Below are positions 1-64,000 of a stretch of 64,000 nt of DNA, one piece after another. The position numbers and the translations under genes were made by a program. Every line of letters begins with the position of its first letter. The first letter of the stretch is position 1. The notes beneath the pieces are model-generated. The model saw only the letters and a program-made list of their open reading frames with translations. It was not told the DNA's origin and made no database searches. Source of the stretch: Streptomyces sp. NBC_01288 (lineage in GTDB: Bacteria > Actinomycetota > Actinomycetes > Streptomycetales > Streptomycetaceae); assembly GCF_035982055.1 (NCBI RefSeq), contig NZ_CP108427.1, positions 1,488,001-1,552,000 of the forward strand, written 5' to 3'.

Positions 1-396
1 CTCGCACCCCCGCGCATGCTGGCCGCGACGGGCCTGGTCGACACCGCCAAGGTCTACGGCCCCTCCGTGTACGGCCCGCCGACCAGCGACCACCTCTCGA
101 ACCAGTTCGCGGCGATGCCCTCGCTGCACTTCGGCTGGGCCCTGATGGTCGCGATCGGCCTGATCGTCGCGACCCGCTCGCGCTGGCGCTGGCTGTGGCT
201 GCTGCATCCGCTGGTCACGCTGATGGTCATCATCGGCACGGCGAACCACTACTGGCTCGACGCGATCGTGGCCACCGCCATGCTCGGCATCGCCCTCGCG
301 TTCATCCATCCCCCGCACCGCACGGCGACGACCGCCGGCCGCGGCCGGCCCCGACTCGCCGCAGAAGAGCCGGTTCTCGTCGGAGCCGGCCGATGA
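1..396 (+). CDS. PAP2-superfamily phosphatase, C-terminal part (5' truncated by window edge)
   Basis: The frame is open from base 1 and its start lies outside the window. The visible 131 residues are hydrophobic and carry MPSLHFGWALMV, the SxxH motif of membrane PAP2 phosphatases, then about 50 residues on NHYWLDAIVA, the HxxxD motif holding the second catalytic histidine. Two or three membrane segments surround these motifs. The HYWLD form resembles the inositolphosphotransferase Aur1/Ipt1-like branch, so a lipid phosphate or phosphoinositol substrate is likely but cannot be fixed from this part. The stop overlaps the next start (ATGA, 393-396), so the two genes are probably translationally coupled. 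Confidence 0.85.
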   Translation, partial: LAPPRMLAATGLVDTAKVYGPSVYGPPTSDHLSNQFAAMPSLHFGWALMVAIGLIVATRSRWRWLWLLHPLVTLMVIIGTANHYWLDAIVATAMLGIALAFIHPPHRTATTAGRGRPRLAAEEPVLVGAGR

Positions 397-1358
397 ACGC
401 CACCCTCGTCGCCGTCGTCCTGTCCCTGTTCTCGGCCGTCGCCTACGCGGCGGCGGCCGTGGCCCAGGAACGGCTGGCGTCCCGCAACTCCGACTCGGGC
501 ATGCTGCGCCTGCTCGCCACCGGTTCGTGGTGGTGGACGGTCGTCCTGAACGCGTCGGCCGCCCTGCTGCACGTCGTGGCCCTCAAGTACGGCCCGCTTA
601 CCGTCGTACAGCCGCTGGGAGCCCTCACCCTCGTCGCCGCCGTACCGATGGGCGCGCGGGTGGCCGGCCGTCGGGTCACCACGGTCGAGTGGCGGGGCAC
701 CGCCCTCACCCTGCTCGGCCTGTCCGCCCTGCTGGTCACGGCATCCGGCCCGCAGCCCGACCAAGTCCTCACCGTTCCCCAGGCGTTGGCGGTCGCGGGC
801 ACGACGTCCGCACTCATCGGCCTCCTGGCCCGACGCGGCGCGAAGCCCGGTCTACGGCATGCCTCGGCGTCCGGTGTCGCCTCGGGTGTGGCCTCCGCGC
901 TCACGCAGACCGTGACGGTCGCGGCGACGGACCGTTCGGGTCCGCTGCTGAGCATGCAGGTGGTCGGAGTCGCCCTGCTGGTCGCGGTGTTCGCGGCGGG
1001 CGGGCTGCTGCTCTCGCAGACCGCCTACCGGGGCGGCCTCGGCGCCCCGCTCGCGGTGGTGACCCTGGCGAACCCCCTGGCAGCCGCCGCGATCGGCCTC
1101 GCGCTGCTCGGCGAACGCCTCCAGGGCGGCGCGGCCGGCATCCTCCTCGCCCTGGCGGGAGCCGGCATCGCATCCTGGGGCGTGGTCCTGCTGACCCGGG
1201 TGACACCCGCCGTACCGCTGCCGCACGAGTACGACGACCACGATCACCCCGTGGCCGCCGTCCTGGCGCTGGAGCCTCAATCGGCGTCCGCCGAACCGGC
1301 GTTGCTGCCCCGGCAGCCGGACCGGAAGTCCGCGCCGGGGCATCTCACCGCGCTCTGA
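393..1358 (+). CDS. DMT-type integral membrane transporter (EamA-like)
   Basis: The protein has 321 residues in about ten hydrophobic helices arranged as two similar halves, as in drug/metabolite transporters. The second half contains a typical DMT stretch, NPLAAAAIGLALLGERLQGG. ATG 393 is chosen because it overlaps the upstream stop as ATGA and is followed at once by a membrane helix; earlier in-frame codons would add Arg/His-rich shadow sequence. The last 50 residues form a charged cytoplasmic tail with a short Asp/His run. The substrate is unknown. Pairing with a PAP2 phosphatase suggests, only by inference, a link to lipid or lipid-carrier turnover. Confidence 0.8.
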   Translation: MNATLVAVVLSLFSAVAYAAAAVAQERLASRNSDSGMLRLLATGSWWWTVVLNASAALLHVVALKYGPLTVVQPLGALTLVAAVPMGARVAGRRVTTVEWRGTALTLLGLSALLVTASGPQPDQVLTVPQALAVAGTTSALIGLLARRGAKPGLRHASASGVASGVASALTQTVTVAATDRSGPLLSMQVVGVALLVAVFAAGGLLLSQTAYRGGLGAPLAVVTLANPLAAAAIGLALLGERLQGGAAGILLALAGAGIASWGVVLLTRVTPAVPLPHEYDDHDHPVAAVLALEPQSASAEPALLPRQPDRKSAPGHLTAL

Positions 1359-1364
1359 GAGGGA

Positions 1365-2207
1365 TCAGCCGAGGCCGCGCGAGTCCTGCTTGAGCGCGGT
1401 GTCGACGGTCAGGGCCGTCGCCACCACCAGGCTCAACAGGGGCTCGGGCAGCTGGTAGTGGATCTGCAGGACGTAGTTGTCCGCGGTGGTGAACATCGTC
1501 TTGGCGAGGCCTTCCCAGGTCTTGGTGATCCGGGCGACCTCGTTGTCCGCGTGGTCGACGATGGCGAAGTTCCAGGCCCGCCAGTTCTCCGCCTTGATCG
1601 CGCCTATCTGCCGGCCGTCCGCGTTCAGCGCGAAGTTGATCTTCCCGATCATGTTCTGCTGCACGATCTCGCCCACCGGCGAACCGTCCGGACGGGACAC
1701 GATCACCCTGGACTTCATGATCTTCGCCGGCCGGGTCAGCACCAACTGCGGTTGCCCGTACGCGTCCCGGATCTCCAGCCGGTGGGTCATGTACTGGTCG
1801 AGGCTGGAGACGAAACGCAGCGCCTTCTTCAGCGTGCTCTGGCCGACCTCGTCGACCGAGCCGATCACATTGCCGTTCTGATCCATGACCTTGTACTCGT
1901 TGGTCAGCTCGATCAGCTTGGCCTTCTGGTTCACCACGAGCACCGGCTCGGTGAACAGGCTGCCGCCGCCGGGGCCGCCCCCGGCGACCCCGGCCTGCTG
2001 CTGCACCTGCTGCTTGACCTGGCGCTGGGCCCGCGGATCCGGCCCCGCCTGCTGCTGCGGCACGGCCTGCGGCTGCTGGGCGGCCTGGCCCTGCTGGTCC
2101 GCGTTGGTGTGCTCGGTCCACTTCGCGCCGTCCCAGTACCGGAGGGTCTGGGGCGCTCCGTGCGGATCCGGGTACCAGCCTGCAGGTGTGTTCGAATGCG
2201 TGGTCAC
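1365..2207 (-). CDS. DUF2510 / LURP-one-related (scramblase-like fold) protein
   Basis: The protein has 280 residues. Residues 8-40 form a DUF2510 module (GWYPDP..., then LRYWDGAKWTEHT), a short Trp-rich domain common in actinobacterial membrane-associated proteins. A Gln/Ala/Pro-rich linker of about 50 residues follows. Residues from about 85 to the end resemble the LURP-one/Tubby-like beta-barrel family (LFTEPVLVVNQKAKLIEL at its start), with repeated strand patterns and no catalytic motif. No membrane helix or signal is seen. It converges with the DMT gene with only 6 bases between them. The function is unknown; the family fold may bind lipid at the inner face of the membrane. Confidence 0.75.
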   Translation of the reverse strand: MTTHSNTPAGWYPDPHGAPQTLRYWDGAKWTEHTNADQQGQAAQQPQAVPQQQAGPDPRAQRQVKQQVQQQAGVAGGGPGGGSLFTEPVLVVNQKAKLIELTNEYKVMDQNGNVIGSVDEVGQSTLKKALRFVSSLDQYMTHRLEIRDAYGQPQLVLTRPAKIMKSRVIVSRPDGSPVGEIVQQNMIGKINFALNADGRQIGAIKAENWRAWNFAIVDHADNEVARITKTWEGLAKTMFTTADNYVLQIHYQLPEPLLSLVVATALTVDTALKQDSRGLG

Positions 2208-2259
2208 CGGGGCACACTACCGCGAGTGCCCCGGAAAACAACCGGTCTCACAAAGCCCC

Positions 2260-4314
2260 TCAAGCGGTCGCGATCGCGGGGTCGCTGACCCCCGGCCGGC
2301 CGTTCTCGACATGTCCGGCGAATCGCCGCAGGAACGTCGCGTCGCCGTCCGAGGTGACCGTCAGGTCGTACCACCGCTTGCTCGCGCCCAGGTCGAAGGT
2401 GTGCCGTACGGTGGCGCCCGCCCGCACCTTGAAGGTCTGGGAACGGCCGCCGTAGCCGCCCACGACCTTCAACTGCACGGTCCCGGAGCCCTTGTTGGTG
2501 AAGGTCAGCTCGACGTCGTCGCCGCAGTTCCGCGCGGTGACCTCGGGCCCTGCCGTCCTGCCGGGGCCCTTGAAGACGCGCAGGAAGCCGTTCGGGCCGT
2601 GCACGGTCAGGTCGTACGAGCCGTTCGAGTACGCCGAGTTCCAGGCGTCCGAGACGGTCTTGCCGGCCTCGGTGGTGTAACTCCAGGGCCCGTCCGTGCG
2701 GTTGGCGGAGGTGACGAGGAAGTTGGCGCCGGCCTTCGCGCCGGAGGCGAAGGTGAGCGTGAACTTCCCGGCCGCCGTGTCGGCCGAACCGTCCACCGTG
2801 GCCGCGTACTTGAGGGGCCGGGACGGGCGCAGTCCGCGCTCCTGCTTGGGCAGCACCGGGTTGGCGGGCGGGGTCGGCACGTAGTCCGGGTGACGGTTCT
2901 TGTCCGGCGGCTGGTAGCCGTCGGTGCCCGGGAGCGGGACCTTCTTGACGTCCTTGTGGGAGAAGTCGAAGGCGCCGGTCAGGTCGCCGCAGATCGCACG
3001 CCGCCAGGGCGAGATGTTGGGCTCGTGGACACCGAAGCGGGTTTCCATGAAGCGAATCACCGAGGTGTGGTCGAAGGTCTCCGAGCAGACGTAACCGCCC
3101 TTGCTCCAGGGCGAGACGACGATCATCGGCACCCGCTGGCCGAGGCCGTAGGGACCGGCCGGGTTGGTGGCGTTGCCCTTGAAGAGGTCGGGGCCGACGT
3201 CGACGGTCGACTTGCCCTGCGCGGCCGAGCCCGGCGCGAACGGCGGGACCAGGTGGTCGAAGAAGCCGTCGTTCTCGTCGTAGGTGATGAACAGGGCCGT
3301 CTTCGCCCACACCTCCGGGTCGGAGGTCAGCGCGTCCAGGACCTGGGAGACATACCAAGCGCCGTAGTTCGCGGGCCAGTTGGGGTGCTCGGTGAATGCC
3401 TCGGGGGCGACGACCCAGGAGATCTTCGGCAGCGTGCCGCCCTTGACGTCGGCCTTGAGCCGGTCGAAGAAGCCCTCGCCCTTGGTGGCGTCGGTGCCGG
3501 TGCGGGCCTTGTCGTAGAGCGGGTCGCCGGGCTGGGCGTTCTGGAACTGCTTGAAGTACAGGAGGGAGTTGTCGCCGTAGTTGCCGCGGTAGGCGTCCTG
3601 GATCCAGCCCCAGCCGCCGCTCGCGTCGAGGCCGTCGCCGACGTCCTGGTAGATCTTCCAGGAGACCCCGGCCTTCTCCAGCCGCTCGGGGTACGTCGTC
3701 CAGCTGTAGCCCGCCTCGTCGTTGCCGAGGACCGGGCCGCCGCCGACGCCGTCGTTGCCGGTGTAACCCGTCCACATGTAGTAGCGATTCGGGTCGGTGG
3801 AGCCGATGAACGAGCAGTGGTAGGCGTCGCAGATGGTGAAGGAGTCGGCGAGCGCGTAGTGGAACGGGATGTCCTCGCGGGTCAGGTACGCCATCGTCGT
3901 GGAGCCCTTGGACGGCACCCACTTGTCGTACTTGCCGCCGTCGAACGCGGCGTGCCCGTCGTTCCAGCTGTGCGGGAGGTCCTGGATGAACTGGAGGCCC
4001 AGGTCGTTCGCCTCGGGGCGGAACGGCAGGATGTCCTTCGTGCCGTCCGACTGGTACCAGACCGGTTTTCCGTCCTGCCGGGTCACGACCGGATGCGGGT
4101 CGCCGAAGCCCCGGACGCCGCTGAGCGAGCCGAAGTAGTGGTCGAAGGACCGGTTCTCCTGCATCAGGACGACGATGTGCTCGACGTCCTCGATGCTCCC
4201 CGAGCGGTGGTTCGCCGGGAGCGCGGCGGCCCGCTCGATGCTGTTCGACAGCGCCGTGAACGCCGTGGTGGCACCCGCGAGTTGGAGAAAGCGACGCCGA
4301 TTGACTTCGGACAT
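2260..4314 (-). CDS. Phosphocholine-specific phospholipase C, TAT-secreted
   Basis: The protein has 684 residues. The start at 4314 (MSEVNRRRFLQLAG) gives a twin-arginine signal with the RRRFLQ motif and has GAGAGG about 8 bases upstream; longer in-frame starts lack this. The catalytic domain of the phosphoesterase/acid phosphatase-like family begins with HIVVLMQENRSFDHYFG and includes YDENDGFFDHL and the terminal VSPWSKGGYV...HTS region. Two beta-sandwich C-terminal domains (about 450-570 and 580-680) match the DUF756 repeats of this family. It is expected to be exported folded and to hydrolyse phosphatidylcholine or sphingomyelin outside the cell. It is full length for the family, about 680 residues. 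Confidence 0.93.
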   Translation of the reverse strand: MSEVNRRRFLQLAGATTAFTALSNSIERAAALPANHRSGSIEDVEHIVVLMQENRSFDHYFGSLSGVRGFGDPHPVVTRQDGKPVWYQSDGTKDILPFRPEANDLGLQFIQDLPHSWNDGHAAFDGGKYDKWVPSKGSTTMAYLTREDIPFHYALADSFTICDAYHCSFIGSTDPNRYYMWTGYTGNDGVGGGPVLGNDEAGYSWTTYPERLEKAGVSWKIYQDVGDGLDASGGWGWIQDAYRGNYGDNSLLYFKQFQNAQPGDPLYDKARTGTDATKGEGFFDRLKADVKGGTLPKISWVVAPEAFTEHPNWPANYGAWYVSQVLDALTSDPEVWAKTALFITYDENDGFFDHLVPPFAPGSAAQGKSTVDVGPDLFKGNATNPAGPYGLGQRVPMIVVSPWSKGGYVCSETFDHTSVIRFMETRFGVHEPNISPWRRAICGDLTGAFDFSHKDVKKVPLPGTDGYQPPDKNRHPDYVPTPPANPVLPKQERGLRPSRPLKYAATVDGSADTAAGKFTLTFASGAKAGANFLVTSANRTDGPWSYTTEAGKTVSDAWNSAYSNGSYDLTVHGPNGFLRVFKGPGRTAGPEVTARNCGDDVELTFTNKGSGTVQLKVVGGYGGRSQTFKVRAGATVRHTFDLGASKRWYDLTVTSDGDATFLRRFAGHVENGRPGVSDPAIATA

Positions 4315-4472
4315 GGGTGAGGCACCTCTCATCCTGACGCGCGGCCGGCCGGAACATGGCGAAATGCGCGCGGTGCGAGTGTTCCAAGAGCAACAAACGT
4401 CAGGGAAGGGTCTGGTGGCGCCCATGTGAAACTCGCCCGTACGTGCGGGGGCGGGCGAGCGGAGATGAGCGG

Positions 4473-5732
4473 TCAGGCTGTCGCCAGGGCCTCCGTCGGC
4501 GTGAGGCGGGAGGCCCTGATGGCGGGGTAGACGCCGGCCGCCATGCCGATCAGGACGGCCCCGCCGAAGCCGCCCGCCACCGCCGCGAACGGAATCACCG
4601 GGGGCCAGCCCTGGTAGGTGGCGTAGGCGACGGTCGCGAGGACTCCGAGGACGGTGCCGGCCAGGCCGCCGAGGCAGGACAGGGCCACGGACTCGGTGAG
4701 GAACTGGCTGCGGATCTGGCCCCTGTTGGCGCCCAGCGCCCGTCGTAGGCCGATCTCCTTACGGCGTTCCAGGACCGAGATCACCATGGTGTTGGCCACG
4801 CCGATCCCGCCCACGAGCAGCGCCACTCCGGCGAGGCCGAGGAAGAGCGCGGAGAAGGTGGTCCGGGTGGCACGTTCGGCGGCCAACGCGTCGGAGGGGC
4901 GGCTGACCTGGACCATGCCGGGGAGTTCGGGGTAGATGGTCGGGGCGAGGACGTCGCGGACGGCGTCGATGCCGTCCTCGCGGGCCTTGACGTAGATCAC
5001 CGTGGGGTGGCCGGCGAAGTTGAGCTGGGTGCGGGCCGCGTCCCAGCCGACCAGCACCGAGCGGTCGATGTCGGGCGAGAGCGGGGTCCGCGCGAGGATG
5101 CCGATGACGGTGAACCAGCGCTGGTTGATGTAGATCTGCGGGGCCTGCTGACCGGGGACGACCTTCGCGATGCCCATGCGGGTGGCGGCGACCGAGCCCA
5201 GGACGGCGGTGGGGAACCTCTCGGGAGCCGGGTGTTGGGTGACCCAGGTGCCCGGTGCCGGTTGCGACCCGATGTCGTAGCCGAGCCGCTTGAGGTTGTC
5301 GGCGACCACCCGCACGTCCGGGCCGGTCGTTCCCCTCGCGCTGAGCGTGCGGTAGAGAGGTGTGCTGCCGTAGAACACCGGCACCGGCACGTTGTCCACC
5401 TTGTACAACGGGTGCCCGCGGGTCACCCTCGCCCCCGGCGCGGGAAGCCAGGTCACCAGGCCCGGCTTCGCGCCCTTGACCGGTGCCGCCTTGCTGTAGC
5501 CCAAAGTCCCGTTCAGAGTCTGGGCGTTGGACAGGTCGGTGCGGGTCACCGTCGCGGTGGCGACCCGCGCCGACTCGGTGGCCGTCGTGCTGGGTTTCGC
5601 GTTCCCGTCCTGCCATACGGTGACGCCGAGCGCGGTCGCCGTGACGCCCACGAGGGCTACGGCCCCGATCTTCAGGCGGCGTTTCCCGCGCCGGGGACGG
5701 GCGTCGTCGTTCTCGTCGCTGGTCGTGGTCAC
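4473..5732 (-). CDS. Chimeric protein: efflux adaptor N-terminus fused to MacB-type permease C-terminus
   Basis: The 419-residue product reads through two unrelated families. Residues 1 to about 165 are the start of a periplasmic adaptor of the HlyD/peptidoglycan-binding type: one signal-anchor helix (IGAVALVGVTATALGVTVW) and a segment ending GPDVRVVADNLKRLGY. From about residue 170 (PERFPTAVLGSVAA) to the end it is the C-terminal half of a MacB/FtsX permease with three helices and ERRKEIGLRRALGA. The adaptor's C-terminus, the ABC ATPase and the permease N-terminus usual in such operons are missing. GTG 5732 overlaps the lipoprotein stop (GTGA). I infer an in-frame deletion of an adaptor-ATPase-permease operon; export function is unlikely to survive. 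Confidence 0.75.
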   Translation of the reverse strand: MTTTSDENDDARPRRGKRRLKIGAVALVGVTATALGVTVWQDGNAKPSTTATESARVATATVTRTDLSNAQTLNGTLGYSKAAPVKGAKPGLVTWLPAPGARVTRGHPLYKVDNVPVPVFYGSTPLYRTLSARGTTGPDVRVVADNLKRLGYDIGSQPAPGTWVTQHPAPERFPTAVLGSVAATRMGIAKVVPGQQAPQIYINQRWFTVIGILARTPLSPDIDRSVLVGWDAARTQLNFAGHPTVIYVKAREDGIDAVRDVLAPTIYPELPGMVQVSRPSDALAAERATRTTFSALFLGLAGVALLVGGIGVANTMVISVLERRKEIGLRRALGANRGQIRSQFLTESVALSCLGGLAGTVLGVLATVAYATYQGWPPVIPFAAVAGGFGGAVLIGMAAGVYPAIRASRLTPTEALATA

Positions 5733-6309
5733 CGCTGGTACGCCTTCAACTCGCAGTCGTGGTCGAGCCTGTCCTGCTGGGCCTGGGTCAGGGTGGACTC
5801 GCCGTCGTAGTTCCAGCCGGAGCCGTCGGCCAGGCCCTTGACCTTCAGGCCGCCGTCGTTGAGGCACCTGATGTACGTGCGGAAGTCGTCCAGGTAGTGC
5901 GGGTTCTTCGCCGGGTCCAACTCCGGTGGCTGGAGCGGCTTCTTCACGAGGCAGGCCTTGTAGGCGGCGGCGTTCTTGGTGGCGCTGCCCCGGGGAACCA
6001 CTGACTCGAACCCGGCTTGCGCCCGCCGGGGACACCGTGGTCGCGCAGGCAGTCGAGATAGACGAAGGTCAGCCGGTCCTGCTCCTGCCGGGAGGTGTCC
6101 AGCCGCAACTGCGGGCGACCCGATGCGTCGTCGGCATCCGGCCTCGCCGACCCGCCCTTGGCGGCCGGGCTGGAGACCGAGGCGACGCCATGGTCGTCGG
6201 ACGCCGCGCCCCCGCCGCCTCCACCGCAGGCCACGAGGAGGCACAGTGCCGCCGCCGCGCCCGCGCCGACGAGGACGGCGGAGCGCCGTCGCTGAGTGAG
6301 TTTCGACAT
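5729..6309 (-). pseudogene. Frameshifted secreted lipoprotein gene of the exporter locus
   Basis: ATG 6309 opens a lipoprotein signal (LCLLVACGGGG, Cys near residue 28) that runs in frame to CLRDHGVPGGRKPG and then leaves the conserved frame. The natural continuation, FESVVPRGSATKNAA to the C-terminus ...DHDCELKAYQR, lies in another frame from about 6012 down to 5729. Adding one base near 6012 joins the two halves into a protein of about 190 residues. Small lipoproteins like this usually head adaptor-ATPase-permease operons beside a two-component system in Streptomyces. The downstream partner is itself a deletion chimera, so the locus looks decayed, although a sequencing error at a G run cannot be excluded. 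Confidence 0.7.
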
Positions 6310-6342
6310 GGCGGCACCGTGGCCGGAGGATATGAAGATCCT

Positions 6343-6371
6343 GTCAGACCGCCGTCAGACTTCTGTCTGGT
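6343..6371 (+). promoter_or_regulatory. Direct repeats with 11-bp period, likely OmpR-type regulator site
   Basis: GTCAGAC at 6343, GTCAGAC at 6354 and GTCTGG at 6365 are spaced 11 bases apart, one helical turn, as is usual for OmpR/PhoB-type regulators binding head to tail. The site lies between the divergent lipoprotein and response-regulator genes, so it probably controls one or both. Binding by the adjacent regulator is inference. Confidence 0.55.
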
Positions 6372-6400
6372 GTCGCGGCGCCGACCCTAGGGTGAGCCGC

Positions 6401-7102
6401 GTGAACGCATATGTCCTGGTGGCCGAGGACGATGTCAAGCAGGCCGAGGTGATCCGCCGCTATCTGGAGCGCGAGGGTCACTCCTCCCTGGTCGTCCACG
6501 ACGGGCGCGCGGCCATCGACGAGGTCCGGCGCCGGCGGCCGGATCTGCTCGTCCTCGACGTCATGATGCCCCTGGTCGACGGGCTGGACGTGTGCCGCGT
6601 GCTGCGCCGGGAGTCCGATGTGCCCGTGCTGATGCTGACCGCGCGCAGCACGGAGGAGGATCTCCTGCTCGGCCTCGACCTCGGCGCCGACGACTACATG
6701 ACGAAGCCTTACAGCCCACGGGAGTTGATGGCCCGCATCCGTACCCTGCTGCGGCGGACCCGGGGCGCCACGGCGGCGCCGGACGCTCCCGTGCTGCGGA
6801 TCGGCGCGCTCGCCATCGACCCGGTCCGCCGTACCGTCGAGCTCGACGGACGCCAAGTGGTGTGCACGCCCGGGGAGTTCGAGATCCTCGCGGCGATGGC
6901 CGCCGAACCGGAGCGGGTCTTCACCCGCCGCCAACTCCTCGCCCTGACACGGGGGTTCGACCGCTACATCACCGAGCGCACGATCGACGTCCACGTCCTC
7001 AACCTGCGCAAGAAGATAGAGGCCGTCCCCCGCCGACCGGCCTATCTGCAGACCGTGTACGGCGTCGGCTACAAGCTCATGGACGGAAGTCGTGGGCGCT
7101 GA
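6401..7102 (+). CDS. OmpR-family response regulator
   Basis: The protein has 233 residues. The receiver domain (1-120) shows the acidic pair in VAEDD, the phospho-acceptor Asp near 53 in LLVLDVMMP and the conserved Lys in YMTKPY. The winged-helix effector domain (about 135-230) ends in TVYGVGYKL, typical of OmpR/PhoB members. GTG 6401 is chosen because the receiver fold starts directly after it; GTG 6392 is the main alternative and the longer ATG start adds non-conserved residues. It overlaps the kinase gene by 11 bases. It is divergent from the decayed lipoprotein/exporter genes that it would be expected to control, so it may now have lost its main target. Confidence 0.9.
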   Translation: MNAYVLVAEDDVKQAEVIRRYLEREGHSSLVVHDGRAAIDEVRRRRPDLLVLDVMMPLVDGLDVCRVLRRESDVPVLMLTARSTEEDLLLGLDLGADDYMTKPYSPRELMARIRTLLRRTRGATAAPDAPVLRIGALAIDPVRRTVELDGRQVVCTPGEFEILAAMAAEPERVFTRRQLLALTRGFDRYITERTIDVHVLNLRKKIEAVPRRPAYLQTVYGVGYKLMDGSRGR

Positions 7103-8816
7103 ACCGGAGTTGGAGACCGCAGAAGGCAGCGGGTCGAAGTCCAGGGCTCGCGTCCGGGCCAAAGTGCCGCTGCACAGAAGCCTGTTGGTCCGCCTGCTCG
7201 CCACCTCCGTGATGATCGCCGTCTGCTCGGTCGCCGCCACCGCCTGGCTGGCCGCCCGCACCACCAGCAGCGCCATCCGGCAGGAACAGGGCCAACTCCT
7301 GTCCTCCGACACCGACATCTACGACACCCTGGTCGGCTACGCCGCCGCCCACCCGAACTGGAACGGCGTCACCCCCACCCTCCGCCGCCTCGCCGAGCGG
7401 ACCGGCCGCCGTATCACCCTGACCACGCAGAGCCGCCGTACGATCGCGACCTCGTCCACCACTCCTGCCGCCGCCGCTGCCCTCCCCACCCGGGCGTCGG
7501 CCGTGGTCGACCCGCTGCACACCGACCCGGCGCTGCTGCCGGACGCCGGGGCGAACCGCATCGACCCCCGTGCCGTCGGCCCCTACCGGCTGACCGCCGC
7601 CGAGCGCGCGAGCCTGTCCGGCCGGGCGCACAAACTCCTCGCCTGTCTGGGCGGTCCGGGCGCCGGCGCCGCACTCGTCGTCGGGCCCAGCGGTCGCCCT
7701 TCCATCAAGATCACCAACAGTGCCCTGGGCGGGGTCTCCGGTGACCGCGGCTGCGGCCTGGGCGGACTCGCCCTTCCGGTCGCGAGCGAGCGCGAGCCGT
7801 TGGACCGGCTCACCTCCATGGTCAACGACTGTCTGCGGCGCCGGCACCTGGAGCCCGTGAAGTTCGGCGTCGACTTCGTCGTCGTCTACGGCGGCCCCTC
7901 CGCCCAGACCTGCCTGGACACCACCCGCCGCGACCAGCTCACCCCCTACGTCGCCCCGGCCGCCCTCCTCTTCGTCGCCACCCCGACCGGCTCGACCACC
8001 GCTCCCGCCTTCCATTTCACCTCCGCCAACACCACCCGCATCGCCGGTGTCGCCGGGCTGGTGCTGCTGGTCACCGTGGCCGTCACAGTCGTCGTCGGCA
8101 CCCGCCTGGTCAGGCCGTTGCGCGCCCTGGCCGACGCCGCGCGCCGCCCCGTAGAGGAACATCAGCGCGTGCCGGTCACCACCAACGACGAGATCGGCTA
8201 CCTCGCCGCCGCCTTCAACGACCTCACCCAGCGCCGCGAACGCATGGAGGGACAGCGCAAGGCGATGGTCAGCGACGTCGCCCATGAACTGCGCACCCCG
8301 CTCAGCACCATCCGCAGCTGGCTCGAAGCCGTGCAGGACGGTATCGCCACCTCCGACCAGGCCCTCGTGGACTCGCTCCTCGAAGAGGCGCTGCTGCTCC
8401 AGCACATCGTCGACGATCTCCAGGACCTCGCGGAGGCCGACGCGGGCCAGCTGCGCATCCACCCCGAACCCCTCCTCGTGCGCGATCCCGTACGACTGCG
8501 GCAGGTCATCGGCAACCTGGTCTCCAACGCGATACGGCACACCCCACCCAGCGGCACCGTCACCCTGCGCGCCCACCGAGCCGGAGACCGCGTGACGATC
8601 GAGGTCGCCGACACGGGTACCGGCATCCCCGCCGAGGATCTGCCCCGGGTCTTCGACCGCTTCTGGCGCGCGGAGAAGTCACGCAGCCGACGTACCGGCG
8701 GCAGCGGTCTGGGCCTCGCCATCGTGCGCCGGCTGACCGAGGCGCACGGCGGGACGGTGACGGTGACCAGCACGGTCGGCGCCGGCACGGTCTTCACCGT
8801 CGGCCTGCCCGTGTGA
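7092..8816 (+). CDS. Sensor histidine kinase, apparently missing the HisKA-ATPase linker
   Basis: The protein has 574 residues and starts at GTG 7092 inside the regulator gene. It has TM1 (about 28-52), a sensor region of about 260 residues outside the membrane, TM2 (about 315-340), HAMP (RPLRAL...NDEIGYLAAAF), and HisKA with the phospho-acceptor His in SDVAHELRTP near 397. The ATPase domain shows the N box (NLVSNAIRHT), G1 (ADTGTGIP) and G2 (GGSGLGLAIV). Between LRIHPEP and DPVRLRQVI only a few residues remain, whereas relatives normally have about 40 residues there. This suggests an internal in-frame loss near 8465, which could disturb coupling of the two domains. Confidence 0.88.
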   Translation: MGAEPELETAEGSGSKSRARVRAKVPLHRSLLVRLLATSVMIAVCSVAATAWLAARTTSSAIRQEQGQLLSSDTDIYDTLVGYAAAHPNWNGVTPTLRRLAERTGRRITLTTQSRRTIATSSTTPAAAAALPTRASAVVDPLHTDPALLPDAGANRIDPRAVGPYRLTAAERASLSGRAHKLLACLGGPGAGAALVVGPSGRPSIKITNSALGGVSGDRGCGLGGLALPVASEREPLDRLTSMVNDCLRRRHLEPVKFGVDFVVVYGGPSAQTCLDTTRRDQLTPYVAPAALLFVATPTGSTTAPAFHFTSANTTRIAGVAGLVLLVTVAVTVVVGTRLVRPLRALADAARRPVEEHQRVPVTTNDEIGYLAAAFNDLTQRRERMEGQRKAMVSDVAHELRTPLSTIRSWLEAVQDGIATSDQALVDSLLEEALLLQHIVDDLQDLAEADAGQLRIHPEPLLVRDPVRLRQVIGNLVSNAIRHTPPSGTVTLRAHRAGDRVTIEVADTGTGIPAEDLPRVFDRFWRAEKSRSRRTGGSGLGLAIVRRLTEAHGGTVTVTSTVGAGTVFTVGLPV

Positions 8817-8851
8817 ACCCTTCCCCGTGTGAGCCCCCCGTGTGAGCCCCT
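8809..8851. repeat. Short repeat of the kinase stop region (CCGTGTGA x3)
   Basis: CCGTGTGA recurs at 8809, 8825 and 8838. The first copy contains the kinase stop codon and the rest fill the gap to the convergent NAD kinase gene. Confidence 0.6.
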
Positions 8852-8852
8852 G

Positions 8853-9917
8853 TCAGCTCACGGCGTCCGGCGGCGGCAGGCGCATCCCCGCGAGGTCCGG
8901 CGGGACCGGGGTGTCCGGGCGGAAGAACGGTTCCGAGGGGCCGTCCTGGGCGTTGGCGGGGGCGTCCGTGAGCCGGAACCGGTCGCGCAGCCTGCCGTAG
9001 AAATCCGTCGGGCGGAGACGGACGAGGCGGACCCGTTGGGGGGCGCGGAAGACGCCGATCCAGTCTCCGGGGTCCAGGACGCCGCGGAGTTGGCCGTCGA
9101 CGGTGACGATGGCCTGGCCGGAGTGGGGCAGGACGCGCAGGCCGACCGGTTCGTCGGGGGCGGCGATCACGCTGCGGTTGAACGTCATGTGCGGGGCGAT
9201 CGGGGTGAAGACGACGGCGTCCATGTGCGGCGAGAGGACCGGTCCACCGGCGGCGAAACTGTAGGCCGTGGAGCCGGTCGGGGTGGCGACGGCGAGCGCG
9301 TCGGCGGAGTAGGTCGCGAGCAGCCGTCCGGCCAAGTAGACGCCGACGCCTACCTGCCGGTCGCGGGCGAGTTTCTCCAGGACGACGTCGTTGAGCGCGG
9401 TGACGTCCAGCGCGCAGCCCCAGCCGCCGCCCTCCGTGGTCTCGGGCCGGACCTGCGGCGGCGGCAGGGCGGGACCGCGGCCGTAGCGCAGCAGGGCCTC
9501 CATCTCCTCGGGGATGTCCAGCGGGCGGGAGGCGCGCATAGTCAGCGTCATGCGTTCCTCGATGATGGCCCGCCCCTCGTGCACGGCGTCGAGGGCCTCG
9601 CCGATGTCGCTGGCCGGGACCTCGGTGAGGAAACCGACCTTGCCCAAGTCGACGCCGAGGACGTCGGCCCCGCTCTTGACGGCGATGCGGGCACCGCGCA
9701 GGAAGGTGCCGTCGCCGCCCAGGGTGACGACGAGGTCGGGATTGCCCGCGGCCTCGGCCTCCTCGCGTCCGGCGCGACGGTGATGGTCCTTGGCCCACAC
9801 GTCGATCTCCGTGCAGCGGACGCCGTGCGTCTCGCTCCAGGCGTGCACGTCCGCCGCCGCGTCCCGGGCGGTCTCGCGTCCCTGGTGGACGACGAGGCCG
9901 ATACGACGTACGGGCAT
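8853..9917 (-). CDS. nadK: NAD(+) kinase
   Basis: The protein has 354 residues. The diagnostic GGDGTFLRGAR motif (about 69-79) carries the catalytic Asp of the NAD/diacylglycerol kinase superfamily. The second conserved segment, TPTGSTAYSFAAGGP (about 215-230), and SPHMDAVVFTPIAPH follow as expected. It makes NADP from NAD and ATP in the cytosol. The start at 9917 (MPVRRIGLVVHQGR) agrees with the usual N-terminus. It is longer than the common 300-residue enzyme by a Pro-rich tail. Streptomyces usually encode more than one NAD kinase; this one stands alone and is not in the recN-type locus. Confidence 0.9.
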   Translation of the reverse strand: MPVRRIGLVVHQGRETARDAAADVHAWSETHGVRCTEIDVWAKDHHRRAGREEAEAAGNPDLVVTLGGDGTFLRGARIAVKSGADVLGVDLGKVGFLTEVPASDIGEALDAVHEGRAIIEERMTLTMRASRPLDIPEEMEALLRYGRGPALPPPQVRPETTEGGGWGCALDVTALNDVVLEKLARDRQVGVGVYLAGRLLATYSADALAVATPTGSTAYSFAAGGPVLSPHMDAVVFTPIAPHMTFNRSVIAAPDEPVGLRVLPHSGQAIVTVDGQLRGVLDPGDWIGVFRAPQRVRLVRLRPTDFYGRLRDRFRLTDAPANAQDGPSEPFFRPDTPVPPDLAGMRLPPPDAVS

Positions 9918-9945
9918 GGGGTCCTCCGTGGAGTGCGGTTGTGTA

Positions 9946-9987
9946 CGTCAGGCGTCGGGCGTCAGGCGTCGGGCGTCAGGCGTCGGG
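9946..9987. repeat. 14-bp tandem repeat x3 over the oxidoreductase stop codon
   Basis: CGTCAGGCGTCGGG is repeated perfectly three times. The third copy contains the stop codon (9976-9978) and the last codons of the minus-strand oxidoreductase gene. The unit is not a multiple of three. Confidence 0.95.
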
Positions 9988-10926
9988 CGCGGTGCGTTCG
10001 TCGGGCGGGACCAGGCTGAGCACGATCTTCCCGCGCGTGTGCCGCCGCTGCACCTGCCGGTAGGCCTCCTGGACCTCTTCCAGCGGATACACCTTGCTGA
10101 TGGGGACGGTGAGCTTTCCTTTGGAGACCAGTTCGGCCAGTTCGGCGACCAGTTGAGGGGTGAAGACGTCCTCCTGGGCCCTGCTGCGCACGCCGTAGCG
10201 GGCCACGGCCCGGCCGTCGGCGAGGGTGTTGACGCGGTGCGGGGGCACGCCCAGCTCGATGGCGATGTCGACGTTGCCCTGCCCGAAGGTGTCGATGAAC
10301 GCGTCGATCCCGTCGGGTGCGGCGGCCTTCAGCCGGTCGGTGAGGCCGGGGCCGTGCTCGACGGGGACGACCCCGAGCGAGCGCAGGAAGTCGGCGTTGT
10401 GCGGTCCGGCGGTGCCGATGACCCTCGCGCCCCGCAGCCGCGCGAGCTGCACGGCGAGGGAACCGACCCCGCCGGCCGCGCCGGACACCACGACGGTGTC
10501 CCCGGCCGCCGGTTCTACGGCGTCCACGGCGGCCCATGCCGTCACCCCGACCGCCGACAGGGGCGCCGCGGTTTCCCAGCCGATGTCGGCGGGCTTGGGG
10601 GCGAGGACGTCGGCGGGCGAGACGACGTAGTCGGCCTGAGCCCTTCGGGGCAGGTAGCCGATGACCTCGTCGCCGACGGCGAACTCGCTTACCCCGTCGC
10701 CGAGTTCGGCGACCCGGCCGGCGAAGTCGTTGCCCTGTCCTTCAGGGAACACGGCCGGCCACATGTCCGCGAAGACACCCTGTCGGATACCGGCCTCGCC
10801 GGGATTGACCCCGGCGACGACGACCCGGACGAGGACTTCCCCGGGGCCCGCCTTCGGTCGCGGCACCTCGACGACCTCCAGCACCTCCGGGCCGCCGTAG
10901 CGCGAGAATTTGACTGCTCGGGGCAT
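9976..10926 (-). CDS. NADP-dependent quinone-type oxidoreductase (MDR superfamily)
   Basis: The protein has 316 residues and begins PRAVKFSRYGGPEVLEVVEV, the usual N-terminus of zinc-independent quinone oxidoreductases. An N-terminal GroES-like domain is followed by a Rossmann domain with VVVSGAAGGVGSLAVQLA (about 145-162), the nucleotide-binding glycine motif. The structural and catalytic zinc cysteines of true alcohol dehydrogenases are absent. It probably reduces quinones or enones with NADPH. It lies upstream of nadK on the same strand, which would fit an NADPH theme, but the 58-base gap with repeats gives no firm operon evidence. Confidence 0.88.
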   Translation of the reverse strand: MPRAVKFSRYGGPEVLEVVEVPRPKAGPGEVLVRVVVAGVNPGEAGIRQGVFADMWPAVFPEGQGNDFAGRVAELGDGVSEFAVGDEVIGYLPRRAQADYVVSPADVLAPKPADIGWETAAPLSAVGVTAWAAVDAVEPAAGDTVVVSGAAGGVGSLAVQLARLRGARVIGTAGPHNADFLRSLGVVPVEHGPGLTDRLKAAAPDGIDAFIDTFGQGNVDIAIELGVPPHRVNTLADGRAVARYGVRSRAQEDVFTPQLVAELAELVSKGKLTVPISKVYPLEEVQEAYRQVQRRHTRGKIVLSLVPPDERTAPDA

Positions 10927-10941
10927 GGTCGAGTCTCCAGT

Positions 10942-10993
10942 GTTCCGAGTGATCCGCTGGCCTACAGGTTCCGTGTGATCCGCTGGCCTACAG
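10942..10993. repeat. 26-bp tandem duplication at the 3' end of the flavin reductase gene
   Basis: The unit GTTCCG(A/T)GTGATCCGCTGGCC plus TACAG is present twice, at 10942-10967 and 10968-10993, with a single mismatch. The second copy includes the flavin reductase stop codon (10988-10990). Confidence 0.95.
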
Positions 10994-11480
10994 AAGGTAC
11001 TGCCACTTGGTCATGCGGTCCTGGAGATCGATGGTCGGGCCGTCGAGCGTGAAGGTGCCGTCGCCGCGGTGGTGGAAAAGGCGCGGGGCGGGCTGCGATG
11101 GATCGGTCCAAGCCCGCACCGGCTCCAGGAGGAACAGGCTGTAGGGCGCGACGAGGGTGGTGTCGGCGACCCTGCACTTGATGTTGGCGAAGCACTCCGC
11201 GACGAGCGGTGCCTGGCCCTTCTCGCCGTCCACGGCGGTCAGGTCGAACTCCTCGAACTTGTCGACGCCCGTGCCGGAACAGTTGTGGTCCCAGGGGCCG
11301 ATGGTGCACGCGATCAGCGGCGGGGCATGGCGTGGCGTGGCGGACCATCATGTTGAACCCGTTGGTCATCACGTTCGGGACGCCCCGGTGCCGGGTGGTG
11401 ACGAGGATGACGGGACCGGGTTCGATCAACCGGTGCGCCTGGTCCAGGGGGTGCGGCTGAAGGTCCTTCACAGTGATCAT
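10988..11480 (-). pseudogene. Flavin reductase-like gene frameshifted by a (CGCCA)3 tract
   Basis: The reading frame opens at 11480 with MITVKDLQPHPLDQA and reaches NGFNMMVRHATP, then leaves the conserved frame. The other frame supplies PLIACTIGPWDHNCSGTG through DRMTKWQYLL to the stop at 10988. Together they make a normal flavin reductase-like (split-barrel FMN-binding) protein of about 160 residues. At the break the coding strand reads CGCCA three times (11328-11342). With one copy the frame is restored as VRHAPPLIACT. So a 10-base slippage expansion explains the frameshift. It may be a switchable locus or a simple pseudogene. Confidence 0.8.
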
Positions 11481-11572
11481 GTCCGCTTATGACGCCGTAC
11501 AGAGCGCGTCCCGGCGGCGGGGCCGGTGCGCGCGCTGTCTGTCGCTTCGAGTCTCGGCAGACGGCGCGCCGG

Positions 11573-11608
11573 TATGAAGGCCGCGGTTTTCCTGGGTGCG
11601 GGAGGACC
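11573..11608 (-). promoter_or_regulatory. Recurrent dyad promoter module upstream of the flavin reductase
   Basis: On the minus strand the element reads CACCCAGGAAAACCGC followed by GGCCTTCATA. It lies 92 bases before the flavin reductase start. It matches the element before the SDR at 14278 at 24 of 26 positions, and both are oriented toward their gene. Confidence 0.6.
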
Positions 11609-11616
11609 AGCCTCGG

Positions 11617-11664
11617 CTTACGTGCTTACGTGCTTACGTGCTTACGTGCTTACGTGCTTGCGTT
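11617..11664. repeat. 8-bp tandem repeat (CTTACGTG x5 plus one variant)
   Basis: Five perfect copies of CTTACGTG (11617-11656) are followed by CTTGCGTT. The array ends 10 bases beyond the stop of the minus-strand XRE gene. The region 11481-11673 shows no gene. Confidence 0.95.
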
Positions 11665-11673
11665 CGCCCGGGC

Positions 11674-12522
11674 CTACGTGTTCGCGTTCGCGCCGACCTT
11701 CTTCGGCTCCGCGGCCAGCGCCCTCAGCGTCTCGAAGGCGGCCGCGGTCGGGCCGGCCGGTTCGGCTTGGTAGACGACGAGTTGCTGATGCGGGGCGCCG
11801 TTGACGGTGAACGCGGCGAAGGCGATGTGCAGGTCGCCGACGTCCGGGTGCTTGAGGTGCTTGCCCTCCTGGGACTTGCTCTTGACGTCGTGCAGCCGCC
11901 AGATCCCCGCGAACTCCTCGCTCTCCGCGGACAGTTCCTCGACCACCTCGGCGATACGGGCCGATTCGGGATCGTGGCCGTAGGCGGCCCGGAGTTCGGC
12001 GACACAGGAGTGCGCGGCCCGGTCCCACTCCTGGTAGAACTCGCGTCCCGCCGGGTCGACGAACACGTTGCGGGCGAGGTTGTCGAACGCGTCGAACCCG
12101 CTGTGCAGCGCCGTGGCAAGGGAGTTGCCCGCGAGAATGTCGAGCGCCGGGCCGAGCACGAACGCCGGGGTGTGCTCCCAGCCGTCCATCAACTGAAGCA
12201 ACTGCGTGCTGACTTCCGCCTCGCCCCGGTCGTGCGGCCGCTGCGAGGGCGTCAGACAGAGCCGGTTGAGATGGTCGGCGGACTCCGCGTCCAGCTTCAA
12301 CGCCTGCGCCACGGCTTCCAGGACCTGCGGGGACGGACTGTTCTCGCGTCCCTGCTCCAGCCTGATGTAGTAGTCGGAGCTGACTCCGGCGAGCAGCGCG
12401 ACCTCCTCCCTGCGCAGTCCCGGCACCCGGCGTCGCCCGTACTCGGGCAGACCGACGTCCTGGGGCTTGAGGGCCTCGCGGCGGGCCCGGAGGAAATCCC
12501 CCAAAGGGGTCCCATTGCTCAT
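11674..12522 (-). CDS. XRE-family regulator with MmyB-like ligand-binding domain
   Basis: The protein has 282 residues. The N-terminal helix-turn-helix (about 8-75) contains VPGLRREEVALLAGVSSDYYIRL and the following EQGRENSPSPQVL, hallmarks of the MmyB-type branch. The C-terminal MmyB-like PAS-type domain (about 105-270) includes ILAGNSLATAL and DPAGREFYQEWDR. It is divergent from a paralogue at 12730 across 207 bases. Such proteins often sit next to SDR or other oxidoreductase genes and control them, and that is the setting here. It is a candidate for binding the recurrent dyad module seen in this window. Confidence 0.92.
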   Translation of the reverse strand: MSNGTPLGDFLRARREALKPQDVGLPEYGRRRVPGLRREEVALLAGVSSDYYIRLEQGRENSPSPQVLEAVAQALKLDAESADHLNRLCLTPSQRPHDRGEAEVSTQLLQLMDGWEHTPAFVLGPALDILAGNSLATALHSGFDAFDNLARNVFVDPAGREFYQEWDRAAHSCVAELRAAYGHDPESARIAEVVEELSAESEEFAGIWRLHDVKSKSQEGKHLKHPDVGDLHIAFAAFTVNGAPHQQLVVYQAEPAGPTAAAFETLRALAAEPKKVGANANT

Positions 12523-12565
12523 GCGGCAAGACTAGATGCTCTTCGATCGTCGAGAAGGGCCGCTC

Positions 12566-12579
12566 GTGCACAGATGCAC
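12566..12579. promoter_or_regulatory. Inverted repeat in the divergent XRE-XRE promoter region
   Basis: GTGCA-caga-TGCAC is a perfect 5-bp dyad lying 44 bases upstream of the minus-strand XRE start. It is a possible operator for that gene. Confidence 0.35.
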
Positions 12580-12666
12580 CAGGTTCCACACTCTTCACAC
12601 AGCGTGATTCACCACCCGACCGACCTTCCCCGCAGCTCCTCCGCGCCACCCCGGGAGCCGTGATCC

Positions 12667-12683
12667 TGGGTGCGACGCACCCA
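12667..12683. promoter_or_regulatory. Perfect 8-bp dyad before the plus-strand XRE gene
   Basis: TGGGTGCG-a-CGCACCCA is perfectly symmetric and ends 46 bases before the XRE start at 12730. It shares the GGGTGCG...CACC core with the modules at 35454, 47997 and 49888, so autoregulation and regulon control by one protein are plausible. Confidence 0.55.
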
Positions 12684-12729
12684 CCGTCGGCCGAACTTCT
12701 CCGGGTGTTTTCCGCCTAGCCTCGACGGT

Positions 12730-13590
12730 ATGTACAACGACGACGTGCGCCCCGACCCGGTGGAAGGGCTGGGTCAGTTCCTCCGCTCCCGCCGGGAGCG
12801 CGTCAGCCCCGCCGACGTCGGGCTGACCGGCTCCGGCCGGCGACGGGTGCCCGGGCTGCGCCGCGACGAGGTCGCCGCGCTCGCGGGGGTCAGCCCGGGC
12901 TACTACAGCAGACTTGAGCAGGGCCGTGAACTCAGCCCGTCGGTACGGGTGTTGGAGGCCATGGCCCGTGTGCTGCGGCTGGCGGAGGAGGAACGGCTCG
13001 AACTGTTCCGGCTGGCGCGACCCACGAGCCGTCGTACGAAGTCGCCGTCCCGGGTCGAGCGGGTGCGCCCGCATCTGCGGCAGCTGATCGAGAGCTGGAC
13101 CAGGACCCCGGCCTTCGTCGTCGGCCACGCCCAGGACCTGCTGGCGACCAACGCCCTGGCCGACGCCCTCTACCGGGACTTCGCCCAGCACGACAACGTG
13201 CTGCGCATGCTCTTCCTGGACCCCGCCGCGAGGACGTTCTACCGGAGCCCGGAGCGGGCGAAGAACCGTGCCGTCGCCGATCTCCAGCAGTCCGCCGCGA
13301 GCACGCCCGAGGATCCCCGCATCCTGGAACTCGTCGGCGAACTGTCCGTGCGCAGCCCCGAGTTCCGCTCGCTGTGGGCCCGCGAGTACACCCGGGTCCC
13401 GCCCTACGAGGTCAAGCGGATGCGCCATTCCGTGGTGGGAGACCTGGAGCTGCGGCACGAGGCGCTCACCATCCGCAGCGCGCCCGGTCAGCAGCTCGTC
13501 ATCCTGCAGGCGGAGCCGGACTCTCCTTCGGCGGACGGCCTGGCCCTGCTGGGTTCGCTCAGCGCGCCCGAGGTGCAGGACGCGCAGTAA
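12730..13590 (+). CDS. XRE-family regulator with MmyB-like domain, paralogue
   Basis: The protein has 286 residues from ATG 12730 (MYNDDVRPDPVEGLG). The helix-turn-helix shows VPGLRRDEVAALAGVSPGYY and then SRLEQGRELSPSVRVLEA. The C-terminal MmyB-like domain includes VGHAQDLLATNALADALY and DPAARTFYRSPERAK. It is clearly related to the divergent protein at 11674 (same VPGLRR[ED]EVA core, same LD-P domain). A 17-bp dyad (12667-12683) lies 46 bases upstream. The gene converges with a MarR gene across a repeat-filled gap of 47 bases. Confidence 0.92.
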   Translation: MYNDDVRPDPVEGLGQFLRSRRERVSPADVGLTGSGRRRVPGLRRDEVAALAGVSPGYYSRLEQGRELSPSVRVLEAMARVLRLAEEERLELFRLARPTSRRTKSPSRVERVRPHLRQLIESWTRTPAFVVGHAQDLLATNALADALYRDFAQHDNVLRMLFLDPAARTFYRSPERAKNRAVADLQQSAASTPEDPRILELVGELSVRSPEFRSLWAREYTRVPPYEVKRMRHSVVGDLELRHEALTIRSAPGQQLVILQAEPDSPSADGLALLGSLSAPEVQDAQ

Positions 13591-13607
13591 TATCCCGAGG
13601 TTACGAA

Positions 13608-13652
13608 TTACCGGGAGCTGTGTTACTGGGAATTGCGCTACCGGGAATTACG
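13608..13652. repeat. 15-bp tandem repeat x3 carrying serial in-frame stops for the MarR gene
   Basis: The units TTACCGGGAGCTGTG, TTACTGGGAATTGCG and CTACCGGGAATTACG are joined head to tail. Read on the minus strand, each ends in an in-frame stop, giving RNSR-stop, RNSQ-stop and HSSR-stop. Confidence 0.85.
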
Positions 13653-14102
13653 CTCGACCGCTCCCAGTATCCGGTCCAGGAAATCGCCGAAAAGGCGTAC
13701 CTCGTCCGAGGTGAGCGGGTCGAAGAAAAGCCGCCGTACGTTCTCCACATGGGTGGGTGCGGCGGCCTCGATCATTTCCCGGCCCTTTTCCGTGAGCCGC
13801 ACCATCGAGCCGCGGGCATCGTCCGCGCAGGGCTCGCGCGTGACGAGCCCGCGCTTCTCCATGCGGCTGATCTGATGGGACAGCCGGCTGCGCTCCCAGT
13901 CGACCTCGGCCCCCAGCTCCCGCGCGCGCAGCACGCCGCCGACGGACTCGGACAGGGGCGCGAGGAGCGCGTAGTCGGCGGCCGAGAGTCCTGAATCCCG
14001 TTGCAACTGCTGGTCCTGGGCCCGTTGCAGTTCGCGGCGCACTCTCCGGTACTTCGCCCAGACGTCGGCCTGGTCGGGAGTGAGCCATCGCGGTTCGGAC
14101 AT
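13638..14102 (-). CDS. MarR-family transcriptional regulator
   Basis: The protein has 154 residues from ATG 14102 (MSEPRWLTPDQADVW). The winged helix-turn-helix covers about 45-120, with GAEVDWERSRLSHQISRMEK as recognition region and the wing motif CADDARGSMVRLTEKGREM. It is divergent from the SDR at 14278 and a 10-bp palindrome overlapping a TTGACA box lies 22 bases upstream of its start, so it likely represses itself and possibly the SDR. The ligand is unknown. The C-terminus is encoded in the first unit of the tandem repeat that supplies its stop codon. Confidence 0.9.
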   Translation of the reverse strand: MSEPRWLTPDQADVWAKYRRVRRELQRAQDQQLQRDSGLSAADYALLAPLSESVGGVLRARELGAEVDWERSRLSHQISRMEKRGLVTREPCADDARGSMVRLTEKGREMIEAAAPTHVENVRRLFFDPLTSDEVRLFGDFLDRILGAVERNSR

Positions 14103-14123
14103 GGCCTCACGGTACCAGCTTGT

Positions 14124-14133
14124 TGACATGTCA
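14124..14133. promoter_or_regulatory. Palindrome TGACATGTCA, likely MarR operator
   Basis: A perfect 10-bp palindrome overlaps a TTGACA -35-like box (14123-14128), in the divergent MarR-SDR intergenic region. Confidence 0.5.
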
Positions 14134-14159
14134 CGGACTTGGTCGGTCAATGCCCGTTC

Positions 14160-14197
14160 CTGGGTGTGGGACTCCCAGGAAAACCGCTGCCTTCATA
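14160..14197 (+). promoter_or_regulatory. Recurrent dyad promoter module upstream of the SDR
   Basis: TTCCTGGG at 14157 pairs with CCCAGGAA at 14174 as an 8-bp inverted repeat with a 9-base spacer, followed by AAAACCGCTGCCTTCATA. It lies 80 bases before the SDR start and matches the flavin reductase module. Confidence 0.6.
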
Positions 14198-14277
14198 GCT
14201 CCGCGCCGAAGGGACAGACTCGTACTCGTCAACAAGAAATCCCCCCACAAGGGGAAGCGACGAAAGAGGTTTTCCCC

Positions 14278-15117
<840 letters not shown>

Positions 15118-15125
15118 CGCACAAC

Positions 15126-15217
15126 GGGCGCCCGGGCACGAAGAGTTCGCACGCCTGGGCCCGACGAGTCCAGGCGCCCGGGCCTGGCGAGTTCGGGCGC
15201 CCGTGCCCGGCAAGTTC
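15126..15217. repeat. 23-bp degenerate tandem repeat x4 between two SDR genes
   Basis: Units start at 15126, 15149, 15172 and 15195, and a partial fifth at 15218. The shared pattern is GGCGCCCGGGC followed by a variable CGAGTTC tail. The array starts 8 bases after the SDR stop. Each unit contains a self-complementary GGGCGCCC-like core, so the transcript could form serial hairpins. Confidence 0.85.
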
Positions 15218-15325
15218 GGACGCCCGCACCGGCCACCACCCGACACACCTGCCATACCTGCCAGCACCTTTCGCACCTGACACATAGTCAAACATCTTCC
15301 CCATCTCAGTGATTGAGGTTCCGTG

Positions 15326-16108
15326 ATGTCTGCTTCCGCCCTGCTCACCGGCACCCCCCTCGCCGGCCGTGTCGCCGTCGTCTCCGGCGCGTCCAGCGGC
15401 ATGGGCGCCGTCACCGCCGAACGGCTCGCCGAACTCGGCGCCACCGTGGTCGTGTTGGCCCGCCGCAAGGAGCGACTGGAAGGCGTGGTCAAGAACATCG
15501 AGGCCGCCGGCGGCACCGCGTTCGCCCTGGCCGTCGACGTCACGGACCGCGCCGCCGTCCAGGCCGCCGCCGATCAGGCCGCCGAGCGCTTCGGCAAGGC
15601 CGACCTGGTGTTCAACAACGCCGGTGTCCAACTCATCTCCGGTATCGCGGAGTTGAAGGTCGACGACTGGCAGCGCCAGATCGACCTCAACATTAGCGGG
15701 CTGATGAACGTGATCGCCGCGTTCCTCCCCCACCTGACCGAGTCCGCCGCCGCGGGCAGGCCGGCCGACCTGATCAACACCTCGTCGATCGCGGCCACCC
15801 GCATCCTGACGAAGTTCTCGATCTACTCCGGCACCAAGGCGTACATCAGCCACCTCACCCGGCTGCTCCGGGTGGAGCTCGGTCCGAAGATGGTCCGCGT
15901 GGCCACCATCGAGCCCGGCATGGTCGACACCGAACTGCCCGATCACGTCACGGACGCCGACGCGTCCAAGCTGATGGCCGACCTGATCAGCGACATCGAC
16001 GTCCTCCAGAGCGCCGACATCGCCGAGACCGTCGCCTTCATGGCCGCCGTACCGCGCCACGTCAACCTCACCGAGATCACCATCCTGCCCACCGCACAGG
16101 CGATCTGA
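15326..16108 (+). CDS. Short-chain dehydrogenase/reductase (YdfG-like)
   Basis: The protein has 260 residues. ATG 15326 is preferred to the adjacent GTG 15323. It shows SGASSGMG (cofactor loop), NNAGVQ, and the catalytic region NTSSIAATRILTKFS with YSGTKAYIS, so Ser, Tyr and Lys are all present. ARRKERLE after the second strand suggests NADPH preference. The C-terminal VPRHVNLTEITILPT is typical of YdfG-like NADP-dependent alcohol or 3-hydroxy acid dehydrogenases. A strong hairpin terminator follows 21 bases after the stop. Confidence 0.92.
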   Translation: MSASALLTGTPLAGRVAVVSGASSGMGAVTAERLAELGATVVVLARRKERLEGVVKNIEAAGGTAFALAVDVTDRAAVQAAADQAAERFGKADLVFNNAGVQLISGIAELKVDDWQRQIDLNISGLMNVIAAFLPHLTESAAAGRPADLINTSSIAATRILTKFSIYSGTKAYISHLTRLLRVELGPKMVRVATIEPGMVDTELPDHVTDADASKLMADLISDIDVLQSADIAETVAFMAAVPRHVNLTEITILPTAQAI

Positions 16109-16128
16109 GATCCCCCCTGATCCCCTCA

Positions 16129-16169
16129 GGGTGGGGGAGGAACAGCCAGGCGCTGCTCCTCCCCCACCC
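16129..16169 (+). terminator. Hairpin terminator after the second SDR gene
   Basis: Arms 16129-16146 (GGGTGGGGGAGGAACAGC) and 16152-16169 pair at 17 of 18 positions around a 5-base loop. There is no U tract, as is common in Streptomyces. Confidence 0.8.
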
Positions 16170-16180
16170 AGGCGGCGTTG

Positions 16181-16222
16181 GTTGACACGACAACATCAAT
16201 CGTGTTTTGTTGATACGTCAAC
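16181..16222. promoter_or_regulatory. Two copies of a quasi-palindromic operator GTTGAYACGWCAAC
   Basis: GTTGACACGACAAC (16181-16194) and GTTGATACGTCAAC (16209-16222) are 28 bases apart, start to start, and lie just before the gene at 16258. The second copy is a near-perfect palindrome. The form resembles MarR/OhrR-type operators with TTGA...TCAA arms; no cognate regulator is adjacent. Confidence 0.6.
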
Positions 16223-16257
16223 GAGGACGCGCAATCCCAGGCAGACCGGAGGCCGAC

Positions 16258-16809
16258 ATGAACATCACGGTGATCGGACGAGGACACGTCGGCGGCGGCC
16301 TGGCCCGCCTGTGGGAGAAGGCCGGGCACCAGGTCAGGACGCTGGGCCGGGACGGCGGTGACGCCTCGGACGCGGATGTGGTGGTCGTGGCCGTCCCCGG
16401 CAACCAGATCGCCGAGGCGCTGCGGAGCGTGACCGGCCTGAACGGCCAGGTCACCATCGACGCGACCAACCTCTACTCGGAGCGCGACCCCGCCTTCCCT
16501 TCCCTCGCGCACCAGGTGAAGTCGATCGTCGGCGGCCCGACCGCGAAGTCCTTCAACACGGTCTTCGCCTCCGCCTACGACCAGATCGGCACCCAGCGAG
16601 TCACCCCGAGCAACCTCTACGCCGCCGAACCGGCCGCCAAGGACATCACCGCACAGCTCATCACCGACGCGGGCTTCGACCCGCTCTACGTCGGTGACCT
16701 CGACCCGGGCGCCCGCCTCCTAGAGGACAGCTCGGGCCTGACCCGCGCACTGGCCGGGCAGATCGGCGGTCCGTTCTTCTACCGGTACGGGCGGCCCGGG
16801 GAGCTGTAA
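16258..16809 (+). CDS. NAD(P)-binding, NADPH-dependent F420 reductase-like protein
   Basis: The protein has 183 residues from ATG 16258 (MNITVIGRGHVGGGL), with GACCGGAGG as ribosome site. The N-terminal Rossmann motif GRGHVGGGLARLWEKAGH and ADVVVVAVPGNQI are those of the F420-dependent NADP oxidoreductase/YrdC-like small dehydrogenase family. The C-terminal part (GPTAKSFNTVFA, then DPGARLLEDSSGL) fits the same family. It probably transfers hydride between NADP and an unknown acceptor. Two operator-like repeats sit in its promoter. Confidence 0.85.
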   Translation: MNITVIGRGHVGGGLARLWEKAGHQVRTLGRDGGDASDADVVVVAVPGNQIAEALRSVTGLNGQVTIDATNLYSERDPAFPSLAHQVKSIVGGPTAKSFNTVFASAYDQIGTQRVTPSNLYAAEPAAKDITAQLITDAGFDPLYVGDLDPGARLLEDSSGLTRALAGQIGGPFFYRYGRPGEL

Positions 16810-16909
16810 GTGCGGTGCGGGCGGGGGTAGTTCAGGGCCCCGGGCGCACCGGTCCGCTCCCCCGCACCGATCCGAACCGCGAGTCACACCACCCGCCGCC
16901 CACGTCGCC

Positions 16910-16940
16910 TTGACCTTGTCGCAACGTCAGGGTTTCTACT
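16910..16940 (+). promoter_or_regulatory. MerR-type promoter with 19-bp spacer
   Basis: TTGACC (16910-16915) and TCTACT (16935-16940) are separated by 19 bases that hold the partial dyad CCTTGTCGCAACGTCAGG. An over-long spacer with a dyad is the usual layout of promoters activated by MerR proteins, here upstream of the MerR gene itself. Confidence 0.7.
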
Positions 16941-16946
16941 GAAGCC

Positions 16947-17714
16947 ATGCGAATCGGCGAGATCGCCGCCCTCATCGGGGTCACCCCGCGGGCCGTGCGG
17001 CACTACCACCAGCTCGGGCTGCTGCCCGAACCCGTACGGCGGAGCAACGGGTACCGGGAGTACGGCATCCGGGACGCCGTCCTGCTCGCCCGGATCCGCC
17101 GGCTGACCGAGCTGGGGCTCGGGCTCGACGAGGTGCGTGACGTCCTCGCGGACGACGAGGGCCGCGAACTGGTGGAAGTCCTCCAGGAGTTGGACGAGGA
17201 CCTCGGCCGGCAGGAAGCGGTCATCCGGGAGCGGCGCGAGCGACTCGCCGCACTGCTGGCCGAGGCGCGGGGCGGGCGGCTGACCGCCGAAGCGCCGCTG
17301 TCGCCGCAGCTCACGGCGCTGCTGGCGGGCCTCGGCGAACTGCCGGACTCCCCCATGGCCGTGAAGGACCGGGAGATCCTTGCCCTCCTCGACACCGTGG
17401 CCCCCGAGGCGGACCGGGTCCGGCTGATGGAGACGCTGCGGGGAATGGCCGAGCACGCGGGCGAGATGTACGGCCTGCTGGACGCCCTCGCCGACAAGGA
17501 GCCGGACGACCCCGAGGTGACCCGTGCCGCCGCCGCGCTGGCGGCCCTGCTGCCCGACGACCTGGCCACCCGGTTCTCCGACCAGCCCGACGGCGGTCTC
17601 ACCGACGCCATCTTCGCGGACCTGGCACCGGCCCAGTCGGCGGCGGTGCACCGTGCGATCGAACTCGCACAGCACCGACAGTTCGCGAACGACCGACAGG
17701 AAGACCCGTCATGA
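16947..17714 (+). CDS. MerR-family transcriptional regulator
   Basis: The protein has 255 residues. The N-terminal winged helix-turn-helix is MRIGEIAALIGVTPRAVRHY followed by HQLGLLPEPVRRSNGYREY. A coiled-coil dimerisation helix follows (about 70-120, ELVEVLQELDEDLGRQEAVI). The C-terminal 130 residues are an all-helical domain without the Cys pairs of metal-sensing MerR members, so an organic ligand or TipA-like role is more likely. Its stop overlaps the next start (ATGA), so the membrane protein downstream is co-expressed. Autoregulation is suggested by the long-spacer promoter. Confidence 0.9.
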   Translation: MRIGEIAALIGVTPRAVRHYHQLGLLPEPVRRSNGYREYGIRDAVLLARIRRLTELGLGLDEVRDVLADDEGRELVEVLQELDEDLGRQEAVIRERRERLAALLAEARGGRLTAEAPLSPQLTALLAGLGELPDSPMAVKDREILALLDTVAPEADRVRLMETLRGMAEHAGEMYGLLDALADKEPDDPEVTRAAAALAALLPDDLATRFSDQPDGGLTDAIFADLAPAQSAAVHRAIELAQHRQFANDRQEDPS

Positions 17715-18592
17715 CGACGACGTCGGAGATCCAGACGCCCCTCACCCAGCCCGAAGTTCCAGTGCGAGGCCCGGTCCTGCGGACGTTGCGCGCCGTCACG
17801 GTACCCGCCCAACTCGCCCTGGCCATCTGCCTGTTCAGCGGGGTTCCGGTGCCCGATGCCGTTCTGCTCGGCGGCAACCTGCTCCTGCTGGTGCTTCTCG
17901 GCGCCGAGGCCTACGTCTGGCTGCGGCTACGGCGGCTCGGCCTGTCCCGGCGGCAGGCGTTCGAGCGGCTCGTGCCTCAGGGTGTGGCGCGGTACGTGGC
18001 GCACGAGGCGCGGATCATGGCGAGCCTGGTCCGGTGGGTCGTACGCCGTCCGCACGGTGTCGGCGAGGCCGACGGTGTCTTCCCGCACGCCCGCGACCAG
18101 GCCGCGATGATGTACGGCCTCACGTTCGTGTGCGTGGCCGAGACGGTCGCCCTGTCGTTCCTGCTCGCCCGGTGGCCCGTCGTCCACGCGGTCCTCCTGG
18201 TCGTCGACGTCTACACCGTGCTGTTCGTCCTCGGTATGCACGCCGCTGCCGTCACCCGGCCGCATGTCCTGGCCGGGGGTGTCCTGCGCATGCGGCAGGC
18301 GGCCAACGTCGACATCCGGGTTCCCGTCGACCGGATCGCCGCCTTCCGGCGCGAGTCGCTGTTCACCCACGCGAAGAAGGACGGCGAGCTGAACCTGCCC
18401 ATCGGCTCCCAGACCTCCCTCACGCTCGAACTGACCGAACCGGTCAACGCGCCGAAACTCCTCGGCGCCCCGCGCCTCGTACGGGTGATCAGGCTGCACG
18501 CCGACGACCCGAAGTCCCTCTACGACGCGGTCACTCAGGCACGAACCGCATCCGCGCCCGCACCCGCACCCGCGCCTCAGGACGCCGACTGA
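17711..18592 (+). CDS. Integral membrane protein of unknown function
   Basis: The protein has 293 residues and starts at ATG 17711 overlapping the MerR stop. I see four hydrophobic helices: two at about 33-72 and two at about 133-178. A hydrophilic domain (about 185-290) follows that contains RQAANVDIRVPVDRIAAFR and a Pro/Ala-rich tail. I do not recognise a family. Coupling to a MerR regulator suggests that it is the regulator's main target, for example an efflux or envelope stress protein. Its last 16 bases overlap the convergent GntR gene. Confidence 0.7.
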   Translation: MTTTSEIQTPLTQPEVPVRGPVLRTLRAVTVPAQLALAICLFSGVPVPDAVLLGGNLLLLVLLGAEAYVWLRLRRLGLSRRQAFERLVPQGVARYVAHEARIMASLVRWVVRRPHGVGEADGVFPHARDQAAMMYGLTFVCVAETVALSFLLARWPVVHAVLLVVDVYTVLFVLGMHAAAVTRPHVLAGGVLRMRQAANVDIRVPVDRIAAFRRESLFTHAKKDGELNLPIGSQTSLTLELTEPVNAPKLLGAPRLVRVIRLHADDPKSLYDAVTQARTASAPAPAPAPQDAD

Positions 18593-19416
18593 ATGTCCCC
18601 CCGCGTGGACGACGCGATCGTGTCGCGGTGGGCGAAGTCGCCCGGGGGGATGCCGGGGTGGTGGCCGAGGGGGGTCGAGGGCGCCGCGACCGAGGGGCCG
18701 AGGGTGAGGCGGGAGACGATGCGGTAGCGGTCGCCGCGGTAGATCGAGTGGACGTACTCGACGGGCCGGCCCGTCGTGTCCGAGGTGAGGCGTTCGAAGA
18801 GCAGGGCCGGGGAGAGTTCGGGGACGTCGAGGAGTTCGGCCTCGGCCCGGGTGACGACGGTCGGCTCGATCGCCTGGACCGCCTCCTGGACGTGTACGCC
18901 GTGCTGTTCCCGCAGGTGTTCGTACAGGTCACCGGCCTCCAACTCCTGGGCGGACAGGGTGGGAACCAGATCGGCCCTGATGTGCAGATGCTCGATGGCC
19001 ATCGGGGCGCCGTCGACCAGGCGCAACCGCGCCACGTACACGACCTCGGCGGCGGGCGAGAGACGTAGTCTGCGGCCCACCCGGGCGCCGGCCGGGACGG
19101 TGGTGAACTCCAGCAGACGGCTCGACCAGGCCCCCGCGGCCTGAGGTGCCGTCATGGTCTGCTCGGTGGAGACGAGTTCTTGGGTGATCTTCTCGGGCGC
19201 CACGAACATCCCGCGTCCGTGCTCCCTCACCAGCAGCCCCGCGGCGACGAGTTCGTCCACCGCCGCGCGCAACGTCGGCCGGGACACGCCGAGTTGGGCG
19301 CAGAGGACCCGCTCGGAGGGGATCGCGTCCCCCGGGTGGTGCGACTCGACGAGGTCGAGGATGAAGTCGCGGACCCGCTCCCGTTTGAGCACCGCGCCTG
19401 GCGCGTCGGCCTTCAT
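18577..19416 (-). CDS. GntR-family (HutC/DasR-type) regulator of the das-like operon
   Basis: The protein has 279 residues from ATG 19416, which has GAGGGAG upstream; an earlier ATG at 19431 lacks a ribosome site. The winged helix-turn-helix (about 10-75) contains IPSERVLCAQLGVSRPTLRA and VREHGRGMFV. The UTRA effector domain (about 100-250) shows VVYVARLRLVDGAPMAIEH and YVHSIYRGDRYRI, as in DasR. It is divergent from the binding-protein gene at 19686. Similar 18-bp sites lie near both promoters (19446, 19646), so it probably represses itself and the importer, with an amino-sugar phosphate as inducer by analogy. Confidence 0.9.
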   Translation of the reverse strand: MKADAPGAVLKRERVRDFILDLVESHHPGDAIPSERVLCAQLGVSRPTLRAAVDELVAAGLLVREHGRGMFVAPEKITQELVSTEQTMTAPQAAGAWSSRLLEFTTVPAGARVGRRLRLSPAAEVVYVARLRLVDGAPMAIEHLHIRADLVPTLSAQELEAGDLYEHLREQHGVHVQEAVQAIEPTVVTRAEAELLDVPELSPALLFERLTSDTTGRPVEYVHSIYRGDRYRIVSRLTLGPSVAAPSTPLGHHPGIPPGDFAHRDTIASSTRGDIQSAS

Positions 19417-19445
19417 GTCGCACTCCCTCATGCAAGGAACCCCCG

Positions 19446-19463
19446 GTTGACCACTTGACCAGT
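19446..19463 (-). promoter_or_regulatory. GntR operator candidate near its own start
   Basis: On the minus strand this reads ACTGGTCAAGTGGTCAAC, 15 of 18 identical to the site at 19646. It has TGGTC half-sites like those of DasR-responsive elements. Confidence 0.6.
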
Positions 19464-19645
19464 TGCCCAATAGTCGCCCGTAATCGCCCTGTTGACCAGG
19501 GCAGTGTAACCACCGGCGAGCCGTGATCATCCCGGCCCCGCCCGGTTAGCACGCCAAGTCCCCTCACAACAGAGGGGGTTGACGCACCCATTGGTCTATG
19601 CCACCTTCATCCCCACATCGAGAGGTGAGCTGTCCAGTGGGCTTC

Positions 19646-19663
19646 ACTGGTCAGGTGGTCAGT
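19646..19663 (+). promoter_or_regulatory. GntR operator candidate before the importer operon
   Basis: ACTGGTCAGGTGGTCAGT lies 22 bases before the binding-protein start. A further dre-like sequence, TTGGTCTATGCCACC, lies near 19590. Confidence 0.6.
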
Positions 19664-19685
19664 TCATGTCCTCCAGAGGTGAACC

Positions 19686-20954
19686 GTGAAGTTCCGCTTC
19701 TTCGCCGGCGTCTCCGTGCTCGTGCTGACCGCCGGACTGAGTGCCTGCAGCAGTTCCTCCGATTCCTCCGGCACCAGCTCCGGCGGGAACACCACCATCG
19801 ACGTCTGGCTGATGCGGGACAGCGTCTCGGCCCGGTTCCAGAACGAGTTCGTCAAGGGCTTCGAGACCGCCCACCCGGACATCAAGGTCAAGGTGCAGAT
19901 CCAGGAGTGGGACGGGATCGGCGAGAAGGTAACGGCAGCCCTGGCCAGCAACGACGCACCGGACGTCATCGAGACCGGCAACACCCAGGTCGCCCAGTTC
20001 GCGCAGAGCGGGGGGCTGCTCGACCTCAGCGACAAGGTGGCCGACCTCGGCGGGAAGACCTGGCTCAAGGGCCTCGCCGAGCCGGGCTCCTACGACGGCA
20101 AGCAGTACGGCATCCCGTACTACGCCGCCAACCGCGTCGTCATCTACCGCACCGACCTCTTCAAGCAGGCCGGCATCGACGCGTCCACGATCAAGACGCG
20201 CGACCAGTGGATCGCCGCCACCAAGAAGCTCAACTCCGGTGGCACACAGGGAATTTACCTGCCCGGCCAGAGCTGGTACACCCTCGCGGGCTTCGTCTGG
20301 GACGAGGGCGGCGACCTCTCCACCCGGTCGGGCGGCAAGTGGAAGGGCACGCTGGACACCCCCGAGGCGATCAACGGCATGCGGTTCTACGAGCAGCTCC
20401 AGGCCCTCGGCAAGGGCCCGAAGGACTCCGACGAGGCCAACCCGCCGCAGGCCGACGTCATGGCCAAGGGGAAGGTCGCCCAGGTCATCTCGACTCCGGG
20501 CGGCGCCACGGCCGTTGTCCAGGACAACCCCGAACTCAAGGGCAAGCTGGGCTTCTTCCCGATCCCGGGCAAGACCGCCGCCACCCCCGGCGCGGTCTTC
20601 ACCGGCGGCTCCGACCTGGTCATCCCCACCGCGTCCGCCAAGCAGGGCGCGGCCTACACCTTCGTCAAGGAACTCACCGGCGGCGCCTGGCAGAAGAAGC
20701 TCGCGCTCGCGATGAGTTACGTCCCGAACAGGACCAGCCTCGCCTCCGCGGTCGCCTCCGACCCGGGCGCCGCGACGATGGCGGTCGGCGCCGCCGAGGG
20801 CCACGCGACACCCAACACTCCCGGCTGGGCCGCCGTAGAGGCGAAGAACCCGATCAAGGACTACATGACGGCCGTCCTCACCGGGGGCGACATCCAGAAG
20901 AAGGCGGCCACCGCGTCCGACGCCATCACCGCGGCGATGAACTCCGTTTCCTGA
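19686..20954 (+). CDS. DasA-like sugar-binding lipoprotein (ABC importer)
   Basis: The protein has 422 residues from GTG 19686, with CCAGAGGTG upstream. It has a lipoprotein signal with lipobox LSAC (Cys 21) and then the extracellular solute-binding family 1 fold. Features shared with DasA of S. coelicolor include the YLPGQ-W-Y segment and the C-terminal NPIKDYMTAVLTGG. The likely ligand is chitobiose, chito-oligosaccharide or GlcNAc, inferred from that similarity and from the GH20 gene downstream. It heads an operon with two permeases; no ATPase is present, as usual for importers that share MsiK. Confidence 0.9.
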   Translation: MKFRFFAGVSVLVLTAGLSACSSSSDSSGTSSGGNTTIDVWLMRDSVSARFQNEFVKGFETAHPDIKVKVQIQEWDGIGEKVTAALASNDAPDVIETGNTQVAQFAQSGGLLDLSDKVADLGGKTWLKGLAEPGSYDGKQYGIPYYAANRVVIYRTDLFKQAGIDASTIKTRDQWIAATKKLNSGGTQGIYLPGQSWYTLAGFVWDEGGDLSTRSGGKWKGTLDTPEAINGMRFYEQLQALGKGPKDSDEANPPQADVMAKGKVAQVISTPGGATAVVQDNPELKGKLGFFPIPGKTAATPGAVFTGGSDLVIPTASAKQGAAYTFVKELTGGAWQKKLALAMSYVPNRTSLASAVASDPGAATMAVGAAEGHATPNTPGWAAVEAKNPIKDYMTAVLTGGDIQKKAATASDAITAAMNSVS

Positions 20955-20986
20955 CCTGCCCGTTGCTCATCGGAAGGAGGAACGCC

Positions 20987-21976
20987 GTGTCGGCCGTCCG
21001 AGAACAGACCACCCCACGTCCCCCGCTCGGCACCGGCCCGTCCCGGCGCTCCCCCGGCCCGGATCCGCGCCGCCCGGCACGGACCGCAGGCCGCGGACTC
21101 TGGCCGTACGTCCTGATCGCGCCCGCCGTCCTCGGCACGCTCTATCTGCTCGTGTACCCGCTGATCCGTGCCGTGGTGATCTCCCTCCAGGACTTCGGAC
21201 TGCGTCAACTCATCGTGGGGCACGCGAAGTTCGTCGGGCTCAAGAACTACGGCACGCTGCTGGGCGACCCGCACTTCTGGGAGGTCGTACGGCGCACGTT
21301 CCTCTTCATGGGGATCAACGTCGTCCTGATCATGACGTTGTCGACACTGGTCGCGCTGATGGTGGAGCGGCTCGGCCGGTTCGGGCGGACCGCGGTGCTG
21401 AGTGCGCTCGTGCTGACCTGGGCGATGCCGGTCATCTCGGCGACGACCGTCTTCCAGTGGCTGTTCCACTCGGAGTTCGGCATCGTCAACTCGGTACTCA
21501 CGGGGCTGGGGTTCGAGTCCTTCGACCGCTATCCCTGGTTCGCGCACGGGCCGGCCGCCTTCGCGATCGTGGTCGTCCTCGTGGTGTGGCAGTCGGTGCC
21601 GTTCGCTGCGATCACCCTGTACTCGGCGCTCACCACCGTCCCCGCCGAGCTGTACGAGTCGGCGCGCCTCGACGGGGCGTCGGGACCACGCATCTTCCGC
21701 TCCATCACGCTGCCGATCGTCCGGCCGATCTACCTGCTGGTGTTCTCGCTCGAAGTGATCTGGACGTTCAAGGCGTTCGTGCAGATCTGGGTGATGACCA
21801 ATGGCGGTCCCGGCGACGCCACCACGATCCTGCCCGTGTACGCGGTCCAGACCGCCCTGTCGAGCCAGCGCTACGACCTCGGTGCGGCGGCCTCCATGGT
21901 CACCGTCGTGCTGATGTCCGGCGTGCTCGTCCTCTACTTCCGCCAGATGTTCCGCCAGGAGGACGAGCTCGCATGA
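20987..21976 (+). CDS. Sugar ABC transporter permease, MalF-type (DasB-like)
   Basis: The protein has 329 residues from GTG 20987, with GGAAGGAGG as a strong ribosome site. About 50 Pro/Arg-rich residues precede six helices. The EAA loop that contacts the ATPase is visible as YESARLDGASGPRIFRSITL. It is the first of two inner-membrane channel subunits and its stop overlaps the next start (ATGA at 21973). Confidence 0.92.
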   Translation: MSAVREQTTPRPPLGTGPSRRSPGPDPRRPARTAGRGLWPYVLIAPAVLGTLYLLVYPLIRAVVISLQDFGLRQLIVGHAKFVGLKNYGTLLGDPHFWEVVRRTFLFMGINVVLIMTLSTLVALMVERLGRFGRTAVLSALVLTWAMPVISATTVFQWLFHSEFGIVNSVLTGLGFESFDRYPWFAHGPAAFAIVVVLVVWQSVPFAAITLYSALTTVPAELYESARLDGASGPRIFRSITLPIVRPIYLLVFSLEVIWTFKAFVQIWVMTNGGPGDATTILPVYAVQTALSSQRYDLGAAASMVTVVLMSGVLVLYFRQMFRQEDELA

Positions 21977-22812
21977 GCACCACCCGGCCCCGCGTCCGCC
22001 GCCTGCCCCTGAACGCCGCCGCCGCCGTCACGGTCCTGGTCTGCCTCTTCCCGGTGTACTGGATGGTCGCGACCGCGTTCACCCCGACCCGGGACATCCA
22101 GTCCGACAAGCCCCGTATCGTGCCGGAGAGTTGGACCCTCGACCACTTCCGTACGGCCGTCGGTGCCGCCGGTTTCGGTCTGTTCTGGCGCAACAGTCTC
22201 CTCGTCACGCTGAGCGCGGTCCTGCTCGCCCTCGTCATCGCGCTGGGCGCGGCCTACGCGGTCGCCCGGATGAAGTGGAAGGGGCGCCGGCAGTTCATGC
22301 TGATGGTGTTCATCGCGCAGATGGCGCCCTGGGAGTCCCTGATCATCCCGGTGTACATCATCTCGCGGGACACCGACATGCTGGACCGGCTGCCGACGCT
22401 GACGCTCGTCTACTTCATGATGACGCTGCCGTTCACGATCATCGTGCTGCGTGGCTTCATCGGCACGATTCCCCCGGAGTTGGAGGAGTCCGCGCAGGTC
22501 GACGGCTGCACCCGGTTCGGCGCGTTCCGGCGGGTGGCGTTCCCGCTGCTGGCGCCGGGGCTGATGGCGACCTCGCTGTTCGGCTACATCACGGCGTGGA
22601 ACGAGTTCACGTACGCCAACTTCCTGATCATCAAGCAGCAGGACCACCGCACGCTGCCCGTGTGGCTGTCCTCCTTCCAGAACGTCTTCGGCACCGACTG
22701 GGGCGCCACCATGGCCGCCTCAACTCTCTTCGCCGCGCCCGCACTTGTGGTGTTCCTGCTGCTCCAGCGCCATGTCACCTCCGGCTTCGCGGCCGGCGCG
22801 GTCAAGGGCTGA
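21973..22812 (+). CDS. Sugar ABC transporter permease, MalG-type (DasC-like)
   Basis: The protein has 279 residues with six helices. The EAA loop reads EESAQVDGCTRFGAFRRVAF, and FGYITAWNEFTYANFLI near the C-terminus is typical of MalG-like permeases. It is translationally coupled to the preceding permease. Together with the binding lipoprotein and an ATPase encoded elsewhere it would import the amino-sugar oligomer. Confidence 0.92.
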   Translation: MSTTRPRVRRLPLNAAAAVTVLVCLFPVYWMVATAFTPTRDIQSDKPRIVPESWTLDHFRTAVGAAGFGLFWRNSLLVTLSAVLLALVIALGAAYAVARMKWKGRRQFMLMVFIAQMAPWESLIIPVYIISRDTDMLDRLPTLTLVYFMMTLPFTIIVLRGFIGTIPPELEESAQVDGCTRFGAFRRVAFPLLAPGLMATSLFGYITAWNEFTYANFLIIKQQDHRTLPVWLSSFQNVFGTDWGATMAASTLFAAPALVVFLLLQRHVTSGFAAGAVKG

Positions 22813-22863
22813 GCCGCCGCACCGCCTCCCCCACACACCCCCGCCCCGCTCCGGAGACGATCC

Positions 22864-24396
22864 ATGCCCGCACAGCGTTCCGTGCACTCCCTCGTCCCCC
22901 GCCCCACCAAGTCGGCAGCCAGGCCAGGGCGGTTCACACTCGACGCCGACACCGCGCTGCACATCGGCACGGGCGCCGAACCGGCCGCGGACCTGCTGCG
23001 CACCCTGCTCGCCCCGGCCACCGGGCTGCCTCTACCCGCCTCCCCCGAGGGCCGGTTGACCCTCACGCTCGACCCCGGGCTGGCCGGTCTCGGCGAGGAG
23101 GGATACGGACTCACCGTCGCCCCGCACGCCGTACTGCTGCGCGCCGCGCACCTCACCGGACTGCTGCGTGGCATCCAGACGATCCGTCAACTCCTGCCCC
23201 CGCAGGCCCTGTCGGAGACTCGGCAGCCCGACGCGGAGTGGCTGCTGCCGTGCGTCGAGATCACCGACCTCCCCCGTCATCCCTGGCGCGGCGCGATGCT
23301 GGACGTGGCCAGGCACTTCCAGCCCGTCTCCTATCTCCGCCGGTACGTCGATCTGTTGGCGCTGCACAAGATCGGCGTGTTCCATCTGCACCTCACGGAC
23401 GACCAGGGCTGGCGCATGCCGGTGTCCGCCTACCCGAAGCTCACCGAGATCGGCGGCCACCGCGCCGAGTCCCAACTGGGTCCCGCCGGACGCGACTTGT
23501 ACGACGGCGTCCCGCACGGCGGCTCGTACACCCGGGCCGAACTCGCCGGCCTGGTGAGCTATGCGGCCGCTCGCGGCGTCACCGTCATGCCGGAGATAGA
23601 GATGCCCGGGCATGTACGCGCCGCCCTCGCCGCCTATCCCGAACTGGGCAACAACCCCGAGCGCACCCTCGACGTCTGGACCCGCTGGGGCGTGTGCGAC
23701 ACCGTCCTCGGGGTCCACGACGAGGTCCTCGACTTCTGCCGTACGGTCCTCGACGAGGTCATGGACGTTTTCCCCTCGCCGTACATCCACGTCGGCGGCG
23801 AGGAGTGCCCCACCGCCGAGTGGACGCACAGTGTCGCCGCGCGCGAACGGGCCGTTGCGCAGGGCCTGTCGAGCCCTGCGGCGCTGCACGGCTGGTTCCT
23901 CGGGCAGATCGGCGACTTCCTCGTGCGGCACGGGCGGCGACCGGTCGGCTGGGCGGAGACGGGGGCCGAACTGCCCCTGGATTTCACGGTGATGACGTGG
24001 CGCGACGCGGCGCACACCCTGGCGGCGGCGCGCCGCGGCCACCCCGTCATCAGCGCCTATCACCGGGCGACCTATCTCGACTACGCCCAGTCCGAGGACC
24101 CGGGCGAGCCCAAGGGCCAGCCCGGCGGCGTCGTCGATCTGCGTGCCGTCCACGCCCACGACCCCGTTCCCGAGGACGCCGAACGGAGCGCGGCCGAGCG
24201 GGTGTTGGGCACCCAGGCCCAGTTGTGGACCGAGTTCGTCAGGACGCCCGAGCGCATCGAGTACCTCACCTACCCCCGCCTGTGCGCGCTGGCCGACCGC
24301 GCCTGGAGCGGCGCGACCGACTGGGCGGACTTCCGTTCCCGGCTCGACGAGCACACGGCCCGCCTCGACGCGCTGGGCGTCCCGTACCACCCCTGA
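22864..24396 (+). CDS. GH20 beta-N-acetylhexosaminidase (DasD-like position)
   Basis: The protein has 510 residues: an N-terminal GH20b domain (about 10-135), then the catalytic barrel beginning HPWRGAMLDVARHF. FHLHLTDDQGWR, MPEIEMPGH and the catalytic segment YIHVGGEECPTAEW (about 306-319) follow. The last normally carries an Asp-Glu pair; here it is Glu-Glu near 313-314. No signal peptide is seen, so it probably cleaves imported chito-oligosaccharides in the cytosol to GlcNAc. The order regulator-A-B-C-GH20 matches the S. coelicolor das locus. Confidence 0.92.
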   Translation: MPAQRSVHSLVPRPTKSAARPGRFTLDADTALHIGTGAEPAADLLRTLLAPATGLPLPASPEGRLTLTLDPGLAGLGEEGYGLTVAPHAVLLRAAHLTGLLRGIQTIRQLLPPQALSETRQPDAEWLLPCVEITDLPRHPWRGAMLDVARHFQPVSYLRRYVDLLALHKIGVFHLHLTDDQGWRMPVSAYPKLTEIGGHRAESQLGPAGRDLYDGVPHGGSYTRAELAGLVSYAAARGVTVMPEIEMPGHVRAALAAYPELGNNPERTLDVWTRWGVCDTVLGVHDEVLDFCRTVLDEVMDVFPSPYIHVGGEECPTAEWTHSVAARERAVAQGLSSPAALHGWFLGQIGDFLVRHGRRPVGWAETGAELPLDFTVMTWRDAAHTLAAARRGHPVISAYHRATYLDYAQSEDPGEPKGQPGGVVDLRAVHAHDPVPEDAERSAAERVLGTQAQLWTEFVRTPERIEYLTYPRLCALADRAWSGATDWADFRSRLDEHTARLDALGVPYHP

Positions 24397-24468
24397 CCTG
24401 TCCCGCTTCAACTCCCCCACCCATCTGTCCCGTTCCGGAATCACCCCACCTTTCTGGAGAGGCACGAC

Positions 24469-25920
24469 ATGAGACTCGACAAGAGGTTCGACACGAGGTT
24501 CGCGAAGAACAGACTGCGTGCCGCCGCGTCCGCCGCCGTAGCGGTGGCCGTGGGCGCCGCCGCGCTCACGGCCATGCCGTCCACCGCGAGCGCGGCCGGC
24601 GACGGGCTGAGTGTCCAGTACCGCACGAGCGCCACCGGTGCCACGGCCGACCAGTCCGAGCCCTGGTTCAAGGTGAGGAACACCGGCTCCAGCACTGTGC
24701 AGTTGGCGAGCGTCAAGCTCCGCTACTACTTCAAGGCGGACTCGGCGAGCGCGAGTTACCGCTTCGCGTGTTCCTGGGCGGTCAAGGGCTGCGCCAACGT
24801 CACCGGAACCTTCGGCACACTCACCAACCCGACGGCCACGGCGGACCGTTACCTGGAGATCGGCTTCACCTCCGGCGCGGGCACGCTCGCTCCCGGCGCC
24901 GACACCGGTGACATGCAGCTGCGCTTCTACCAGTCGACGTGGCAGACGCTGACCCAGAGCGACGACTACTCCTTCGGCGCCTCGCAGACGTCGTACGCCG
25001 ACTGGTCCAAGGTCACCGCGCAGTTGGCCGGCGCCACGCTGTGGGGCACCGCTCCCGCCGGAAACGACCCGACGAACCCGCCCACCGACCCGCCGACCGA
25101 TCCCCCGGCCACCGGCGCCGCGCTGTTCGACGACTTCAACTACAGCGCCTACAACGACCCGAAGATCTCCTCGCACGGCTGGAGCGTGCGCTCCACCTCC
25201 GGCGGTCCCGGTGTCTCCGGTGCCACCTGGGCGCCCCAGAACGTCACGTTCGCCGGCACGAGCGGCAACTCCGTGATGAACCTGGAGACTTCGACGTCCG
25301 GCACCGGCGAGAGCACCAAGCAGACCGAAGTCGTCACCAACACACGGAAGTTCAAGAACGGCACCTACGCGGCCCGGGTCAAGTTCAACGACGCGCCCAA
25401 GTCGGGACCGGACGGCGACCACCTCGTCCAGACGTTCTTCACCATCAACGACCTCACCGCGCCGCTGGCGGACGACTACTCCGAGTACGACTTCGAGTAC
25501 CTCCCCAACGGCGGCTGGGGCGAGACCTCCAACATCCTGTACACGACGTCCTGGGAGACCTACCAGGCCGACCCGTGGATCGCGGTCAACCAGCACACCG
25601 AGGGCCGGCAGAGTTACAACGGCTGGCACGACCTGGTGCTGACCATCGACAACAGCAGCATCAAGTACTACATCGACGGCCAGCTCTTCGGCACCCACGA
25701 CGCCGCGTACCTCCCGGAGCGGCCGATGTCGATCAACTTCAACCAGTGGCTGATCGACTTCGGCGGCCTGACCAGTTCGACACCGCGTGCCTACGACGAG
25801 CAGGTCGACTACGTCCTGCACGTCAAGGACCAGGTCCTCACCCCGGCGCAGGTGGCCGCCAAGGTCGCGGCGTACCGCGGCGCGGGCACCACGTTCGAGG
25901 ACACCGTGCCCAGCAGTTGA
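24469..25920 (+). CDS. Secreted CBM3-GH16 glycoside hydrolase
   Basis: The protein has 483 residues. A Sec signal ends near STASAAG (about 43). Residues 45-190 are a CBM3-like cellulose-binding beta sandwich (LSVQYRTSATGAT, then PWFKVRNTGSSTVQLASVKL). A Pro/Thr linker (NPPTDPPTDPP) leads to a GH16-like jelly roll (about 222-483) with the catalytic ExDxE form EYDFEYLP near 338-342. It probably cuts beta-1,3/1,4-glucan or a related polymer at the substrate surface. It is 72 bases after the GH20 gene and followed by a hairpin terminator, so it may be the last gene of the das-like operon or have its own promoter. Confidence 0.88.
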   Translation: MRLDKRFDTRFAKNRLRAAASAAVAVAVGAAALTAMPSTASAAGDGLSVQYRTSATGATADQSEPWFKVRNTGSSTVQLASVKLRYYFKADSASASYRFACSWAVKGCANVTGTFGTLTNPTATADRYLEIGFTSGAGTLAPGADTGDMQLRFYQSTWQTLTQSDDYSFGASQTSYADWSKVTAQLAGATLWGTAPAGNDPTNPPTDPPTDPPATGAALFDDFNYSAYNDPKISSHGWSVRSTSGGPGVSGATWAPQNVTFAGTSGNSVMNLETSTSGTGESTKQTEVVTNTRKFKNGTYAARVKFNDAPKSGPDGDHLVQTFFTINDLTAPLADDYSEYDFEYLPNGGWGETSNILYTTSWETYQADPWIAVNQHTEGRQSYNGWHDLVLTIDNSSIKYYIDGQLFGTHDAAYLPERPMSINFNQWLIDFGGLTSSTPRAYDEQVDYVLHVKDQVLTPAQVAAKVAAYRGAGTTFEDTVPSS

Positions 25921-25934
25921 TCACTCAGGGCGGC

Positions 25935-25974
25935 GGGCCGCGCACTCGGCGTACGGCGTCCGAGCGCGCGGCCC
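25935..25974 (+). terminator. Hairpin terminator after the GH16 gene
   Basis: GGGCCGCGCACTCGG (25935-25949) pairs with CCGAGCGCGCGGCCC (25960-25974) at 14 of 15 positions around a 10-base loop. Confidence 0.75.
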
Positions 25975-25996
25975 ACCGTCGCCTAAGCTCCGGCCC

Positions 25997-26662
25997 ATGC
26001 GCGTAATGGTCTTGGAGGACGACCCCGAGCTGGGGCCCGTCGTCGCTGCTCAACTGCGTGACGCGGGGTTCGCGGTGGACCTCGCGCGGACGCTGGCCGA
26101 GGCGGATCTCAAGCTGTCCGTCAATCGCTACGACTGTGTCGTGGCCGATCGTTCGGTCCCGGACGGCGACTCCCTCACGCTGCTCGCCGCACACCGGCGG
26201 GCGGGTTCGGTGCTGCCCTTCCTTCTGCTGACGGCGCTGGACGCGGTGAGCGACCGGGTGGCCGGCTTCGAGCACGGGGCGGACGACTACCTGGTGAAGC
26301 CGTTCGCCTTCGCCGAACTGGTCGTACGGGTAAGGGCGTTGTGCCGCAGGGAGCAACCCGCGCGCCCGTCCGTCCTGCGCACGGGCGACCTGGAACTCGA
26401 CCTCCCGCGACGCCGGGTGACCCGGGCCGGGGTCCTGCTCAGCCTCTCCGCCAAGGAGTTCGCGGTCCTCGAACTGCTGATGCTGCGCGCGGGCGAGGTG
26501 GTGACCCGCAGCGAGCTGATCGAGAGCTGCTGGGACGAGGCGAGCGAGCCGATGTCGAACGTCGTGGACGTCCTGATCGGCCAGCTGCGCAGACGCCTCG
26601 GCCCGCCCGACCCGATCGCGACCGTGCGCGGGGTCGGCTACCGCCTGGGCGGCGACGCGTGA
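25997..26662 (+). CDS. OmpR-family response regulator of the GH9 operon
   Basis: The protein has 221 residues from ATG 25997. The receiver has VLEDDPELG, the acceptor Asp in CVVADRSVPDGDS (about 51), and DYLVKPFAF with the conserved Lys. The winged-helix domain ends ATVRGVGYRLGG. A polar VVADRS rather than hydrophobic VLDxMMP segment follows the acceptor, as in the PhoP/QseB-like TctD group. It overlaps the kinase gene by GTGA. Confidence 0.9.
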   Translation: MRVMVLEDDPELGPVVAAQLRDAGFAVDLARTLAEADLKLSVNRYDCVVADRSVPDGDSLTLLAAHRRAGSVLPFLLLTALDAVSDRVAGFEHGADDYLVKPFAFAELVVRVRALCRREQPARPSVLRTGDLELDLPRRRVTRAGVLLSLSAKEFAVLELLMLRAGEVVTRSELIESCWDEASEPMSNVVDVLIGQLRRRLGPPDPIATVRGVGYRLGGDA

Positions 26663-27960
26663 AGCGCCGTACTCAGGCACCGGCCCCGTCACCCGCCGTC
26701 GCCCGACTCCGCCGCACCCGCCGGCTGATGACACTCCTGTTCGCGTCGACGACCGCGGCCTGTCTCGTCGTACTCGCCGTGGTCGCCATCCGGATCGATT
26801 CCGCCTCCCGCCGGTCCGGCCTCGACCACGAGGTCGGCAGTCGCGCGGCGGGACTGTCGCGGGCGGTCTGGTTCGATGACGCGGGCGTCCTGCACCTGGA
26901 GCCCCTGCGCGACGACGAACTCGCCCAGGGCGCCCAGGTGTTGGCGGTGTTGCAGGCGGCGCCGGGAAAGACGCCGACCGTGCGGAACGTCGTACCCGGA
27001 CGGTCGTCGCTGCCCGACACGGACCGGTTGGACGAGGTCTGGCACAGCGTCCTGGACGAGCAGGGAACGGTCCAAGTCAGCGCGTCCGCCACCAAGGGCG
27101 GGCGGTTGCGGTGGGCGGTGGCGCCGGTCTGGGACGGGGACCGGATCGGGGCGGCCGTACTCGTCGGCACGGAACTGGCGCGCAGCGAACACGACCACGA
27201 CCTCCTGGTGCGCTGGCTGGCCCTCGGCTGCACGGCGCTGGTCTGCTGCGCGGCGGCCGTAGGACATCTGTTGTCCGGTCGGGCCATGCAGCCCGCGCTG
27301 CGCGGGCTGGGCCAGCAGGAGCAGTTCCTGGCCGAGGCGGCGCACGAGCTGCGGACGCCGCTGACGACGCTGCGGCTCGTGGTGGAGCGGAACGGTCCAA
27401 GCGACGAGGCGCTACGGCTGGTGGACCGGCTCAGTCGGCTGGTCACCGGGCTGCTCGCCAGGGCGCGGCTGGAGTCCGGGGCGCAGCGGGCCGAGCTGGT
27501 GCCGTTGCGGCTGGACCAGTTGGTGGAGACCACGGTCGAGGAGTTGCCGGACCACGACAGCGTGACGGTGACGTCCGAGCCGGTGGTGGTGCGCGGCGAT
27601 CCGGATCTGCTGGCGCAGGCGGTGCGGAATCTGGTGGAGAACGCGCAGCGGCACGGGGGCCCGGCCGGTTCGCCGGTGGAGGTCAGCGTCACGCCAGGGC
27701 TGGTCACGGTCCGCGACCACGGGGACGGCGTACCGCTCGCGGACCGGGAACGCGTGTTCGCACGCGGGGTCACCAGGACCGGTCCAGGCACGGGCGCGGG
27801 CCTCGCCATCGTCCGCTGGGTCGCCGGTCTGCACCACGGCACCGCCCGCCTCACGGACGCCCCCGGCGGCGGCCTGCTCGCCGAACTCCGGCTCCCCATG
27901 GACCGGTCCCAGGCGTCCTCATCTTCATCTCATGAAGGTCCCGGCACCGTGGGCGCATGA
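26659..27960 (+). CDS. Sensor histidine kinase of the GH9 operon
   Basis: The protein has 433 residues from GTG 26659. It has TM1 (about 25-48), an extracytoplasmic loop of about 120 residues, and TM2 (about 190-215). There is no obvious HAMP domain: TM2 runs almost directly into HisKA (EAAHELRTPLTTLRL). The ATPase domain shows NLVENAQRH, DHGDGVPLADRERVF and GTGAGLAIV. The short sensor loop could detect a sugar or envelope signal. Its stop overlaps the GH9 start (ATGA), an uncommon arrangement that ties kinase and enzyme synthesis together. Confidence 0.9.
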   Translation: MKRRTQAPAPSPAVARLRRTRRLMTLLFASTTAACLVVLAVVAIRIDSASRRSGLDHEVGSRAAGLSRAVWFDDAGVLHLEPLRDDELAQGAQVLAVLQAAPGKTPTVRNVVPGRSSLPDTDRLDEVWHSVLDEQGTVQVSASATKGGRLRWAVAPVWDGDRIGAAVLVGTELARSEHDHDLLVRWLALGCTALVCCAAAVGHLLSGRAMQPALRGLGQQEQFLAEAAHELRTPLTTLRLVVERNGPSDEALRLVDRLSRLVTGLLARARLESGAQRAELVPLRLDQLVETTVEELPDHDSVTVTSEPVVVRGDPDLLAQAVRNLVENAQRHGGPAGSPVEVSVTPGLVTVRDHGDGVPLADRERVFARGVTRTGPGTGAGLAIVRWVAGLHHGTARLTDAPGGGLLAELRLPMDRSQASSSSSHEGPGTVGA

Positions 27961-29882
27961 ACGCATTGCGCAGCCCTGCCGTCCTGGTCACCACCACCGC
28001 CGTGAGCATCGGCGCCGTGCTCGTCGGCCTGAATGTCTACGGCGAGGCCGCCACGCCGTCCACCGCCCATGTGGCCGTCCGGGTCGACCAGGTCGGCTAT
28101 GTGAGCGGCGAGACGAAACAGGCGTACGTCATGGGACCCACGAAGGCGCTCGCGGGGGCGCGCTTCAAGGTCGTCGACGCGAAGGACAAGGTGGTCACGG
28201 CGGGGCGGCTCGGTGCCGTCACCGGCCATTGGAACGCCAAGTTCCCGTCCGTACGGACCGTCGACCTCTCCGCGCTGAACACGCCCGGCACCTACCGCAT
28301 CGTCCTGTCCGGCACCGCGTCCGGCCGCTCCCCCGCCTTCCGGATCGCCGACGCGAGCGAGCTGATGACCCCGCTCGTCCGGGACAACGTCCGCTTCCTC
28401 CAGGCACAGCGCGACGGAGCCGACGTGGTGTCCGGCGGCCTGTCCCACGGCCCGTCCCATCTCGCCGACGAGGACGCGACCGTCTACGCCGACCCGCACT
28501 ACGACGAGGCCGGCGAGGAACTGCTCGACGAACGCCTGACCCCGACCGGTGTGAAGGCCGACGTCTCGGGCGGCTGGTTCGACGCGGGCGACTTCCTCAA
28601 GTTCACCGGCACCACCTCCTACTCGACCGCCGAACTCCTGCTCGCCGAGCGGGACTTGCCGGACATGAACACGCTGTCCGCCGAGGCCGAACACGGGCTG
28701 GAGTGGGTGGACCAGATGTGGGACGGGGACAGCGGGACGCTCTACGCCCAGGTCGGCGTCGGCGCGGGCAACGACGCCGTACGCACGGATCACGACGTGT
28801 GGCGGCTGCCGGAGGCCGACGACCGGCTCGATGTGTCGCCCGGTGACCCGGACTACACGATCAAGCACCGGCCGGTGTTCCGCGCGAACAAGCCGGGCGA
28901 GCCGATCACCCCGAGCCTGGCGGGACGAGTGGCCGCGGTGTTCGCCCTCGCCGCGCAGCGCACGGCCGACTCCGACCCGGACGAGGCGCGGGAGTGGCTG
29001 GAGAAGGCCGCCGCCGTCTACGACCTGGCCGACACCGACCACGACCCCGACAAGCCGCTCGTCACCGCCTTCCCGAGCGCCTTCTATCCCGAGGACTCCT
29101 GGCAGGACGACATGGAGTTCGCCGGCGCCGAACTCGCCCTGGCCGCACGGGACTTGGGTGACGACCGGGAGGCCGACTGGACCGGCGAGGCCGCCCACTG
29201 GGCCAAGGCTTACCTGGACTCCGACGTCAAGGGCACCCTCAACGTCGCGGACGTCAGCGCGCTGGCCCATGTCGACCTGGCCACCGCCCTGGACGGCGCC
29301 CGCAGCAACGGAGTTGGGGCCGATGGCCTGAACAAGGACCTGCGGCGCCAGTTGGAGGACGGGGTCGATCACGCCGAGCACGATCCGTTCGCGGCCGGTG
29401 CGGTCTACGACGACTTCGACGCCGTACCGCACACCTTCGGGCTGGTGGCCACCGCCCGCCTCTACGCCAAGGCCACCGGGGACACCCGCTACGACGCGTT
29501 CGCCGGCCGGCAGCGGGGCTGGGCGCTCGGCGCCAACCCCTGGGGAACGAGCTTCATGATCGGCGCGGGCGAGGTCTATCCGCACTGCCCGGAACACCAG
29601 TTGGCCAACCTCCGCGGCAGCCTCGACGGGAAGGGCGCGATCCTGCGGGGCGCGGTGGTCAACGGCCCCAACGCGGCTGACAAACTGGCCGAGTTGAACG
29701 GCTTCCCGACGATGAGGAAGTGCACCGCCGCCCCGCCGTCGGGAGCCTGGACCGACTTCGACGGCAAGGGTTCACGGTACGTGGACGACGTGGGCGCCTG
29801 GCAGACGGTGGAGCCCTCGCTGGACTTCACCACGACGGCCCTGCTGGCCTTCGCGCTGACCGCGCGGGACGAGGACGCGTAG
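27957..29882 (+). CDS. GH9-family glycoside hydrolase (cellulase) with N-terminal Ig-like domain
   Basis: The protein has 641 residues. An N-terminal hydrophobic segment (about 8-28) is a signal or anchor. Residues 38-130 are the CelD_N-type Ig-like domain (VRVDQVGYVSGETKQAYV). The (alpha/alpha)6 catalytic domain contains GGWFDAGDFLKF with the catalytic Asp pair near 205-210, and TVEPSLDFTTTA with the general acid Glu near 619. No CBM is present. It probably acts on cellulose or cello-oligosaccharides at the cell surface. It is the last gene of a response regulator-kinase-GH9 operon. Confidence 0.9.
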   Translation: MNALRSPAVLVTTTAVSIGAVLVGLNVYGEAATPSTAHVAVRVDQVGYVSGETKQAYVMGPTKALAGARFKVVDAKDKVVTAGRLGAVTGHWNAKFPSVRTVDLSALNTPGTYRIVLSGTASGRSPAFRIADASELMTPLVRDNVRFLQAQRDGADVVSGGLSHGPSHLADEDATVYADPHYDEAGEELLDERLTPTGVKADVSGGWFDAGDFLKFTGTTSYSTAELLLAERDLPDMNTLSAEAEHGLEWVDQMWDGDSGTLYAQVGVGAGNDAVRTDHDVWRLPEADDRLDVSPGDPDYTIKHRPVFRANKPGEPITPSLAGRVAAVFALAAQRTADSDPDEAREWLEKAAAVYDLADTDHDPDKPLVTAFPSAFYPEDSWQDDMEFAGAELALAARDLGDDREADWTGEAAHWAKAYLDSDVKGTLNVADVSALAHVDLATALDGARSNGVGADGLNKDLRRQLEDGVDHAEHDPFAAGAVYDDFDAVPHTFGLVATARLYAKATGDTRYDAFAGRQRGWALGANPWGTSFMIGAGEVYPHCPEHQLANLRGSLDGKGAILRGAVVNGPNAADKLAELNGFPTMRKCTAAPPSGAWTDFDGKGSRYVDDVGAWQTVEPSLDFTTTALLAFALTARDEDA

Positions 29883-29946
29883 CCGAGCCTCTGAGCCTCC
29901 TCAAGTCGCTTGGCACGCACGGGACATCACGGTCAGGCTGAGCCCC

Positions 29947-30282
29947 ATGACTGGAATCACGGGACTGAGCAAGAAGAACACCTTCGTGCTGACCATCCGG
30001 GACGCCGACGTGGTCGCGGCGGCTCTGCGTCAGGCGGTGGCCGGGGCCTCCCCCGAGGAGCGCCCAGGCCTGGAACGCGCCGTCGCGCTCGTCGAGTCCA
30101 CCGCCGCCGCCAACGAAGGCCAATTGCACGCCCGTTGGGTCCGGTCCCGGCTGGCGGCGACCGGGTTTACCGGGGACCTCGACTCGGTCGCCGCGGTGCG
30201 TGCGCTGCGCCAGGCGGAACCGCGACTGAGCCTGCTGGCCGCCGTGCACCTGCAGAAGGAGGCAGTGGCCCATCCCGAGTGA
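29947..30282 (+). CDS. Small conserved helical protein of unknown function
   Basis: The protein has 111 residues from ATG 29947 (MTGITGLSKKNTFVLTIRDA). It is Ala-rich and predicted almost entirely helical, with no signal, membrane segment or cysteine. I do not recognise it. It stands alone with a terminator-like hairpin starting at its stop codon. Its codon use agrees with its neighbours, which supports it as a real gene. Confidence 0.7.
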   Translation: MTGITGLSKKNTFVLTIRDADVVAAALRQAVAGASPEERPGLERAVALVESTAAANEGQLHARWVRSRLAATGFTGDLDSVAAVRALRQAEPRLSLLAAVHLQKEAVAHPE

Positions 30283-30324
30283 TCCGGCAGCCCCCGGTCA
30301 CGCGGGGAGTGGAGACTGCCGGAT
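30282..30324. terminator. Two-part hairpin between convergent genes
   Basis: ATCCGGCAG (30282-30290) pairs with CTGCCGGAT (30316-30324), and inside it CCCCG pairs with CGGGG. It can serve both the small gene on the left and the rhamnosidase-like gene on the right. Confidence 0.65.
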
Positions 30325-30336
30325 GCGTGGGGCCGC

Positions 30337-33219
30337 TCAGGACGTGAGGTAGCAGGACTTGCTCACGCCCGGCAGCGGGTCGGAACCGAAGGCCGCCGTC
30401 GTGCAGCTCGCGCCGCCGCTGAATGCCTTGTAGAGGAAGCGGCCCCGGGCGCCGTAGGCGACGGTCTGCTGTCCACTGAAGGCACAAGTGCCGCCTTCCG
30501 CCGAGCAGTTGGTGGCGTAGCCGACCGGGCCGCCGGTCGCGGTGTAACAGGCCTTCGACTCACCGGAGATGGGGTCGCCGAACGTGGCGTCGGTGCACGC
30601 GGTGTCACCGGTGGCGATGGCCGTGGTGAACGCTCCGTAGGCGCCGTACATCACCGGCTGGCCCGCCGTGGCGGCACAAGTGCCGTTCTGGTCCGCGCAC
30701 TTGGTCCAGCCACCGGCCGGGGCTCCGGCGGGCGGCAGGTAGCAGGACTTGGCGACGCCGTCGATGGGATCGCCGAAGTGGGCGTTGGAGCAGGCGACGT
30801 TGCCGTTGGTGACCTGGTGGACGAAGTTGCCGTTGGCGCCGTACGCGACGTCACGGTTGTAGCCGGGGACGGCGCAGGTGCCGTTCTCGGCCGCGCAGGC
30901 GGTGTATCCGGACGGGCCGCCCACGTCGGCGACGTAGCAGGACTTGACCAGGTTGGCCGCCGGGTCGCCGCCGAAGGAGTCGTTGGAGCAAGTGGTGCTG
31001 CCGGCAACGGTCTTGTACGTGTACGTCCCGGCGCCGTAGGCCACCGAGCGGGTGCCGCTGAAGGAGCAGGTGCCGCCCTCGCCCGCGCACCGGGTGTAGC
31101 CCGCGCGCAGGGCGCCGGTGCCGGGTTCGGTGGGCGGCGACGGGTTGCCGAGGCCGCTGGCGGAGACGGTGTAGCTGCCGGGGGCGACGCCGGTGAGGTG
31201 GATGTAGGTGTCGTCCTGGCTGCCGCCGGTGATGCCGGAGGTGGGCGTGAAGGCTCCGTTGCTCCAGACGGTCGCGCCGTTCACGGTCACCGTGATGTTG
31301 CCGCCGAGCTTCGGGACGCCGATACGGCCGGTGCTGCCGGAGGGGCTGGAGAGGGTGGCCGAGTAGGTGCCGGCCGACGGATCGCGCGACCAGGACGCGT
31401 TGATGGCGCCCTGGGGCATGGTGATGCGGCCCTGGGCGCTGGTCAGGTCGCCGGGGTGCGGGACGAAGCGGTAGGCGCCGGTCGACGACTCGGGGGCGGT
31501 GCCGAGCACGTCGAAGGTGAGCGTGGAGGTGGGCGCGGTGGACCAGCCGTGCGCGAGGCTCATGAACGAACCGCCGTACGCCAGGCCCCCGTCGGACTGG
31601 ATGCCCTCCCAGAACGTGCTCTTGGTGCCGATGTCGCTGTCGAGCATGTGGCCCCAGGTGCGGCGGATCTGGTCCAGGGCGGTGAAGTCGTCGTTGGCCG
31701 TGAAGCGGGCGTTCAGCTCCATGCCGCCGGCGAACGGCGAGACGTTGCCGCCCCATTCGGGCGTGGTCGGGCCGTAGATGCCCCAGTTCTTGCCGAGCCC
31801 GGTGATGATGCTCTTCGACTTGGCGGTGGAGTCGCTCAACCCGTACCAGACAGCGAGGGAGTTGCCGTCCTGCGGGTACAGCCCGCTGCTCGGGTTGTCC
31901 TTGTACATGCCCTTGGAGGCGTCCCAGAGAAGGGAGTTGGCGGCGGTCTTGATCGCGGCGGCCTTGCTGTTCCAGCTCGCTGCAAGGGCGCTGTCGCCCT
32001 CGACCGTGGCGAGGGTGGCGCCGCCCTTGAGAGCGCCGTACAGCAGCGCGTTGGCGGAGATGTTCTCGCCGCCCTGGCCGACCCGGGCCCAGTCCTGGGT
32101 GCGGGTCACGTCGAGGAGGTTGTTGCCGTCGATCTTGTTGGTGATGAAGGCCATCCCCCGCTTGTAGTTGGACCATTCGGAGTCCAGCCACGACCGGTCG
32201 GCGGTGTACGTGTAGTACGTGGACGTCCCCAGCAGGGTCCACGTGTGGTAGGTGTCCGAGCCGGTGAGGTTGAACGGCGGCCCGGACCAAGGGATTTCAC
32301 CCGCCGACGACTGCGCGTTGTACATCGTGGTGAGCGCGTTGCGGGTCGAGGTGAGGTCGTTGGAGTACGCGTACTGCGTGGGGACGGCGATGCCCATGTC
32401 GCCGGGCCACACCGTGCGGTCCCGCTTCGCGCCGTCGACCAGCACGGAGTCACCGACGCCGACGGTGGCGCTGTTGTCCCAGGCCGAGGAGGGCGGGGGC
32501 CAGGCACGGCCCTGGTTGGAGGCGATGGTGTTCAACTGCACCGTGTACGCACCGGCGTACCAGATGCGGTTGAGCAACTCGTCGCTGGAGGTGAAGTAGT
32601 TGGGGTAGTCGGCCGGGTTGGACTTCCCCGGTGCCGCGGTGAAGTTGAGGCTGACGCCCTTGAGGTCCACCCAGCCCGAGCTGTCGAGGAAGACCGTCAA
32701 GTAGCGGAACCCGCCCCGGAGTTGAGCGGTGGGCACGGTGTACGTGCCGTTGGCGGAGGGCGTGGCGTAGAGGGCGCCGTCCTCGCCGTCGCGGCCGCTG
32801 CTGCGGTCGCTGTTGTTGCCCACGTACAGGGACGACTCACTGAAGGCCAGACCGACGCGTTGACCGCTGGAACTGGTGCTGCCGAATGACAACGTTACCA
32901 ATCCGCCGACCTCTTTCCCGAAGTCGAGCGTGACGGCCGACTGCGAGCCGGAGATCCGGGTCGCCTGCCCGTTGAGGACGTTCGTCGGGTTCGCGACGCT
33001 ACCGGACGTGCGGTAGACGGCGGTCGGCTTGAGAGTACGCGAGGTCGGCGAGTAGTTCACGGCGTCAAGTGCCGCCTTCGGGGCGGGTGTTGCGGTCACC
33101 GGCGCCGCGCCCGCGGACAGGGCCGGGGTCACGGCCAGCGCGGCGGCCACCGTCAGGGTGAGCCCGACCAGGCGGCCCGGTCTGGGCTTTCGGTTCTGCG
33201 GTGGCCTGCGGCGGCGCAT
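30337..33219 (-). CDS. Secreted alpha-L-rhamnosidase-like enzyme with four Cys-rich C-terminal modules
   Basis: The protein has 960 residues from ATG 33219, preceded by GGGAGGTACTC. Residues 1-40 are a Sec signal after an Arg-rich start. About 45-210 is a beta-sandwich domain, and about 225-620 is an (alpha/alpha)6 six-hairpin domain like GH78 rhamnosidases (IWYAGAYTVQLNTIASNQGR, then DGAKRDRTVWPGDM with the acidic residues). A C-terminal beta domain follows (about 625-700). Residues from about 705 to the end are four repeats of about 60 residues, each with four Cys in the pattern CxxExGTC...VAYGA...C...FGDP...KSCY. The repeats are probably sugar-binding. A LacI-type operator lies 56 bases upstream. 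Confidence 0.85.
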   Translation of the reverse strand: MRRRRPPQNRKPRPGRLVGLTLTVAAALAVTPALSAGAAPVTATPAPKAALDAVNYSPTSRTLKPTAVYRTSGSVANPTNVLNGQATRISGSQSAVTLDFGKEVGGLVTLSFGSTSSSGQRVGLAFSESSLYVGNNSDRSSGRDGEDGALYATPSANGTYTVPTAQLRGGFRYLTVFLDSSGWVDLKGVSLNFTAAPGKSNPADYPNYFTSSDELLNRIWYAGAYTVQLNTIASNQGRAWPPPSSAWDNSATVGVGDSVLVDGAKRDRTVWPGDMGIAVPTQYAYSNDLTSTRNALTTMYNAQSSAGEIPWSGPPFNLTGSDTYHTWTLLGTSTYYTYTADRSWLDSEWSNYKRGMAFITNKIDGNNLLDVTRTQDWARVGQGGENISANALLYGALKGGATLATVEGDSALAASWNSKAAAIKTAANSLLWDASKGMYKDNPSSGLYPQDGNSLAVWYGLSDSTAKSKSIITGLGKNWGIYGPTTPEWGGNVSPFAGGMELNARFTANDDFTALDQIRRTWGHMLDSDIGTKSTFWEGIQSDGGLAYGGSFMSLAHGWSTAPTSTLTFDVLGTAPESSTGAYRFVPHPGDLTSAQGRITMPQGAINASWSRDPSAGTYSATLSSPSGSTGRIGVPKLGGNITVTVNGATVWSNGAFTPTSGITGGSQDDTYIHLTGVAPGSYTVSASGLGNPSPPTEPGTGALRAGYTRCAGEGGTCSFSGTRSVAYGAGTYTYKTVAGSTTCSNDSFGGDPAANLVKSCYVADVGGPSGYTACAAENGTCAVPGYNRDVAYGANGNFVHQVTNGNVACSNAHFGDPIDGVAKSCYLPPAGAPAGGWTKCADQNGTCAATAGQPVMYGAYGAFTTAIATGDTACTDATFGDPISGESKACYTATGGPVGYATNCSAEGGTCAFSGQQTVAYGARGRFLYKAFSGGASCTTAAFGSDPLPGVSKSCYLTS

Positions 33220-33274
33220 GAGTACCTCCCGGATCGGTGGGGGAACCAGCCGCTCAACTGGACAAGCAGGCATG

Positions 33275-33286
33275 TGAATCGATTCA
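33275..33286. promoter_or_regulatory. LacI-type operator palindrome TGAATCGATTCA
   Basis: This perfect 12-bp palindrome lies in the 339-base divergent region between the rhamnosidase-like and GH76 genes. Its central CG is typical of LacI/GalR operators. A second ATCGAT follows at once. No LacI gene is in the window. Confidence 0.65.
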
Positions 33287-33558
33287 AATCGATCGACCGC
33301 AGGGGCCTGGAAGTGGAAGAGCAACGGGTACGCGAGATGACTCGCCGAAGTTCGCACCGATGATGGGCGCCGGGCGAGCGGGTGTCAACCCGTCTCGGCA
33401 GCCTTCAACTCCCGCGAAAAAAGCGCACCTTACGACATTGACAGGGCCGCACCAAGCCGGTTCACTGCGTCGAGGACGGGTAGAGGTATGGACCATTGAT
33501 CCACAGCTGAATCCATTCACACCCAGCGTCCCCCATCGTGAAATCGAGGCGAGTTCCG

Positions 33559-35424
33559 GTGTCCCTACATGACGTCGACATCGTTGTCAGACCACGGTTC
33601 CTCAGCTTTCTGCTGACGGCCGCCCTCGCGTTCGTGGCGCTCGTCCCGATCGCGTCGCCGGCGTCCGCCGCAACCCAGGTGTGCGTCCTCGCCTGTGACG
33701 CGCTGGACCCTTCGCAGGCCAAGCAGGAAACGTTTCCAGTACCGGACAAGACGCTCAACGGACGGGTCGTCCGGCTCCATGTGTCCGACGCGGACGACAT
33801 GGCGTGGGCCAGCGTCGACAACGGCACGACCGGCGACGCGGTGTGGTTGGACCGGTCCTGGGACGGCGGCGCCACCTGGGACGGTCTGCTCGGCAAGGCG
33901 AGCATCCCGAGCACATGGACCGGCACCAGGACGCTGATGTACAACATCACCGACCCGCGCAACCACAAGCGCGGCCTGGTCCGCGCCTGCGGCGACGCGG
34001 CCGGCGTCGGCTGCACGAACTGGGTCTACCCCACCGTCTGCGACACGGTCTGCGACGGCACCAGCGCGAGCCAGGCGGCGGGCGACGACCAGCCCATCCC
34101 CTCAACCACCCTCTACGGTCGCACGATCCGACTCCACGTTGACCAGAAGAACTCCATGGCCTGGGGAAGCATCGACACCGGTGGCGCGGGTGACGAGATC
34201 TGGTTGGACCGTTCCTGGGACGGCGGCTCGACCTGGCCGGACGGTTCCTCCCTCGGCCGTACGAGCACCCCGTCCGGAGCGACCACGACCCGCACCGCGA
34301 TGTACGCCGCCCGCGACCCGCGCGGTCTCCTCTACGGCGGCGCGGTCCGCGCCTGCGGCCGGGAGGCGAGCCACAACGAGGGCAGTTGCACCGCGTGGTA
34401 CCGGCCGGTGCCGACCCGGGCGCGCGCCGCGGCCGACGCGCTGATGACGTCGTACGACCCCTACAACGGCTGGTGGCCCAGCAGTTGGTGGAACTCGGCG
34501 GCGACCCTCACCTCCGTCATCGACTTCGCGAAGACGACCGGCACGCACGACTACGACTGGATCATCGCCCGCACCTTCGACCAGAACAAGGGCGTCTTCC
34601 CGGCCGGGACGCGCAGTTCGGACGCGATCGAGGGCGACTTCATCAGCCGCTCGATCGACGACTCGGGCTGGTGGGCGATCGCGTGGATCGACGCGTACGA
34701 CTACACGCACGACGCCCGCTACCTCAACGAGGCCGTCACCATTGCCAATTACGTCCAGCAGTACTGGGACACCAGCACCTGCGGCGGCGGTGTGTGGTGG
34801 GACCGCGAGCGGACCTACAAGAACGCGGTGACGAACGGGCAGTACCTGTGGCTGACCACCGCACTGCACCAGCGCATCGCCGGTGACACGGTCTGGCTCC
34901 AGCGGGCGAAGACGTCGGCCGCCTGGTACAAGGCCAGCGGGATGATCAACTCCGCGGGTCTGGTGAACGACGGTCTCTCCTCGTCCTGCGCCAACAACGG
35001 CTCCACCGTGTGGAGTTACAACCAGGGGCTGGCCATCGGTGCCTTCACGGAACTGTGGAAGACGACCGGCGACAGCTCGATGCTGACCACGGCGCGGACG
35101 CTGGCGGATGCCGCGATCAGCAACCCGCAGCTGACGGTGGGCGGGGTGCTGACCGAGTCCTGTGACATCGGCTCGGCGTCCTGCGACGACAACCAGAAAC
35201 AGTTCAAGGGCATCTTCATGCGGAACTTCGCCGACCTGGCGAGGGCGACCGGCTCCACGACCTACCGGGCCTACATCCAGAAACAGGCCGACACCCTGTG
35301 GGCGTTGGACCGGTCCACGCTCAACACCCTCGGTGAACGCTGGGCGGGCACCACCCCGAACCAGACCGACTGGCGTACGCAGGCCGGCGCGCTCGGAGCG
35401 CTGACTGCCGCGGTGGGGAGCTGA
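33559..35424 (+). CDS. Secreted GH76 (alpha-1,6-mannanase-like) enzyme with duplicated N-terminal module
   Basis: The protein has 621 residues from GTG 33559, which has GAGGCGAG upstream; GTG 33538 is possible. A Sec signal ends near SPASA. Two N-terminal modules of about 110 residues follow. Each begins VC..CD..SQA, contains GR(V/T)(V/I)RLHV and (V/I)WLDRSWDGG, and ends in RACG...C..W. The catalytic (alpha/alpha)6 domain (about 285-620) holds the GH76 Asp-Asp pair in SIDDSGWWAIAW near 366-367. It would attack fungal or actinobacterial mannans outside the cell. It shares its divergent promoter region with the rhamnosidase-like gene. Confidence 0.88.
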   Translation: MSLHDVDIVVRPRFLSFLLTAALAFVALVPIASPASAATQVCVLACDALDPSQAKQETFPVPDKTLNGRVVRLHVSDADDMAWASVDNGTTGDAVWLDRSWDGGATWDGLLGKASIPSTWTGTRTLMYNITDPRNHKRGLVRACGDAAGVGCTNWVYPTVCDTVCDGTSASQAAGDDQPIPSTTLYGRTIRLHVDQKNSMAWGSIDTGGAGDEIWLDRSWDGGSTWPDGSSLGRTSTPSGATTTRTAMYAARDPRGLLYGGAVRACGREASHNEGSCTAWYRPVPTRARAAADALMTSYDPYNGWWPSSWWNSAATLTSVIDFAKTTGTHDYDWIIARTFDQNKGVFPAGTRSSDAIEGDFISRSIDDSGWWAIAWIDAYDYTHDARYLNEAVTIANYVQQYWDTSTCGGGVWWDRERTYKNAVTNGQYLWLTTALHQRIAGDTVWLQRAKTSAAWYKASGMINSAGLVNDGLSSSCANNGSTVWSYNQGLAIGAFTELWKTTGDSSMLTTARTLADAAISNPQLTVGGVLTESCDIGSASCDDNQKQFKGIFMRNFADLARATGSTTYRAYIQKQADTLWALDRSTLNTLGERWAGTTPNQTDWRTQAGALGALTAAVGS

Positions 35425-35446
35425 GCCCGCCGCGGGGAGCTGAGCC
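35407..35446. repeat. Duplicated stop region of the GH76 gene
   Basis: GCCGCGGTGGGGAGCTGAGC (35407 onward, including the TGA stop) is repeated from 35429 as GCCGCGGGGAGCTGAGCC with three bases lost. Confidence 0.75.
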
Positions 35447-35453
35447 GCAGAGT

Positions 35454-35490
35454 GGGTGCGGGACACCTGGGTCAACGGCGGCCTGGTTGC
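35454..35490 (+). promoter_or_regulatory. Recurrent dyad promoter module upstream of the Atu4866 fusion gene
   Basis: GGGTGCGGGACACCTGGG is followed by TCAACGGCGGCCTGGTTGC, ending 71 bases before the start. It aligns closely with the module before the amidohydrolase at 47883. Confidence 0.6.
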
Positions 35491-35561
35491 GCTCCTCGGG
35501 CGCGACCAGGCTGATCGTGCGACATCACCTGGAGACCCGAGACCCACCCGAGGAGCGGACG

Positions 35562-36419
35562 ATGAGCGTCACCCACACGGACACCGACACGGAAGCGGGC
35601 ACGGAAACCGGCACGGGCGCCGTGGCCTGGAACAGCGAGACCCTGGACGAGATCGTCTCGAACGACGCGGGCCGTCCCGTCCTCTTCGCCAACGCCCGGG
35701 TCCTGACCATGGACTCCCTGATCGGAACCCTGCGCGGCGCCGACGTCCTGCTCGTCGGCGCCCTGCTGGTGGGCGTCGGCCCGGGCATCATCACGGCGGC
35801 GGGCGACGACAACGCCATCGTCGTCGACTGCACCGGCATGACGGTGGTCCCGGCGGTGGTGGACGCCGTCGCGCTCGTCGGCGGACGGGGCCAACGCGCG
35901 GATTACGTAGAGACGTTGACACCGGGGAACACGGGCGACCTGCTCGTCGTAGCGGACTCGCCTGCCCCCGATGTGGCGAGCGCGCAGGCCGCGTTGCTCA
36001 CCCGCCCGGAGGAGGTCCGCGCCCTGGTGGCGGCCGGCAAGCCGGCCCTCTGGTCCGGCACGGACGCCCCCGACCGGCCTACCGCCCCCGAGGCGGGCAT
36101 CCCGGCCACCCAAGACCTCACCGGCAACCCGCGCATCGACGTCTGGATCGACGAACACGACTTCCTGCACCAGGAGTTGACCCCAGACGGCCGTTACGAC
36201 GAGACCCGCGGCAGCCGCCCGCACGCCCACGAGGGCCGCTACTGGATCGACGGCGACCGGATCGGCTGTCTGGACGACCTCGGGTTCTGGGCGTTCGGCG
36301 AGTTCCGGGGCGAGGAACTGCATCACGCGGGGTATGCGAAGCGGCTCGGGGCGCGGGCGCAGTGCTTGTTCAGGTCGGTCCCCGGGCGTAGCAGTCGTTC
36401 AAGCCAGCCCCGGGCGTAG
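35562..36419 (+). CDS. Atu4866-domain protein with a barrel-less amidohydrolase-like N-terminus
   Basis: The protein has 285 residues from ATG 35562 with AGGAG upstream. Residues 35-160 follow the composite beta-sandwich of metal-dependent amidohydrolases (LFANARVLTMDSLIGTLRG; VVDCTGMTVVPAVVDAVAL; LTPGNTGDLLVVAD). They jump from the N-terminal to the C-terminal half and omit the TIM barrel and the HxH metal motif. Residues about 185-265 are an Atu4866 domain (HQELTPDGRYDETRG, then GRYWIDGDRIGCLDDLGFWA), like the separate small protein at 49611. Catalysis is unlikely; a binding role is more plausible. The last 15 residues come from a tandem repeat. Confidence 0.75.
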   Translation: MSVTHTDTDTEAGTETGTGAVAWNSETLDEIVSNDAGRPVLFANARVLTMDSLIGTLRGADVLLVGALLVGVGPGIITAAGDDNAIVVDCTGMTVVPAVVDAVALVGGRGQRADYVETLTPGNTGDLLVVADSPAPDVASAQAALLTRPEEVRALVAAGKPALWSGTDAPDRPTAPEAGIPATQDLTGNPRIDVWIDEHDFLHQELTPDGRYDETRGSRPHAHEGRYWIDGDRIGCLDDLGFWAFGEFRGEELHHAGYAKRLGARAQCLFRSVPGRSSRSSQPRA

Positions 36420-36464
36420 TAGTCGTTCAAGCCAGCCCCGGGCGTACTGATCGTTCAGGTCGGT
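36381..36464. repeat. 28-bp tandem repeat x3 filling a convergent gene junction
   Basis: Units begin CCCGGGCGTA at 36381, 36409 and 36437; the first two differ by one base, the third is degenerate. The array encodes the tail and stop of the left gene and ends exactly at the stop of the right gene. Confidence 0.9.
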
Positions 36465-38323
36465 CACTCCGGTGTGCCCGCCAGTTCCATCGCCCCGCGG
36501 CGCAGGGCGAGGGCGGCCGGGGCGACCGCCGAGATCACGGCGAGTACCGCGCAGGCGCCCATGGTCCGGCCGAGCGCCGCCCAGGGCATCTCGATCGGCG
36601 TCCACACCGAGAGCAGGCCCAACGCGCCCCACATTCCTGCCAGGTTGAGCCCCGCGACCAGCGCTCCCAGCACACCGCCGGCCACGACGACCATGAGCGC
36701 CTCGGCGGCCACCAGCCGCAGCACCTGCCATCTGGTGGCCCCGGCCAGGCGCAGCACGGCCAGTTCGCGGACCCGGTCGGAGGTCGCCATGACCATGGTG
36801 TTGGCCAGCGAGATGCCGGTGTACAGCAGGGCGACGCCCAGGACCAGCAGGAAGCCCGCCCGGGTCGTCCGGTCGGTCTCGGGGTACATGGACCGCACCC
36901 ACTGCCCGGTGGTGCGCACCGTCGCGCCCGACTCCCGTACCGTGTCGCGCAGTTCCGCGGCCACGGCGGTCGCGTCGGCGCCGTGCGCAAGGCGTACGTC
37001 GACCCGGTCGACGGGTGCGTCCGGGGCGTTGCGCGGTGTGACGTAGACGCCGTTGTCGCCGGTGCCGATGGTCATGACGGCGGCGATCCGCAGGGACTTC
37101 TTCCTGCCGTCGCCGAGCCGCACGTCGACCCGCTCGCCCACGGTGTGCTGCTTCCACTCCTCGTTGACGATGATCGAGTCGTCGTCCAGGTCGCCCGTCT
37201 TCCCGGCGACGAGCGGCAGTTCGGTGGTGTCGGCGAGCAGACGGGGGTCGGCAGCGCGGGCCTCGGACCGGATGAGCGCCGTACCGTCCTCCAGGACGTA
37301 CACGGCACTCGCCGAGGTCGCGGAGACCTCGGCGTCGGGCACGGTGCGCAGCTTCCTCAGCGTCGCGTCGTCGAAGCCCGTGTCGCGCGCGGCGATGACC
37401 ACGAAATCGGCGGCGGTCCGTGTGCGAACCTCGGTGACCTTCGCCTCGTCGAGGGTGGCGGTGGCGCCCAGCAGCGATCCCGCCAGCGCGACCGTGACCA
37501 GGACGGGCGCCGCGACGGCGGCGGTGCGCCGGATGCCGGCGGCGGCGTTCTCCCGCACCAACATGCCTGTGGCGCCGGGTAGTTGGGCCGGCAGCCAGGC
37601 GATCAGCCGGATCAGCGGGGGTACCAACACCGGCGCGAGGAGCGCCACCGCGGTGATCAACAGCATCGGGCGGCTGACGTAGGTCTTGCGGTGCAGCAGG
37701 CCGCTCGGATCGTCCACCAGGGCCAGGACCAGGGTCACCACGGCGGTCAGCAGCAGCGCCGAGCCGACCAGCCGGCGGCCCCGCGTCATCGTCCGGGTGT
37801 CCACGGATGCCTCGCGCAGCGCCTCGGTGGCCCCGGTGCGCCCCGCCCTCCAGGACGCGGCCAGCACTCCGGCGAGCGCGACGAACAGGCCTGTCCAGAA
37901 GGCCAGTTGGTACGGCCAGGTGGAGTCGCCAATGGTGAACCAGCGGGGTGCGAGACCCTCGTCGACCGTCCACTCGGCGAGCTTCGGTGCGCCGTAGGAG
38001 CCGAGCACGCAGCCCGCCGCCGAGGCGAGCACGCCGATCAGGAGGGCCTCGGAGACGACCAGGCGCCGGATCTGCCCCGGCGTCGCACCGGCCGTGCGCA
38101 ACAGGCCGAACTCGCGGCGGCGTTGGGCCACCGTGAACGCGAAGGTCGACGCCACCACGAACACCGACACGAATCCTGCGACACCGCCTGCCGTGCCGTA
38201 CATGGCGTTCATCGCGGTGAGTTCCTCCCGGTCCCGGTCGGGATCGGTGTCGGCGTACCGGCGTGCGTCGCCGGTCAGGACCTGGACGCCGGCGCTGCCG
38301 CGCACCGCCGCGCGTACGTCCAC
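36464..38323 (-). pseudogene. FtsX-type ABC permease, N-terminally truncated by a deletion
   Basis: The visible 619 residues correspond to the later part of the long two-FtsX-domain permeases of Streptomyces, normally about 830 residues. The first FtsX domain is complete (MYGTAGGVAGFVSVFVVAST; RRREFGLLRTAGATPGQIRR), as is the second (VRELAVLRLAGATRWQVLRL), but about 200 N-terminal residues with the first helix are missing. GTG 38323 is only the first available start; homology continues upstream in frame to about 38350 (GAAHSVQLVVDAG) and then stops abruptly. A LuxR regulator fragment on the opposite strand begins there. No ATPase gene is adjacent. It is probably non-functional. Confidence 0.75.
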
Positions 38324-38351
38324 CGCTCCTGCGTCGACGACGAGTTGGACG

Positions 38352-38592
38352 CTGTGCGCTGCACCGGGTGGCGGACGGCGGAACGGTGGTCGACCCCGAG
38401 GTGGTACGCCAGTTGCTGCGCCGCCGCCGCGATCCGCTGGAGCAGCTCACCCCGCGCGATCGCCGCGGAGCTGGTGGTCTCCGAGGCCGCGATCGGCAAG
38501 CACATCGGCAACATCCTCACCAAGCTGGACCTGCCCCGACGGCCGGCACCCACCGCAGGGTCCTGGCCGTCCTCACCTACCTGCGGGCCTGA
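38352..38592 (+). pseudogene. Remnant of a NarL/LuxR response regulator C-terminus
   Basis: Reading rightward, ALHRVADGGTVVDPEVVRQL and LEQLTPR are the inter-domain region and helix-turn-helix start of a NarL-type regulator. The sequence then jumps in another frame to AIAAELVVSEAAIGKHIGNI followed by LTKLDLP, the recognition helix, and returns to the first frame for HRRVLAVLTYLRA and a stop. About 13 residues after LTPRE are missing and the receiver domain is absent. Such regulators usually pair with a kinase next to ABC exporters like the truncated permease on its left. Confidence 0.75.
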
Positions 38593-38628
38593 CCCGCCGA
38601 ACGCCCAAGTGCGGGCGGCCGTACCGGA

Positions 38629-39624
38629 TCAGGAGCCACCGCTCCCCCGGAACCCCGCACGCAACCGCGCCTCCGCCCCGGCGTCCGCTCGCGGATGCAG
38701 GTCCAGGGCCGCCAAGGCCGCGCCGAGCAGGGGTGGTCCCGTGCACACCACCGGGCGGACGGTCGGCACCGCTTCCCTGAGGCGGTGGTCGACGTCGTCC
38801 AGGAGAGCCTGGTGGCCGGCGGCCAACACGCTTCCGCCCAGGACCACTTCGGGGTCCGGGGAGACGGTGAGCTGGAGGCGGCACAGGACCGTGACCGCCA
38901 TTCTCGCGATCTCCGCCGCGAGGCGTTCGACCAGTTCGGTGGCGATCTCGTCGCCTTCGTCGCGGGCCGCGAAGACCGCCGGGCAGAGTTCGCTGAGACG
39001 GATGGCGGGGAGGTCACCCCTGTGCAGGGCGGCGGTGACGTCGGCGACCGTCGCCAGGCCGAAGTGATCAATTACCGCCGCGAGGAGGGCAGTTCGCGGT
39101 CCGCGACCGTCCTCCGCCCGTGCCGCGTGCCACAGCGCCGACGTGCCCACGTCGATGCCGCCGCCCCAGTCCCCCGAGATCCCGCCCAGCGCGGCGAAGC
39201 CGGTGGTGCGGCCGTCGGGGGCCACGCCGACGCAGTTGATGCCGGTGCCGCAGACCACGCCGACGCCCCAGGGACGGCTGGCACCGGCGCGCAGGACGGC
39301 GTAGGAGTCGTTGTCGACGCGCCGGGTCACCGCCCAGCGGCGGGCGCCGACGGCCTCGCGCAACGCCTTGATCTCGTACGGCAGATCGGCCCCGGCGAGG
39401 AAGGCCGTGATGCCGTCCACCTCAACGTCGGCCGCCACCCCCGCCGACTCCATCGCCTCGGCACGCAGGGCCGCCAGTACCTCCATCGCCGCGTCCACGC
39501 CCACCGCCTGCGGGCGGAAGCCGCCGCCCCTCGCGCGGCCAAGAATCGTGCCGTCCGTCCTCAACACGGCGACATCCGTCTTCGAGTTACCGCCGTCGAC
39601 GGCCAGCAGCAGGCCTGTCTTCAT
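38629..39624 (-). CDS. BadF/BadG-type ATPase, N-acetylglucosamine kinase-like
   Basis: The protein has 331 residues from ATG 39624, overlapping the GH4 stop (TGATG). The N-terminal phosphate-binding loop LLAVDGGNSKTDVAV and the later VVCGTGINCVGV and LGGISGDWGGGIDVG are those of the ASKHA fold in the BcrAD/BadF group, which includes eukaryotic-type GlcNAc kinase. It probably phosphorylates an imported amino sugar or disaccharide in the cytosol, by inference feeding the GH4 enzyme encoded just upstream. Confidence 0.85.
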   Translation of the reverse strand: MKTGLLLAVDGGNSKTDVAVLRTDGTILGRARGGGFRPQAVGVDAAMEVLAALRAEAMESAGVAADVEVDGITAFLAGADLPYEIKALREAVGARRWAVTRRVDNDSYAVLRAGASRPWGVGVVCGTGINCVGVAPDGRTTGFAALGGISGDWGGGIDVGTSALWHAARAEDGRGPRTALLAAVIDHFGLATVADVTAALHRGDLPAIRLSELCPAVFAARDEGDEIATELVERLAAEIARMAVTVLCRLQLTVSPDPEVVLGGSVLAAGHQALLDDVDHRLREAVPTVRPVVCTGPPLLGAALAALDLHPRADAGAEARLRAGFRGSGGS

Positions 39625-40871
39625 CAGGCCCACCACAGGTGTTCGCGGTTGGCGGCGACGAGCTTCGCCGCCAACTCCTCGGCCACCTTGACCTGGCCGA
39701 CGAGAGGATGCGCCAGCAGTGCTGTCGCGACGCGGTCGACTCCGCCGTGCAGGGCTGCTTCCAGGGCCAGTTCCTCGTAGGCCGTCACATGCGCGATCAG
39801 TCCGGCGAACAACGGCTCTACGGCCGTGACGGGCAAGGGAGTTGCGCCCTGGGCGTCGATGCGGGACGGGACCTCGATGACGGCATCGTCGGCGAGGAAG
39901 GGCAGGGTGCCGTTGTTGCGGACGTTGGCGACGCGGACGTCTCCGGTGTCGGCGGTGAGGGCGTGCACCAGCTGGACGGCCGCCTCGGAGTAGTAGGCGC
40001 CGCCGCGCTTGTCCAGCAGGGCGGGCTTCTCCGTCAGGGCCGGGTCGGCGTACATCTTCAGCAAGTCGCCCTCCATCTCCGCCACTTGCTGGGCGCGGGA
40101 GGGTTCGCTCAGCTGCTCGCGGAGGACCTCGTCGTGGGCGTAGTAGTAGCGCAGGTAGTAGGAGGGGACGACGCCCAGCCTGCGGACCACGTCCAACGGC
40201 ATGCGCAGCCGGTCCGCGAGGGCCTGCCCGTGTTCGTCGAAGATGCGCGGGAGGACGTCGACGCCGTCGAGCCGCACGGCCCGTTCCCAGGTGAGGTGGT
40301 TGAGGCCGACGTGGTCGAGGGCGACGCGCTCGTGGTCGACGCCGAGCCAGTCGGCGAAGGTGCGTTGGAAGCCGATGGCGACGTTGCAGAGCCCAACTGC
40401 CTTGTGTCCGGCGTCCAGTAGGGCGCGGGTGACGATGCCGACCGGGTTGGTGAAGTCGACGATCCAGGCGTTCGGGGCGCGCTTGGCGACCCGTTCGGCG
40501 AGGTCGAGGACGACGGGGACGGTGCGCAGCGCCTTGGCCAACCCGCCTGCCCCGGTGGTCTCTTGGCCGATGCAGCCGCACTCGTGCGGGAAGGTCTCGT
40601 CGACGTGCCGGGCGGCCTGGCCACCGATGCGGAGCTGGAAGAGGACGGCGTCGGTGCCGTCGATGCCGGCGTCCGGGTCCGCGGTGGTGGTGATCTCCGC
40701 GGAACTGCCTTGGCGGGCCAGGATGCGGCGCGCGAACGGGGCGATGACGTCGAGCCGGTCGGGGTCGGGGTCGACCAGGGCGATCTCGGTGACAGGGAGG
40801 CCCAATCGGGCGAATCCGTCGATGAGTTCGGGGGTGTATGTGGATCCGCCGCCGACAACGGTGATCTTCAA
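39624..40871 (-). CDS. GH4-family 6-phospho-beta-glucosidase
   Basis: The protein has 415 residues. The start is TTG 40871, which overlaps the permease stop (TTGA), has AGGAG upstream and directly precedes KITVVGGGSTYTPEL, the NAD-binding motif. FTNPVG, GLCNVAIG with the metal-binding Cys and HVGLNHL with the His follow as in GH4, which uses NAD, a divalent metal and a redox mechanism. It probably cleaves a phosphorylated beta-disaccharide. Since this operon has no PTS, the phosphate would have to come from a kinase such as the BadF-type protein downstream. Confidence 0.88.
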   Translation of the reverse strand: MKITVVGGGSTYTPELIDGFARLGLPVTEIALVDPDPDRLDVIAPFARRILARQGSSAEITTTADPDAGIDGTDAVLFQLRIGGQAARHVDETFPHECGCIGQETTGAGGLAKALRTVPVVLDLAERVAKRAPNAWIVDFTNPVGIVTRALLDAGHKAVGLCNVAIGFQRTFADWLGVDHERVALDHVGLNHLTWERAVRLDGVDVLPRIFDEHGQALADRLRMPLDVVRRLGVVPSYYLRYYYAHDEVLREQLSEPSRAQQVAEMEGDLLKMYADPALTEKPALLDKRGGAYYSEAAVQLVHALTADTGDVRVANVRNNGTLPFLADDAVIEVPSRIDAQGATPLPVTAVEPLFAGLIAHVTAYEELALEAALHGGVDRVATALLAHPLVGQVKVAEELAAKLVAANREHLWWA

Positions 40872-41770
40872 CCTTTGACTCCTGTCAGTGTGACGCCCTC
40901 GATGAAGGCCTTTTGTGCGAAGAAGAAGACGATGATCACCGGCGCCATCGCGATGAGGGTCGCCGCCATGGTGAGGTTCCACTGCACCGCGTGGGAGGTC
41001 TTGAAGGTGGCCAGGCCCAGGGCCAGGGTCCAGTGGGCGGGCGTCTCGCCGGTGTAGATGAGCGGGCCGTAGTAGTCGTTCCAGGCGTTGAAGAAGGCGA
41101 AGAGGCCGACCGCGACGAGCGCCGGGCGCATCATCGGCAGCACCACCCGCGTGAGGACCCGGAGTTCGCCGCAGCCGTCGATGCGGGCCGCGTTGAGGTA
41201 GTCCTCGGGGACGGTGAGCAGGAACTGGCGGAGCAGGAACACCGAGAAGGCGTCCCCGAAGAGGGACGGGAGCACCAACGGCCAGATGGTGCCGGTGAGA
41301 TGGAGTCTGGCCCACATCAAGTACATGGGGATGACGAGGACTTGGGGCGGCAGCATCATCATGGTGATGACGCAGAGGAACGCCGTGTTGCGGCCCTTGA
41401 AGCGGAACCGGGCGAGCGCGTACGCGATGGGGACGCTGGACAGCAGGGTGGTCGCGGTGGCGGCGACGGCGTAGATCACCGTGTTGAGGAGCCAGGTGCC
41501 GACCGGGGCGGTGGAGAAGACCGTGCGGTAGTTGGACCACTGCCAGTGGTGGGGCCACAGGCTGGTGGTGAGGGACTGGCCGTCGGTCATGACCGAGGTC
41601 AGGAAGATGAACACGATCGGTCCGATGAAGGCGCAGGCCAGGCCGACGGCGATGGCGTGTTCGGCGATCCAGATGAGGGTCCTGCGGCGTCCGGCCCGGC
41701 CGCGTGCGGCGCGGTGGGGTGAGGCGGCGCGGGTCTGCCGGGCGGGTGCCGGGGCGTAGGTCGTCGTCAT
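40868..41770 (-). CDS. Sugar ABC transporter permease, MalG-type
   Basis: The protein has 300 residues with about 30 basic residues before the first helix, six helices and the EAA loop LNAARIDGCGELRVLTRVVL. The C-terminus FIEGVTLTGVKG is typical. ATG 41770 overlaps the stop of a mini-ORF (ATGA) instead of the stop of its partner permease, because two small coupled frames are inserted between them. It acts with the permease at 41882 and the lipoprotein at 42853. Confidence 0.92.
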   Translation of the reverse strand: MTTTYAPAPARQTRAASPHRAARGRAGRRRTLIWIAEHAIAVGLACAFIGPIVFIFLTSVMTDGQSLTTSLWPHHWQWSNYRTVFSTAPVGTWLLNTVIYAVAATATTLLSSVPIAYALARFRFKGRNTAFLCVITMMMLPPQVLVIPMYLMWARLHLTGTIWPLVLPSLFGDAFSVFLLRQFLLTVPEDYLNAARIDGCGELRVLTRVVLPMMRPALVAVGLFAFFNAWNDYYGPLIYTGETPAHWTLALGLATFKTSHAVQWNLTMAATLIAMAPVIIVFFFAQKAFIEGVTLTGVKG

Positions 41771-41841
41771 CGTGGCGACTCCTCGACGGCCACGTCCCGT
41801 GCAGCCGGGGCGACTTCCCGATGGGCGAAGCGGTAGGTCAT
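41767..41841 (-). CDS. Coupled mini-ORF 2 (24 residues) between two permease genes
   Basis: The frame MTYRFAHREV...VAVEESPR starts at ATG 41841 on the overlapping stop of mini-ORF 1 (ATGA) and ends on the start of the MalG-type permease (ATGA). It ends in EESPR like the permease upstream and mini-ORF 1. The GAGGAGTC ribosome site of the next gene lies inside it. It is probably a by-product of tandem duplication of the stop-start junction, with its peptide doubtful but its translation likely. Confidence 0.5.
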   Translation of the reverse strand: MTYRFAHREVAPAARDVAVEESPR

Positions 41842-41885
41842 CGCGGTGACTCCTCGATGCGGAAGGTGTCGAAGCCGTACGTCAT
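41838..41885 (-). CDS. Coupled mini-ORF 1 (15 residues) between two permease genes
   Basis: MTYGFDTFRIEESPR starts at ATG 41885 overlapping the MalF-type permease stop (ATGA) and ends overlapping mini-ORF 2. Its end repeats the permease C-terminus GFD...IEESPR. The DNA around its start, CGAGGAGTCGCCGCGATGAC, recurs with few changes at both later junctions. Confidence 0.5.
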   Translation of the reverse strand: MTYGFDTFRIEESPR

Positions 41886-42856
41886 CGCGGCGACTCCTCG
41901 ATGTCGAAGCCGGAGGCGCGGCGGAGCAGGACGACGGTGAAGGCCATCGCCACCACGAAGAGCACTACGGCGAGGGCGCAGGCGTAGCCCGCGTGGAACT
42001 GGTTGAAGCCGGCGATGTAGAGCTGTTGCGGGAAGGTGAGGGTGGACCCGTCCGGGTAGCCGGGCGCGGGCTGGATGTTGCCGTTGGCGACCTGGGAGGC
42101 GACCATCGCCTGGGTGAAGTACTGGAGTCCGGCGATGACCCCGGTGACGGTCGCGAACAGCACGACCGGCGAGATCGTCGGCAGGGTGACGTAGCGGAAG
42201 CGGTGCCAGGGACCGGCGCCGTCCAGTTCCGCGGCCTCGTACAGCTCGGCGGGGACCTCCAGCAGGGCCGCCAGGAAGATGACCATCATCGTGCCGCTGC
42301 CCCACAGGGCGAGCAGGGTCAGGGCCGGTTTGGACCAGTCCGGCGAGTTGAACCAGAGCGGGCCGTGGATGCCCAGCAGGCCCAGGATCCGGTTCACCGG
42401 GCCGGAGTTGGGGTTGAACATGCAGACGAAAGCGACGGTCGCGGCGACCGGCGGGGCCAGCGCGGGCAGATAGAACAGGGTGCGGAACAGGCTCGCTCCG
42501 GCCTTGAGCCGGGCGGTGACCATGGCCACGCCGAGGGCGAAGAGCACCTGCGCCGGAACCATGATCACCACCAGCCAGGCGGTGTTGCGGACGGCGTGCC
42601 AGATCAGCGGGTCGCCGTCGAGCAGGTAGCGGTAGTTGCGCAGCCCCACGAACTGGGCCTGGGAGATCATGTTCGAGTTGGTGAAGGACAGCCAGACCGT
42701 CATCACCAGGGGGTAGATCAGGAAGACGGCGAAGCCGACCAGGCCGGGGGCGAGGAAGAGCAGGACGCGCAGCCGGTTGCGGCGCATCCGGGCCTTCAAT
42801 GGGGCGGTGGCGAGCGGGAGTTGAGCGATCTGGTGGGTGGTGGCCACGACGGTCAC
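41882..42856 (-). CDS. Sugar ABC transporter permease, MalF-type
   Basis: The protein has 324 residues from GTG 42856, which overlaps the stop of the binding-protein gene (GTGA). Six helices are seen, with the EAA loop YEAAELDGAGPWHRFRYVTL. The periplasmic loop near 240-275 (NIQPAPGYPDGSTL) is typical of this branch. The C-terminus GFDIEESPR is duplicated in the two mini-ORFs that follow. Its ATPase is not encoded here, so a shared MsiK-like ATPase is expected. Confidence 0.92.
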   Translation of the reverse strand: MTVVATTHQIAQLPLATAPLKARMRRNRLRVLLFLAPGLVGFAVFLIYPLVMTVWLSFTNSNMISQAQFVGLRNYRYLLDGDPLIWHAVRNTAWLVVIMVPAQVLFALGVAMVTARLKAGASLFRTLFYLPALAPPVAATVAFVCMFNPNSGPVNRILGLLGIHGPLWFNSPDWSKPALTLLALWGSGTMMVIFLAALLEVPAELYEAAELDGAGPWHRFRYVTLPTISPVVLFATVTGVIAGLQYFTQAMVASQVANGNIQPAPGYPDGSTLTFPQQLYIAGFNQFHAGYACALAVVLFVVAMAFTVVLLRRASGFDIEESPR

Positions 42857-44238
42857 TGCCCCAGCTTGAGCGCGGCGTTGTTCTGCTTGTCGACCGCGGT
42901 CAGGCCGGCCTTCAGGTCGGGTACGCCGCCGCTCTGCCACTTCTCCACGAAGTGACCGAAGTTGGTGAGATAGGCGCCGCCGTCGCCGCTGGCCGGGGTC
43001 GTGGTGGTGAGCGGGTTCTTGTAGACCTCGAGGAACGGGGCGAAGTCGGGGTCCTTGGAGAGGCCGAGCGAGGGCGAGTCGAGCGCGGCCGTGGTGGTGG
43101 GGACGTTGCCGATCGCGTCGGCCAGCGAGGTGAGTGCGTTGGTGTCGGTGGTGAGGAATTTGATCAACTTCCAGGCGGCGCCCGGGTGTTTGGCGCCGCG
43201 CGGCATGCCGATGACGTTGCCGCCGACGTAACCGGCGCCGTATAGCTGGGACTTGCCGTCGGCGGCCGGTACCGCCGCGGTGCCGTAGTCGATGTCGGCC
43301 TTGTCGTTCTTGATGAAGGCGTTGCGCCACTCGCCGTCGACCATCATGGCCAACTTGCCGGTCTCGAAGGCGTTCTGGGCGGAGAACTCGTCGCCCATGC
43401 CCGATTTGAAGGTGACGAGCTTCTTCGCGCCGAACCAGTCGACGAGGCTCTTCTGCCAGGTCAACGCCTGGGCGAAGGCGGGGTCGCCGCCGACGTTGGA
43501 CTGGCCGTCGGAGGTGAGCCACTTGCCGCCCCAGCTGGGGACCAGGTGTTCGGTGAGCATCTCGTAGGCGCCGAGGTAGGGCATGAACCCGGCGGTCTTG
43601 ATCGAGCCGTCCGCGTTGAAGGTGGTCAACTTCTTGGCGTCCACGGCCAGTTCGGACATGGTCTTGGGCGGGGAGGTTATCCCGGCCTTCGCGAACAGCT
43701 TCTTGTTGTAGTACAGGCCGAAGGTGTCGGCGAGCCACGGCATCGTGCAGCGCTTGCCGTCGAAGGCGGTGTACGACTGGACGGCCTTCGGGATCTGGCT
43801 CATGTCCACGTGGTCGGCCTTGATGTCCGGGGTGAGGTCTTGGAACGCTCCACTGGAACACCAGCCGCCGACGTTCGCGGCGTTGAACGAGGAGGCCACG
43901 TCGGGGGCGGTGCCGCCGCGGATGGCCTGGTTGACCTTGTCGTCGGTCTGGGCGGCGACGGCCTTGACGGTGATGTACGGGTATTTCTTGTGGAACTTGG
44001 CCAGCACCGCGTCGACCGAGGCGATCTCGTGCGGGGAGCTGAGACCGTGCCAGAAGGTGATGGTGACGGGGGTGGTGTCGTCGGCGCCGGTGTCCGCCTT
44101 CGACGTGGCACCGCCGGTGGTGCATGCTGCGGCGAGCAGCGCCGTTACCACGAGCAGCGACGCGGCGACGGTACGGCGGGCGGCGCGGCGGGGGGTACGG
44201 GTGGTACGGGTGACGGGTCCGCCACGGGACTCGGACAT
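42853..44238 (-). CDS. Extracellular sugar-binding lipoprotein (ABC importer)
   Basis: The protein has 461 residues from ATG 44238, preceded by CCGGAGGTTCC. A long basic N-terminus leads to a lipoprotein signal with lipobox LLAAAC. The family 1 solute-binding fold follows (VTITFWHGLSSPHEIASV, as in sugar-binding proteins). It differs clearly from the DasA-like protein at 19686. A beta-linked disaccharide is plausible, judged from the GH4 gene in the same operon. It is divergent from its likely GntR repressor. Confidence 0.9.
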   Translation of the reverse strand: MSESRGGPVTRTTRTPRRAARRTVAASLLVVTALLAAACTTGGATSKADTGADDTTPVTITFWHGLSSPHEIASVDAVLAKFHKKYPYITVKAVAAQTDDKVNQAIRGGTAPDVASSFNAANVGGWCSSGAFQDLTPDIKADHVDMSQIPKAVQSYTAFDGKRCTMPWLADTFGLYYNKKLFAKAGITSPPKTMSELAVDAKKLTTFNADGSIKTAGFMPYLGAYEMLTEHLVPSWGGKWLTSDGQSNVGGDPAFAQALTWQKSLVDWFGAKKLVTFKSGMGDEFSAQNAFETGKLAMMVDGEWRNAFIKNDKADIDYGTAAVPAADGKSQLYGAGYVGGNVIGMPRGAKHPGAAWKLIKFLTTDTNALTSLADAIGNVPTTTAALDSPSLGLSKDPDFAPFLEVYKNPLTTTTPASGDGGAYLTNFGHFVEKWQSGGVPDLKAGLTAVDKQNNAALKLGQ

Positions 44239-44260
44239 GGAACCTCCGGCGATTTCGCTT

Positions 44261-44279
44261 ACCACTTATTGACCAGTGG
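44261..44279. promoter_or_regulatory. GntR operator candidate between binding-protein and GntR genes
   Basis: ACCACTTATTGACCAGTGG contains CCACT and AGTGG arms and the TTGACCA half-site also seen at 19446, with three extra central bases. Confidence 0.5.
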
Positions 44280-44372
44280 GCACATGTTGGGGCACCATTT
44301 GGGCACTGTCAAGCAAGCATTTCGGAAGTAACCCGCAAGAAAAATGACCACCGGTATGGAAAGTTGGTAGGA

Positions 44373-45203
44373 ATGGTCAGCGGTGAGAGCCGTTGGGAGA
44401 AGCGGGAACGCATCCGCACCCACCTCCTCGACCTGGTCGAGGAGACCGGGCCCGGCCGCCCCCTCCCGGGCGAACGGCAGCTGTGCGAGGAACTCGGGGT
44501 CTCCCGCCCCACCCTGCGCGCGGTGGTCGACGACTTCGTCCGTGACGGTCTGCTGGTGCGGGAGCACGGGCGGGGCGTCTTCGTCGCCCGCGCCAAGGTC
44601 GCCCAGCACCTCGGCGGGTCCGTCCCCGGGCAGGCGCAGGGCCTGGGCGTCGGCGGTGTGGACGGCACCTGGGCCAGCCGCACCCTGGACTTCAAGACCG
44701 TCGCCGCGGGACCCCGGATCGGCCGCCGGCTGGGCATCGCGCCCAGCGAGCAGATCCTGCGGATCCTCCGGCTGCGGACGGTGGACGGCGACCCGATGTG
44801 CGTGGAGACCCTGCACGTACCGCACGCGCTGGTCCCCGGACTGACCGCCCGCGACCTGGAGACCGACTCCTTCTACCGGCTGCTCGGGCAGCGATACGAG
44901 ATCCTGCTGACCGACGCCGCGCAGAGCATCGAACCGACCGTGGTCGACGAGTGGGAGGCCGAACTCCTCGGCGTCTCCGTGCACACGCCCGCCCTGCTCT
45001 TCGAACGGGCGGCGCGCGACGCGGCAGGCCGGGTAGTCGAGTTCACCCGCTCCGTCTACCGAGGCGACCGCTACCGCATCTTCACCAGGCTGTCGCTGGC
45101 GGCCCGGCCCGACGGCGGACGCGTCGTCGACGGCTCCTGGTCGGCGGCCACCACCGTCCCCGGCGCCGACACCCTGGTCTTCGACCCCTACTGGAGCAAC
45201 TAG
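44373..45203 (+). CDS. GntR-family (HutC-type) regulator of the second sugar operon
   Basis: The protein has 276 residues from ATG 44373. The winged helix-turn-helix shows LPGERQLCEELGVSRPTLRA and VREHGRGVFVARAKV; the UTRA domain shows ILRILRLRTVDGDPMCVETL and FTRSVYRGDRYRIFTRL. It is a close paralogue of the regulator at 18577, sharing SRPTLRA(A/V)VD and YRGDRYRI. It probably represses the divergent importer operon, with a sugar phosphate as inducer. The GH18 gene lies downstream on the same strand. Confidence 0.9.
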   Translation: MVSGESRWEKRERIRTHLLDLVEETGPGRPLPGERQLCEELGVSRPTLRAVVDDFVRDGLLVREHGRGVFVARAKVAQHLGGSVPGQAQGLGVGGVDGTWASRTLDFKTVAAGPRIGRRLGIAPSEQILRILRLRTVDGDPMCVETLHVPHALVPGLTARDLETDSFYRLLGQRYEILLTDAAQSIEPTVVDEWEAELLGVSVHTPALLFERAARDAAGRVVEFTRSVYRGDRYRIFTRLSLAARPDGGRVVDGSWSAATTVPGADTLVFDPYWSN

Positions 45204-45310
45204 CCACCCTCACCCACCAGTTCACCGCGCCGGCCCGTCGGCCGACGCGGCGGTCCCGCACGCCCTCCGCACCCGCAAGACCCGCTCCTCCCCACCAGAA
45301 AGGACCGCTC

Positions 45311-46384
45311 ATGTTCCGTCACGCACTCACCGTGACCGGCGTCGTGGCCTCCACGGTCACCACACTGCTCGCCTGTACGGCCTCGGTCCCGGCCGGCGCG
45401 ACCCCCTCCGCCACCTCGGGCGTCCAGCTCCAGACCTGGCTCTACCCCGGGTCGACCGGCGACTCCACCTGCACCGCCAAGAGCGAGTACGCCGACAACA
45501 GGGTGAAGAACGGCGCCCTCAACCCCGAGTACTGGTCGGTCCAGAGCAACGGCTCGGTGAAACTGGAGACCACCGCCGACGGCAGCTGCAACACCTACAG
45601 CGCGGCCAACGTCGCCGACCTCAAGGCACACTCGACGTACCAGTACCCGACCCTCTCAGGTATGACCACCGCCGACGTCCACGCCCTGGTCAGCACCAGC
45701 AGCACCCGTACGGCGGCCGTCACCAAGGTCACCTCCCTCGTCAGCGACGCCGGGCTCAGCGGCGTCGACGTCGACCTTGAGGACTACTGGTCCTGGAGCA
45801 CCGCCGACTTCACCAACTACAAGACGTTCCTCAAGCAGTTGGCCACCGCCCTGCACGCCAAGGGCAAGCGCCTCCAGGTCGACGCACCGGCCATGACCGA
45901 GGACGCCTCGTTCTACGACTACGCCGCCGTGGCCGCCACCGGCGCAGACGACGTGGTGATCATGGCGTACGACGAGGAGTTCGACACCGCGTCCGGCGCC
46001 CGCTGCCTGCCCATCAGCCCCTACGACTGGCTGAAGAAGGTCACCCAGTACGCGCAGAGCAAGATCCCCGACCCCAACCGCCTGATCATCGGCGTGCCCT
46101 CCTACGGCTACAGCGCGCCCGACCCGTGCGACCTCAACTCCGTTACGGGCAACATCCAGTTCAGCGACATGAAGAAGAGCCCCGGCTTCTCCTCCAACCC
46201 GGCGACCATAGAGAGCCGCCGCGACGCCTCCTCCGGCGAGATCCGCTGGGTCTCCGGCGGCGTCCTCTACGACTACGTCGACAGCGTCGCCATGGACCGC
46301 AAGCTGGCCGTCCTCAAGGGCCTCGGCGTCACCAAGGTCTCGGTGTGGTCGCTGGGCGGCGGGAACCCCTGGTTCTCCAACTGA
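45311..46384 (+). CDS. Secreted GH18 (chitinase-like) enzyme
   Basis: The protein has 357 residues from ATG 45311 (AGAAAGGACC upstream). The signal TTLLACTASVPAGATP has a Cys but no strict lipobox, so Sec release or lipidation is uncertain. The barrel contains the GH18 catalytic motif in GLSGVDVDLEDYW with Glu near 157, then VVIMAYDEEF and KVSVWSLGGGNPWF. There is no chitin-binding domain. It probably releases short oligomers for the adjacent importer. It follows the GntR gene by 107 bases with no clear terminator between them. Confidence 0.87.
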   Translation: MFRHALTVTGVVASTVTTLLACTASVPAGATPSATSGVQLQTWLYPGSTGDSTCTAKSEYADNRVKNGALNPEYWSVQSNGSVKLETTADGSCNTYSAANVADLKAHSTYQYPTLSGMTTADVHALVSTSSTRTAAVTKVTSLVSDAGLSGVDVDLEDYWSWSTADFTNYKTFLKQLATALHAKGKRLQVDAPAMTEDASFYDYAAVAATGADDVVIMAYDEEFDTASGARCLPISPYDWLKKVTQYAQSKIPDPNRLIIGVPSYGYSAPDPCDLNSVTGNIQFSDMKKSPGFSSNPATIESRRDASSGEIRWVSGGVLYDYVDSVAMDRKLAVLKGLGVTKVSVWSLGGGNPWFSN

Positions 46385-46415
46385 CCCGTCTGATCCAACT
46401 GACCTGTCTGATCCG
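46380..46415. repeat. 18-bp duplication of the GH18 stop region
   Basis: ACTGACCCGTCTGATCCA is followed by ACTGACCTGTCTGATCCG, with two mismatches. Both copies carry TGA in the same frame, giving a second in-frame stop. Confidence 0.85.
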
Positions 46416-46425
46416 CCTACGGCAC

Positions 46426-46467
46426 TGATGCGGCGGGCACCCTCGGGTTCGGGTGCCCGCCGCATCA
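46426..46467. terminator. Bidirectional hairpin terminator between GH18 and amidohydrolase genes
   Basis: TGATGCGGCGGGCACCC (46426-46442) pairs perfectly over 17 bases with GGGTGCCCGCCGCATCA (46451-46467) around an 8-base loop. It lies between two convergent genes. Confidence 0.92.
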
Positions 46468-46491
46468 ACTCCGCCTACCTTTCAACACCAC

Positions 46492-47883
46492 TTACTTCGC
46501 AGGCGTGTTGAGCACATGGTCGCGAGAGGCGGCGACCTCGGCCCGCAACTCGGGAAGGTTCACGTCGAGCACCCGCCCGTCCCACTTACGGGGCTGCCCG
46601 TTGACGAACACAGCGGTGATGTTGCGGGCGTCGGAGCCCAACACCAGTGTCCCGATCGGGTCGTTGAGCGGCATGTTGTTGAGGTCCTCGGCCTGGACGA
46701 CCAACAGGTCCACCTTCTTGCCGACGGTGAGGGAGCCGGTGACATCGCCGAGCCCGTTGGTCCGGGCTCCCTGGAGGGTGGCGAAGTCGAGGACGTCGTA
46801 CGTGGTGATGCGCGACAGCTCGCCGCCGGTGCCGTAGGCCGCGTTGACCGCACGCATCCGCTGGATCGCGAGGAGGGCCCGCATCTGTGTGAACAGGTCG
46901 CTGGCGAGGGCGACTTCGACGTCGATGCTCAGTCCGGGGCGGATGCCGACGGCGAGTGCCTCGTCCACCGCGGGGATCGCCGTCTCCAGGCCGATCTGCG
47001 CGTCCGAGGTGGGCGCGAGGGCCACCGTCGTACCGGACTCCCCCATCGCCTTCCATGCCTCGACGGTCAGCCCCGTGGAGTGGATCAGGGTGACGTCGGG
47101 ACCGAGGATGCCGTGGTTCGCCCAGGACAGCACCGCCTCCGATCCGGAGGCACCGAAGACCGCGTCGACGCTGACACCGATGCCCAAGTCGGCTGCGGTA
47201 CAGGCGAGTTCGGGGCCGTAGGCGAGGGCGGGTCCGGTGATCTCGTCAGTGGCGAGGGTCGCCAGGCGCAGCGTGAGGAGCTGGTCGTCGCTGCTGAAGT
47301 ACCGGTCCTTGAGGCGGTTCAGGTCGGCAGGCCACTGGTGGTCCCAGTCGCCGAAGTGCGCGCCCATGGAGGCGTGGACGCCGCGGATGCCGGTGTCGCG
47401 GAGTGCCTCGATCGCCGCGTCGGAGTGCTCGCGGGTACGGGAGTTGTGCGAGAAGTCGAGCATCGTGGTGATGCCGCTGTCGAGCGCGGTGAGCGCCGCG
47501 AGTCTGGTGCCGATGTACATGTCCTCGGGCCGGTAGACGGTGGCGTAACCCGCGAGGGTGGCCATCACATAGCCGCCGAGGTCGTCGACGTCGGGCATGA
47601 TCCGGCGCAACTGGGCTTCCCAGGCGTGCCGGTGGGTGTCGACGAGACCGGGCGCGAGGATGGTGCCGGAGGCGTCGACGACGACCGCGCCCTCCGCGGA
47701 CAGCCCCGGCCCGATCGCGGCGACCGAGTCGCCCTCGATGAGCAAGTCGCCCTGCACAGTGCCCAGTTCCGGGTCCATCGTGACGATGGTCGCGCCGGTG
47801 AACAGGATGCGCCGGTTCGGGTCGGCGGACTGGCGGCACAGTTGGTCGAGAAGGCCGGCGCTGGTGGTGTCGTTGGCGTTCAT
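46492..47883 (-). CDS. Amidohydrolase (cytosine/chlorohydrolase-like)
   Basis: The protein has 463 residues from ATG 47883. It begins with the composite domain (ILFTGATIVTMDPELGTVQG), followed by the metal motif LAPGLVDTHRHAW with HxH. LIHSTGLTVEAW, LAPTSDAQIG and SIDVEVALASDLF carry the later metal and acid positions, although some expected His and Asp are replaced (for example DVEVA where SDxxA is common). It resembles atrazine chlorohydrolase/SsnA-type enzymes acting on amino-heterocycles. The composite domain is closely similar to the barrel-less protein at 35562, and both share a promoter module. Confidence 0.88.
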   Translation of the reverse strand: MNANDTTSAGLLDQLCRQSADPNRRILFTGATIVTMDPELGTVQGDLLIEGDSVAAIGPGLSAEGAVVVDASGTILAPGLVDTHRHAWEAQLRRIMPDVDDLGGYVMATLAGYATVYRPEDMYIGTRLAALTALDSGITTMLDFSHNSRTREHSDAAIEALRDTGIRGVHASMGAHFGDWDHQWPADLNRLKDRYFSSDDQLLTLRLATLATDEITGPALAYGPELACTAADLGIGVSVDAVFGASGSEAVLSWANHGILGPDVTLIHSTGLTVEAWKAMGESGTTVALAPTSDAQIGLETAIPAVDEALAVGIRPGLSIDVEVALASDLFTQMRALLAIQRMRAVNAAYGTGGELSRITTYDVLDFATLQGARTNGLGDVTGSLTVGKKVDLLVVQAEDLNNMPLNDPIGTLVLGSDARNITAVFVNGQPRKWDGRVLDVNLPELRAEVAASRDHVLNTPAK

Positions 47884-47910
47884 GAGAGCCCCTTTTCGGA
47901 TGACTTCGGT

Positions 47911-47940
47911 GACGTCGGGCGACGTCGGGCGACGTCGGGT
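47911..47940. repeat. 10-bp tandem repeat x3 (GACGTCGGGC) before the amidohydrolase
   Basis: Two perfect copies and one with a final T lie 28 bases upstream of the start codon, between the promoter module and the gene. Confidence 0.9.
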
Positions 47941-47996
47941 GGCGTGCGGCATGCGGCGAGTGGCGAGTGGCCCAAGATTCGATCCGCGCTCGTGCG

Positions 47997-48033
47997 GCAA
48001 CCAGGAGGCCGTTTCCCTAGGTGCGCCGCACCC
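47997..48033 (-). promoter_or_regulatory. Recurrent dyad promoter module upstream of the amidohydrolase
   Basis: On the minus strand it reads GGGTGCGGCGCACCTAGG and then GAAACGGCCTCCTGGTTGC, ending 113 bases before the start. GGTGCGGCGCACC is a near-perfect dyad. Confidence 0.65.
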
Positions 48034-48050
48034 AGGACGGCGTCCGGCAA

Positions 48051-49598
48051 CTACGGCCGCCCCAGCCGGATCTCCTCCACGTCGAGCACTTCCTGGACCG
48101 CCCGCAGGACGATGTCGTCGATACGGCCGCTGTCGCGCAGGTCGGTGAGGGTGTCGCGTTTGACCTGGAGCAGGGCGAGTTGGAGGCGCCGTACGCTCTC
48201 GCGGCGGTGCGCGGAGCCGGGTGCGGAGGCCGTGCGGTCCTCGATGTCCTGGACCATGCGCAGGGTGTCCTCCTCGGCGACCCCGAACCGCTCGGCCAGC
48301 GCCGGCATGGCGTCCAGCGCGGCGCTGCTCAACCGGCAGCGGGCCAGGGTGAGTTCGGCGCTCTTGTCCTCGTCGGCCGGGAAACGGGCCCGGCGGACCA
48401 TGGCCGGCAGGGTGGGCCCGAGGAAGGTCAGGGTGACGACGATGACGACCGCGGTGATGAACACGACGGCGTCCCGCTGCCCGACGATCCGGCCCTCGGC
48501 AGTGGTCGCGGGCACGGTCAGCGCTGCGGCCAGCGAGATGGCGCCGCGCATCCCGGCCCAGGCCAGCGGCAACCGCTGCGGGGCGGTGATCCGACGGTCC
48601 CGCTGCTGGGGACGCCGGTCCAGGAGCCGCACGAGATAGGGCACCGAGTAGAACCAGAGCAGCCGCGTCCCGAGCACCGCGATACTCACCGCGAGGGCGG
48701 CGACCGTCGCCTGCACCAGGGACACGGACGTCAACGCCCGGACGGCGGCGGGCAGTTGGCTGCCGACGAGGACGAACAGGGCGCCGTTGAGCAGATAACT
48801 CGCCACCTCCCAGAAGGCGACGGCCTGGATACGGGCCTCGGACCCGATGACGCGTGGCCCGAACCAGGCGGACACCAGCCCGCAGACGACGACCGCCAAC
48901 ACACCGGACACATGCAGGAGTTCGGCCGGCAGATAGGCGAGGAACGGCGTCGCGACGCTCAGCACGCTGTGCAGCAGCGGTTCGGGCAGCCGGCGCCGGA
49001 CCGGGATGAGGAGCAGGGCGACCGCCGCGCCGATCAGGATGCCGCCGCCGTACGACGCGACGAAGGCGAGTGCCGTGCCGGACCAGGAGAAAGGGTGCTC
49101 GTCGGTGACGACGTCGATGGTCACCGCGAGCAGGACCAGCGCGGTCCCGTCGTTGAGGAGGCTCTCGGTGCGCAGCACGGTCAGGATGCGGCGCGGCATG
49201 GCCTTGGCGACCGCGGCGACGGCCGCCGCGTCCGTCGGGGCGAGCACGGCGCCGAGGACGAACGCGATCGGCCAGCCGTAGCCCAGCGCGTGGGCCACGA
49301 CGGCGACCGCGACGGCGGTGGCGAGGACCAGCCCGGTGGACTGGAGCGCGATGCTACGGAAATTGTTGCGGATCTCCCGCACCGAGGAGGTCAGCGCCTC
49401 CCAGTACAGCAGCGCGGGCAGGAAGAGGAACAGGACGACGTCCGGAGACAGCGCGAACGACGAGAAGGACGGAGTCAGTCCCACGAGACATCCCGCCGCG
49501 AGCAGCAGCAGGGGTTCGCTCAGGCCCGTTCGCCGCGACAGCCAGCCCATGAGCAGGACGGCGGCCGCGACGACGACGATCAGTTCGAGGCTGTCCAT
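48051..49598 (-). CDS. Na+/H+ antiporter, CPA1 family
   Basis: The protein has 515 residues with about 12 helices in residues 1-400 and a cytoplasmic helical tail of about 110 residues. Characteristic CPA1 segments are LFLFLPALLYWEALTSS, VLAPTDAAAVAAV with the ion-binding Asp, and RTESLLNDGTALVLL with the conserved ESLLND. It exchanges protons for sodium or potassium at the cytoplasmic membrane. It lies just downstream of a small Atu4866 gene with 12 bases between them. Confidence 0.92.
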   Translation of the reverse strand: MDSLELIVVVAAAVLLMGWLSRRTGLSEPLLLLAAGCLVGLTPSFSSFALSPDVVLFLFLPALLYWEALTSSVREIRNNFRSIALQSTGLVLATAVAVAVVAHALGYGWPIAFVLGAVLAPTDAAAVAAVAKAMPRRILTVLRTESLLNDGTALVLLAVTIDVVTDEHPFSWSGTALAFVASYGGGILIGAAVALLLIPVRRRLPEPLLHSVLSVATPFLAYLPAELLHVSGVLAVVVCGLVSAWFGPRVIGSEARIQAVAFWEVASYLLNGALFVLVGSQLPAAVRALTSVSLVQATVAALAVSIAVLGTRLLWFYSVPYLVRLLDRRPQQRDRRITAPQRLPLAWAGMRGAISLAAALTVPATTAEGRIVGQRDAVVFITAVVIVVTLTFLGPTLPAMVRRARFPADEDKSAELTLARCRLSSAALDAMPALAERFGVAEEDTLRMVQDIEDRTASAPGSAHRRESVRRLQLALLQVKRDTLTDLRDSGRIDDIVLRAVQEVLDVEEIRLGRP

Positions 49599-49610
49599 GG
49601 CCGTACCGGG

Positions 49611-49859
49611 TTACGCGCGGTACAGGACGAGGTGCTCGTGGAAGAGCACGCCGTCGCGGACGTCACCGGTGGCGGTGAAGCCGGTGTCGTCGACGTAGTC
49701 GATGTGGTCGCCGGTGACGGTGTAGCTGCCGGTGTAGGCACTTGGACGGTTCCCGCGGGCCTCGTCGTACCGGCCGTTCGGGAGGAGTTCCTGCCGGATG
49801 TGTCCGTCGGCGGTGACCCACATGCCGACGAAGGGGTGCGGTGCCGCGTTCGTGTTCAT
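49611..49859 (-). CDS. Atu4866-domain small protein
   Basis: The protein has 82 residues from ATG 49859, with GGTGGAG upstream. It is one Atu4866 domain, seen as FVGMWVTADGHIRQELLPNG, RYDEARGNRPSAYTGSY and DYVDDTGFTATGD, a small beta-barrel fold of unknown activity. The same domain forms the C-terminus of the fusion at 35562. The antiporter gene follows by 12 bases. A copy of the recurrent promoter module lies 28 bases upstream. Confidence 0.85.
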   Translation of the reverse strand: MNTNAAPHPFVGMWVTADGHIRQELLPNGRYDEARGNRPSAYTGSYTVTGDHIDYVDDTGFTATGDVRDGVLFHEHLVLYRA

Positions 49860-49887
49860 GGCTCCACCGTCGCGTTCCCGCGCGGCG

Positions 49888-49924
49888 GTAACCAGACCAC
49901 ACCTCTCCTGGGTGTCCGGCACCC
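49888..49924 (-). promoter_or_regulatory. Recurrent dyad promoter module upstream of the Atu4866 gene
   Basis: On the minus strand it reads GGGTGCCGGACACCCAGG and then AGAGGTGTGGTCTGGTTAC. The gene starts 28 bases further on, closer than in the other copies. Confidence 0.6.
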
Positions 49925-49945
49925 ACCTTCAGATCTTTCAGGTCT

Positions 49946-51586
49946 TCAGGAGGCTTTCTCCGAGGTGGGCAGGACCGGTCCAACGGCGGCGTCGAAGGCG
50001 TGGGTCACCTCGGGGGCGGTGCCGGGCAGGAGCAGGGCGCGGGCGCGGTCCTCGAAACTCCGGTCGGTGGCGGTGAGCCGGTCGTGGTGCTGGGCGAGGT
50101 GCTCGGCCCAGGAGCCGACGAGGTAGTTCTCGATGAACCGGCCGGGTTCGTTGCCGTCCTGGAAGAGGCCCCACGTGATGGCGCCGGTACGGCGGCGGGA
50201 CTGGGCGACACGTTCCATGGCGTCGATGAACGCCGCACTGTCGTCCGGTGCGACGCGGTACACCACGGAGACCAGCACCGGGCCGTCGGAGGGACCGGGC
50301 ACGAAGACCAGCGGCGGGGTCGGCCAGTGGTCGGAGAGGGTGGGATCGATGCCCTCCATGCCGTAGAGCCGCCAGCGGTAGAGGCTGAGCGCGCTCAGCA
50401 CCATGACGGCGGTGCCGATGAGGAGGGCGGTGGTCAGGCCCAGCCCTTGCACCAGGGCGCCCCACACGGGGGCGGCTACGGCCTGGCCGCCCTGGAAGAC
50501 CAGCAGGTAGACGGCGAGGCCGCGGGCGCGGACCCAGCCGGGGAGCCGGGTCTGGATCGCCGCGTTGAGGGTGGACAGGACGCCGATCCAGGCCACCCCG
50601 GCGGGCAGCAGCACGAGGACCGCGAGCCAGGTGACGTGCACGGTCGCGAGGACCAGCAGGACGAGGGCGAACACGACGGCGCCCGCGCCCAAGATGCCGT
50701 TGATACCGAGGTGTTGGCGCAGCCACGGCAGCGCGAACGCGCCCGCCACCGCACCGACACCGACCGCGCCGAGCAGCAGGCCGTAGCCGCCCGATCCCAG
50801 TCCGAGGGAGTCGGCGGCGATGAGCGGCAGCAGGGACCAGAGCGCTGCCGCGCCGGGGATGAACAGGGCCGTGCGCAGCAGGACGCGGCGGATTCCTGGA
50901 GCGTTCCAAACGTAGCGGCGGCCCGCGTACACCGCGGTCAGGAGCCGTTCCTTCTGGGCCGCGGGGACAGTGGTCTTCGGGCGGTGCCACAGCACCAGTA
51001 CGGCGGCGATCCCGAGGAACGACACCGCGTTGAAGCCGAACACCCAGCCCGCGCCGGCCGCCGCGACCACGACACCGCCGAGCGCCGGTCCGACCGCACG
51101 CGCGAGGTTCATGTTCACCGCGCCCAGCGCGGACGCCTGCCCCAACTGCTCCCGCTCCACCAGCTCCGGCTGGATGGCCTGCCACGACGGCCCCATCAGG
51201 GCGGTACCGCAGCCGAGGAGGAAAGTGAGGGCCAGCAGGGGTACGGCGGACAGCGCGTCCGCGAAGGCCAGTACGGTCAGCACCGCCGACACGGCGAACA
51301 TCGCGACCTGCGCCACCAGCAGCAGCCCGCGCCGGTCGAACCGGTCCGCGAGCACACCCGAGGGAAACGCCAGCAGCACGATCGGCAGACTCGACGCCGT
51401 CTGGACCAGCGTCACCATGGTCGCCCCGTGCCCGAGCAGCAGCCACTGCGCGCCGACGGTCTGCATCCAGGTGCCGATGTTCGACACGAACTGGGCGATC
51501 CACAGCGCCCGGAACACCGGCCGCCCCAACGGCGCCCAGGCCGAGGAGGACCCGGCGCTGTTCCCCGTTGTCGTACTCGCGCTCAT
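49946..51586 (-). CDS. MFS exporter with C-terminal ABM-like domain
   Basis: The protein has 546 residues from ATG 51586. Twelve helices cover about 20-410, with LPIVLLAFPSGVLADRFDRR as the loop 2-3 motif; overall it fits the EntS-like MFS_3 group. The soluble C-terminus (about 440-530, VLVSVVYRVAPDDSAAFIDA and ENYLVGSWAEHLAQHHD) resembles a dimeric alpha/beta-barrel monooxygenase (ABM-like) domain. This fusion occurs in actinobacterial exporters. The substrate is unknown; siderophore or drug efflux is possible. It is 120 bases downstream of the YtcJ-like gene on the same strand. Confidence 0.88.
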   Translation of the reverse strand: MSASTTTGNSAGSSSAWAPLGRPVFRALWIAQFVSNIGTWMQTVGAQWLLLGHGATMVTLVQTASSLPIVLLAFPSGVLADRFDRRGLLLVAQVAMFAVSAVLTVLAFADALSAVPLLALTFLLGCGTALMGPSWQAIQPELVEREQLGQASALGAVNMNLARAVGPALGGVVVAAAGAGWVFGFNAVSFLGIAAVLVLWHRPKTTVPAAQKERLLTAVYAGRRYVWNAPGIRRVLLRTALFIPGAAALWSLLPLIAADSLGLGSGGYGLLLGAVGVGAVAGAFALPWLRQHLGINGILGAGAVVFALVLLVLATVHVTWLAVLVLLPAGVAWIGVLSTLNAAIQTRLPGWVRARGLAVYLLVFQGGQAVAAPVWGALVQGLGLTTALLIGTAVMVLSALSLYRWRLYGMEGIDPTLSDHWPTPPLVFVPGPSDGPVLVSVVYRVAPDDSAAFIDAMERVAQSRRRTGAITWGLFQDGNEPGRFIENYLVGSWAEHLAQHHDRLTATDRSFEDRARALLLPGTAPEVTHAFDAAVGPVLPTSEKAS

Positions 51587-51706
51587 GCTGCCGCTCCCGG
51601 AGCGAGGTGTGCGGTCGGTCGAGAAGAAGGTACGGCAGCTCAGTGCCGGTCGGGCCACCAAGCCACCGTAAAACCGGACCCGCCGTGGGACCGGTCCAGA
51701 GGCCGG

Positions 51707-53647
51707 TCAGAAGCAGCCGTCGAGGGGGTCGAGCGCGCCGCCGACCTGGTGCGGCACCTGCGGTACCCGCTCGAAGTCACCGCGCCCCTCGCGCCAGGCG
51801 CGCTGCTCCTCGGAGTCTGCGGCGGCGTCGACGAAGGCGCGGGCCTGCCGTGCGCCCGATGCCTCCGACGCCCCGGTCCCCCCTGTCGCCGCTGTCCTCG
51901 CCTGGAATCCGCCGAAGCGGGCGACCGGGCTCCACGCGGGGCTGATCTCCGGGAGCGGGGCGGCGATGTTCTCGTAGTCGCCGACCGCGTGCACGACCTT
52001 GCCACCGGCCACCGTGAGCAGGGCCTCGATACGGTCGATGTCCTCGTCGGCGACGGAGAAGTAGTCCGCGGAGAGCACGGCCAGGTCGCCGTACTTGCCC
52101 TCGGTGATGGTGCCCTTCACATCGGCCTCGCCGGTGAGCTGGGCGCCCGCGCTGGTGTACATCTCCAGGGCGGTGGAACGGTCCACGCGGTTCTCGGCCG
52201 GGTAGAGGAGGGTGTCGCCGATGGTGCGGCCGGTGACCAGCCAGGACAGGGACAACCACGGGTTGTAACTGGAGACGCGGGTGGCGTCGGTGCCGGCGGC
52301 GACCAGCAGACCGGTGTCGCGCATGGCGCGGATCGGGGGCGCGGTCGCGGCGCGCTCGGCGCCGTAGCGGTCGATGAAGGCCTTGCCCTGGAACATCATG
52401 CGGTTCTGCACGGAGACGGCGCCGCCGAGGGCCTTGATCCGCTCCAGACTGCTCCGGCTGACGGTCTCGGCGTGGTCGAACAACCACCGTGTCCCGTCCG
52501 GGAATCCGCCGTCCGCGGCGATCTTCTCGAAGACGTCGAGGTCCTGGCGGATGGTCTCGTCGTAGGTGGCGTGGAGGCGGAATCCCCAGCCGTTGTCGAG
52601 CAGCAGCCGGGCCGCCGCGTCGAGGTCCTCCCGTGCGCGGGCGGTGAGTTGGGGGCGGGGCTCGGCGAAGTTCTCGAAGTCGGCCGGGGACCAGGCGAGG
52701 TTCTCGCCGGCGCCGTTGCAGCGCAGCCACTCGTCGCCGTCGCCGGGACTGACCATGCCCATCCAGCGGCGCAGGTCGTCGAGTTCCTGTCCGGCGGTCT
52801 GCGGGAAGAGGTGATAGGCGATCCGGACCGTCAACTCCCCGCGCTCCGCAAGCTCGGTGACGGCCGCGTAGTTGTCGGGGAAGTTCTGGAAACCGCCGGC
52901 GGCGTCGATGGCGCTGGTGATGCCGAAGCGGTTCAGCTCGCGCAAGTAGTGCCGGGTGGATCCGAGTTGGTCCTCAGGGGCGAGGATCGGCCCCTTCGCG
53001 AGGGTGGAGTAGAGCAGTCCGGCGGCGGGCGCGGCCAGCAGCACACCGGTCGGGTTGCCCGCGAAGTCGCGGACGATCTCGCCACCGGGCGGATTGGGCG
53101 AGTCCCGCGTGAAGCCGACGGCCTCCAGCGCGGCCCGGTTGAGGATCGCCGACTGGTACAAGTGCAGCACGAACACAGGGGTGTCGGGCGCGGCGGCGTT
53201 CAACTCGGACACGGTCGGCAGCCGCTTCTCCGCGAACTGCTCCCCGGTCCAGCCGCCAACCACCCTCACCCACTGCCCAGTTGGCGTCCGCTCGGCCTGC
53301 TCCCGCAGCATCCGCAGGGCGGTGCGCAACGACCGCACGCCGTCCCACCGCAGTTCGAGCAGATAGTTCAACCCGCCCCGGATGACGTGCAGATGGGAGT
53401 CGTTGAGCCCGGGAATCACCCGCCGGCCGAGCGCGTCGACGACACGGGTGGCGGGGCCGATGTACGGGGCGACGGTCGCGTCGTCCCCTACGGCGGTGAA
53501 GACACCGTCGGTGATGGCCACGGCGGACGCGGCCGGGCGGGCGGGGTCACCGGTGTGGATACGACCATTGCGGACGACGAGCTGGGCGGGGTGCTGAACC
53601 CCGTCCTGCGGGCGTATGCCACCCACAGGCATGGTGCTGCTGGACAT
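51707..53647 (-). CDS. YtcJ-like amidohydrolase (Amidohydro_3)
   Basis: The protein has 646 residues from ATG 53647 with AAGGAG upstream; the longer frame lacks this. VVRNGRIHTGDPARPAASAV opens the composite domain, and RRVIPGLNDSHLHVIRGGLN holds the HxH metal motif. FRLHATYDET and FDHAETVSRSS, then AAGTDATRVSSYNPW, complete the site. The family includes exo-acting enzymes on N-acyl or amide substrates, but the substrate here is unknown. The tail of about 60 residues (SGARQARAFVDAAAD) is extra. It is divergent from a LysR gene, its likely regulator. Confidence 0.88.
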   Translation of the reverse strand: MSSSTMPVGGIRPQDGVQHPAQLVVRNGRIHTGDPARPAASAVAITDGVFTAVGDDATVAPYIGPATRVVDALGRRVIPGLNDSHLHVIRGGLNYLLELRWDGVRSLRTALRMLREQAERTPTGQWVRVVGGWTGEQFAEKRLPTVSELNAAAPDTPVFVLHLYQSAILNRAALEAVGFTRDSPNPPGGEIVRDFAGNPTGVLLAAPAAGLLYSTLAKGPILAPEDQLGSTRHYLRELNRFGITSAIDAAGGFQNFPDNYAAVTELAERGELTVRIAYHLFPQTAGQELDDLRRWMGMVSPGDGDEWLRCNGAGENLAWSPADFENFAEPRPQLTARAREDLDAAARLLLDNGWGFRLHATYDETIRQDLDVFEKIAADGGFPDGTRWLFDHAETVSRSSLERIKALGGAVSVQNRMMFQGKAFIDRYGAERAATAPPIRAMRDTGLLVAAGTDATRVSSYNPWLSLSWLVTGRTIGDTLLYPAENRVDRSTALEMYTSAGAQLTGEADVKGTITEGKYGDLAVLSADYFSVADEDIDRIEALLTVAGGKVVHAVGDYENIAAPLPEISPAWSPVARFGGFQARTAATGGTGASEASGARQARAFVDAAADSEEQRAWREGRGDFERVPQVPHQVGGALDPLDGCF

Positions 53648-53822
53648 GGAGGCTCCTTGGAGCGGGAGAGGCGGGGTCGGGCGGGGCGGGGATCGGTCGT
53701 CCGGCGACACGTCCGACGCTAGGTCTGCGACAATGGATCGGTCCAACACATGGTTCCGCTCGAATCAATCGCCATCACAGATCGCGACGGAAGACAGATC
53801 GCGACAGAAGAGGGAGGCGGCA

Positions 53823-54749
53823 ATGGATCTGCGCCACCTGAAGTACTTCCTCGCCGTCGCCGAGACCCGCAACTTCACGCAGGCGGCGGCCAGTTGCTAT
53901 GTCGCGCAGTCCGCCCTGAGCCAGCAGATCGCCCGCCTGGAGAAGGACGTGGGTGCCCGGCTGTTCAGCCGCACCAGTCGTTCCGTACGACTGACGGCCG
54001 CCGGGGAACTGCTCGAACCGCTGGCCCGCCGCATCCTCGCCGACGTCGACAACGCCACGGCGGCCCTGGACGCGCTGTCCGGGCTGCGGCGCGGGCGGCT
54101 GCGCCTCGGCCTCGTCCAGACGCGCGCCTCCTCGGTGGACCTGGTCGAGGTGATGGCCGACTACCACGCCCGCTACCCGGGCATCGACTTCCATGTGACC
54201 AACGCGCCCAGTGTGGAGATGGCCGCGTCGGTGCTGGCCGGGGACCTCGACATCGCGGTCGTCGGCCTCGGTCCGCGCCAAGTCCCGGAAGGACTCGACC
54301 ACTTCGTCCTCGCGAGTGACCCGCTCGTCCTGATCGTGCCCGCCGACCACGCCCTGGCCGACGCGGACGCCGTCGACCTCGCCGATCTGCCGGAGAGCCA
54401 CCAGCTCATCCAGTTCACCCGGGGCAGCGGGCTGCGCCGCCAGGTGGAGGCCGCGTTCGCCCGGGCCGGAGTGGAACCCGGCCAGCACTTCCAGGTCGGC
54501 CAGATACAGGACATGATCCGACTGGCGGCACGGGGCATCGGCGTGACGGTCGTACCGAGGTCGTCGGTGTTGGACGACTCCGCACTGGGCGCGAGCCTCA
54601 GCGACGTCCTGCCGTACGGCGCCCGCGCACTCCGCATCGCGGACGAGGCGGCGGTGCACACCATCTGCGCGGTCCACGACAGCAAGCGGCTGGCGCCGGC
54701 CGCGGCCGCGTTCCTGGAAGTGGTGGAGCGGCACGCGATCAGGGACTGA
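53823..54749 (+). CDS. LysR-family transcriptional regulator
   Basis: The protein has 308 residues from ATG 53823 (MDLRHLKYFLAVAETRNFTQ). The helix-turn-helix continues AAASCYVAQSALSQQIARLE, and the periplasmic-binding-like effector domain runs from about 90 to 300. It is divergent from the YtcJ-like amidohydrolase across 175 bases, the classic LysR-target layout, so it probably activates that gene in response to its substrate. Confidence 0.93.
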   Translation: MDLRHLKYFLAVAETRNFTQAAASCYVAQSALSQQIARLEKDVGARLFSRTSRSVRLTAAGELLEPLARRILADVDNATAALDALSGLRRGRLRLGLVQTRASSVDLVEVMADYHARYPGIDFHVTNAPSVEMAASVLAGDLDIAVVGLGPRQVPEGLDHFVLASDPLVLIVPADHALADADAVDLADLPESHQLIQFTRGSGLRRQVEAAFARAGVEPGQHFQVGQIQDMIRLAARGIGVTVVPRSSVLDDSALGASLSDVLPYGARALRIADEAAVHTICAVHDSKRLAPAAAAFLEVVERHAIRD

Positions 54750-54905
54750 GCGGCACAGCGTCCAGGGCTCGGGCGATCGATCGCTGTCACCGATTGCTGC
54801 ATCCGCATCCATATGTTGGACGAACCGCTCCCGTGGCGCGACGCTCGAAAGAGGAAACGGGGAGACCGGGAAACCGGGAAACGTCCAGCGAATGGGAGCA
54901 ATGCC

Positions 54906-55643
54906 ATGTCTGCCGTACTGCGGGACGCGTGGACGACGGTCGTCCCCGACATGAAGGACCGGCACGGCCCCCTCCCTCCCCTGATGCTCGCGCTGACCGT
55001 GGTGACCGGACTCGTGGACGCCTTCAGCTATCTCGTCCTGGGCCATGTCTTCGTCGCCAACATGACCGGCAACGTCGTCTTCTCCGGCTTCGCGATCGCC
55101 GGCGCGGCGGGCTTCTCCCTGGCCGCCTCGCTCGCCGCCCTGGCCGCGTTCGCCCTCGGCGCCCTGCTCGGCGGCCGCCTCGCGCACGGAGCAGCCGCCC
55201 ACCGAGGACGGGTCCTGCACCTGGCACTGCTGCTGGAGACGGCCTTGGTCCTGGCGGCGTACGTAGTCGCCCAGATCGCCGACATCTCCCACGTGACCAC
55301 GGCTGTCCAGTACGCGCTGATCGCCCTCCTCGGCCTCGCGATGGGCGTGCAGAACGCCACCGCCCGTGCCCTGGCCGTACCCGACCTGACCACGACCGTC
55401 CTCACGCTCACCATCACCGGAGTCGCCGCGGACAGCCGCCTCGCGGGCGGCAAGGGCAGCAAGGTCGGCCGCCGGGTGCTCTCGGCCGGAGCGATGTTCG
55501 CCGGTGGTCTGGCCGGTGCCGTCACGGTCGAGCACGGCGGCCGGGCGCTGCCCCTGCTGTTCGCCGCGGTACTGCTGGTGGCGGCCTCCGTCACAGCGTT
55601 CGTCCTGACCCGCTCGGACGCCTCGTGGACGAAGCCGCTGTGA
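54906..55643 (+). CDS. DUF1275 (YoaK-type) membrane protein
   Basis: The protein has 245 residues from ATG 54906 with GGGAGCA upstream. Six or seven helices are seen, and the family signature is clear: LTVVTGLVDAFSYLVLGHVF and VANMTGNVVFSGFA, then AMGVQNATARALAVPDLTTT. The function of this family is unknown. Its stop overlaps the aquaporin start (GTGA), so the two are co-expressed. Confidence 0.92.
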   Translation: MSAVLRDAWTTVVPDMKDRHGPLPPLMLALTVVTGLVDAFSYLVLGHVFVANMTGNVVFSGFAIAGAAGFSLAASLAALAAFALGALLGGRLAHGAAAHRGRVLHLALLLETALVLAAYVVAQIADISHVTTAVQYALIALLGLAMGVQNATARALAVPDLTTTVLTLTITGVAADSRLAGGKGSKVGRRVLSAGAMFAGGLAGAVTVEHGGRALPLLFAAVLLVAASVTAFVLTRSDASWTKPL

Positions 55644-56434
55644 ACAGAGCCGTCGTGAAGGAAGCCGCCCTGAAGGACACGTCCCCAAGTCCCCCGTGGC
55701 GGCGCACACTTCACTCCGCGCTGCTCGAACTCGCCCTCACCGCGGTCATGTTGTTCGTCGTGGCGACAACGGTCCGCTGGCTGCTGGGCACCATCGACCC
55801 GGCGCACGGCGGCTGGTGGAACACCCCGGAAGGCAGACTCCTCGCGGTGGCCCCCCTCTCCGGCTACACGGTCACCGCCGTCATGCTCTCCCCCTGGGGC
55901 AAGGTGACCGGCGGTCACATCAACCCGGCGATCACCCTCGCGATGTGGCGCTACGGCCGTACACCGGGCCGCGATGTCGCGCCGTACATCGCCGGTCAAC
56001 TGATCGGATCCCTGCTCGGCATCGCGGCCGGACGACTGGTCTGGGGCCCGGTGTTCGCCTCCCCGGCCGTGGACTACGCCGTCATCCGCCCTGCTCCCGG
56101 CTGGAGTTGGGCCGCCGTAGCCCTGATCGAGGCCGCCACGATGTTCGTCATCGTCGCCGTCGCGGGAATCGGCGTCTCCAGCCGCCGACTCGGCCCGTTC
56201 ACGCCGTGGGCGGTCGGCACGATGATCGCCAGCCAGATCATCGCCTTCGGCACGCTGTCCGGTGGAATCGCCAACCCGGCAAGGGAGTTCGGGCCGGCGG
56301 TGTTCGCGGGGGCGCCCTCGCTTCTGCCCGTCTATCTGCTCGCCCCGCCGCTCGGGGCGCTCGGGGCGACGGTCGTGGTCAACCGGGTCAACGTCAGGAC
56401 GCGGCGCAGGCGACACTTCAGCCCGTGCGAATGA
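55640..56434 (+). CDS. Aquaporin/MIP-family channel
   Basis: The protein has 264 residues from GTG 55640, overlapping the previous stop. It has six helices and the two pore motifs GGHINPAITLAMW (about 92) and GIANPAREFGPA (about 212), both with intact NPA. The Arg after the second NPA is the selectivity residue. It conducts water or small neutral solutes. The 3' end overlaps the convergent NACHT gene by 17 bases. Confidence 0.92.
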   Translation: MNRAVVKEAALKDTSPSPPWRRTLHSALLELALTAVMLFVVATTVRWLLGTIDPAHGGWWNTPEGRLLAVAPLSGYTVTAVMLSPWGKVTGGHINPAITLAMWRYGRTPGRDVAPYIAGQLIGSLLGIAAGRLVWGPVFASPAVDYAVIRPAPGWSWAAVALIEAATMFVIVAVAGIGVSSRRLGPFTPWAVGTMIASQIIAFGTLSGGIANPAREFGPAVFAGAPSLLPVYLLAPPLGALGATVVVNRVNVRTRRRRHFSPCE

Positions 56435-57527
56435 TCTTCAACGTTGTCGGCAGCACTTCGTCACCGACCGTTCTCACGGTGGACGGCACCCGAAGGATGC
56501 GCAGGGAGGGCACGAACTGCAGCGAACTGACGTCCACCTCGGGGAGGGGAGTTTCCAACGTCAGCTCGACGAGACGAGGGAACTTGTGGAGCCATTTCCA
56601 GGAACAGCGCATGTCCGCCGCGATGCACAGCCCTACGAGGCGGTCCGGTACACAGTGGCTCTCGATTTCTTCGACACTGAGAGGCGACGTGATCCGCAAG
56701 TAGGATCTGCCACCGAAACGGCGCAGGGTCCGCAGTTCCCTGCTGCTTGAGACGACGAAGTAGAGGCCGTCGTCCTCCCTCAGATCCGCGATGACCTCCT
56801 CGGCGTAGCGATCGGTGTCGAACCGAGCCCAGGCGAGGGCGAGTTCAGCACGTACTCGCTTCTCCTCCGCGGCCCGGAAACGCGTCAATACCGGGATGGC
56901 GGCATCGGTGCCGATCCGAACTGCCGCGAGCACGGTGAAATACGCCTCGTCGGCGGTCAGGCCCTCGGGCCCCGGCAGAAGTTCCAACACCACCGGACCG
57001 ACATCCGCGAGCGCACGCGCTTGGTCCACCGAGCGGGGCGGGATGAGTTTCTCGGCACGGCGCTGGACTTCGGTTCGCACCTCGGGGTCGAGCTCGGTGG
57101 CGTCGTCCAGGCAGGCCGCGGCCAGCAGATGGAGCCGGTACCGGGTGTCCTTGGACGAGTCACCACGTTCGATCAGTCCGGTGAGCAGCCGCGTTCGCTC
57201 AGCCGGGCGCGCGTGAGCGACGGCCATGCGGACAACGTCCTCCCACTGGTCGAGATGGGCGTTTCCGCCGAGGAAGTCGAAGTCGAGACTCTCCACGGCG
57301 GCCCTGGCACCGAGGTAGTCCTGAAAAGTTCGGTGGACGAACTGCATGGTGCCCTCGACCGGTTCGATGAGCAGTCCGCTCCGGACCAGGAGGTGACGGT
57401 AGATCTGTTTCGCCGTGCCCTGCTCAGCGACGCGAGGCATCGACGTCAACGCCTGGGACAGGAGATCCACGACGTCCTTCGCGTCCATCTCCGAACGGCC
57501 GTTGCGGATCAGCCAGTACGCGAGTTT
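56418..57527 (-). pseudogene. NACHT NTPase, C-terminal part, separated by an amber codon
   Basis: This stretch is the same reading frame as the gene above it after the TAG at 57528. It encodes KLAYWLIRNGRSEMDAKDVV, then FVHRTFQDYLGARAAVE, the usual winged-helix end of a NACHT module. Helical repeats follow (RTRLLTGLIERGDSSKDTRY), and a C-terminal leucine-rich-like region (LRTLRRFGGRSYLRI, FPRLVELTLETPL, SLRILRVPSTV) that probably senses a ligand. An ATG at 57488 could restart translation but would give only this sensor part. Without read-through or reversion the full protein is not made. Confidence 0.8.
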
Positions 57528-59045
57528 CTAGATCAGCTGTACCTGGTGCGTCTCACCGATCCGCATGTCACCCGTTTTGTAGATACCGCGCTCACGGTCT
57601 CTCCGTGACAGCAGCATCGACAGGGCCGCGTCATAGAGTTCCTTGCGTCCATCGGGCAGATAACCCCTGCGGTCACGGTGGAGCGCGCAAATGAGGGCGC
57701 ACATCAGCGGGTTCGTCGCAAGCCGGTCGAGTTCCTGCTTGGCCCTTACCGCGTAGAGGAGTTCCTTTCCGTACGCATCGCCACTGCCTGCCGCCTTGTG
57801 CCAGCGTTTGATGAACGCGGCGACATCGTCACGGCTCATGGGAGCCAGGTCCAGTTCCGTGAACTTCTCGCTCGCCAGCCAGTTCTCCTGCACCGCCGAG
57901 GGACGCGACGTGACGAGCCAGTGGTTCCTCGGGTACGAACCGACAAGATCCCGCAGCCAGTTGCGGGCTTCCTCACGTTCCTCCTCGGGCATCTCATCGA
58001 TTCCGTCGATGAGCATGAGGCCGCGCCCGGCGGTCAGTACTCGGTCGTACCAACCCGTGGGCTGGGCGGGAGCGATCGGGCACCCCACCGCCGAGAGGAA
58101 CTCGTTCGGGGCAGGCAATCGCGCTCCGGCGCGAGTCAGGGAACGCATGGGCAGCACGAACGGCACCAGTCCATGCAGGTACAGGAGATGCTCGTCGACG
58201 TCGCTGCGGGCGGCACTCACCGCCAGCCATTGCACGAGAGTGGTCTTCCCCGACCCCGCGACCCCGCGCATGAGGACCCGGGCACGCCCGGCCAGGACGT
58301 GTTCCGCCGGCATCGTCAACGGCATCTTCCCTGCCGCGGTCCCCGTGGCCTCCAGGCTCAGATAGGCGGCATCCAACGGCCATGCCCCCGACGCCGTGGC
58401 CAGATCGAGGCCGAAGATGGTCAGCTTGCCGTGCTTCGTCGAGATATAGCTCGCATACCGCGCCTCGAAACTGCCGTCCGCCGGCGAGGGCGTTCGCATG
58501 ATCAAGGTATCGATCTTCGACGACAGTTCCTCGATCCGGCGACTCTGCTCGACGAGGGTGCGGGGCACAAAAGTCGATCTCGTCGTGAAGAAATGGAGGA
58601 TGTGCAGGCAGGCGGTGTCCACCACCTGCGCATGCAATAGCACCGCATCACTCGAAAGTCCGATCGTGGCAGCCTGATTGCTCGACCGGAGGCTCCGTGA
58701 CAACTCCAGATGGCCGAGCTGAACGGCCTGGACGTCGTCCATGTCGATGTGCTCCAGAAAACACAGCGAGTGGGTGACGGCGTTCACCACGGCACGTTGC
58801 TCGAAGCGGGGAAGTCGTTCCGAGACACCGGTCGACAGCGCCGCGCGCTCGACCAACTCTTCCGAGATCTTGCGGAGTTCGACATCTGTGAGAGTCCGCT
58901 TCTCTCCACGGAACGACACCAGGCCGGAGATGCGGACAGGTCTGTCGACCAACCCCGCGCCGGGCCCGTCCGCACGAAACAGCTTCTTCACCAGCGGGCC
59001 GACGACGCTCGACGCGAGACGGGCCCCAACACTTACGGCTTCCAT
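57528..59045 (-). CDS. NACHT NTPase, N-terminal part, ended by an in-frame TAG
   Basis: The product has 505 residues from ATG 59045. About 1-215 is a helical N-terminal domain of the type found on actinobacterial NACHT proteins. The NTPase has Walker A in VLMRGVAGSGKTTLVQW (about 260-275), Walker B GLMLIDGIDEMPEEE (about 340-352) and sensor VTSRPSAVQ. It ends in QVQLI at TAG, and the same frame continues for 369 more codons. A CAG-to-TAG change is the simplest explanation. Bacterial NACHT proteins of this kind include anti-phage defence proteins. The gene stands alone, with a 600-base gap upstream. Confidence 0.85.
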   Translation of the reverse strand: MEAVSVGARLASSVVGPLVKKLFRADGPGAGLVDRPVRISGLVSFRGEKRTLTDVELRKISEELVERAALSTGVSERLPRFEQRAVVNAVTHSLCFLEHIDMDDVQAVQLGHLELSRSLRSSNQAATIGLSSDAVLLHAQVVDTACLHILHFFTTRSTFVPRTLVEQSRRIEELSSKIDTLIMRTPSPADGSFEARYASYISTKHGKLTIFGLDLATASGAWPLDAAYLSLEATGTAAGKMPLTMPAEHVLAGRARVLMRGVAGSGKTTLVQWLAVSAARSDVDEHLLYLHGLVPFVLPMRSLTRAGARLPAPNEFLSAVGCPIAPAQPTGWYDRVLTAGRGLMLIDGIDEMPEEEREEARNWLRDLVGSYPRNHWLVTSRPSAVQENWLASEKFTELDLAPMSRDDVAAFIKRWHKAAGSGDAYGKELLYAVRAKQELDRLATNPLMCALICALHRDRRGYLPDGRKELYDAALSMLLSRRDRERGIYKTGDMRIGETHQVQLI

Positions 59046-59645
59046 GGCGGCATCAGCCTAGAACTCCCCTGGGGCGCAAGGCAGTTCAACCGATCACAAT
59101 GCCCTGAATGATCACCAAGATGACCAGAGGGCGCCAAACTGTGCCCTCACTCTGACAGAGCGTCGAGCAGAGCGACCGCCGAATGCGCTACGGCACGGAA
59201 TCGGCAAACCTGGAGAACAGGTCGAGGCACGGGAAGACTGCGTATGCCGGACTGCCTCAGACCCGAGACAGCGCTCGGGTCCGGCGTCGGACGAACAGAG
59301 CTACTACGTCGACAGGACGAGCAGAACCTGCGGCGGCCAGGGGCCAAGGCCCCGACCCGGACGCCGCCTTCGAGAGCACAGGTTCACAGCTGGTCGTTGC
59401 CGGTCATCGCCGGCAAGTACCGACGACCGGTGGCTCCGCTGCCGAGGAGGATCGGCCGCGTAACGCGGTCCCGACCTCTGCCCTGATGACCACCGACAGG
59501 CAGAGCGATGCTCTGGCCGGCCCCTTCACGGAAACCCTTCCGCCTGGCAGAAGCCGCCTTGCCGACCCGCCGTCCGCATCAGGACGCTGGGTCCAACCAC
59601 GGCTCGCGGGGCGCCGAAGCCCCGCCGACAGGGACGGGACCGCCA
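59046..59645. other. 600-bp region with no recognised gene
   Basis: It separates the NACHT gene from the Rieske operon. All frames through it give Arg/Pro-rich products without family features, and codon bias does not favour any of them. It should hold the promoters of both flanking transcripts, but I see no clear boxes or repeats. Confidence 0.5.
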
Positions 59646-60710
59646 ATGCCGCACACCACCGCCTTCGCCCGCAACCAGTGGTACGTCGCCGCCTACAGCC
59701 ACGAGGTCGGCCGCGACCTGCTCGGCCGGACGATCCTCGGCGAACCCCTCGTCTTCTACCGCACCGAGGACGACGGCACCGCCGTAGCGCTCCACGACCG
59801 GTGTGTGCACCGGCGGTTCCCGCTCTCCGAGAGCCGCCTCGACGGGGACCGGATCGTGTGCGGGTACCACGGCTTCACCTACGACACGACGGGCACCTGT
59901 GTGTACGTGCCGGGGCAGAAACGCATCCCCCGCACCGCCCGCGTCGCCTCCTACCCGGTGGTCGAGCAGGACGCGCTGGTCTGGGTGTGGATCGGCGACC
60001 CGGCGCTCGCGGACCCGCAGGTCATCCCCCGCGCCCCGCACCTCGCCTCCCCCGACTGGGTCACCGTCAGCGGCATGGAACCGATCGACGCCGACTACGG
60101 CCTCCTCGTCGACAACCTCCTCGACCTGTCCCACGAGACGTATCTGCACGGCGGTTACATCGGCTCCCCCGAGGTCGCCGAGACACCGATCACCACGGAG
60201 GTCGACGAGGGCGCCGGCGTCGTACGGGTGAGCCGGCACATGGGCGACGCCGAGTGCCCGCCGTTCTACGCCAGGTCCACCGGGATACAAGGGCGGATCA
60301 CCCGCTGGCAGGACATCGAGTACCACGCACCCTGCCTCTACCTCCTGCACAGCCGGATCGCCCCGGTCGGCGTCCTGCCCGAGGAGGACGGCAGCGACCC
60401 GAACGGTTTCCACACCGAGATCACCTACGCCATCACCCCCTCGTCGGACGGCAAGGTGTACGACTTCTGGGCGGTCTCGCGCGACTGGGCCACCGACGAC
60501 GCCGAGGTCACCGAGTTCCTGCGCGGCAACAACCACACCGTCGTCATGCAGGACGTCGACGCGCTCAACCTCCTTCAGAAGACGCTGGGTTCGGAGCGCG
60601 GTGGCTACCAGGAGCTGAGCATCAACATCGACACCGGCGGTCTCGCCGCCCGCCGTATCCTCGCCCGGCTGGTCGAGGAGGGCGCCAAGCCCGTGGAGAA
60701 GGTCCAGTGA
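59646..60710 (+). CDS. Rieske-type aromatic oxygenase, VanA-like oxygenase subunit
   Basis: The protein has 354 residues from ATG 59646. The Rieske cluster motifs are CVHRR (Cys and His near 53-55) and CGYHGF (near 72-75). The mononuclear iron site is in DNLLDLSHETYLH. It lacks a separate beta subunit, as in the VanA/dicamba demethylase group that O- or N-demethylates methoxylated aromatics. The stop overlaps the start of a 59-residue protein (GTGA), followed by the reductase, so all three are co-translated. Confidence 0.9.
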   Translation: MPHTTAFARNQWYVAAYSHEVGRDLLGRTILGEPLVFYRTEDDGTAVALHDRCVHRRFPLSESRLDGDRIVCGYHGFTYDTTGTCVYVPGQKRIPRTARVASYPVVEQDALVWVWIGDPALADPQVIPRAPHLASPDWVTVSGMEPIDADYGLLVDNLLDLSHETYLHGGYIGSPEVAETPITTEVDEGAGVVRVSRHMGDAECPPFYARSTGIQGRITRWQDIEYHAPCLYLLHSRIAPVGVLPEEDGSDPNGFHTEITYAITPSSDGKVYDFWAVSRDWATDDAEVTEFLRGNNHTVVMQDVDALNLLQKTLGSERGGYQELSINIDTGGLAARRILARLVEEGAKPVEKVQ

Positions 60711-60886
60711 CCGCTCCGACCGGCGAGGTCTACCGCATCGACTGGCTGCCGGGCACCGACATCCTGCACGGCACCTGCCACTGCGGCCGAGAGCACACGT
60801 CGCAGGACCCGATCGAGATGTGGGAGTGGATGCTCGCCCACCCCCGCGGCCACGCCGTCGACGATGCGCAGGGAGCCGACGCATGA
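60707..60886 (+). CDS. 59-residue protein between oxygenase and reductase
   Basis: VTAPTGEVYRIDWLPGTDIL begins at GTG 60707 on the oxygenase stop, and its own stop overlaps the reductase ATG (60883), so it is clearly translated. It contains GTCHCGREHTSQDP, with two Cys and one His close together, and a Trp-rich segment MWEWMLAHPRGH. The Cys-x-Cys...His cluster could bind zinc or iron. Typical VanAB pairs have no such partner. I do not recognise a family. Confidence 0.75.
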   Translation: MTAPTGEVYRIDWLPGTDILHGTCHCGREHTSQDPIEMWEWMLAHPRGHAVDDAQGADA

Positions 60887-61818
60887 CCATCTACGAGGCC
60901 GAACTCGTCGTAGAAAAGCGTGAGTTCGCAGCCGACGGCGTACTCGCCCTCGCCCTGCGCCACCCGCTCGGCGAGCAACTCCCCACCTGGGAACCGGGCG
61001 CCCACATCGACGTCCTCCTCGGCCCCGACCTTGAGCGTCAGTACTCGCTGTGCGGCGACCCGGCCGACCGTACGACATGGCGGATCGCGGTGCTGCGGGA
61101 GCCGGACGGGCGGGGCGGATCGGCTTACGTGCACGGGCAGTTGGGGCACGGCGACAAGGTGCGGGTACGCGGCCCGCGCAACCACTTCCGGCTGGAACCC
61201 GCCGCCCGCTACCGCTTCGTCGCGGGCGGTATCGGCATCACGCCCCTCCTCCCGATGCTGGCCGCGGCCGAGGCGGCGGGCGCGGAGTGGAGCCTGCTCT
61301 ACGGCGGTCGCACCCGTAACTCCCTTGCGTTCACGGAGGAGTTGGGCCGCTACGGCGACCGCGTCACCGTCGCTCCGCAGGACGAGGTCGGGCTGCTCGA
61401 CCTGCCGTCGGTCCTGGACGACGTTCCGGACGGCACCCTCGTCTACTGCTGCGGTCCCGGGCCGCTGCTCGACGCGGTCGAGGCACGGTGTCCCGGTGGC
61501 ATCCTGCACGTCGAGCGGTTCCAGCCCAAGGCTCAAGTCGTGGGCGCCGACAGCGAGTTCGAGGTCGTGCTGGAGCAGAGCGGGAAGACGGTCACCGTTC
61601 CGGTGGGCGTGTCCGTGCTCGACACCGTGCGCGCCGCCGGGGTCGAGGTGCTGTTCTCCTGCACCGAGGGCACCTGCGGAACCTGCGAGACCGATGTCCT
61701 CGAAGGCACCCCGGACCACCGCGACTCGGTGCTGAGCGAAGAGGAACGGGCGGTCGGCGAGACGATGCTCATCTGCGTCTCGCGCTGCCTGGGAAAGCGG
61801 CTCGTCCTGGATCTGTGA
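60883..61818 (+). CDS. VanB-like oxygenase reductase (FMN/NADH, C-terminal 2Fe-2S)
   Basis: The protein has 311 residues. The flavin-binding barrel shows RQYSLCGDP, and the NAD domain VAGGIGITPLLPMLAAAE and YCCGPGPLLDAV. The plant-type ferredoxin at the end has CTEGTCGTCETDVLEG and a final Cys in LICVSRC. The domain order matches phthalate dioxygenase reductase and VanB. It supplies electrons to the oxygenase encoded upstream. Confidence 0.93.
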   Translation: MTIYEAELVVEKREFAADGVLALALRHPLGEQLPTWEPGAHIDVLLGPDLERQYSLCGDPADRTTWRIAVLREPDGRGGSAYVHGQLGHGDKVRVRGPRNHFRLEPAARYRFVAGGIGITPLLPMLAAAEAAGAEWSLLYGGRTRNSLAFTEELGRYGDRVTVAPQDEVGLLDLPSVLDDVPDGTLVYCCGPGPLLDAVEARCPGGILHVERFQPKAQVVGADSEFEVVLEQSGKTVTVPVGVSVLDTVRAAGVEVLFSCTEGTCGTCETDVLEGTPDHRDSVLSEEERAVGETMLICVSRCLGKRLVLDL

Positions 61819-61828
61819 CGGCGTCGGA

Positions 61829-61897
61829 CGACACAGCGAAAGCGCACTTCACGACACAGCGAAAGCGCACTTCACGACACGGCAAGAGCGCACTTCG
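61829..61897. repeat. 23-bp tandem repeat x3 after the reductase stop
   Basis: CGACACAGCGAAAGCGCACT plus TCA is present perfectly at 61829 and 61852 and in altered form at 61875. The array begins 10 bases after the stop. Confidence 0.93.
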
Positions 61898-61907
61898 GTA
61901 ACTGTCA

Positions 61908-61958
61908 ACAATATTGTGAGCACTAGGCATTGACCTGGCCGCGACGGGGCCCTACGTT
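61908..61958 (+). promoter_or_regulatory. Operator ACAATATTGT and promoter TTGACC-N17-TACGTT
   Basis: The palindrome TCAACAATATTGTGA (core 61908-61917) resembles FadR/FCD-type GntR operators. It lies 12 bases before a good -35 (61930-61935) and -10 (61953-61958) pair, which would drive the ABC importer genes from 62038. Confidence 0.65.
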
Positions 61959-62037
61959 CCCGCTCAACACCCATTGAGCACCACTGTGCGATCTGCGCAC
62001 AGCCTGTCGGAACACCGTCGTCTGCACAGGAGTTGCC

Positions 62038-63006
62038 ATGCGTCGTCTGCTCGTCGGCCTCGCGGCCGGATCCATGCTGGTCGCCGCGTCGGCCTGCGGT
62101 TCGTCCGGCAACGGAGCGTCGGACAACACCGGTTCGTCCACCGGCACCACCACGGTCAAGGTCGGAGTCATCCCCATCGTCGATGTCGCCCCGCTCTACC
62201 TCGGCCAGAAAGAGGGCTTCTTCAGCAAGCACGGCCTGAAACTGTCGATGACGCTCGCGCAGGGCGGCGCGGCCATCGTGCCGGGTGTGGTCAGCGGCCA
62301 GTTCCAGTTCGGCTTCTCCAACATGACCTCCCTGATGCTCGCCGAGTCCAACAACGTGCCCGTGAAGGCCATCGCCAACGGTGTCGCCTCAACGGGCGTG
62401 TCCGGCAAGGACTTTGGCGCCCTCGTCGTCAAGAAGGGCAGCACCCTCAAGTCGGCGAAGGAGCTGGAGGGCAAGAAGGTCGCGGTCAACACCCTGAAGA
62501 ACATCAACGAGACGGCCGTACGCGAATCCGTCCGCAAGGCCGGCGGCGATCCGGACAAGGTCAAGTTCGTGGAGCTGGCCTTCGACCAGATGCCGGCCGC
62601 CCTCGACAAGGGCCAGATCGACGCCGCGATGGCCGTCGAACCCGCGCTCACCACCATGCTGAACCAGGGCGCCCAGCAGATCGCCTGGCCGCTGGTCGAC
62701 GTGGCGCCGAACCTCACCGTCGCCATGTACTTCACGTCGACGGCGTACGCGACCAAGAACCCTGCCGTGGTGAAGAAGTTCCAGGAGGCCACCGCCGAGT
62801 CCCTGGCCTACGCCGACGCCCACCCGGACGAGGTCCGGCAGATCGTCGCCACCTACACCAAGGTCCCGGCGAGCGTGCTGGCGAAGGTGATCCTGCCCAA
62901 GTGGCCCGCCGATCCGAACCGTTCGTCGATCGAGACGCTGGAGAAGCTGAGCGTGACGGACGGTCTCTTCAAGACGGCCCCCGACCTGGACAAGCTGCTT
63001 CCGTGA
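62038..63006 (+). CDS. NMT1/SsuA-type substrate-binding lipoprotein
   Basis: The protein has 322 residues from ATG 62038. The lipobox is ASAC (Cys 20) and the mature part begins VKVGVIPIVDVAPLYLGQKE, the signature of nitrate/sulfonate/taurine/pyrimidine-precursor binding proteins. Its place directly behind a demethylase-type oxygenase operon suggests an aromatic or sulfonated ligand. The stop overlaps the permease start (GTGA). Confidence 0.9.
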   Translation: MRRLLVGLAAGSMLVAASACGSSGNGASDNTGSSTGTTTVKVGVIPIVDVAPLYLGQKEGFFSKHGLKLSMTLAQGGAAIVPGVVSGQFQFGFSNMTSLMLAESNNVPVKAIANGVASTGVSGKDFGALVVKKGSTLKSAKELEGKKVAVNTLKNINETAVRESVRKAGGDPDKVKFVELAFDQMPAALDKGQIDAAMAVEPALTTMLNQGAQQIAWPLVDVAPNLTVAMYFTSTAYATKNPAVVKKFQEATAESLAYADAHPDEVRQIVATYTKVPASVLAKVILPKWPADPNRSSIETLEKLSVTDGLFKTAPDLDKLLP

Positions 63007-63776
63007 AGGGACTGAACACCGCACTCGGTGCGGCCGGACTCGCGGCCTTCCTCGCGCTCGGCGAGGTCGTGCCGCGCGTCGGCATCGTCAAGGAGGCCTA
63101 CTTCCCGCCGACCAGCCGCATCGCGTCCGCGTTCTGGGACGAACTCCAGGACGGCGCCTTCTGGTCGGCACTCGGCGACACCCTCACCGGCTGGGCCCTG
63201 GGCCTGGCGATCGCCGTCGGCGCGGGCATCGTCGTCGGCGTCCTGCTCTCCGTAGTCCCCCACCTCCGTGAGGCAACCGCCTCGACGATCGAGTTCCTCC
63301 GCCCGATCCCGTCGGTCGCCCTCATCCCCCTCGCGGTGCTGTTGTACGGCACCGAACTCCGCTCAGTGCTATTGCTCGTCGTCTACGCCTCCTTCTGGCA
63401 GATCCTGATCCAGGTCCTCTACGGCGTCCAGGACGTCGACCCGGTCGCCGAGGAGACGGCGCGGTCGTACGGTCTCGGCACCTGGGCCCGGGTGCGGCAC
63501 GTGCTGTGGCCGAGCGCGCTGCCGTACGTCATGACCGGCGTGCGGCTGGCGGCGGCGGTCGCGCTGATCCTCACGATCACCGCCGAACTGGTCATCGGGG
63601 CACCGGGGTTGGGCGCGACCATCGCGGTCGCCCAGACCTCGCAGGCCGTACCGGAGATGTACGCGCTGATCGTGGTGACCGGTCTGCTGGGGCTGCTCAT
63701 CAATGTGGGCGCGCGTACGGTGGAACGGCGGGCGCTGGCCTGGCACCAGTCGGTGCGCGGGGAGGTGGCGGTGTGA
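63003..63776 (+). CDS. ABC transporter permease, SsuC/TauC type
   Basis: The protein has 257 residues from GTG 63003. It has six helices and the EAA loop region VAEETARSYGLGTWARVRHV followed by LWPSALPYVMTG. FLRPIPSVALIPLAVLLYG is typical of the nitrate/taurine permease group. It overlaps the next permease gene by GTGA at 63773. Confidence 0.9.
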   Translation: MKGLNTALGAAGLAAFLALGEVVPRVGIVKEAYFPPTSRIASAFWDELQDGAFWSALGDTLTGWALGLAIAVGAGIVVGVLLSVVPHLREATASTIEFLRPIPSVALIPLAVLLYGTELRSVLLLVVYASFWQILIQVLYGVQDVDPVAEETARSYGLGTWARVRHVLWPSALPYVMTGVRLAAAVALILTITAELVIGAPGLGATIAVAQTSQAVPEMYALIVVTGLLGLLINVGARTVERRALAWHQSVRGEVAV

Positions 63777-64000
63777 GGCGGATGCTGCTCCGGCTGCTGT
63801 TCGCGGTCGCGCTGCCGGCCGTGCTGATCGCCCTGTGGTGGCTGGCGTCGGACGGCAGCACCAACGTGTACTGGCCACCCCTGCGCACCATCCTGAAGAC
63901 CTTCCCCGACGTATGGACCGGCGCCCGCCTCAAGACGGACGTGCTGCCCAGCATCCTGCGGCTCGCGGCCGGTTACGCCACGGCGGCCGTCGTCGGCGTC
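63773..64000 (+). CDS. Second ABC permease, 5' part (runs off the window)
   Basis: GTG 63773 overlaps the previous stop. The visible 76 residues start VRRMLLRLLFAVALPAVLIA with one helix, then the periplasmic segment WPPLRTILKTFPDVWTGARL and the start of a second helix. It is a paralogue of the preceding permease, so the importer is probably a heterodimeric channel. An ATPase gene is likely to follow. Confidence 0.85.
   Translation, partial: MRRMLLRLLFAVALPAVLIALWWLASDGSTNVYWPPLRTILKTFPDVWTGARLKTDVLPSILRLAAGYATAAVVGV

What the first reader, a model, noticed from the sequence alone, without database searches (positions are those of the whole stretch)
11573..49924. A recurrent dyad promoter module links scattered oxidoreductase and hydrolase genes
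Five promoters carry a dyad near GGGTGC-N4/5-CACC(C/T)(A/G)GG, followed after about 10 bases by CCTGGTTGC or CCTTCATA. They are 11573-11608 (flavin reductase), 14160-14197 (SDR), 35454-35490 (Atu4866 fusion), 47997-48033 (amidohydrolase) and 49888-49924 (Atu4866). All are oriented toward their gene. A perfect dyad of the same core (12667-12683) precedes the MmyB-type XRE gene. The parts match too well to be chance and suggest one regulon, with the XRE pair as the best candidate regulators.
Basis: partly seen in the sequence, partly recalled or inferred. Interest (0 to 1): 0.7.

Follow-up and report, generated by a model that had tools for sequence, protein, structure and literature searches.

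The report
Shared activator-type promoter of MmyB-like regulators
Five scattered genes (for oxidoreductases, an amidohydrolase and Atu4866-type proteins) in a Streptomyces-like genome share one rigid upstream layout, a paired DNA site at a fixed distance from two promoter-like boxes; the same layout recurs beside one class of MmyB-like regulator genes in other actinomycetes, so that regulator likely binds the site and is predicted to switch these genes on.

Summary
A 66-position model built without the window finds six places in the 10.56-Mb genome at E <= 0.01: these five, plus a weaker one divergent from another MmyB/MltR-type XRE gene. Flanks of the five are unrelated, so this is not simply duplicated DNA. 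Of 80 loci chosen only for an XRE1 homologue, 71 contain the dyad; spacer 5 gives 137 dyads, other spacers 2-11 except one with 32. Of 43 further model hits in other genomes (43 of 45 eligible), 23 lie within 150 bp of, and divergent from, such an XRE gene. First genes behind the sites are mostly SDRs, Atu4866 proteins and amidohydrolases. None of 136 target sites has T at the first -10 position. I infer class I-like activation by XRE1-type proteins. Binding, start sites and sign of regulation are untested, and two genomes have strong sites but no close XRE1.

The parts
11591..11611 (-). predicted operator dyad upstream of the flavin-reductase-like gene (left arm degenerate: GCTGGTCC-TCCCG-CACCCAGG)
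   Evidence: model R1 42.6 bits over 11548-11602
11574..11580 (-). predicted -35 element CCTTCAT of the flavin-reductase promoter
   Evidence: offset 31 from the dyad
11550..11555 (-). -10-like hexamer GAGACT of the flavin-reductase promoter
   Evidence: offset 56 from the dyad
10962..11480 (-). flavin-reductase-like gene, reading frame apparently broken in this window
   Evidence: no Pfam hit in the first frame; relative L152:9090-9656 is PF01613; three frames printed
11674..12522 (-). XRE1: HTH + MLTR_LBD (PF17765) regulator, the likely activator; canonical TAGTCT at 12529-12534, 6 nt before ATG (leaderless-type start)
   Evidence: hexamer read
12665..12685 (+). intergenic dyad between XRE1 and XRE2 (8-5-8, no CCTGG/CCTTC box at offset 31 on either side)
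12717..12722 (+). canonical -10-like TAGCCT of XRE2, 7 nt before ATG
   Evidence: read; conserved in relatives
12730..13590 (+). XRE2: second HTH + MLTR_LBD regulator, likely itself regulated through the dyad centred 55 bp upstream
14159..14179 (+). predicted operator dyad of the SDR1 promoter
   Evidence: R1 49.7 bits over 14158-14222
14190..14196 (+). predicted -35 element CCTTCAT of the SDR1 promoter
14215..14220 (+). -10-like hexamer CAGACT of the SDR1 promoter
14278..15117 (+). SDR1, short-chain dehydrogenase (PF00106)
35451..35471 (+). predicted operator dyad of the Atu4866-fusion promoter
   Evidence: R1 49.7 bits over 35452-35513
35482..35488 (+). predicted -35 element CCTGGTT
35507..35512 (+). 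-10-like hexamer CAGGCT
35562..36419 (+). amidohydrolase-like N-terminal piece fused to an Atu4866 domain (PF11512)
   Evidence: the amidohydrolase-like part is my reading of the sequence; Pfam hits only Atu4866
48016..48036 (-). predicted operator dyad of the amidohydrolase promoter
   Evidence: R1 39.3 bits over 47980-48037
47999..48005 (-). predicted -35 element CCTGGTT
47975..47980 (-). -10-like hexamer GAATCT
46492..47883 (-). amidohydrolase (PF01979)
49907..49927 (-). predicted operator dyad of the Atu4866 promoter
   Evidence: R1 28.4 bits over 49864-49926
49890..49896 (-). predicted -35 element TCTGGTT
49866..49871 (-). -10-like hexamer GACGGT, 6 nt before the ATG (leaderless-type start)
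49611..49859 (-). Atu4866-family protein (PF11512)

Best explanation
Five upstream regions in this window share one rigid layout (8-5-8 dyad, 10 bp, a CCTGGTT-, TCTGGTT- or CCTTCAT-type box, 18 bp, a (C/G)AnnnT box; the boxes are a predicted -35 and -10), and the dyad is likely the operator of XRE1, an MmyB/MltR-type XRE regulator that is predicted to bind it as a dimer and to activate transcription from just upstream of the -35. The dyad centre would lie about 58 bp before the transcription start, a class I-like activator position. The target -10 has C, G or rarely A where the strong consensus has T, so these promoters would be weak without the activator. The XRE1/XRE2 intergenic dyad, centred 55 bp before XRE2, likely gives autoregulation of the pair. 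The ligand domain (MLTR_LBD) would sense a small compound, perhaps fatty-acid-like, and thereby induce a small set of genes: SDR, flavin reductase, amidohydrolase, Atu4866 proteins. Shown: the layout, its rarity in the genome, its link to this regulator class, the genes behind it. Inferred: binding, activation, start sites, ligand, physiological role.
For: Genome scan: six hits in 10.56 Mb, five being these promoters and one (22.7 bits) next to another PF17765 gene. Geometry: CCTGG at offset 31 on 30 and CCTTC on 41 of 286 dyad sides; nAnnnT at offset 56 in 71 of 77 composite sites, other offsets averaging 0.6. Loci picked only by XRE1 homology: 71 of 80 have the dyad; 137 dyads at spacer 5, the other spacers from 1 to 11 giving 2-11 except spacer 9 with 32. 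Of 143 dyads (window included) 4 lie inside called genes although 78% of the sequence is called coding. Dyad within 300 bp upstream: SDR1 35/38, XRE2 class 35/46, Atu4866 17/25, Atu4866 fusion 16/24; other genes 14/843, neighbouring SDR2 0/32. 23 of 43 new model hits are divergent from and within 150 bp of an XRE gene of this kind, 34 of 43 within 4.6 kb; with the own-genome hit, 23 of the 24 adjacent XRE proteins match MLTR_LBD and 24 of 24 HTH_31. In nine genomes I chose, 5 of 5 XRE1-like proteins at >=52% identity have a dyad upstream, 0 of 15 at <=47% do. XRE1 at >=71% is in 11 of 150 genomes, all 11 with the composite. Activation: 0 of 136 target -10s start with T, while 183 of 234 XRE genes have a TAnnnT 5-8 nt before a start codon, against a mean of 7.2 in shuffles. 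MmyB itself is described as switching on its genes (PMC3406030, passages).
Against: No binding or expression data. G108 and G062 have strong sites (best hits 2.7e-14 and 1.2e-11) but their closest XRE1-like proteins are only 45% and 43% identical and have no dyad near the gene start; in G057 the XRE in the cluster is 47% and has none either. Of the 44 new sites tested, 9 had no such XRE in the fetched stretch, and 4 of the 44 lie inside called genes. New sites may be orthologues of training sites, so they are not fully independent of them. The amidohydrolase and flavin-reductase classes are weaker (13 of 36 and 1 of 9 with a dyad); some of those genes may be downstream in operons or have degenerate arms. 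In this genome most other PF17765 paralogues that could be tested have no dyad of this class.
Confidence: 0.72

Rival explanations
1. The XRE binds the same dyad but represses: it would hold RNA polymerase back from a site just upstream of the -35, and ligand would release it.
For: Many XRE proteins are repressors (general knowledge); the XRE2 dyad sits close to its own predicted promoter, as autorepressors do.
Against: The dyad does not overlap the predicted -35 or -10 and has fixed phase to them (offsets 31 and 56); target -10s lack the first T in 136 of 136, which suits a promoter that needs help; MmyB is described as switching on its genes.
Confidence: 0.14
2. The boxes are the promoter of an alternative sigma factor, and the dyad is incidental or belongs to another protein.
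For: The -35-like (CCTGGTT or CCTTCAT) and -10-like ((C/G)AnnnT) boxes deviate from the usual TTGACN/TANNNT (consensus recalled) in the same way at many sites.
Against: The dyad is conserved along with the boxes and also occurs without them before XRE2; the link is to one XRE class, mostly at a near-constant 35-40 bp from its gene when the hit reads away from it.
Confidence: 0.05
3. XRE2 or another regulator, such as the neighbouring MarR protein (13638-14102, MarR_2), controls the five promoters instead of XRE1.
For: XRE2 shares the recognition segment YY-RLEQGRE-PS and its own promoter holds the dyad at a conserved distance.
Against: G020, G049 and G067 have the sites and XRE1 but no XRE2 match at E <= 1e-90. 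The MarR gene is found in only 8 of 36 named loci with SDR1 at >=70%, while SDR1 has the dyad in 35 of 38 cases.
Confidence: 0.09

Closest known systems
MmyB/MltR family (MltR of Chloroflexus aurantiacus, PDB 3pxp; MmyB of the methylenomycin cluster), PMC3406030
   Same: HTH plus MLTR_LBD architecture; profile of 14 relatives matches 3pxp (E 3.2e-6, modest: an unrelated lectin scores 1.4e-5 in the same list); neighbouring SDR genes and divergent gene layout as described for S. coelicolor paralogues (section 12).
   Different: The passages and section I read name MmyB 'B-boxes' but give no sequence for them; here an operator, a promoter geometry, several targets per regulator and the Atu4866/amidohydrolase partners are proposed.
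Large-scale prediction of palindromic XRE motifs (PMC12565409)
   Same: Dyad operator next to an XRE gene; same idea of comparing upstream sequences.
   Different: GGGTGC and TGGGTG do not occur in its main text (passages only, its Table S1 was not seen), so overlap with one of its motif clusters cannot be excluded.
Class I activator-dependent promoters (recalled, no call)
   Same: Activator site centred around -60, not overlapping the -35, in fixed phase, with weak core boxes.
   Different: Here inferred from sequence alone; the proposed activator is an XRE protein with a PAS-like ligand domain.

Membership tests
MmyB/MltR-type XRE regulator (XRE1, XRE2) | N-terminal XRE-type HTH | tested here: met
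   PF13560 and PF01381 over cut-off in both
MmyB/MltR-type XRE regulator (XRE1, XRE2) | C-terminal MLTR_LBD ligand domain (PF17765) | tested here: met
   174.6 and 172.4 bits, cut-off 26.3; profile match to 3pxp
MmyB/MltR-type XRE regulator (XRE1, XRE2) | gene divergent from an SDR/MDR or antibiotic-related target | tested here: inconclusive
   in the window XRE1 is divergent from XRE2, and SDR1 starts about 1.8 kb from the XRE1 start; in L159 and beside 24 of 44 new sites the XRE is divergent from the site's direction
MmyB/MltR-type XRE regulator (XRE1, XRE2) | binds an amphiphilic, fatty-acid-like ligand | not testable with these tools
   ligand described only for 3pxp in PMC3406030 (passages)
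Activator-dependent (class I-like) promoter | operator upstream of and not overlapping the -35, in fixed phase | tested here: met
   offsets 31 and 56 fixed, if the boxes are the -35 and -10
Activator-dependent (class I-like) promoter | transcription requires the bound activator | not testable with these tools
   needs expression data
One regulon | motif at several genes, rare elsewhere in the genome, not carried by duplicated flanks | tested here: met
   five of six genome hits; 300-bp flanks share no blastn hit
One regulon | common regulator binds all sites | not testable with these tools
   needs binding assay

The most novel reading that the evidence does not exclude
This is the first operator-and-promoter code for a class of MmyB/MltR regulators: an 8-5-8 CCTGGGTG dyad locked 31 bp from the -35 and 56 bp from a T-less -10, activating dispersed detoxification-type genes from a class I-like position across several families of Actinomycetota. 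Other MmyB paralogues use the same geometry with altered half-sites, so the operator could be read from the recognition helix and would reveal the targets of many orphan MmyB-like regulators.
Probability: 0.45. Interest if true: 0.72.

Novelty: new variant of a known kind. Interest (0 to 1): 0.6.

Why it matters
MmyB/MltR-type regulators are numerous in actinomycetes (31 PF17765 matches in this genome alone) and are linked to antibiotic and redox genes (PMC3406030). My searches of an open-access library showed no operator for this class, though only listings and a few passages were seen. A defined operator with a rigid promoter geometry would let targets of such orphan regulators be listed by computer and tested by one binding assay. 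It also offers a clean natural case of promoters whose -10 lacks its first T in target genes while the regulators' own promoters keep it. The uncharacterised Atu4866 family gains a regulatory context as a recurrent partner of SDRs and an amidohydrolase.

Tried and rejected
Duplicated DNA as the cause: 62-bp flanks of the five promoters are 21-39% identical between pairs and 300-bp flanks give no blastn hit at 1e-3. The promoters themselves are 47-69% alike, most within the pairs flavin reductase/SDR1 (69%) and Atu4866 fusion/amidohydrolase (65%), so an old promoter duplication within those pairs is not excluded.

Third half-site instead of a -35: considered because CCTGGTTGC resembles CCTGGGTGC; dropped when a -10-like hexamer was found exactly 18 bp downstream in 71 of 77 sites, and because CCTTCAT does not resemble a half-site.

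One dyad for all PF17765 paralogues: not supported. In this genome 22 paralogues could be given a start (XRE2 not among them): XRE1 and one other score 15 or more, two more 6-9, the other 18 are not distinct from shuffles (p 0.07 or more). A matrix-free palindrome count over 81 upstream regions gives 40 regions at spacer 5 against 34-38 at spacers 0, 3, 7, 9 and 11, so no clear excess; CCAGG-type dyads near -43 are a lead only.

MarR as a constant partner: my first query for it was out of frame and says nothing; repeated with the right frame it is in 8 of 36 SDR1 loci.

MmyB's own B-boxes on plasmid SCP1: record not held. Phage relatives of XRE1: 3 records, best 35.1% identity. PDB by sequence: XRE1 alone none at 1e-3, amidohydrolase none at 1e-20, Atu4866 matches 2jmb, an uncharacterised protein.
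Full report
What was checked. The window is G000:C1:1488001-1552000 of a 10.56-Mb single-contig genome. Its XRE1 is 98% identical to that of Streptomyces prunicolor, so I take it to be a Streptomyces (inference).

Anatomy. Written from the first dyad base, the five sites are: dyad 0-20 (8 bp, 5 bp spacer, 8 bp), 10 bp, a heptamer at 31-37 (CCTTCAT for flavin reductase and SDR1; CCTGGTT for the Atu4866 fusion and the amidohydrolase; TCTGGTT for Atu4866), 18 bp, and a hexamer at 56-61 (GAGACT, CAGACT, CAGGCT, GAATCT, GACGGT). I read the heptamer as the -35 and the hexamer as the -10. The start would then be near offset 68 and the dyad centre about 58 bp upstream of it (inference). For Atu4866 the hexamer ends 6 nt before the ATG, so that transcript would be leaderless; XRE1 and XRE2 have TAGTCT and TAGCCT 6 and 7 nt before their ATGs.

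Chance and duplication. In the own genome the composite pattern with up to 3 mismatches occurs five times, all in the window, and the reversed control never. Across the 150 genomes of that one search have a match; many look like coding sequence, and the control matches in some genomes too, so the pattern alone is not proof elsewhere. I gathered composite sites from other genomes, thinned them to 58, left the window out, and built model R1. Searched with the tool's stricter filters, the own genome gives six places at E <= 0.01: the five promoters and G000:C1:6890089-6890152 at 22.7 bits. The sixth is divergent from, and about 70 bp from, another PF17765 gene and reads toward an SDR gene. R1 contains orthologues of the window promoters, so finding the five is expected; the sixth is the independent part. 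The 62-bp flanks of the five are 21-39% identical between pairs, the promoters 47-69%, and 300-bp flanks give no blastn hit.

Link to the regulator class. XRE1 and XRE2 are both HTH + MLTR_LBD. These were chosen by protein, not by motif, and many are related species. With a half-site matrix from 53 sites of other loci (some from the same species), 71 of 80 contain a dyad scoring 13 or more; 137 dyads have spacer 5, against 2-11 for the other spacers from 1 to 11 except spacer 9 with 32, probably 4-bp slippage of GGTG. Of 143 dyads including the window, 4 lie inside called genes, with 78% of the sequence called coding; for spacers 3, 4, 6 and 7 it is 15 of 18. Dyad within 300 bp upstream, by identity class: SDR1 35 of 38, XRE2 35 of 46, Atu4866 17 of 25, Atu4866 fusion 16 of 24, XRE1 36 of 83, amidohydrolase 13 of 36, flavin reductase 1 of 9, all other genes 14 of 843, SDR2 0 of 32, ADH 0 of 4, antiporter 0 of 2. 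Gene starts were called by a simple script, so these fractions are approximate. Of 25 loci outside Streptomyces (my list), 14 have the full composite.

New hits. In 150 genomes of the genus (the own one included), 116 have at least one R1 match at E <= 0.01 (many are weak and probably noise). I took the listed hits of 26 bits or more outside the loci already fetched, 43 of 45 (left out: G059:C6 and G120:C376), plus the own sixth hit. Of the 43, 23 are within 150 bp of and divergent from an XRE gene found with a profile of XRE1/XRE2 relatives, 34 are within 4.6 kb, 9 have none in the stretch fetched; with the own hit 24 and 35 of 44. Of the 24 adjacent XRE proteins 24 match HTH_31 and 23 match MLTR_LBD; one match covered only 94 profile positions. 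Four of the nine sites without an XRE are inside called genes. With about 30 such genes per 10 Mb the chance of falling within 150 bp is about 0.1% per site (assumption used). Some of these hits may be orthologues of training sites.

Which XRE. XRE1 at 71% or more occurs in 11 of 150 genomes; all 11 have the composite at up to 3 mismatches, 10 of 11 at up to 2 against 12 of 139 other genomes (Fisher 5.6e-9, not corrected for kinship). XRE2 at 78% or more occurs in 8, all of which also have XRE1; G020, G049 and G067 have XRE1 and the sites without an XRE2 match at E <= 1e-90. In nine genomes that I chose because they have sites but no XRE1 of that grade, 20 XRE1-like proteins were found in eight: the 5 at 52-54% identity all have a dyad 50-87 bp upstream of the matched start, the 15 at 41-47% have none there. 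Against this, G108 and G062 have strong sites and no XRE1-like protein above 45%; G050 (82% complete) has none at this cut. The neighbouring MarR gene is present in only 8 of 36 SDR1 loci. The 14 aligned XRE1/XRE2 relatives, all from loci with a dyad, keep YY-RLEQGRE-PS, and the same Glu is invariant in the 24 adjacent XREs; it is in 36 of 37 distinct segments with an upstream dyad and 20 of 44 without.

Genes behind the sites. Of 88 sites, 76 had a gene called within 330 bp. About half come from pattern-found loci, the rest from the new hits. They match SDR (27), Atu4866 (26), amidohydrolase (15), MFS (3), SnoaL_4 (3), SnoaL_2 (1), VanZ (1) and GNAT (1) families. The set looks like redox or detoxification chemistry; substrates are unknown.

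Mechanism. nAnnnT occurs at offset 56 in 71 of 77 composite sites of the named set plus window and in 44 of 48 of the genus set; other offsets average below 1. In 136 distinct composites, selected for CCTGG or CCTTC and for A and T in the hexamer and not thinned for kinship, the first hexamer base is C 76, G 57, A 3, T 0. By contrast 183 of 234 XRE genes (166 of 216 distinct regions) have TAnnnT 5-8 nt before a start codon, against a mean of 7.2 in shuffled regions; the same search with C or G as first base gives 19 each. An operator in fixed phase just upstream of a weak core promoter is what an activator needs. MmyB is described as switching on its genes (PMC3406030: passages and section 12). 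Hence activation by XRE1 is my first choice, repression the main rival.

Novelty. PMC3406030 describes the divergent layout of MmyB-type genes with SDRs and names B-boxes without a sequence in what I read. PMC12565409 (passages only, supplement not seen) predicts XRE motifs; its main text does not contain GGGTGC or TGGGTG. The passages of PMC10717218 show no operator. Of the searches, one search found 120 papers by partial terms, of which 20 were listed and none opened from that list; some searches listed 1-5 papers each; two searches found none. The 2009 MmyB paper (O'Rourke et al.) did not appear in these listings and was not seen; its B-boxes could turn out to be related.

Changes after checking. 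The MarR argument was replaced by a correct test, the adjacent XREs were confirmed with Pfam, the TAnnnT comparison was given a shuffle control, and the odds of the rivals and the novel case were lowered slightly.

Noticed in passing
window 10962-11480 (-): The flavin-reductase-like gene behind the 11573 promoter appears frameshifted after about 50 residues in this assembly; several relatives are 188 aa and one checked matches PF01613. Broken copy or sequencing error.
   Followed up: partly
window 35562-36419 (+): Apparent fusion of an amidohydrolase-like beta-domain remnant, without an evident catalytic barrel (my reading), to an Atu4866 domain; found near the intact amidohydrolase gene in several genomes.
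   Followed up: partly
window 14120-14235: TTGTTGAC ... GTCAACAA inverted repeat around the MarR/SDR1 intergenic promoter; a GTCAACAGGAAATCCC-like stretch is conserved in many SDR1 leaders. Possible MarR site, giving SDR1 a second input.
   Followed up: no
XRE upstream regions of L083, L070, L220, L114 and L215: Other MmyB-type XRE genes have CCAGG-n3-N5-n3-CCTGG dyads centred 43-64 bp before the start, hinting at sister operators of the same geometry with altered half-sites.
   Followed up: partly
G108:C1:7679128-7680322 (L079) and G062:C38:96502-96561 (L081): Strong composite sites in genomes without a close XRE1 homologue; the regulator there is unknown.
   Followed up: no
window 11616-11659: Short tandem repeat of an 8-base unit (acgtgctt) between XRE1 and the flavin-reductase promoter.
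   Followed up: no
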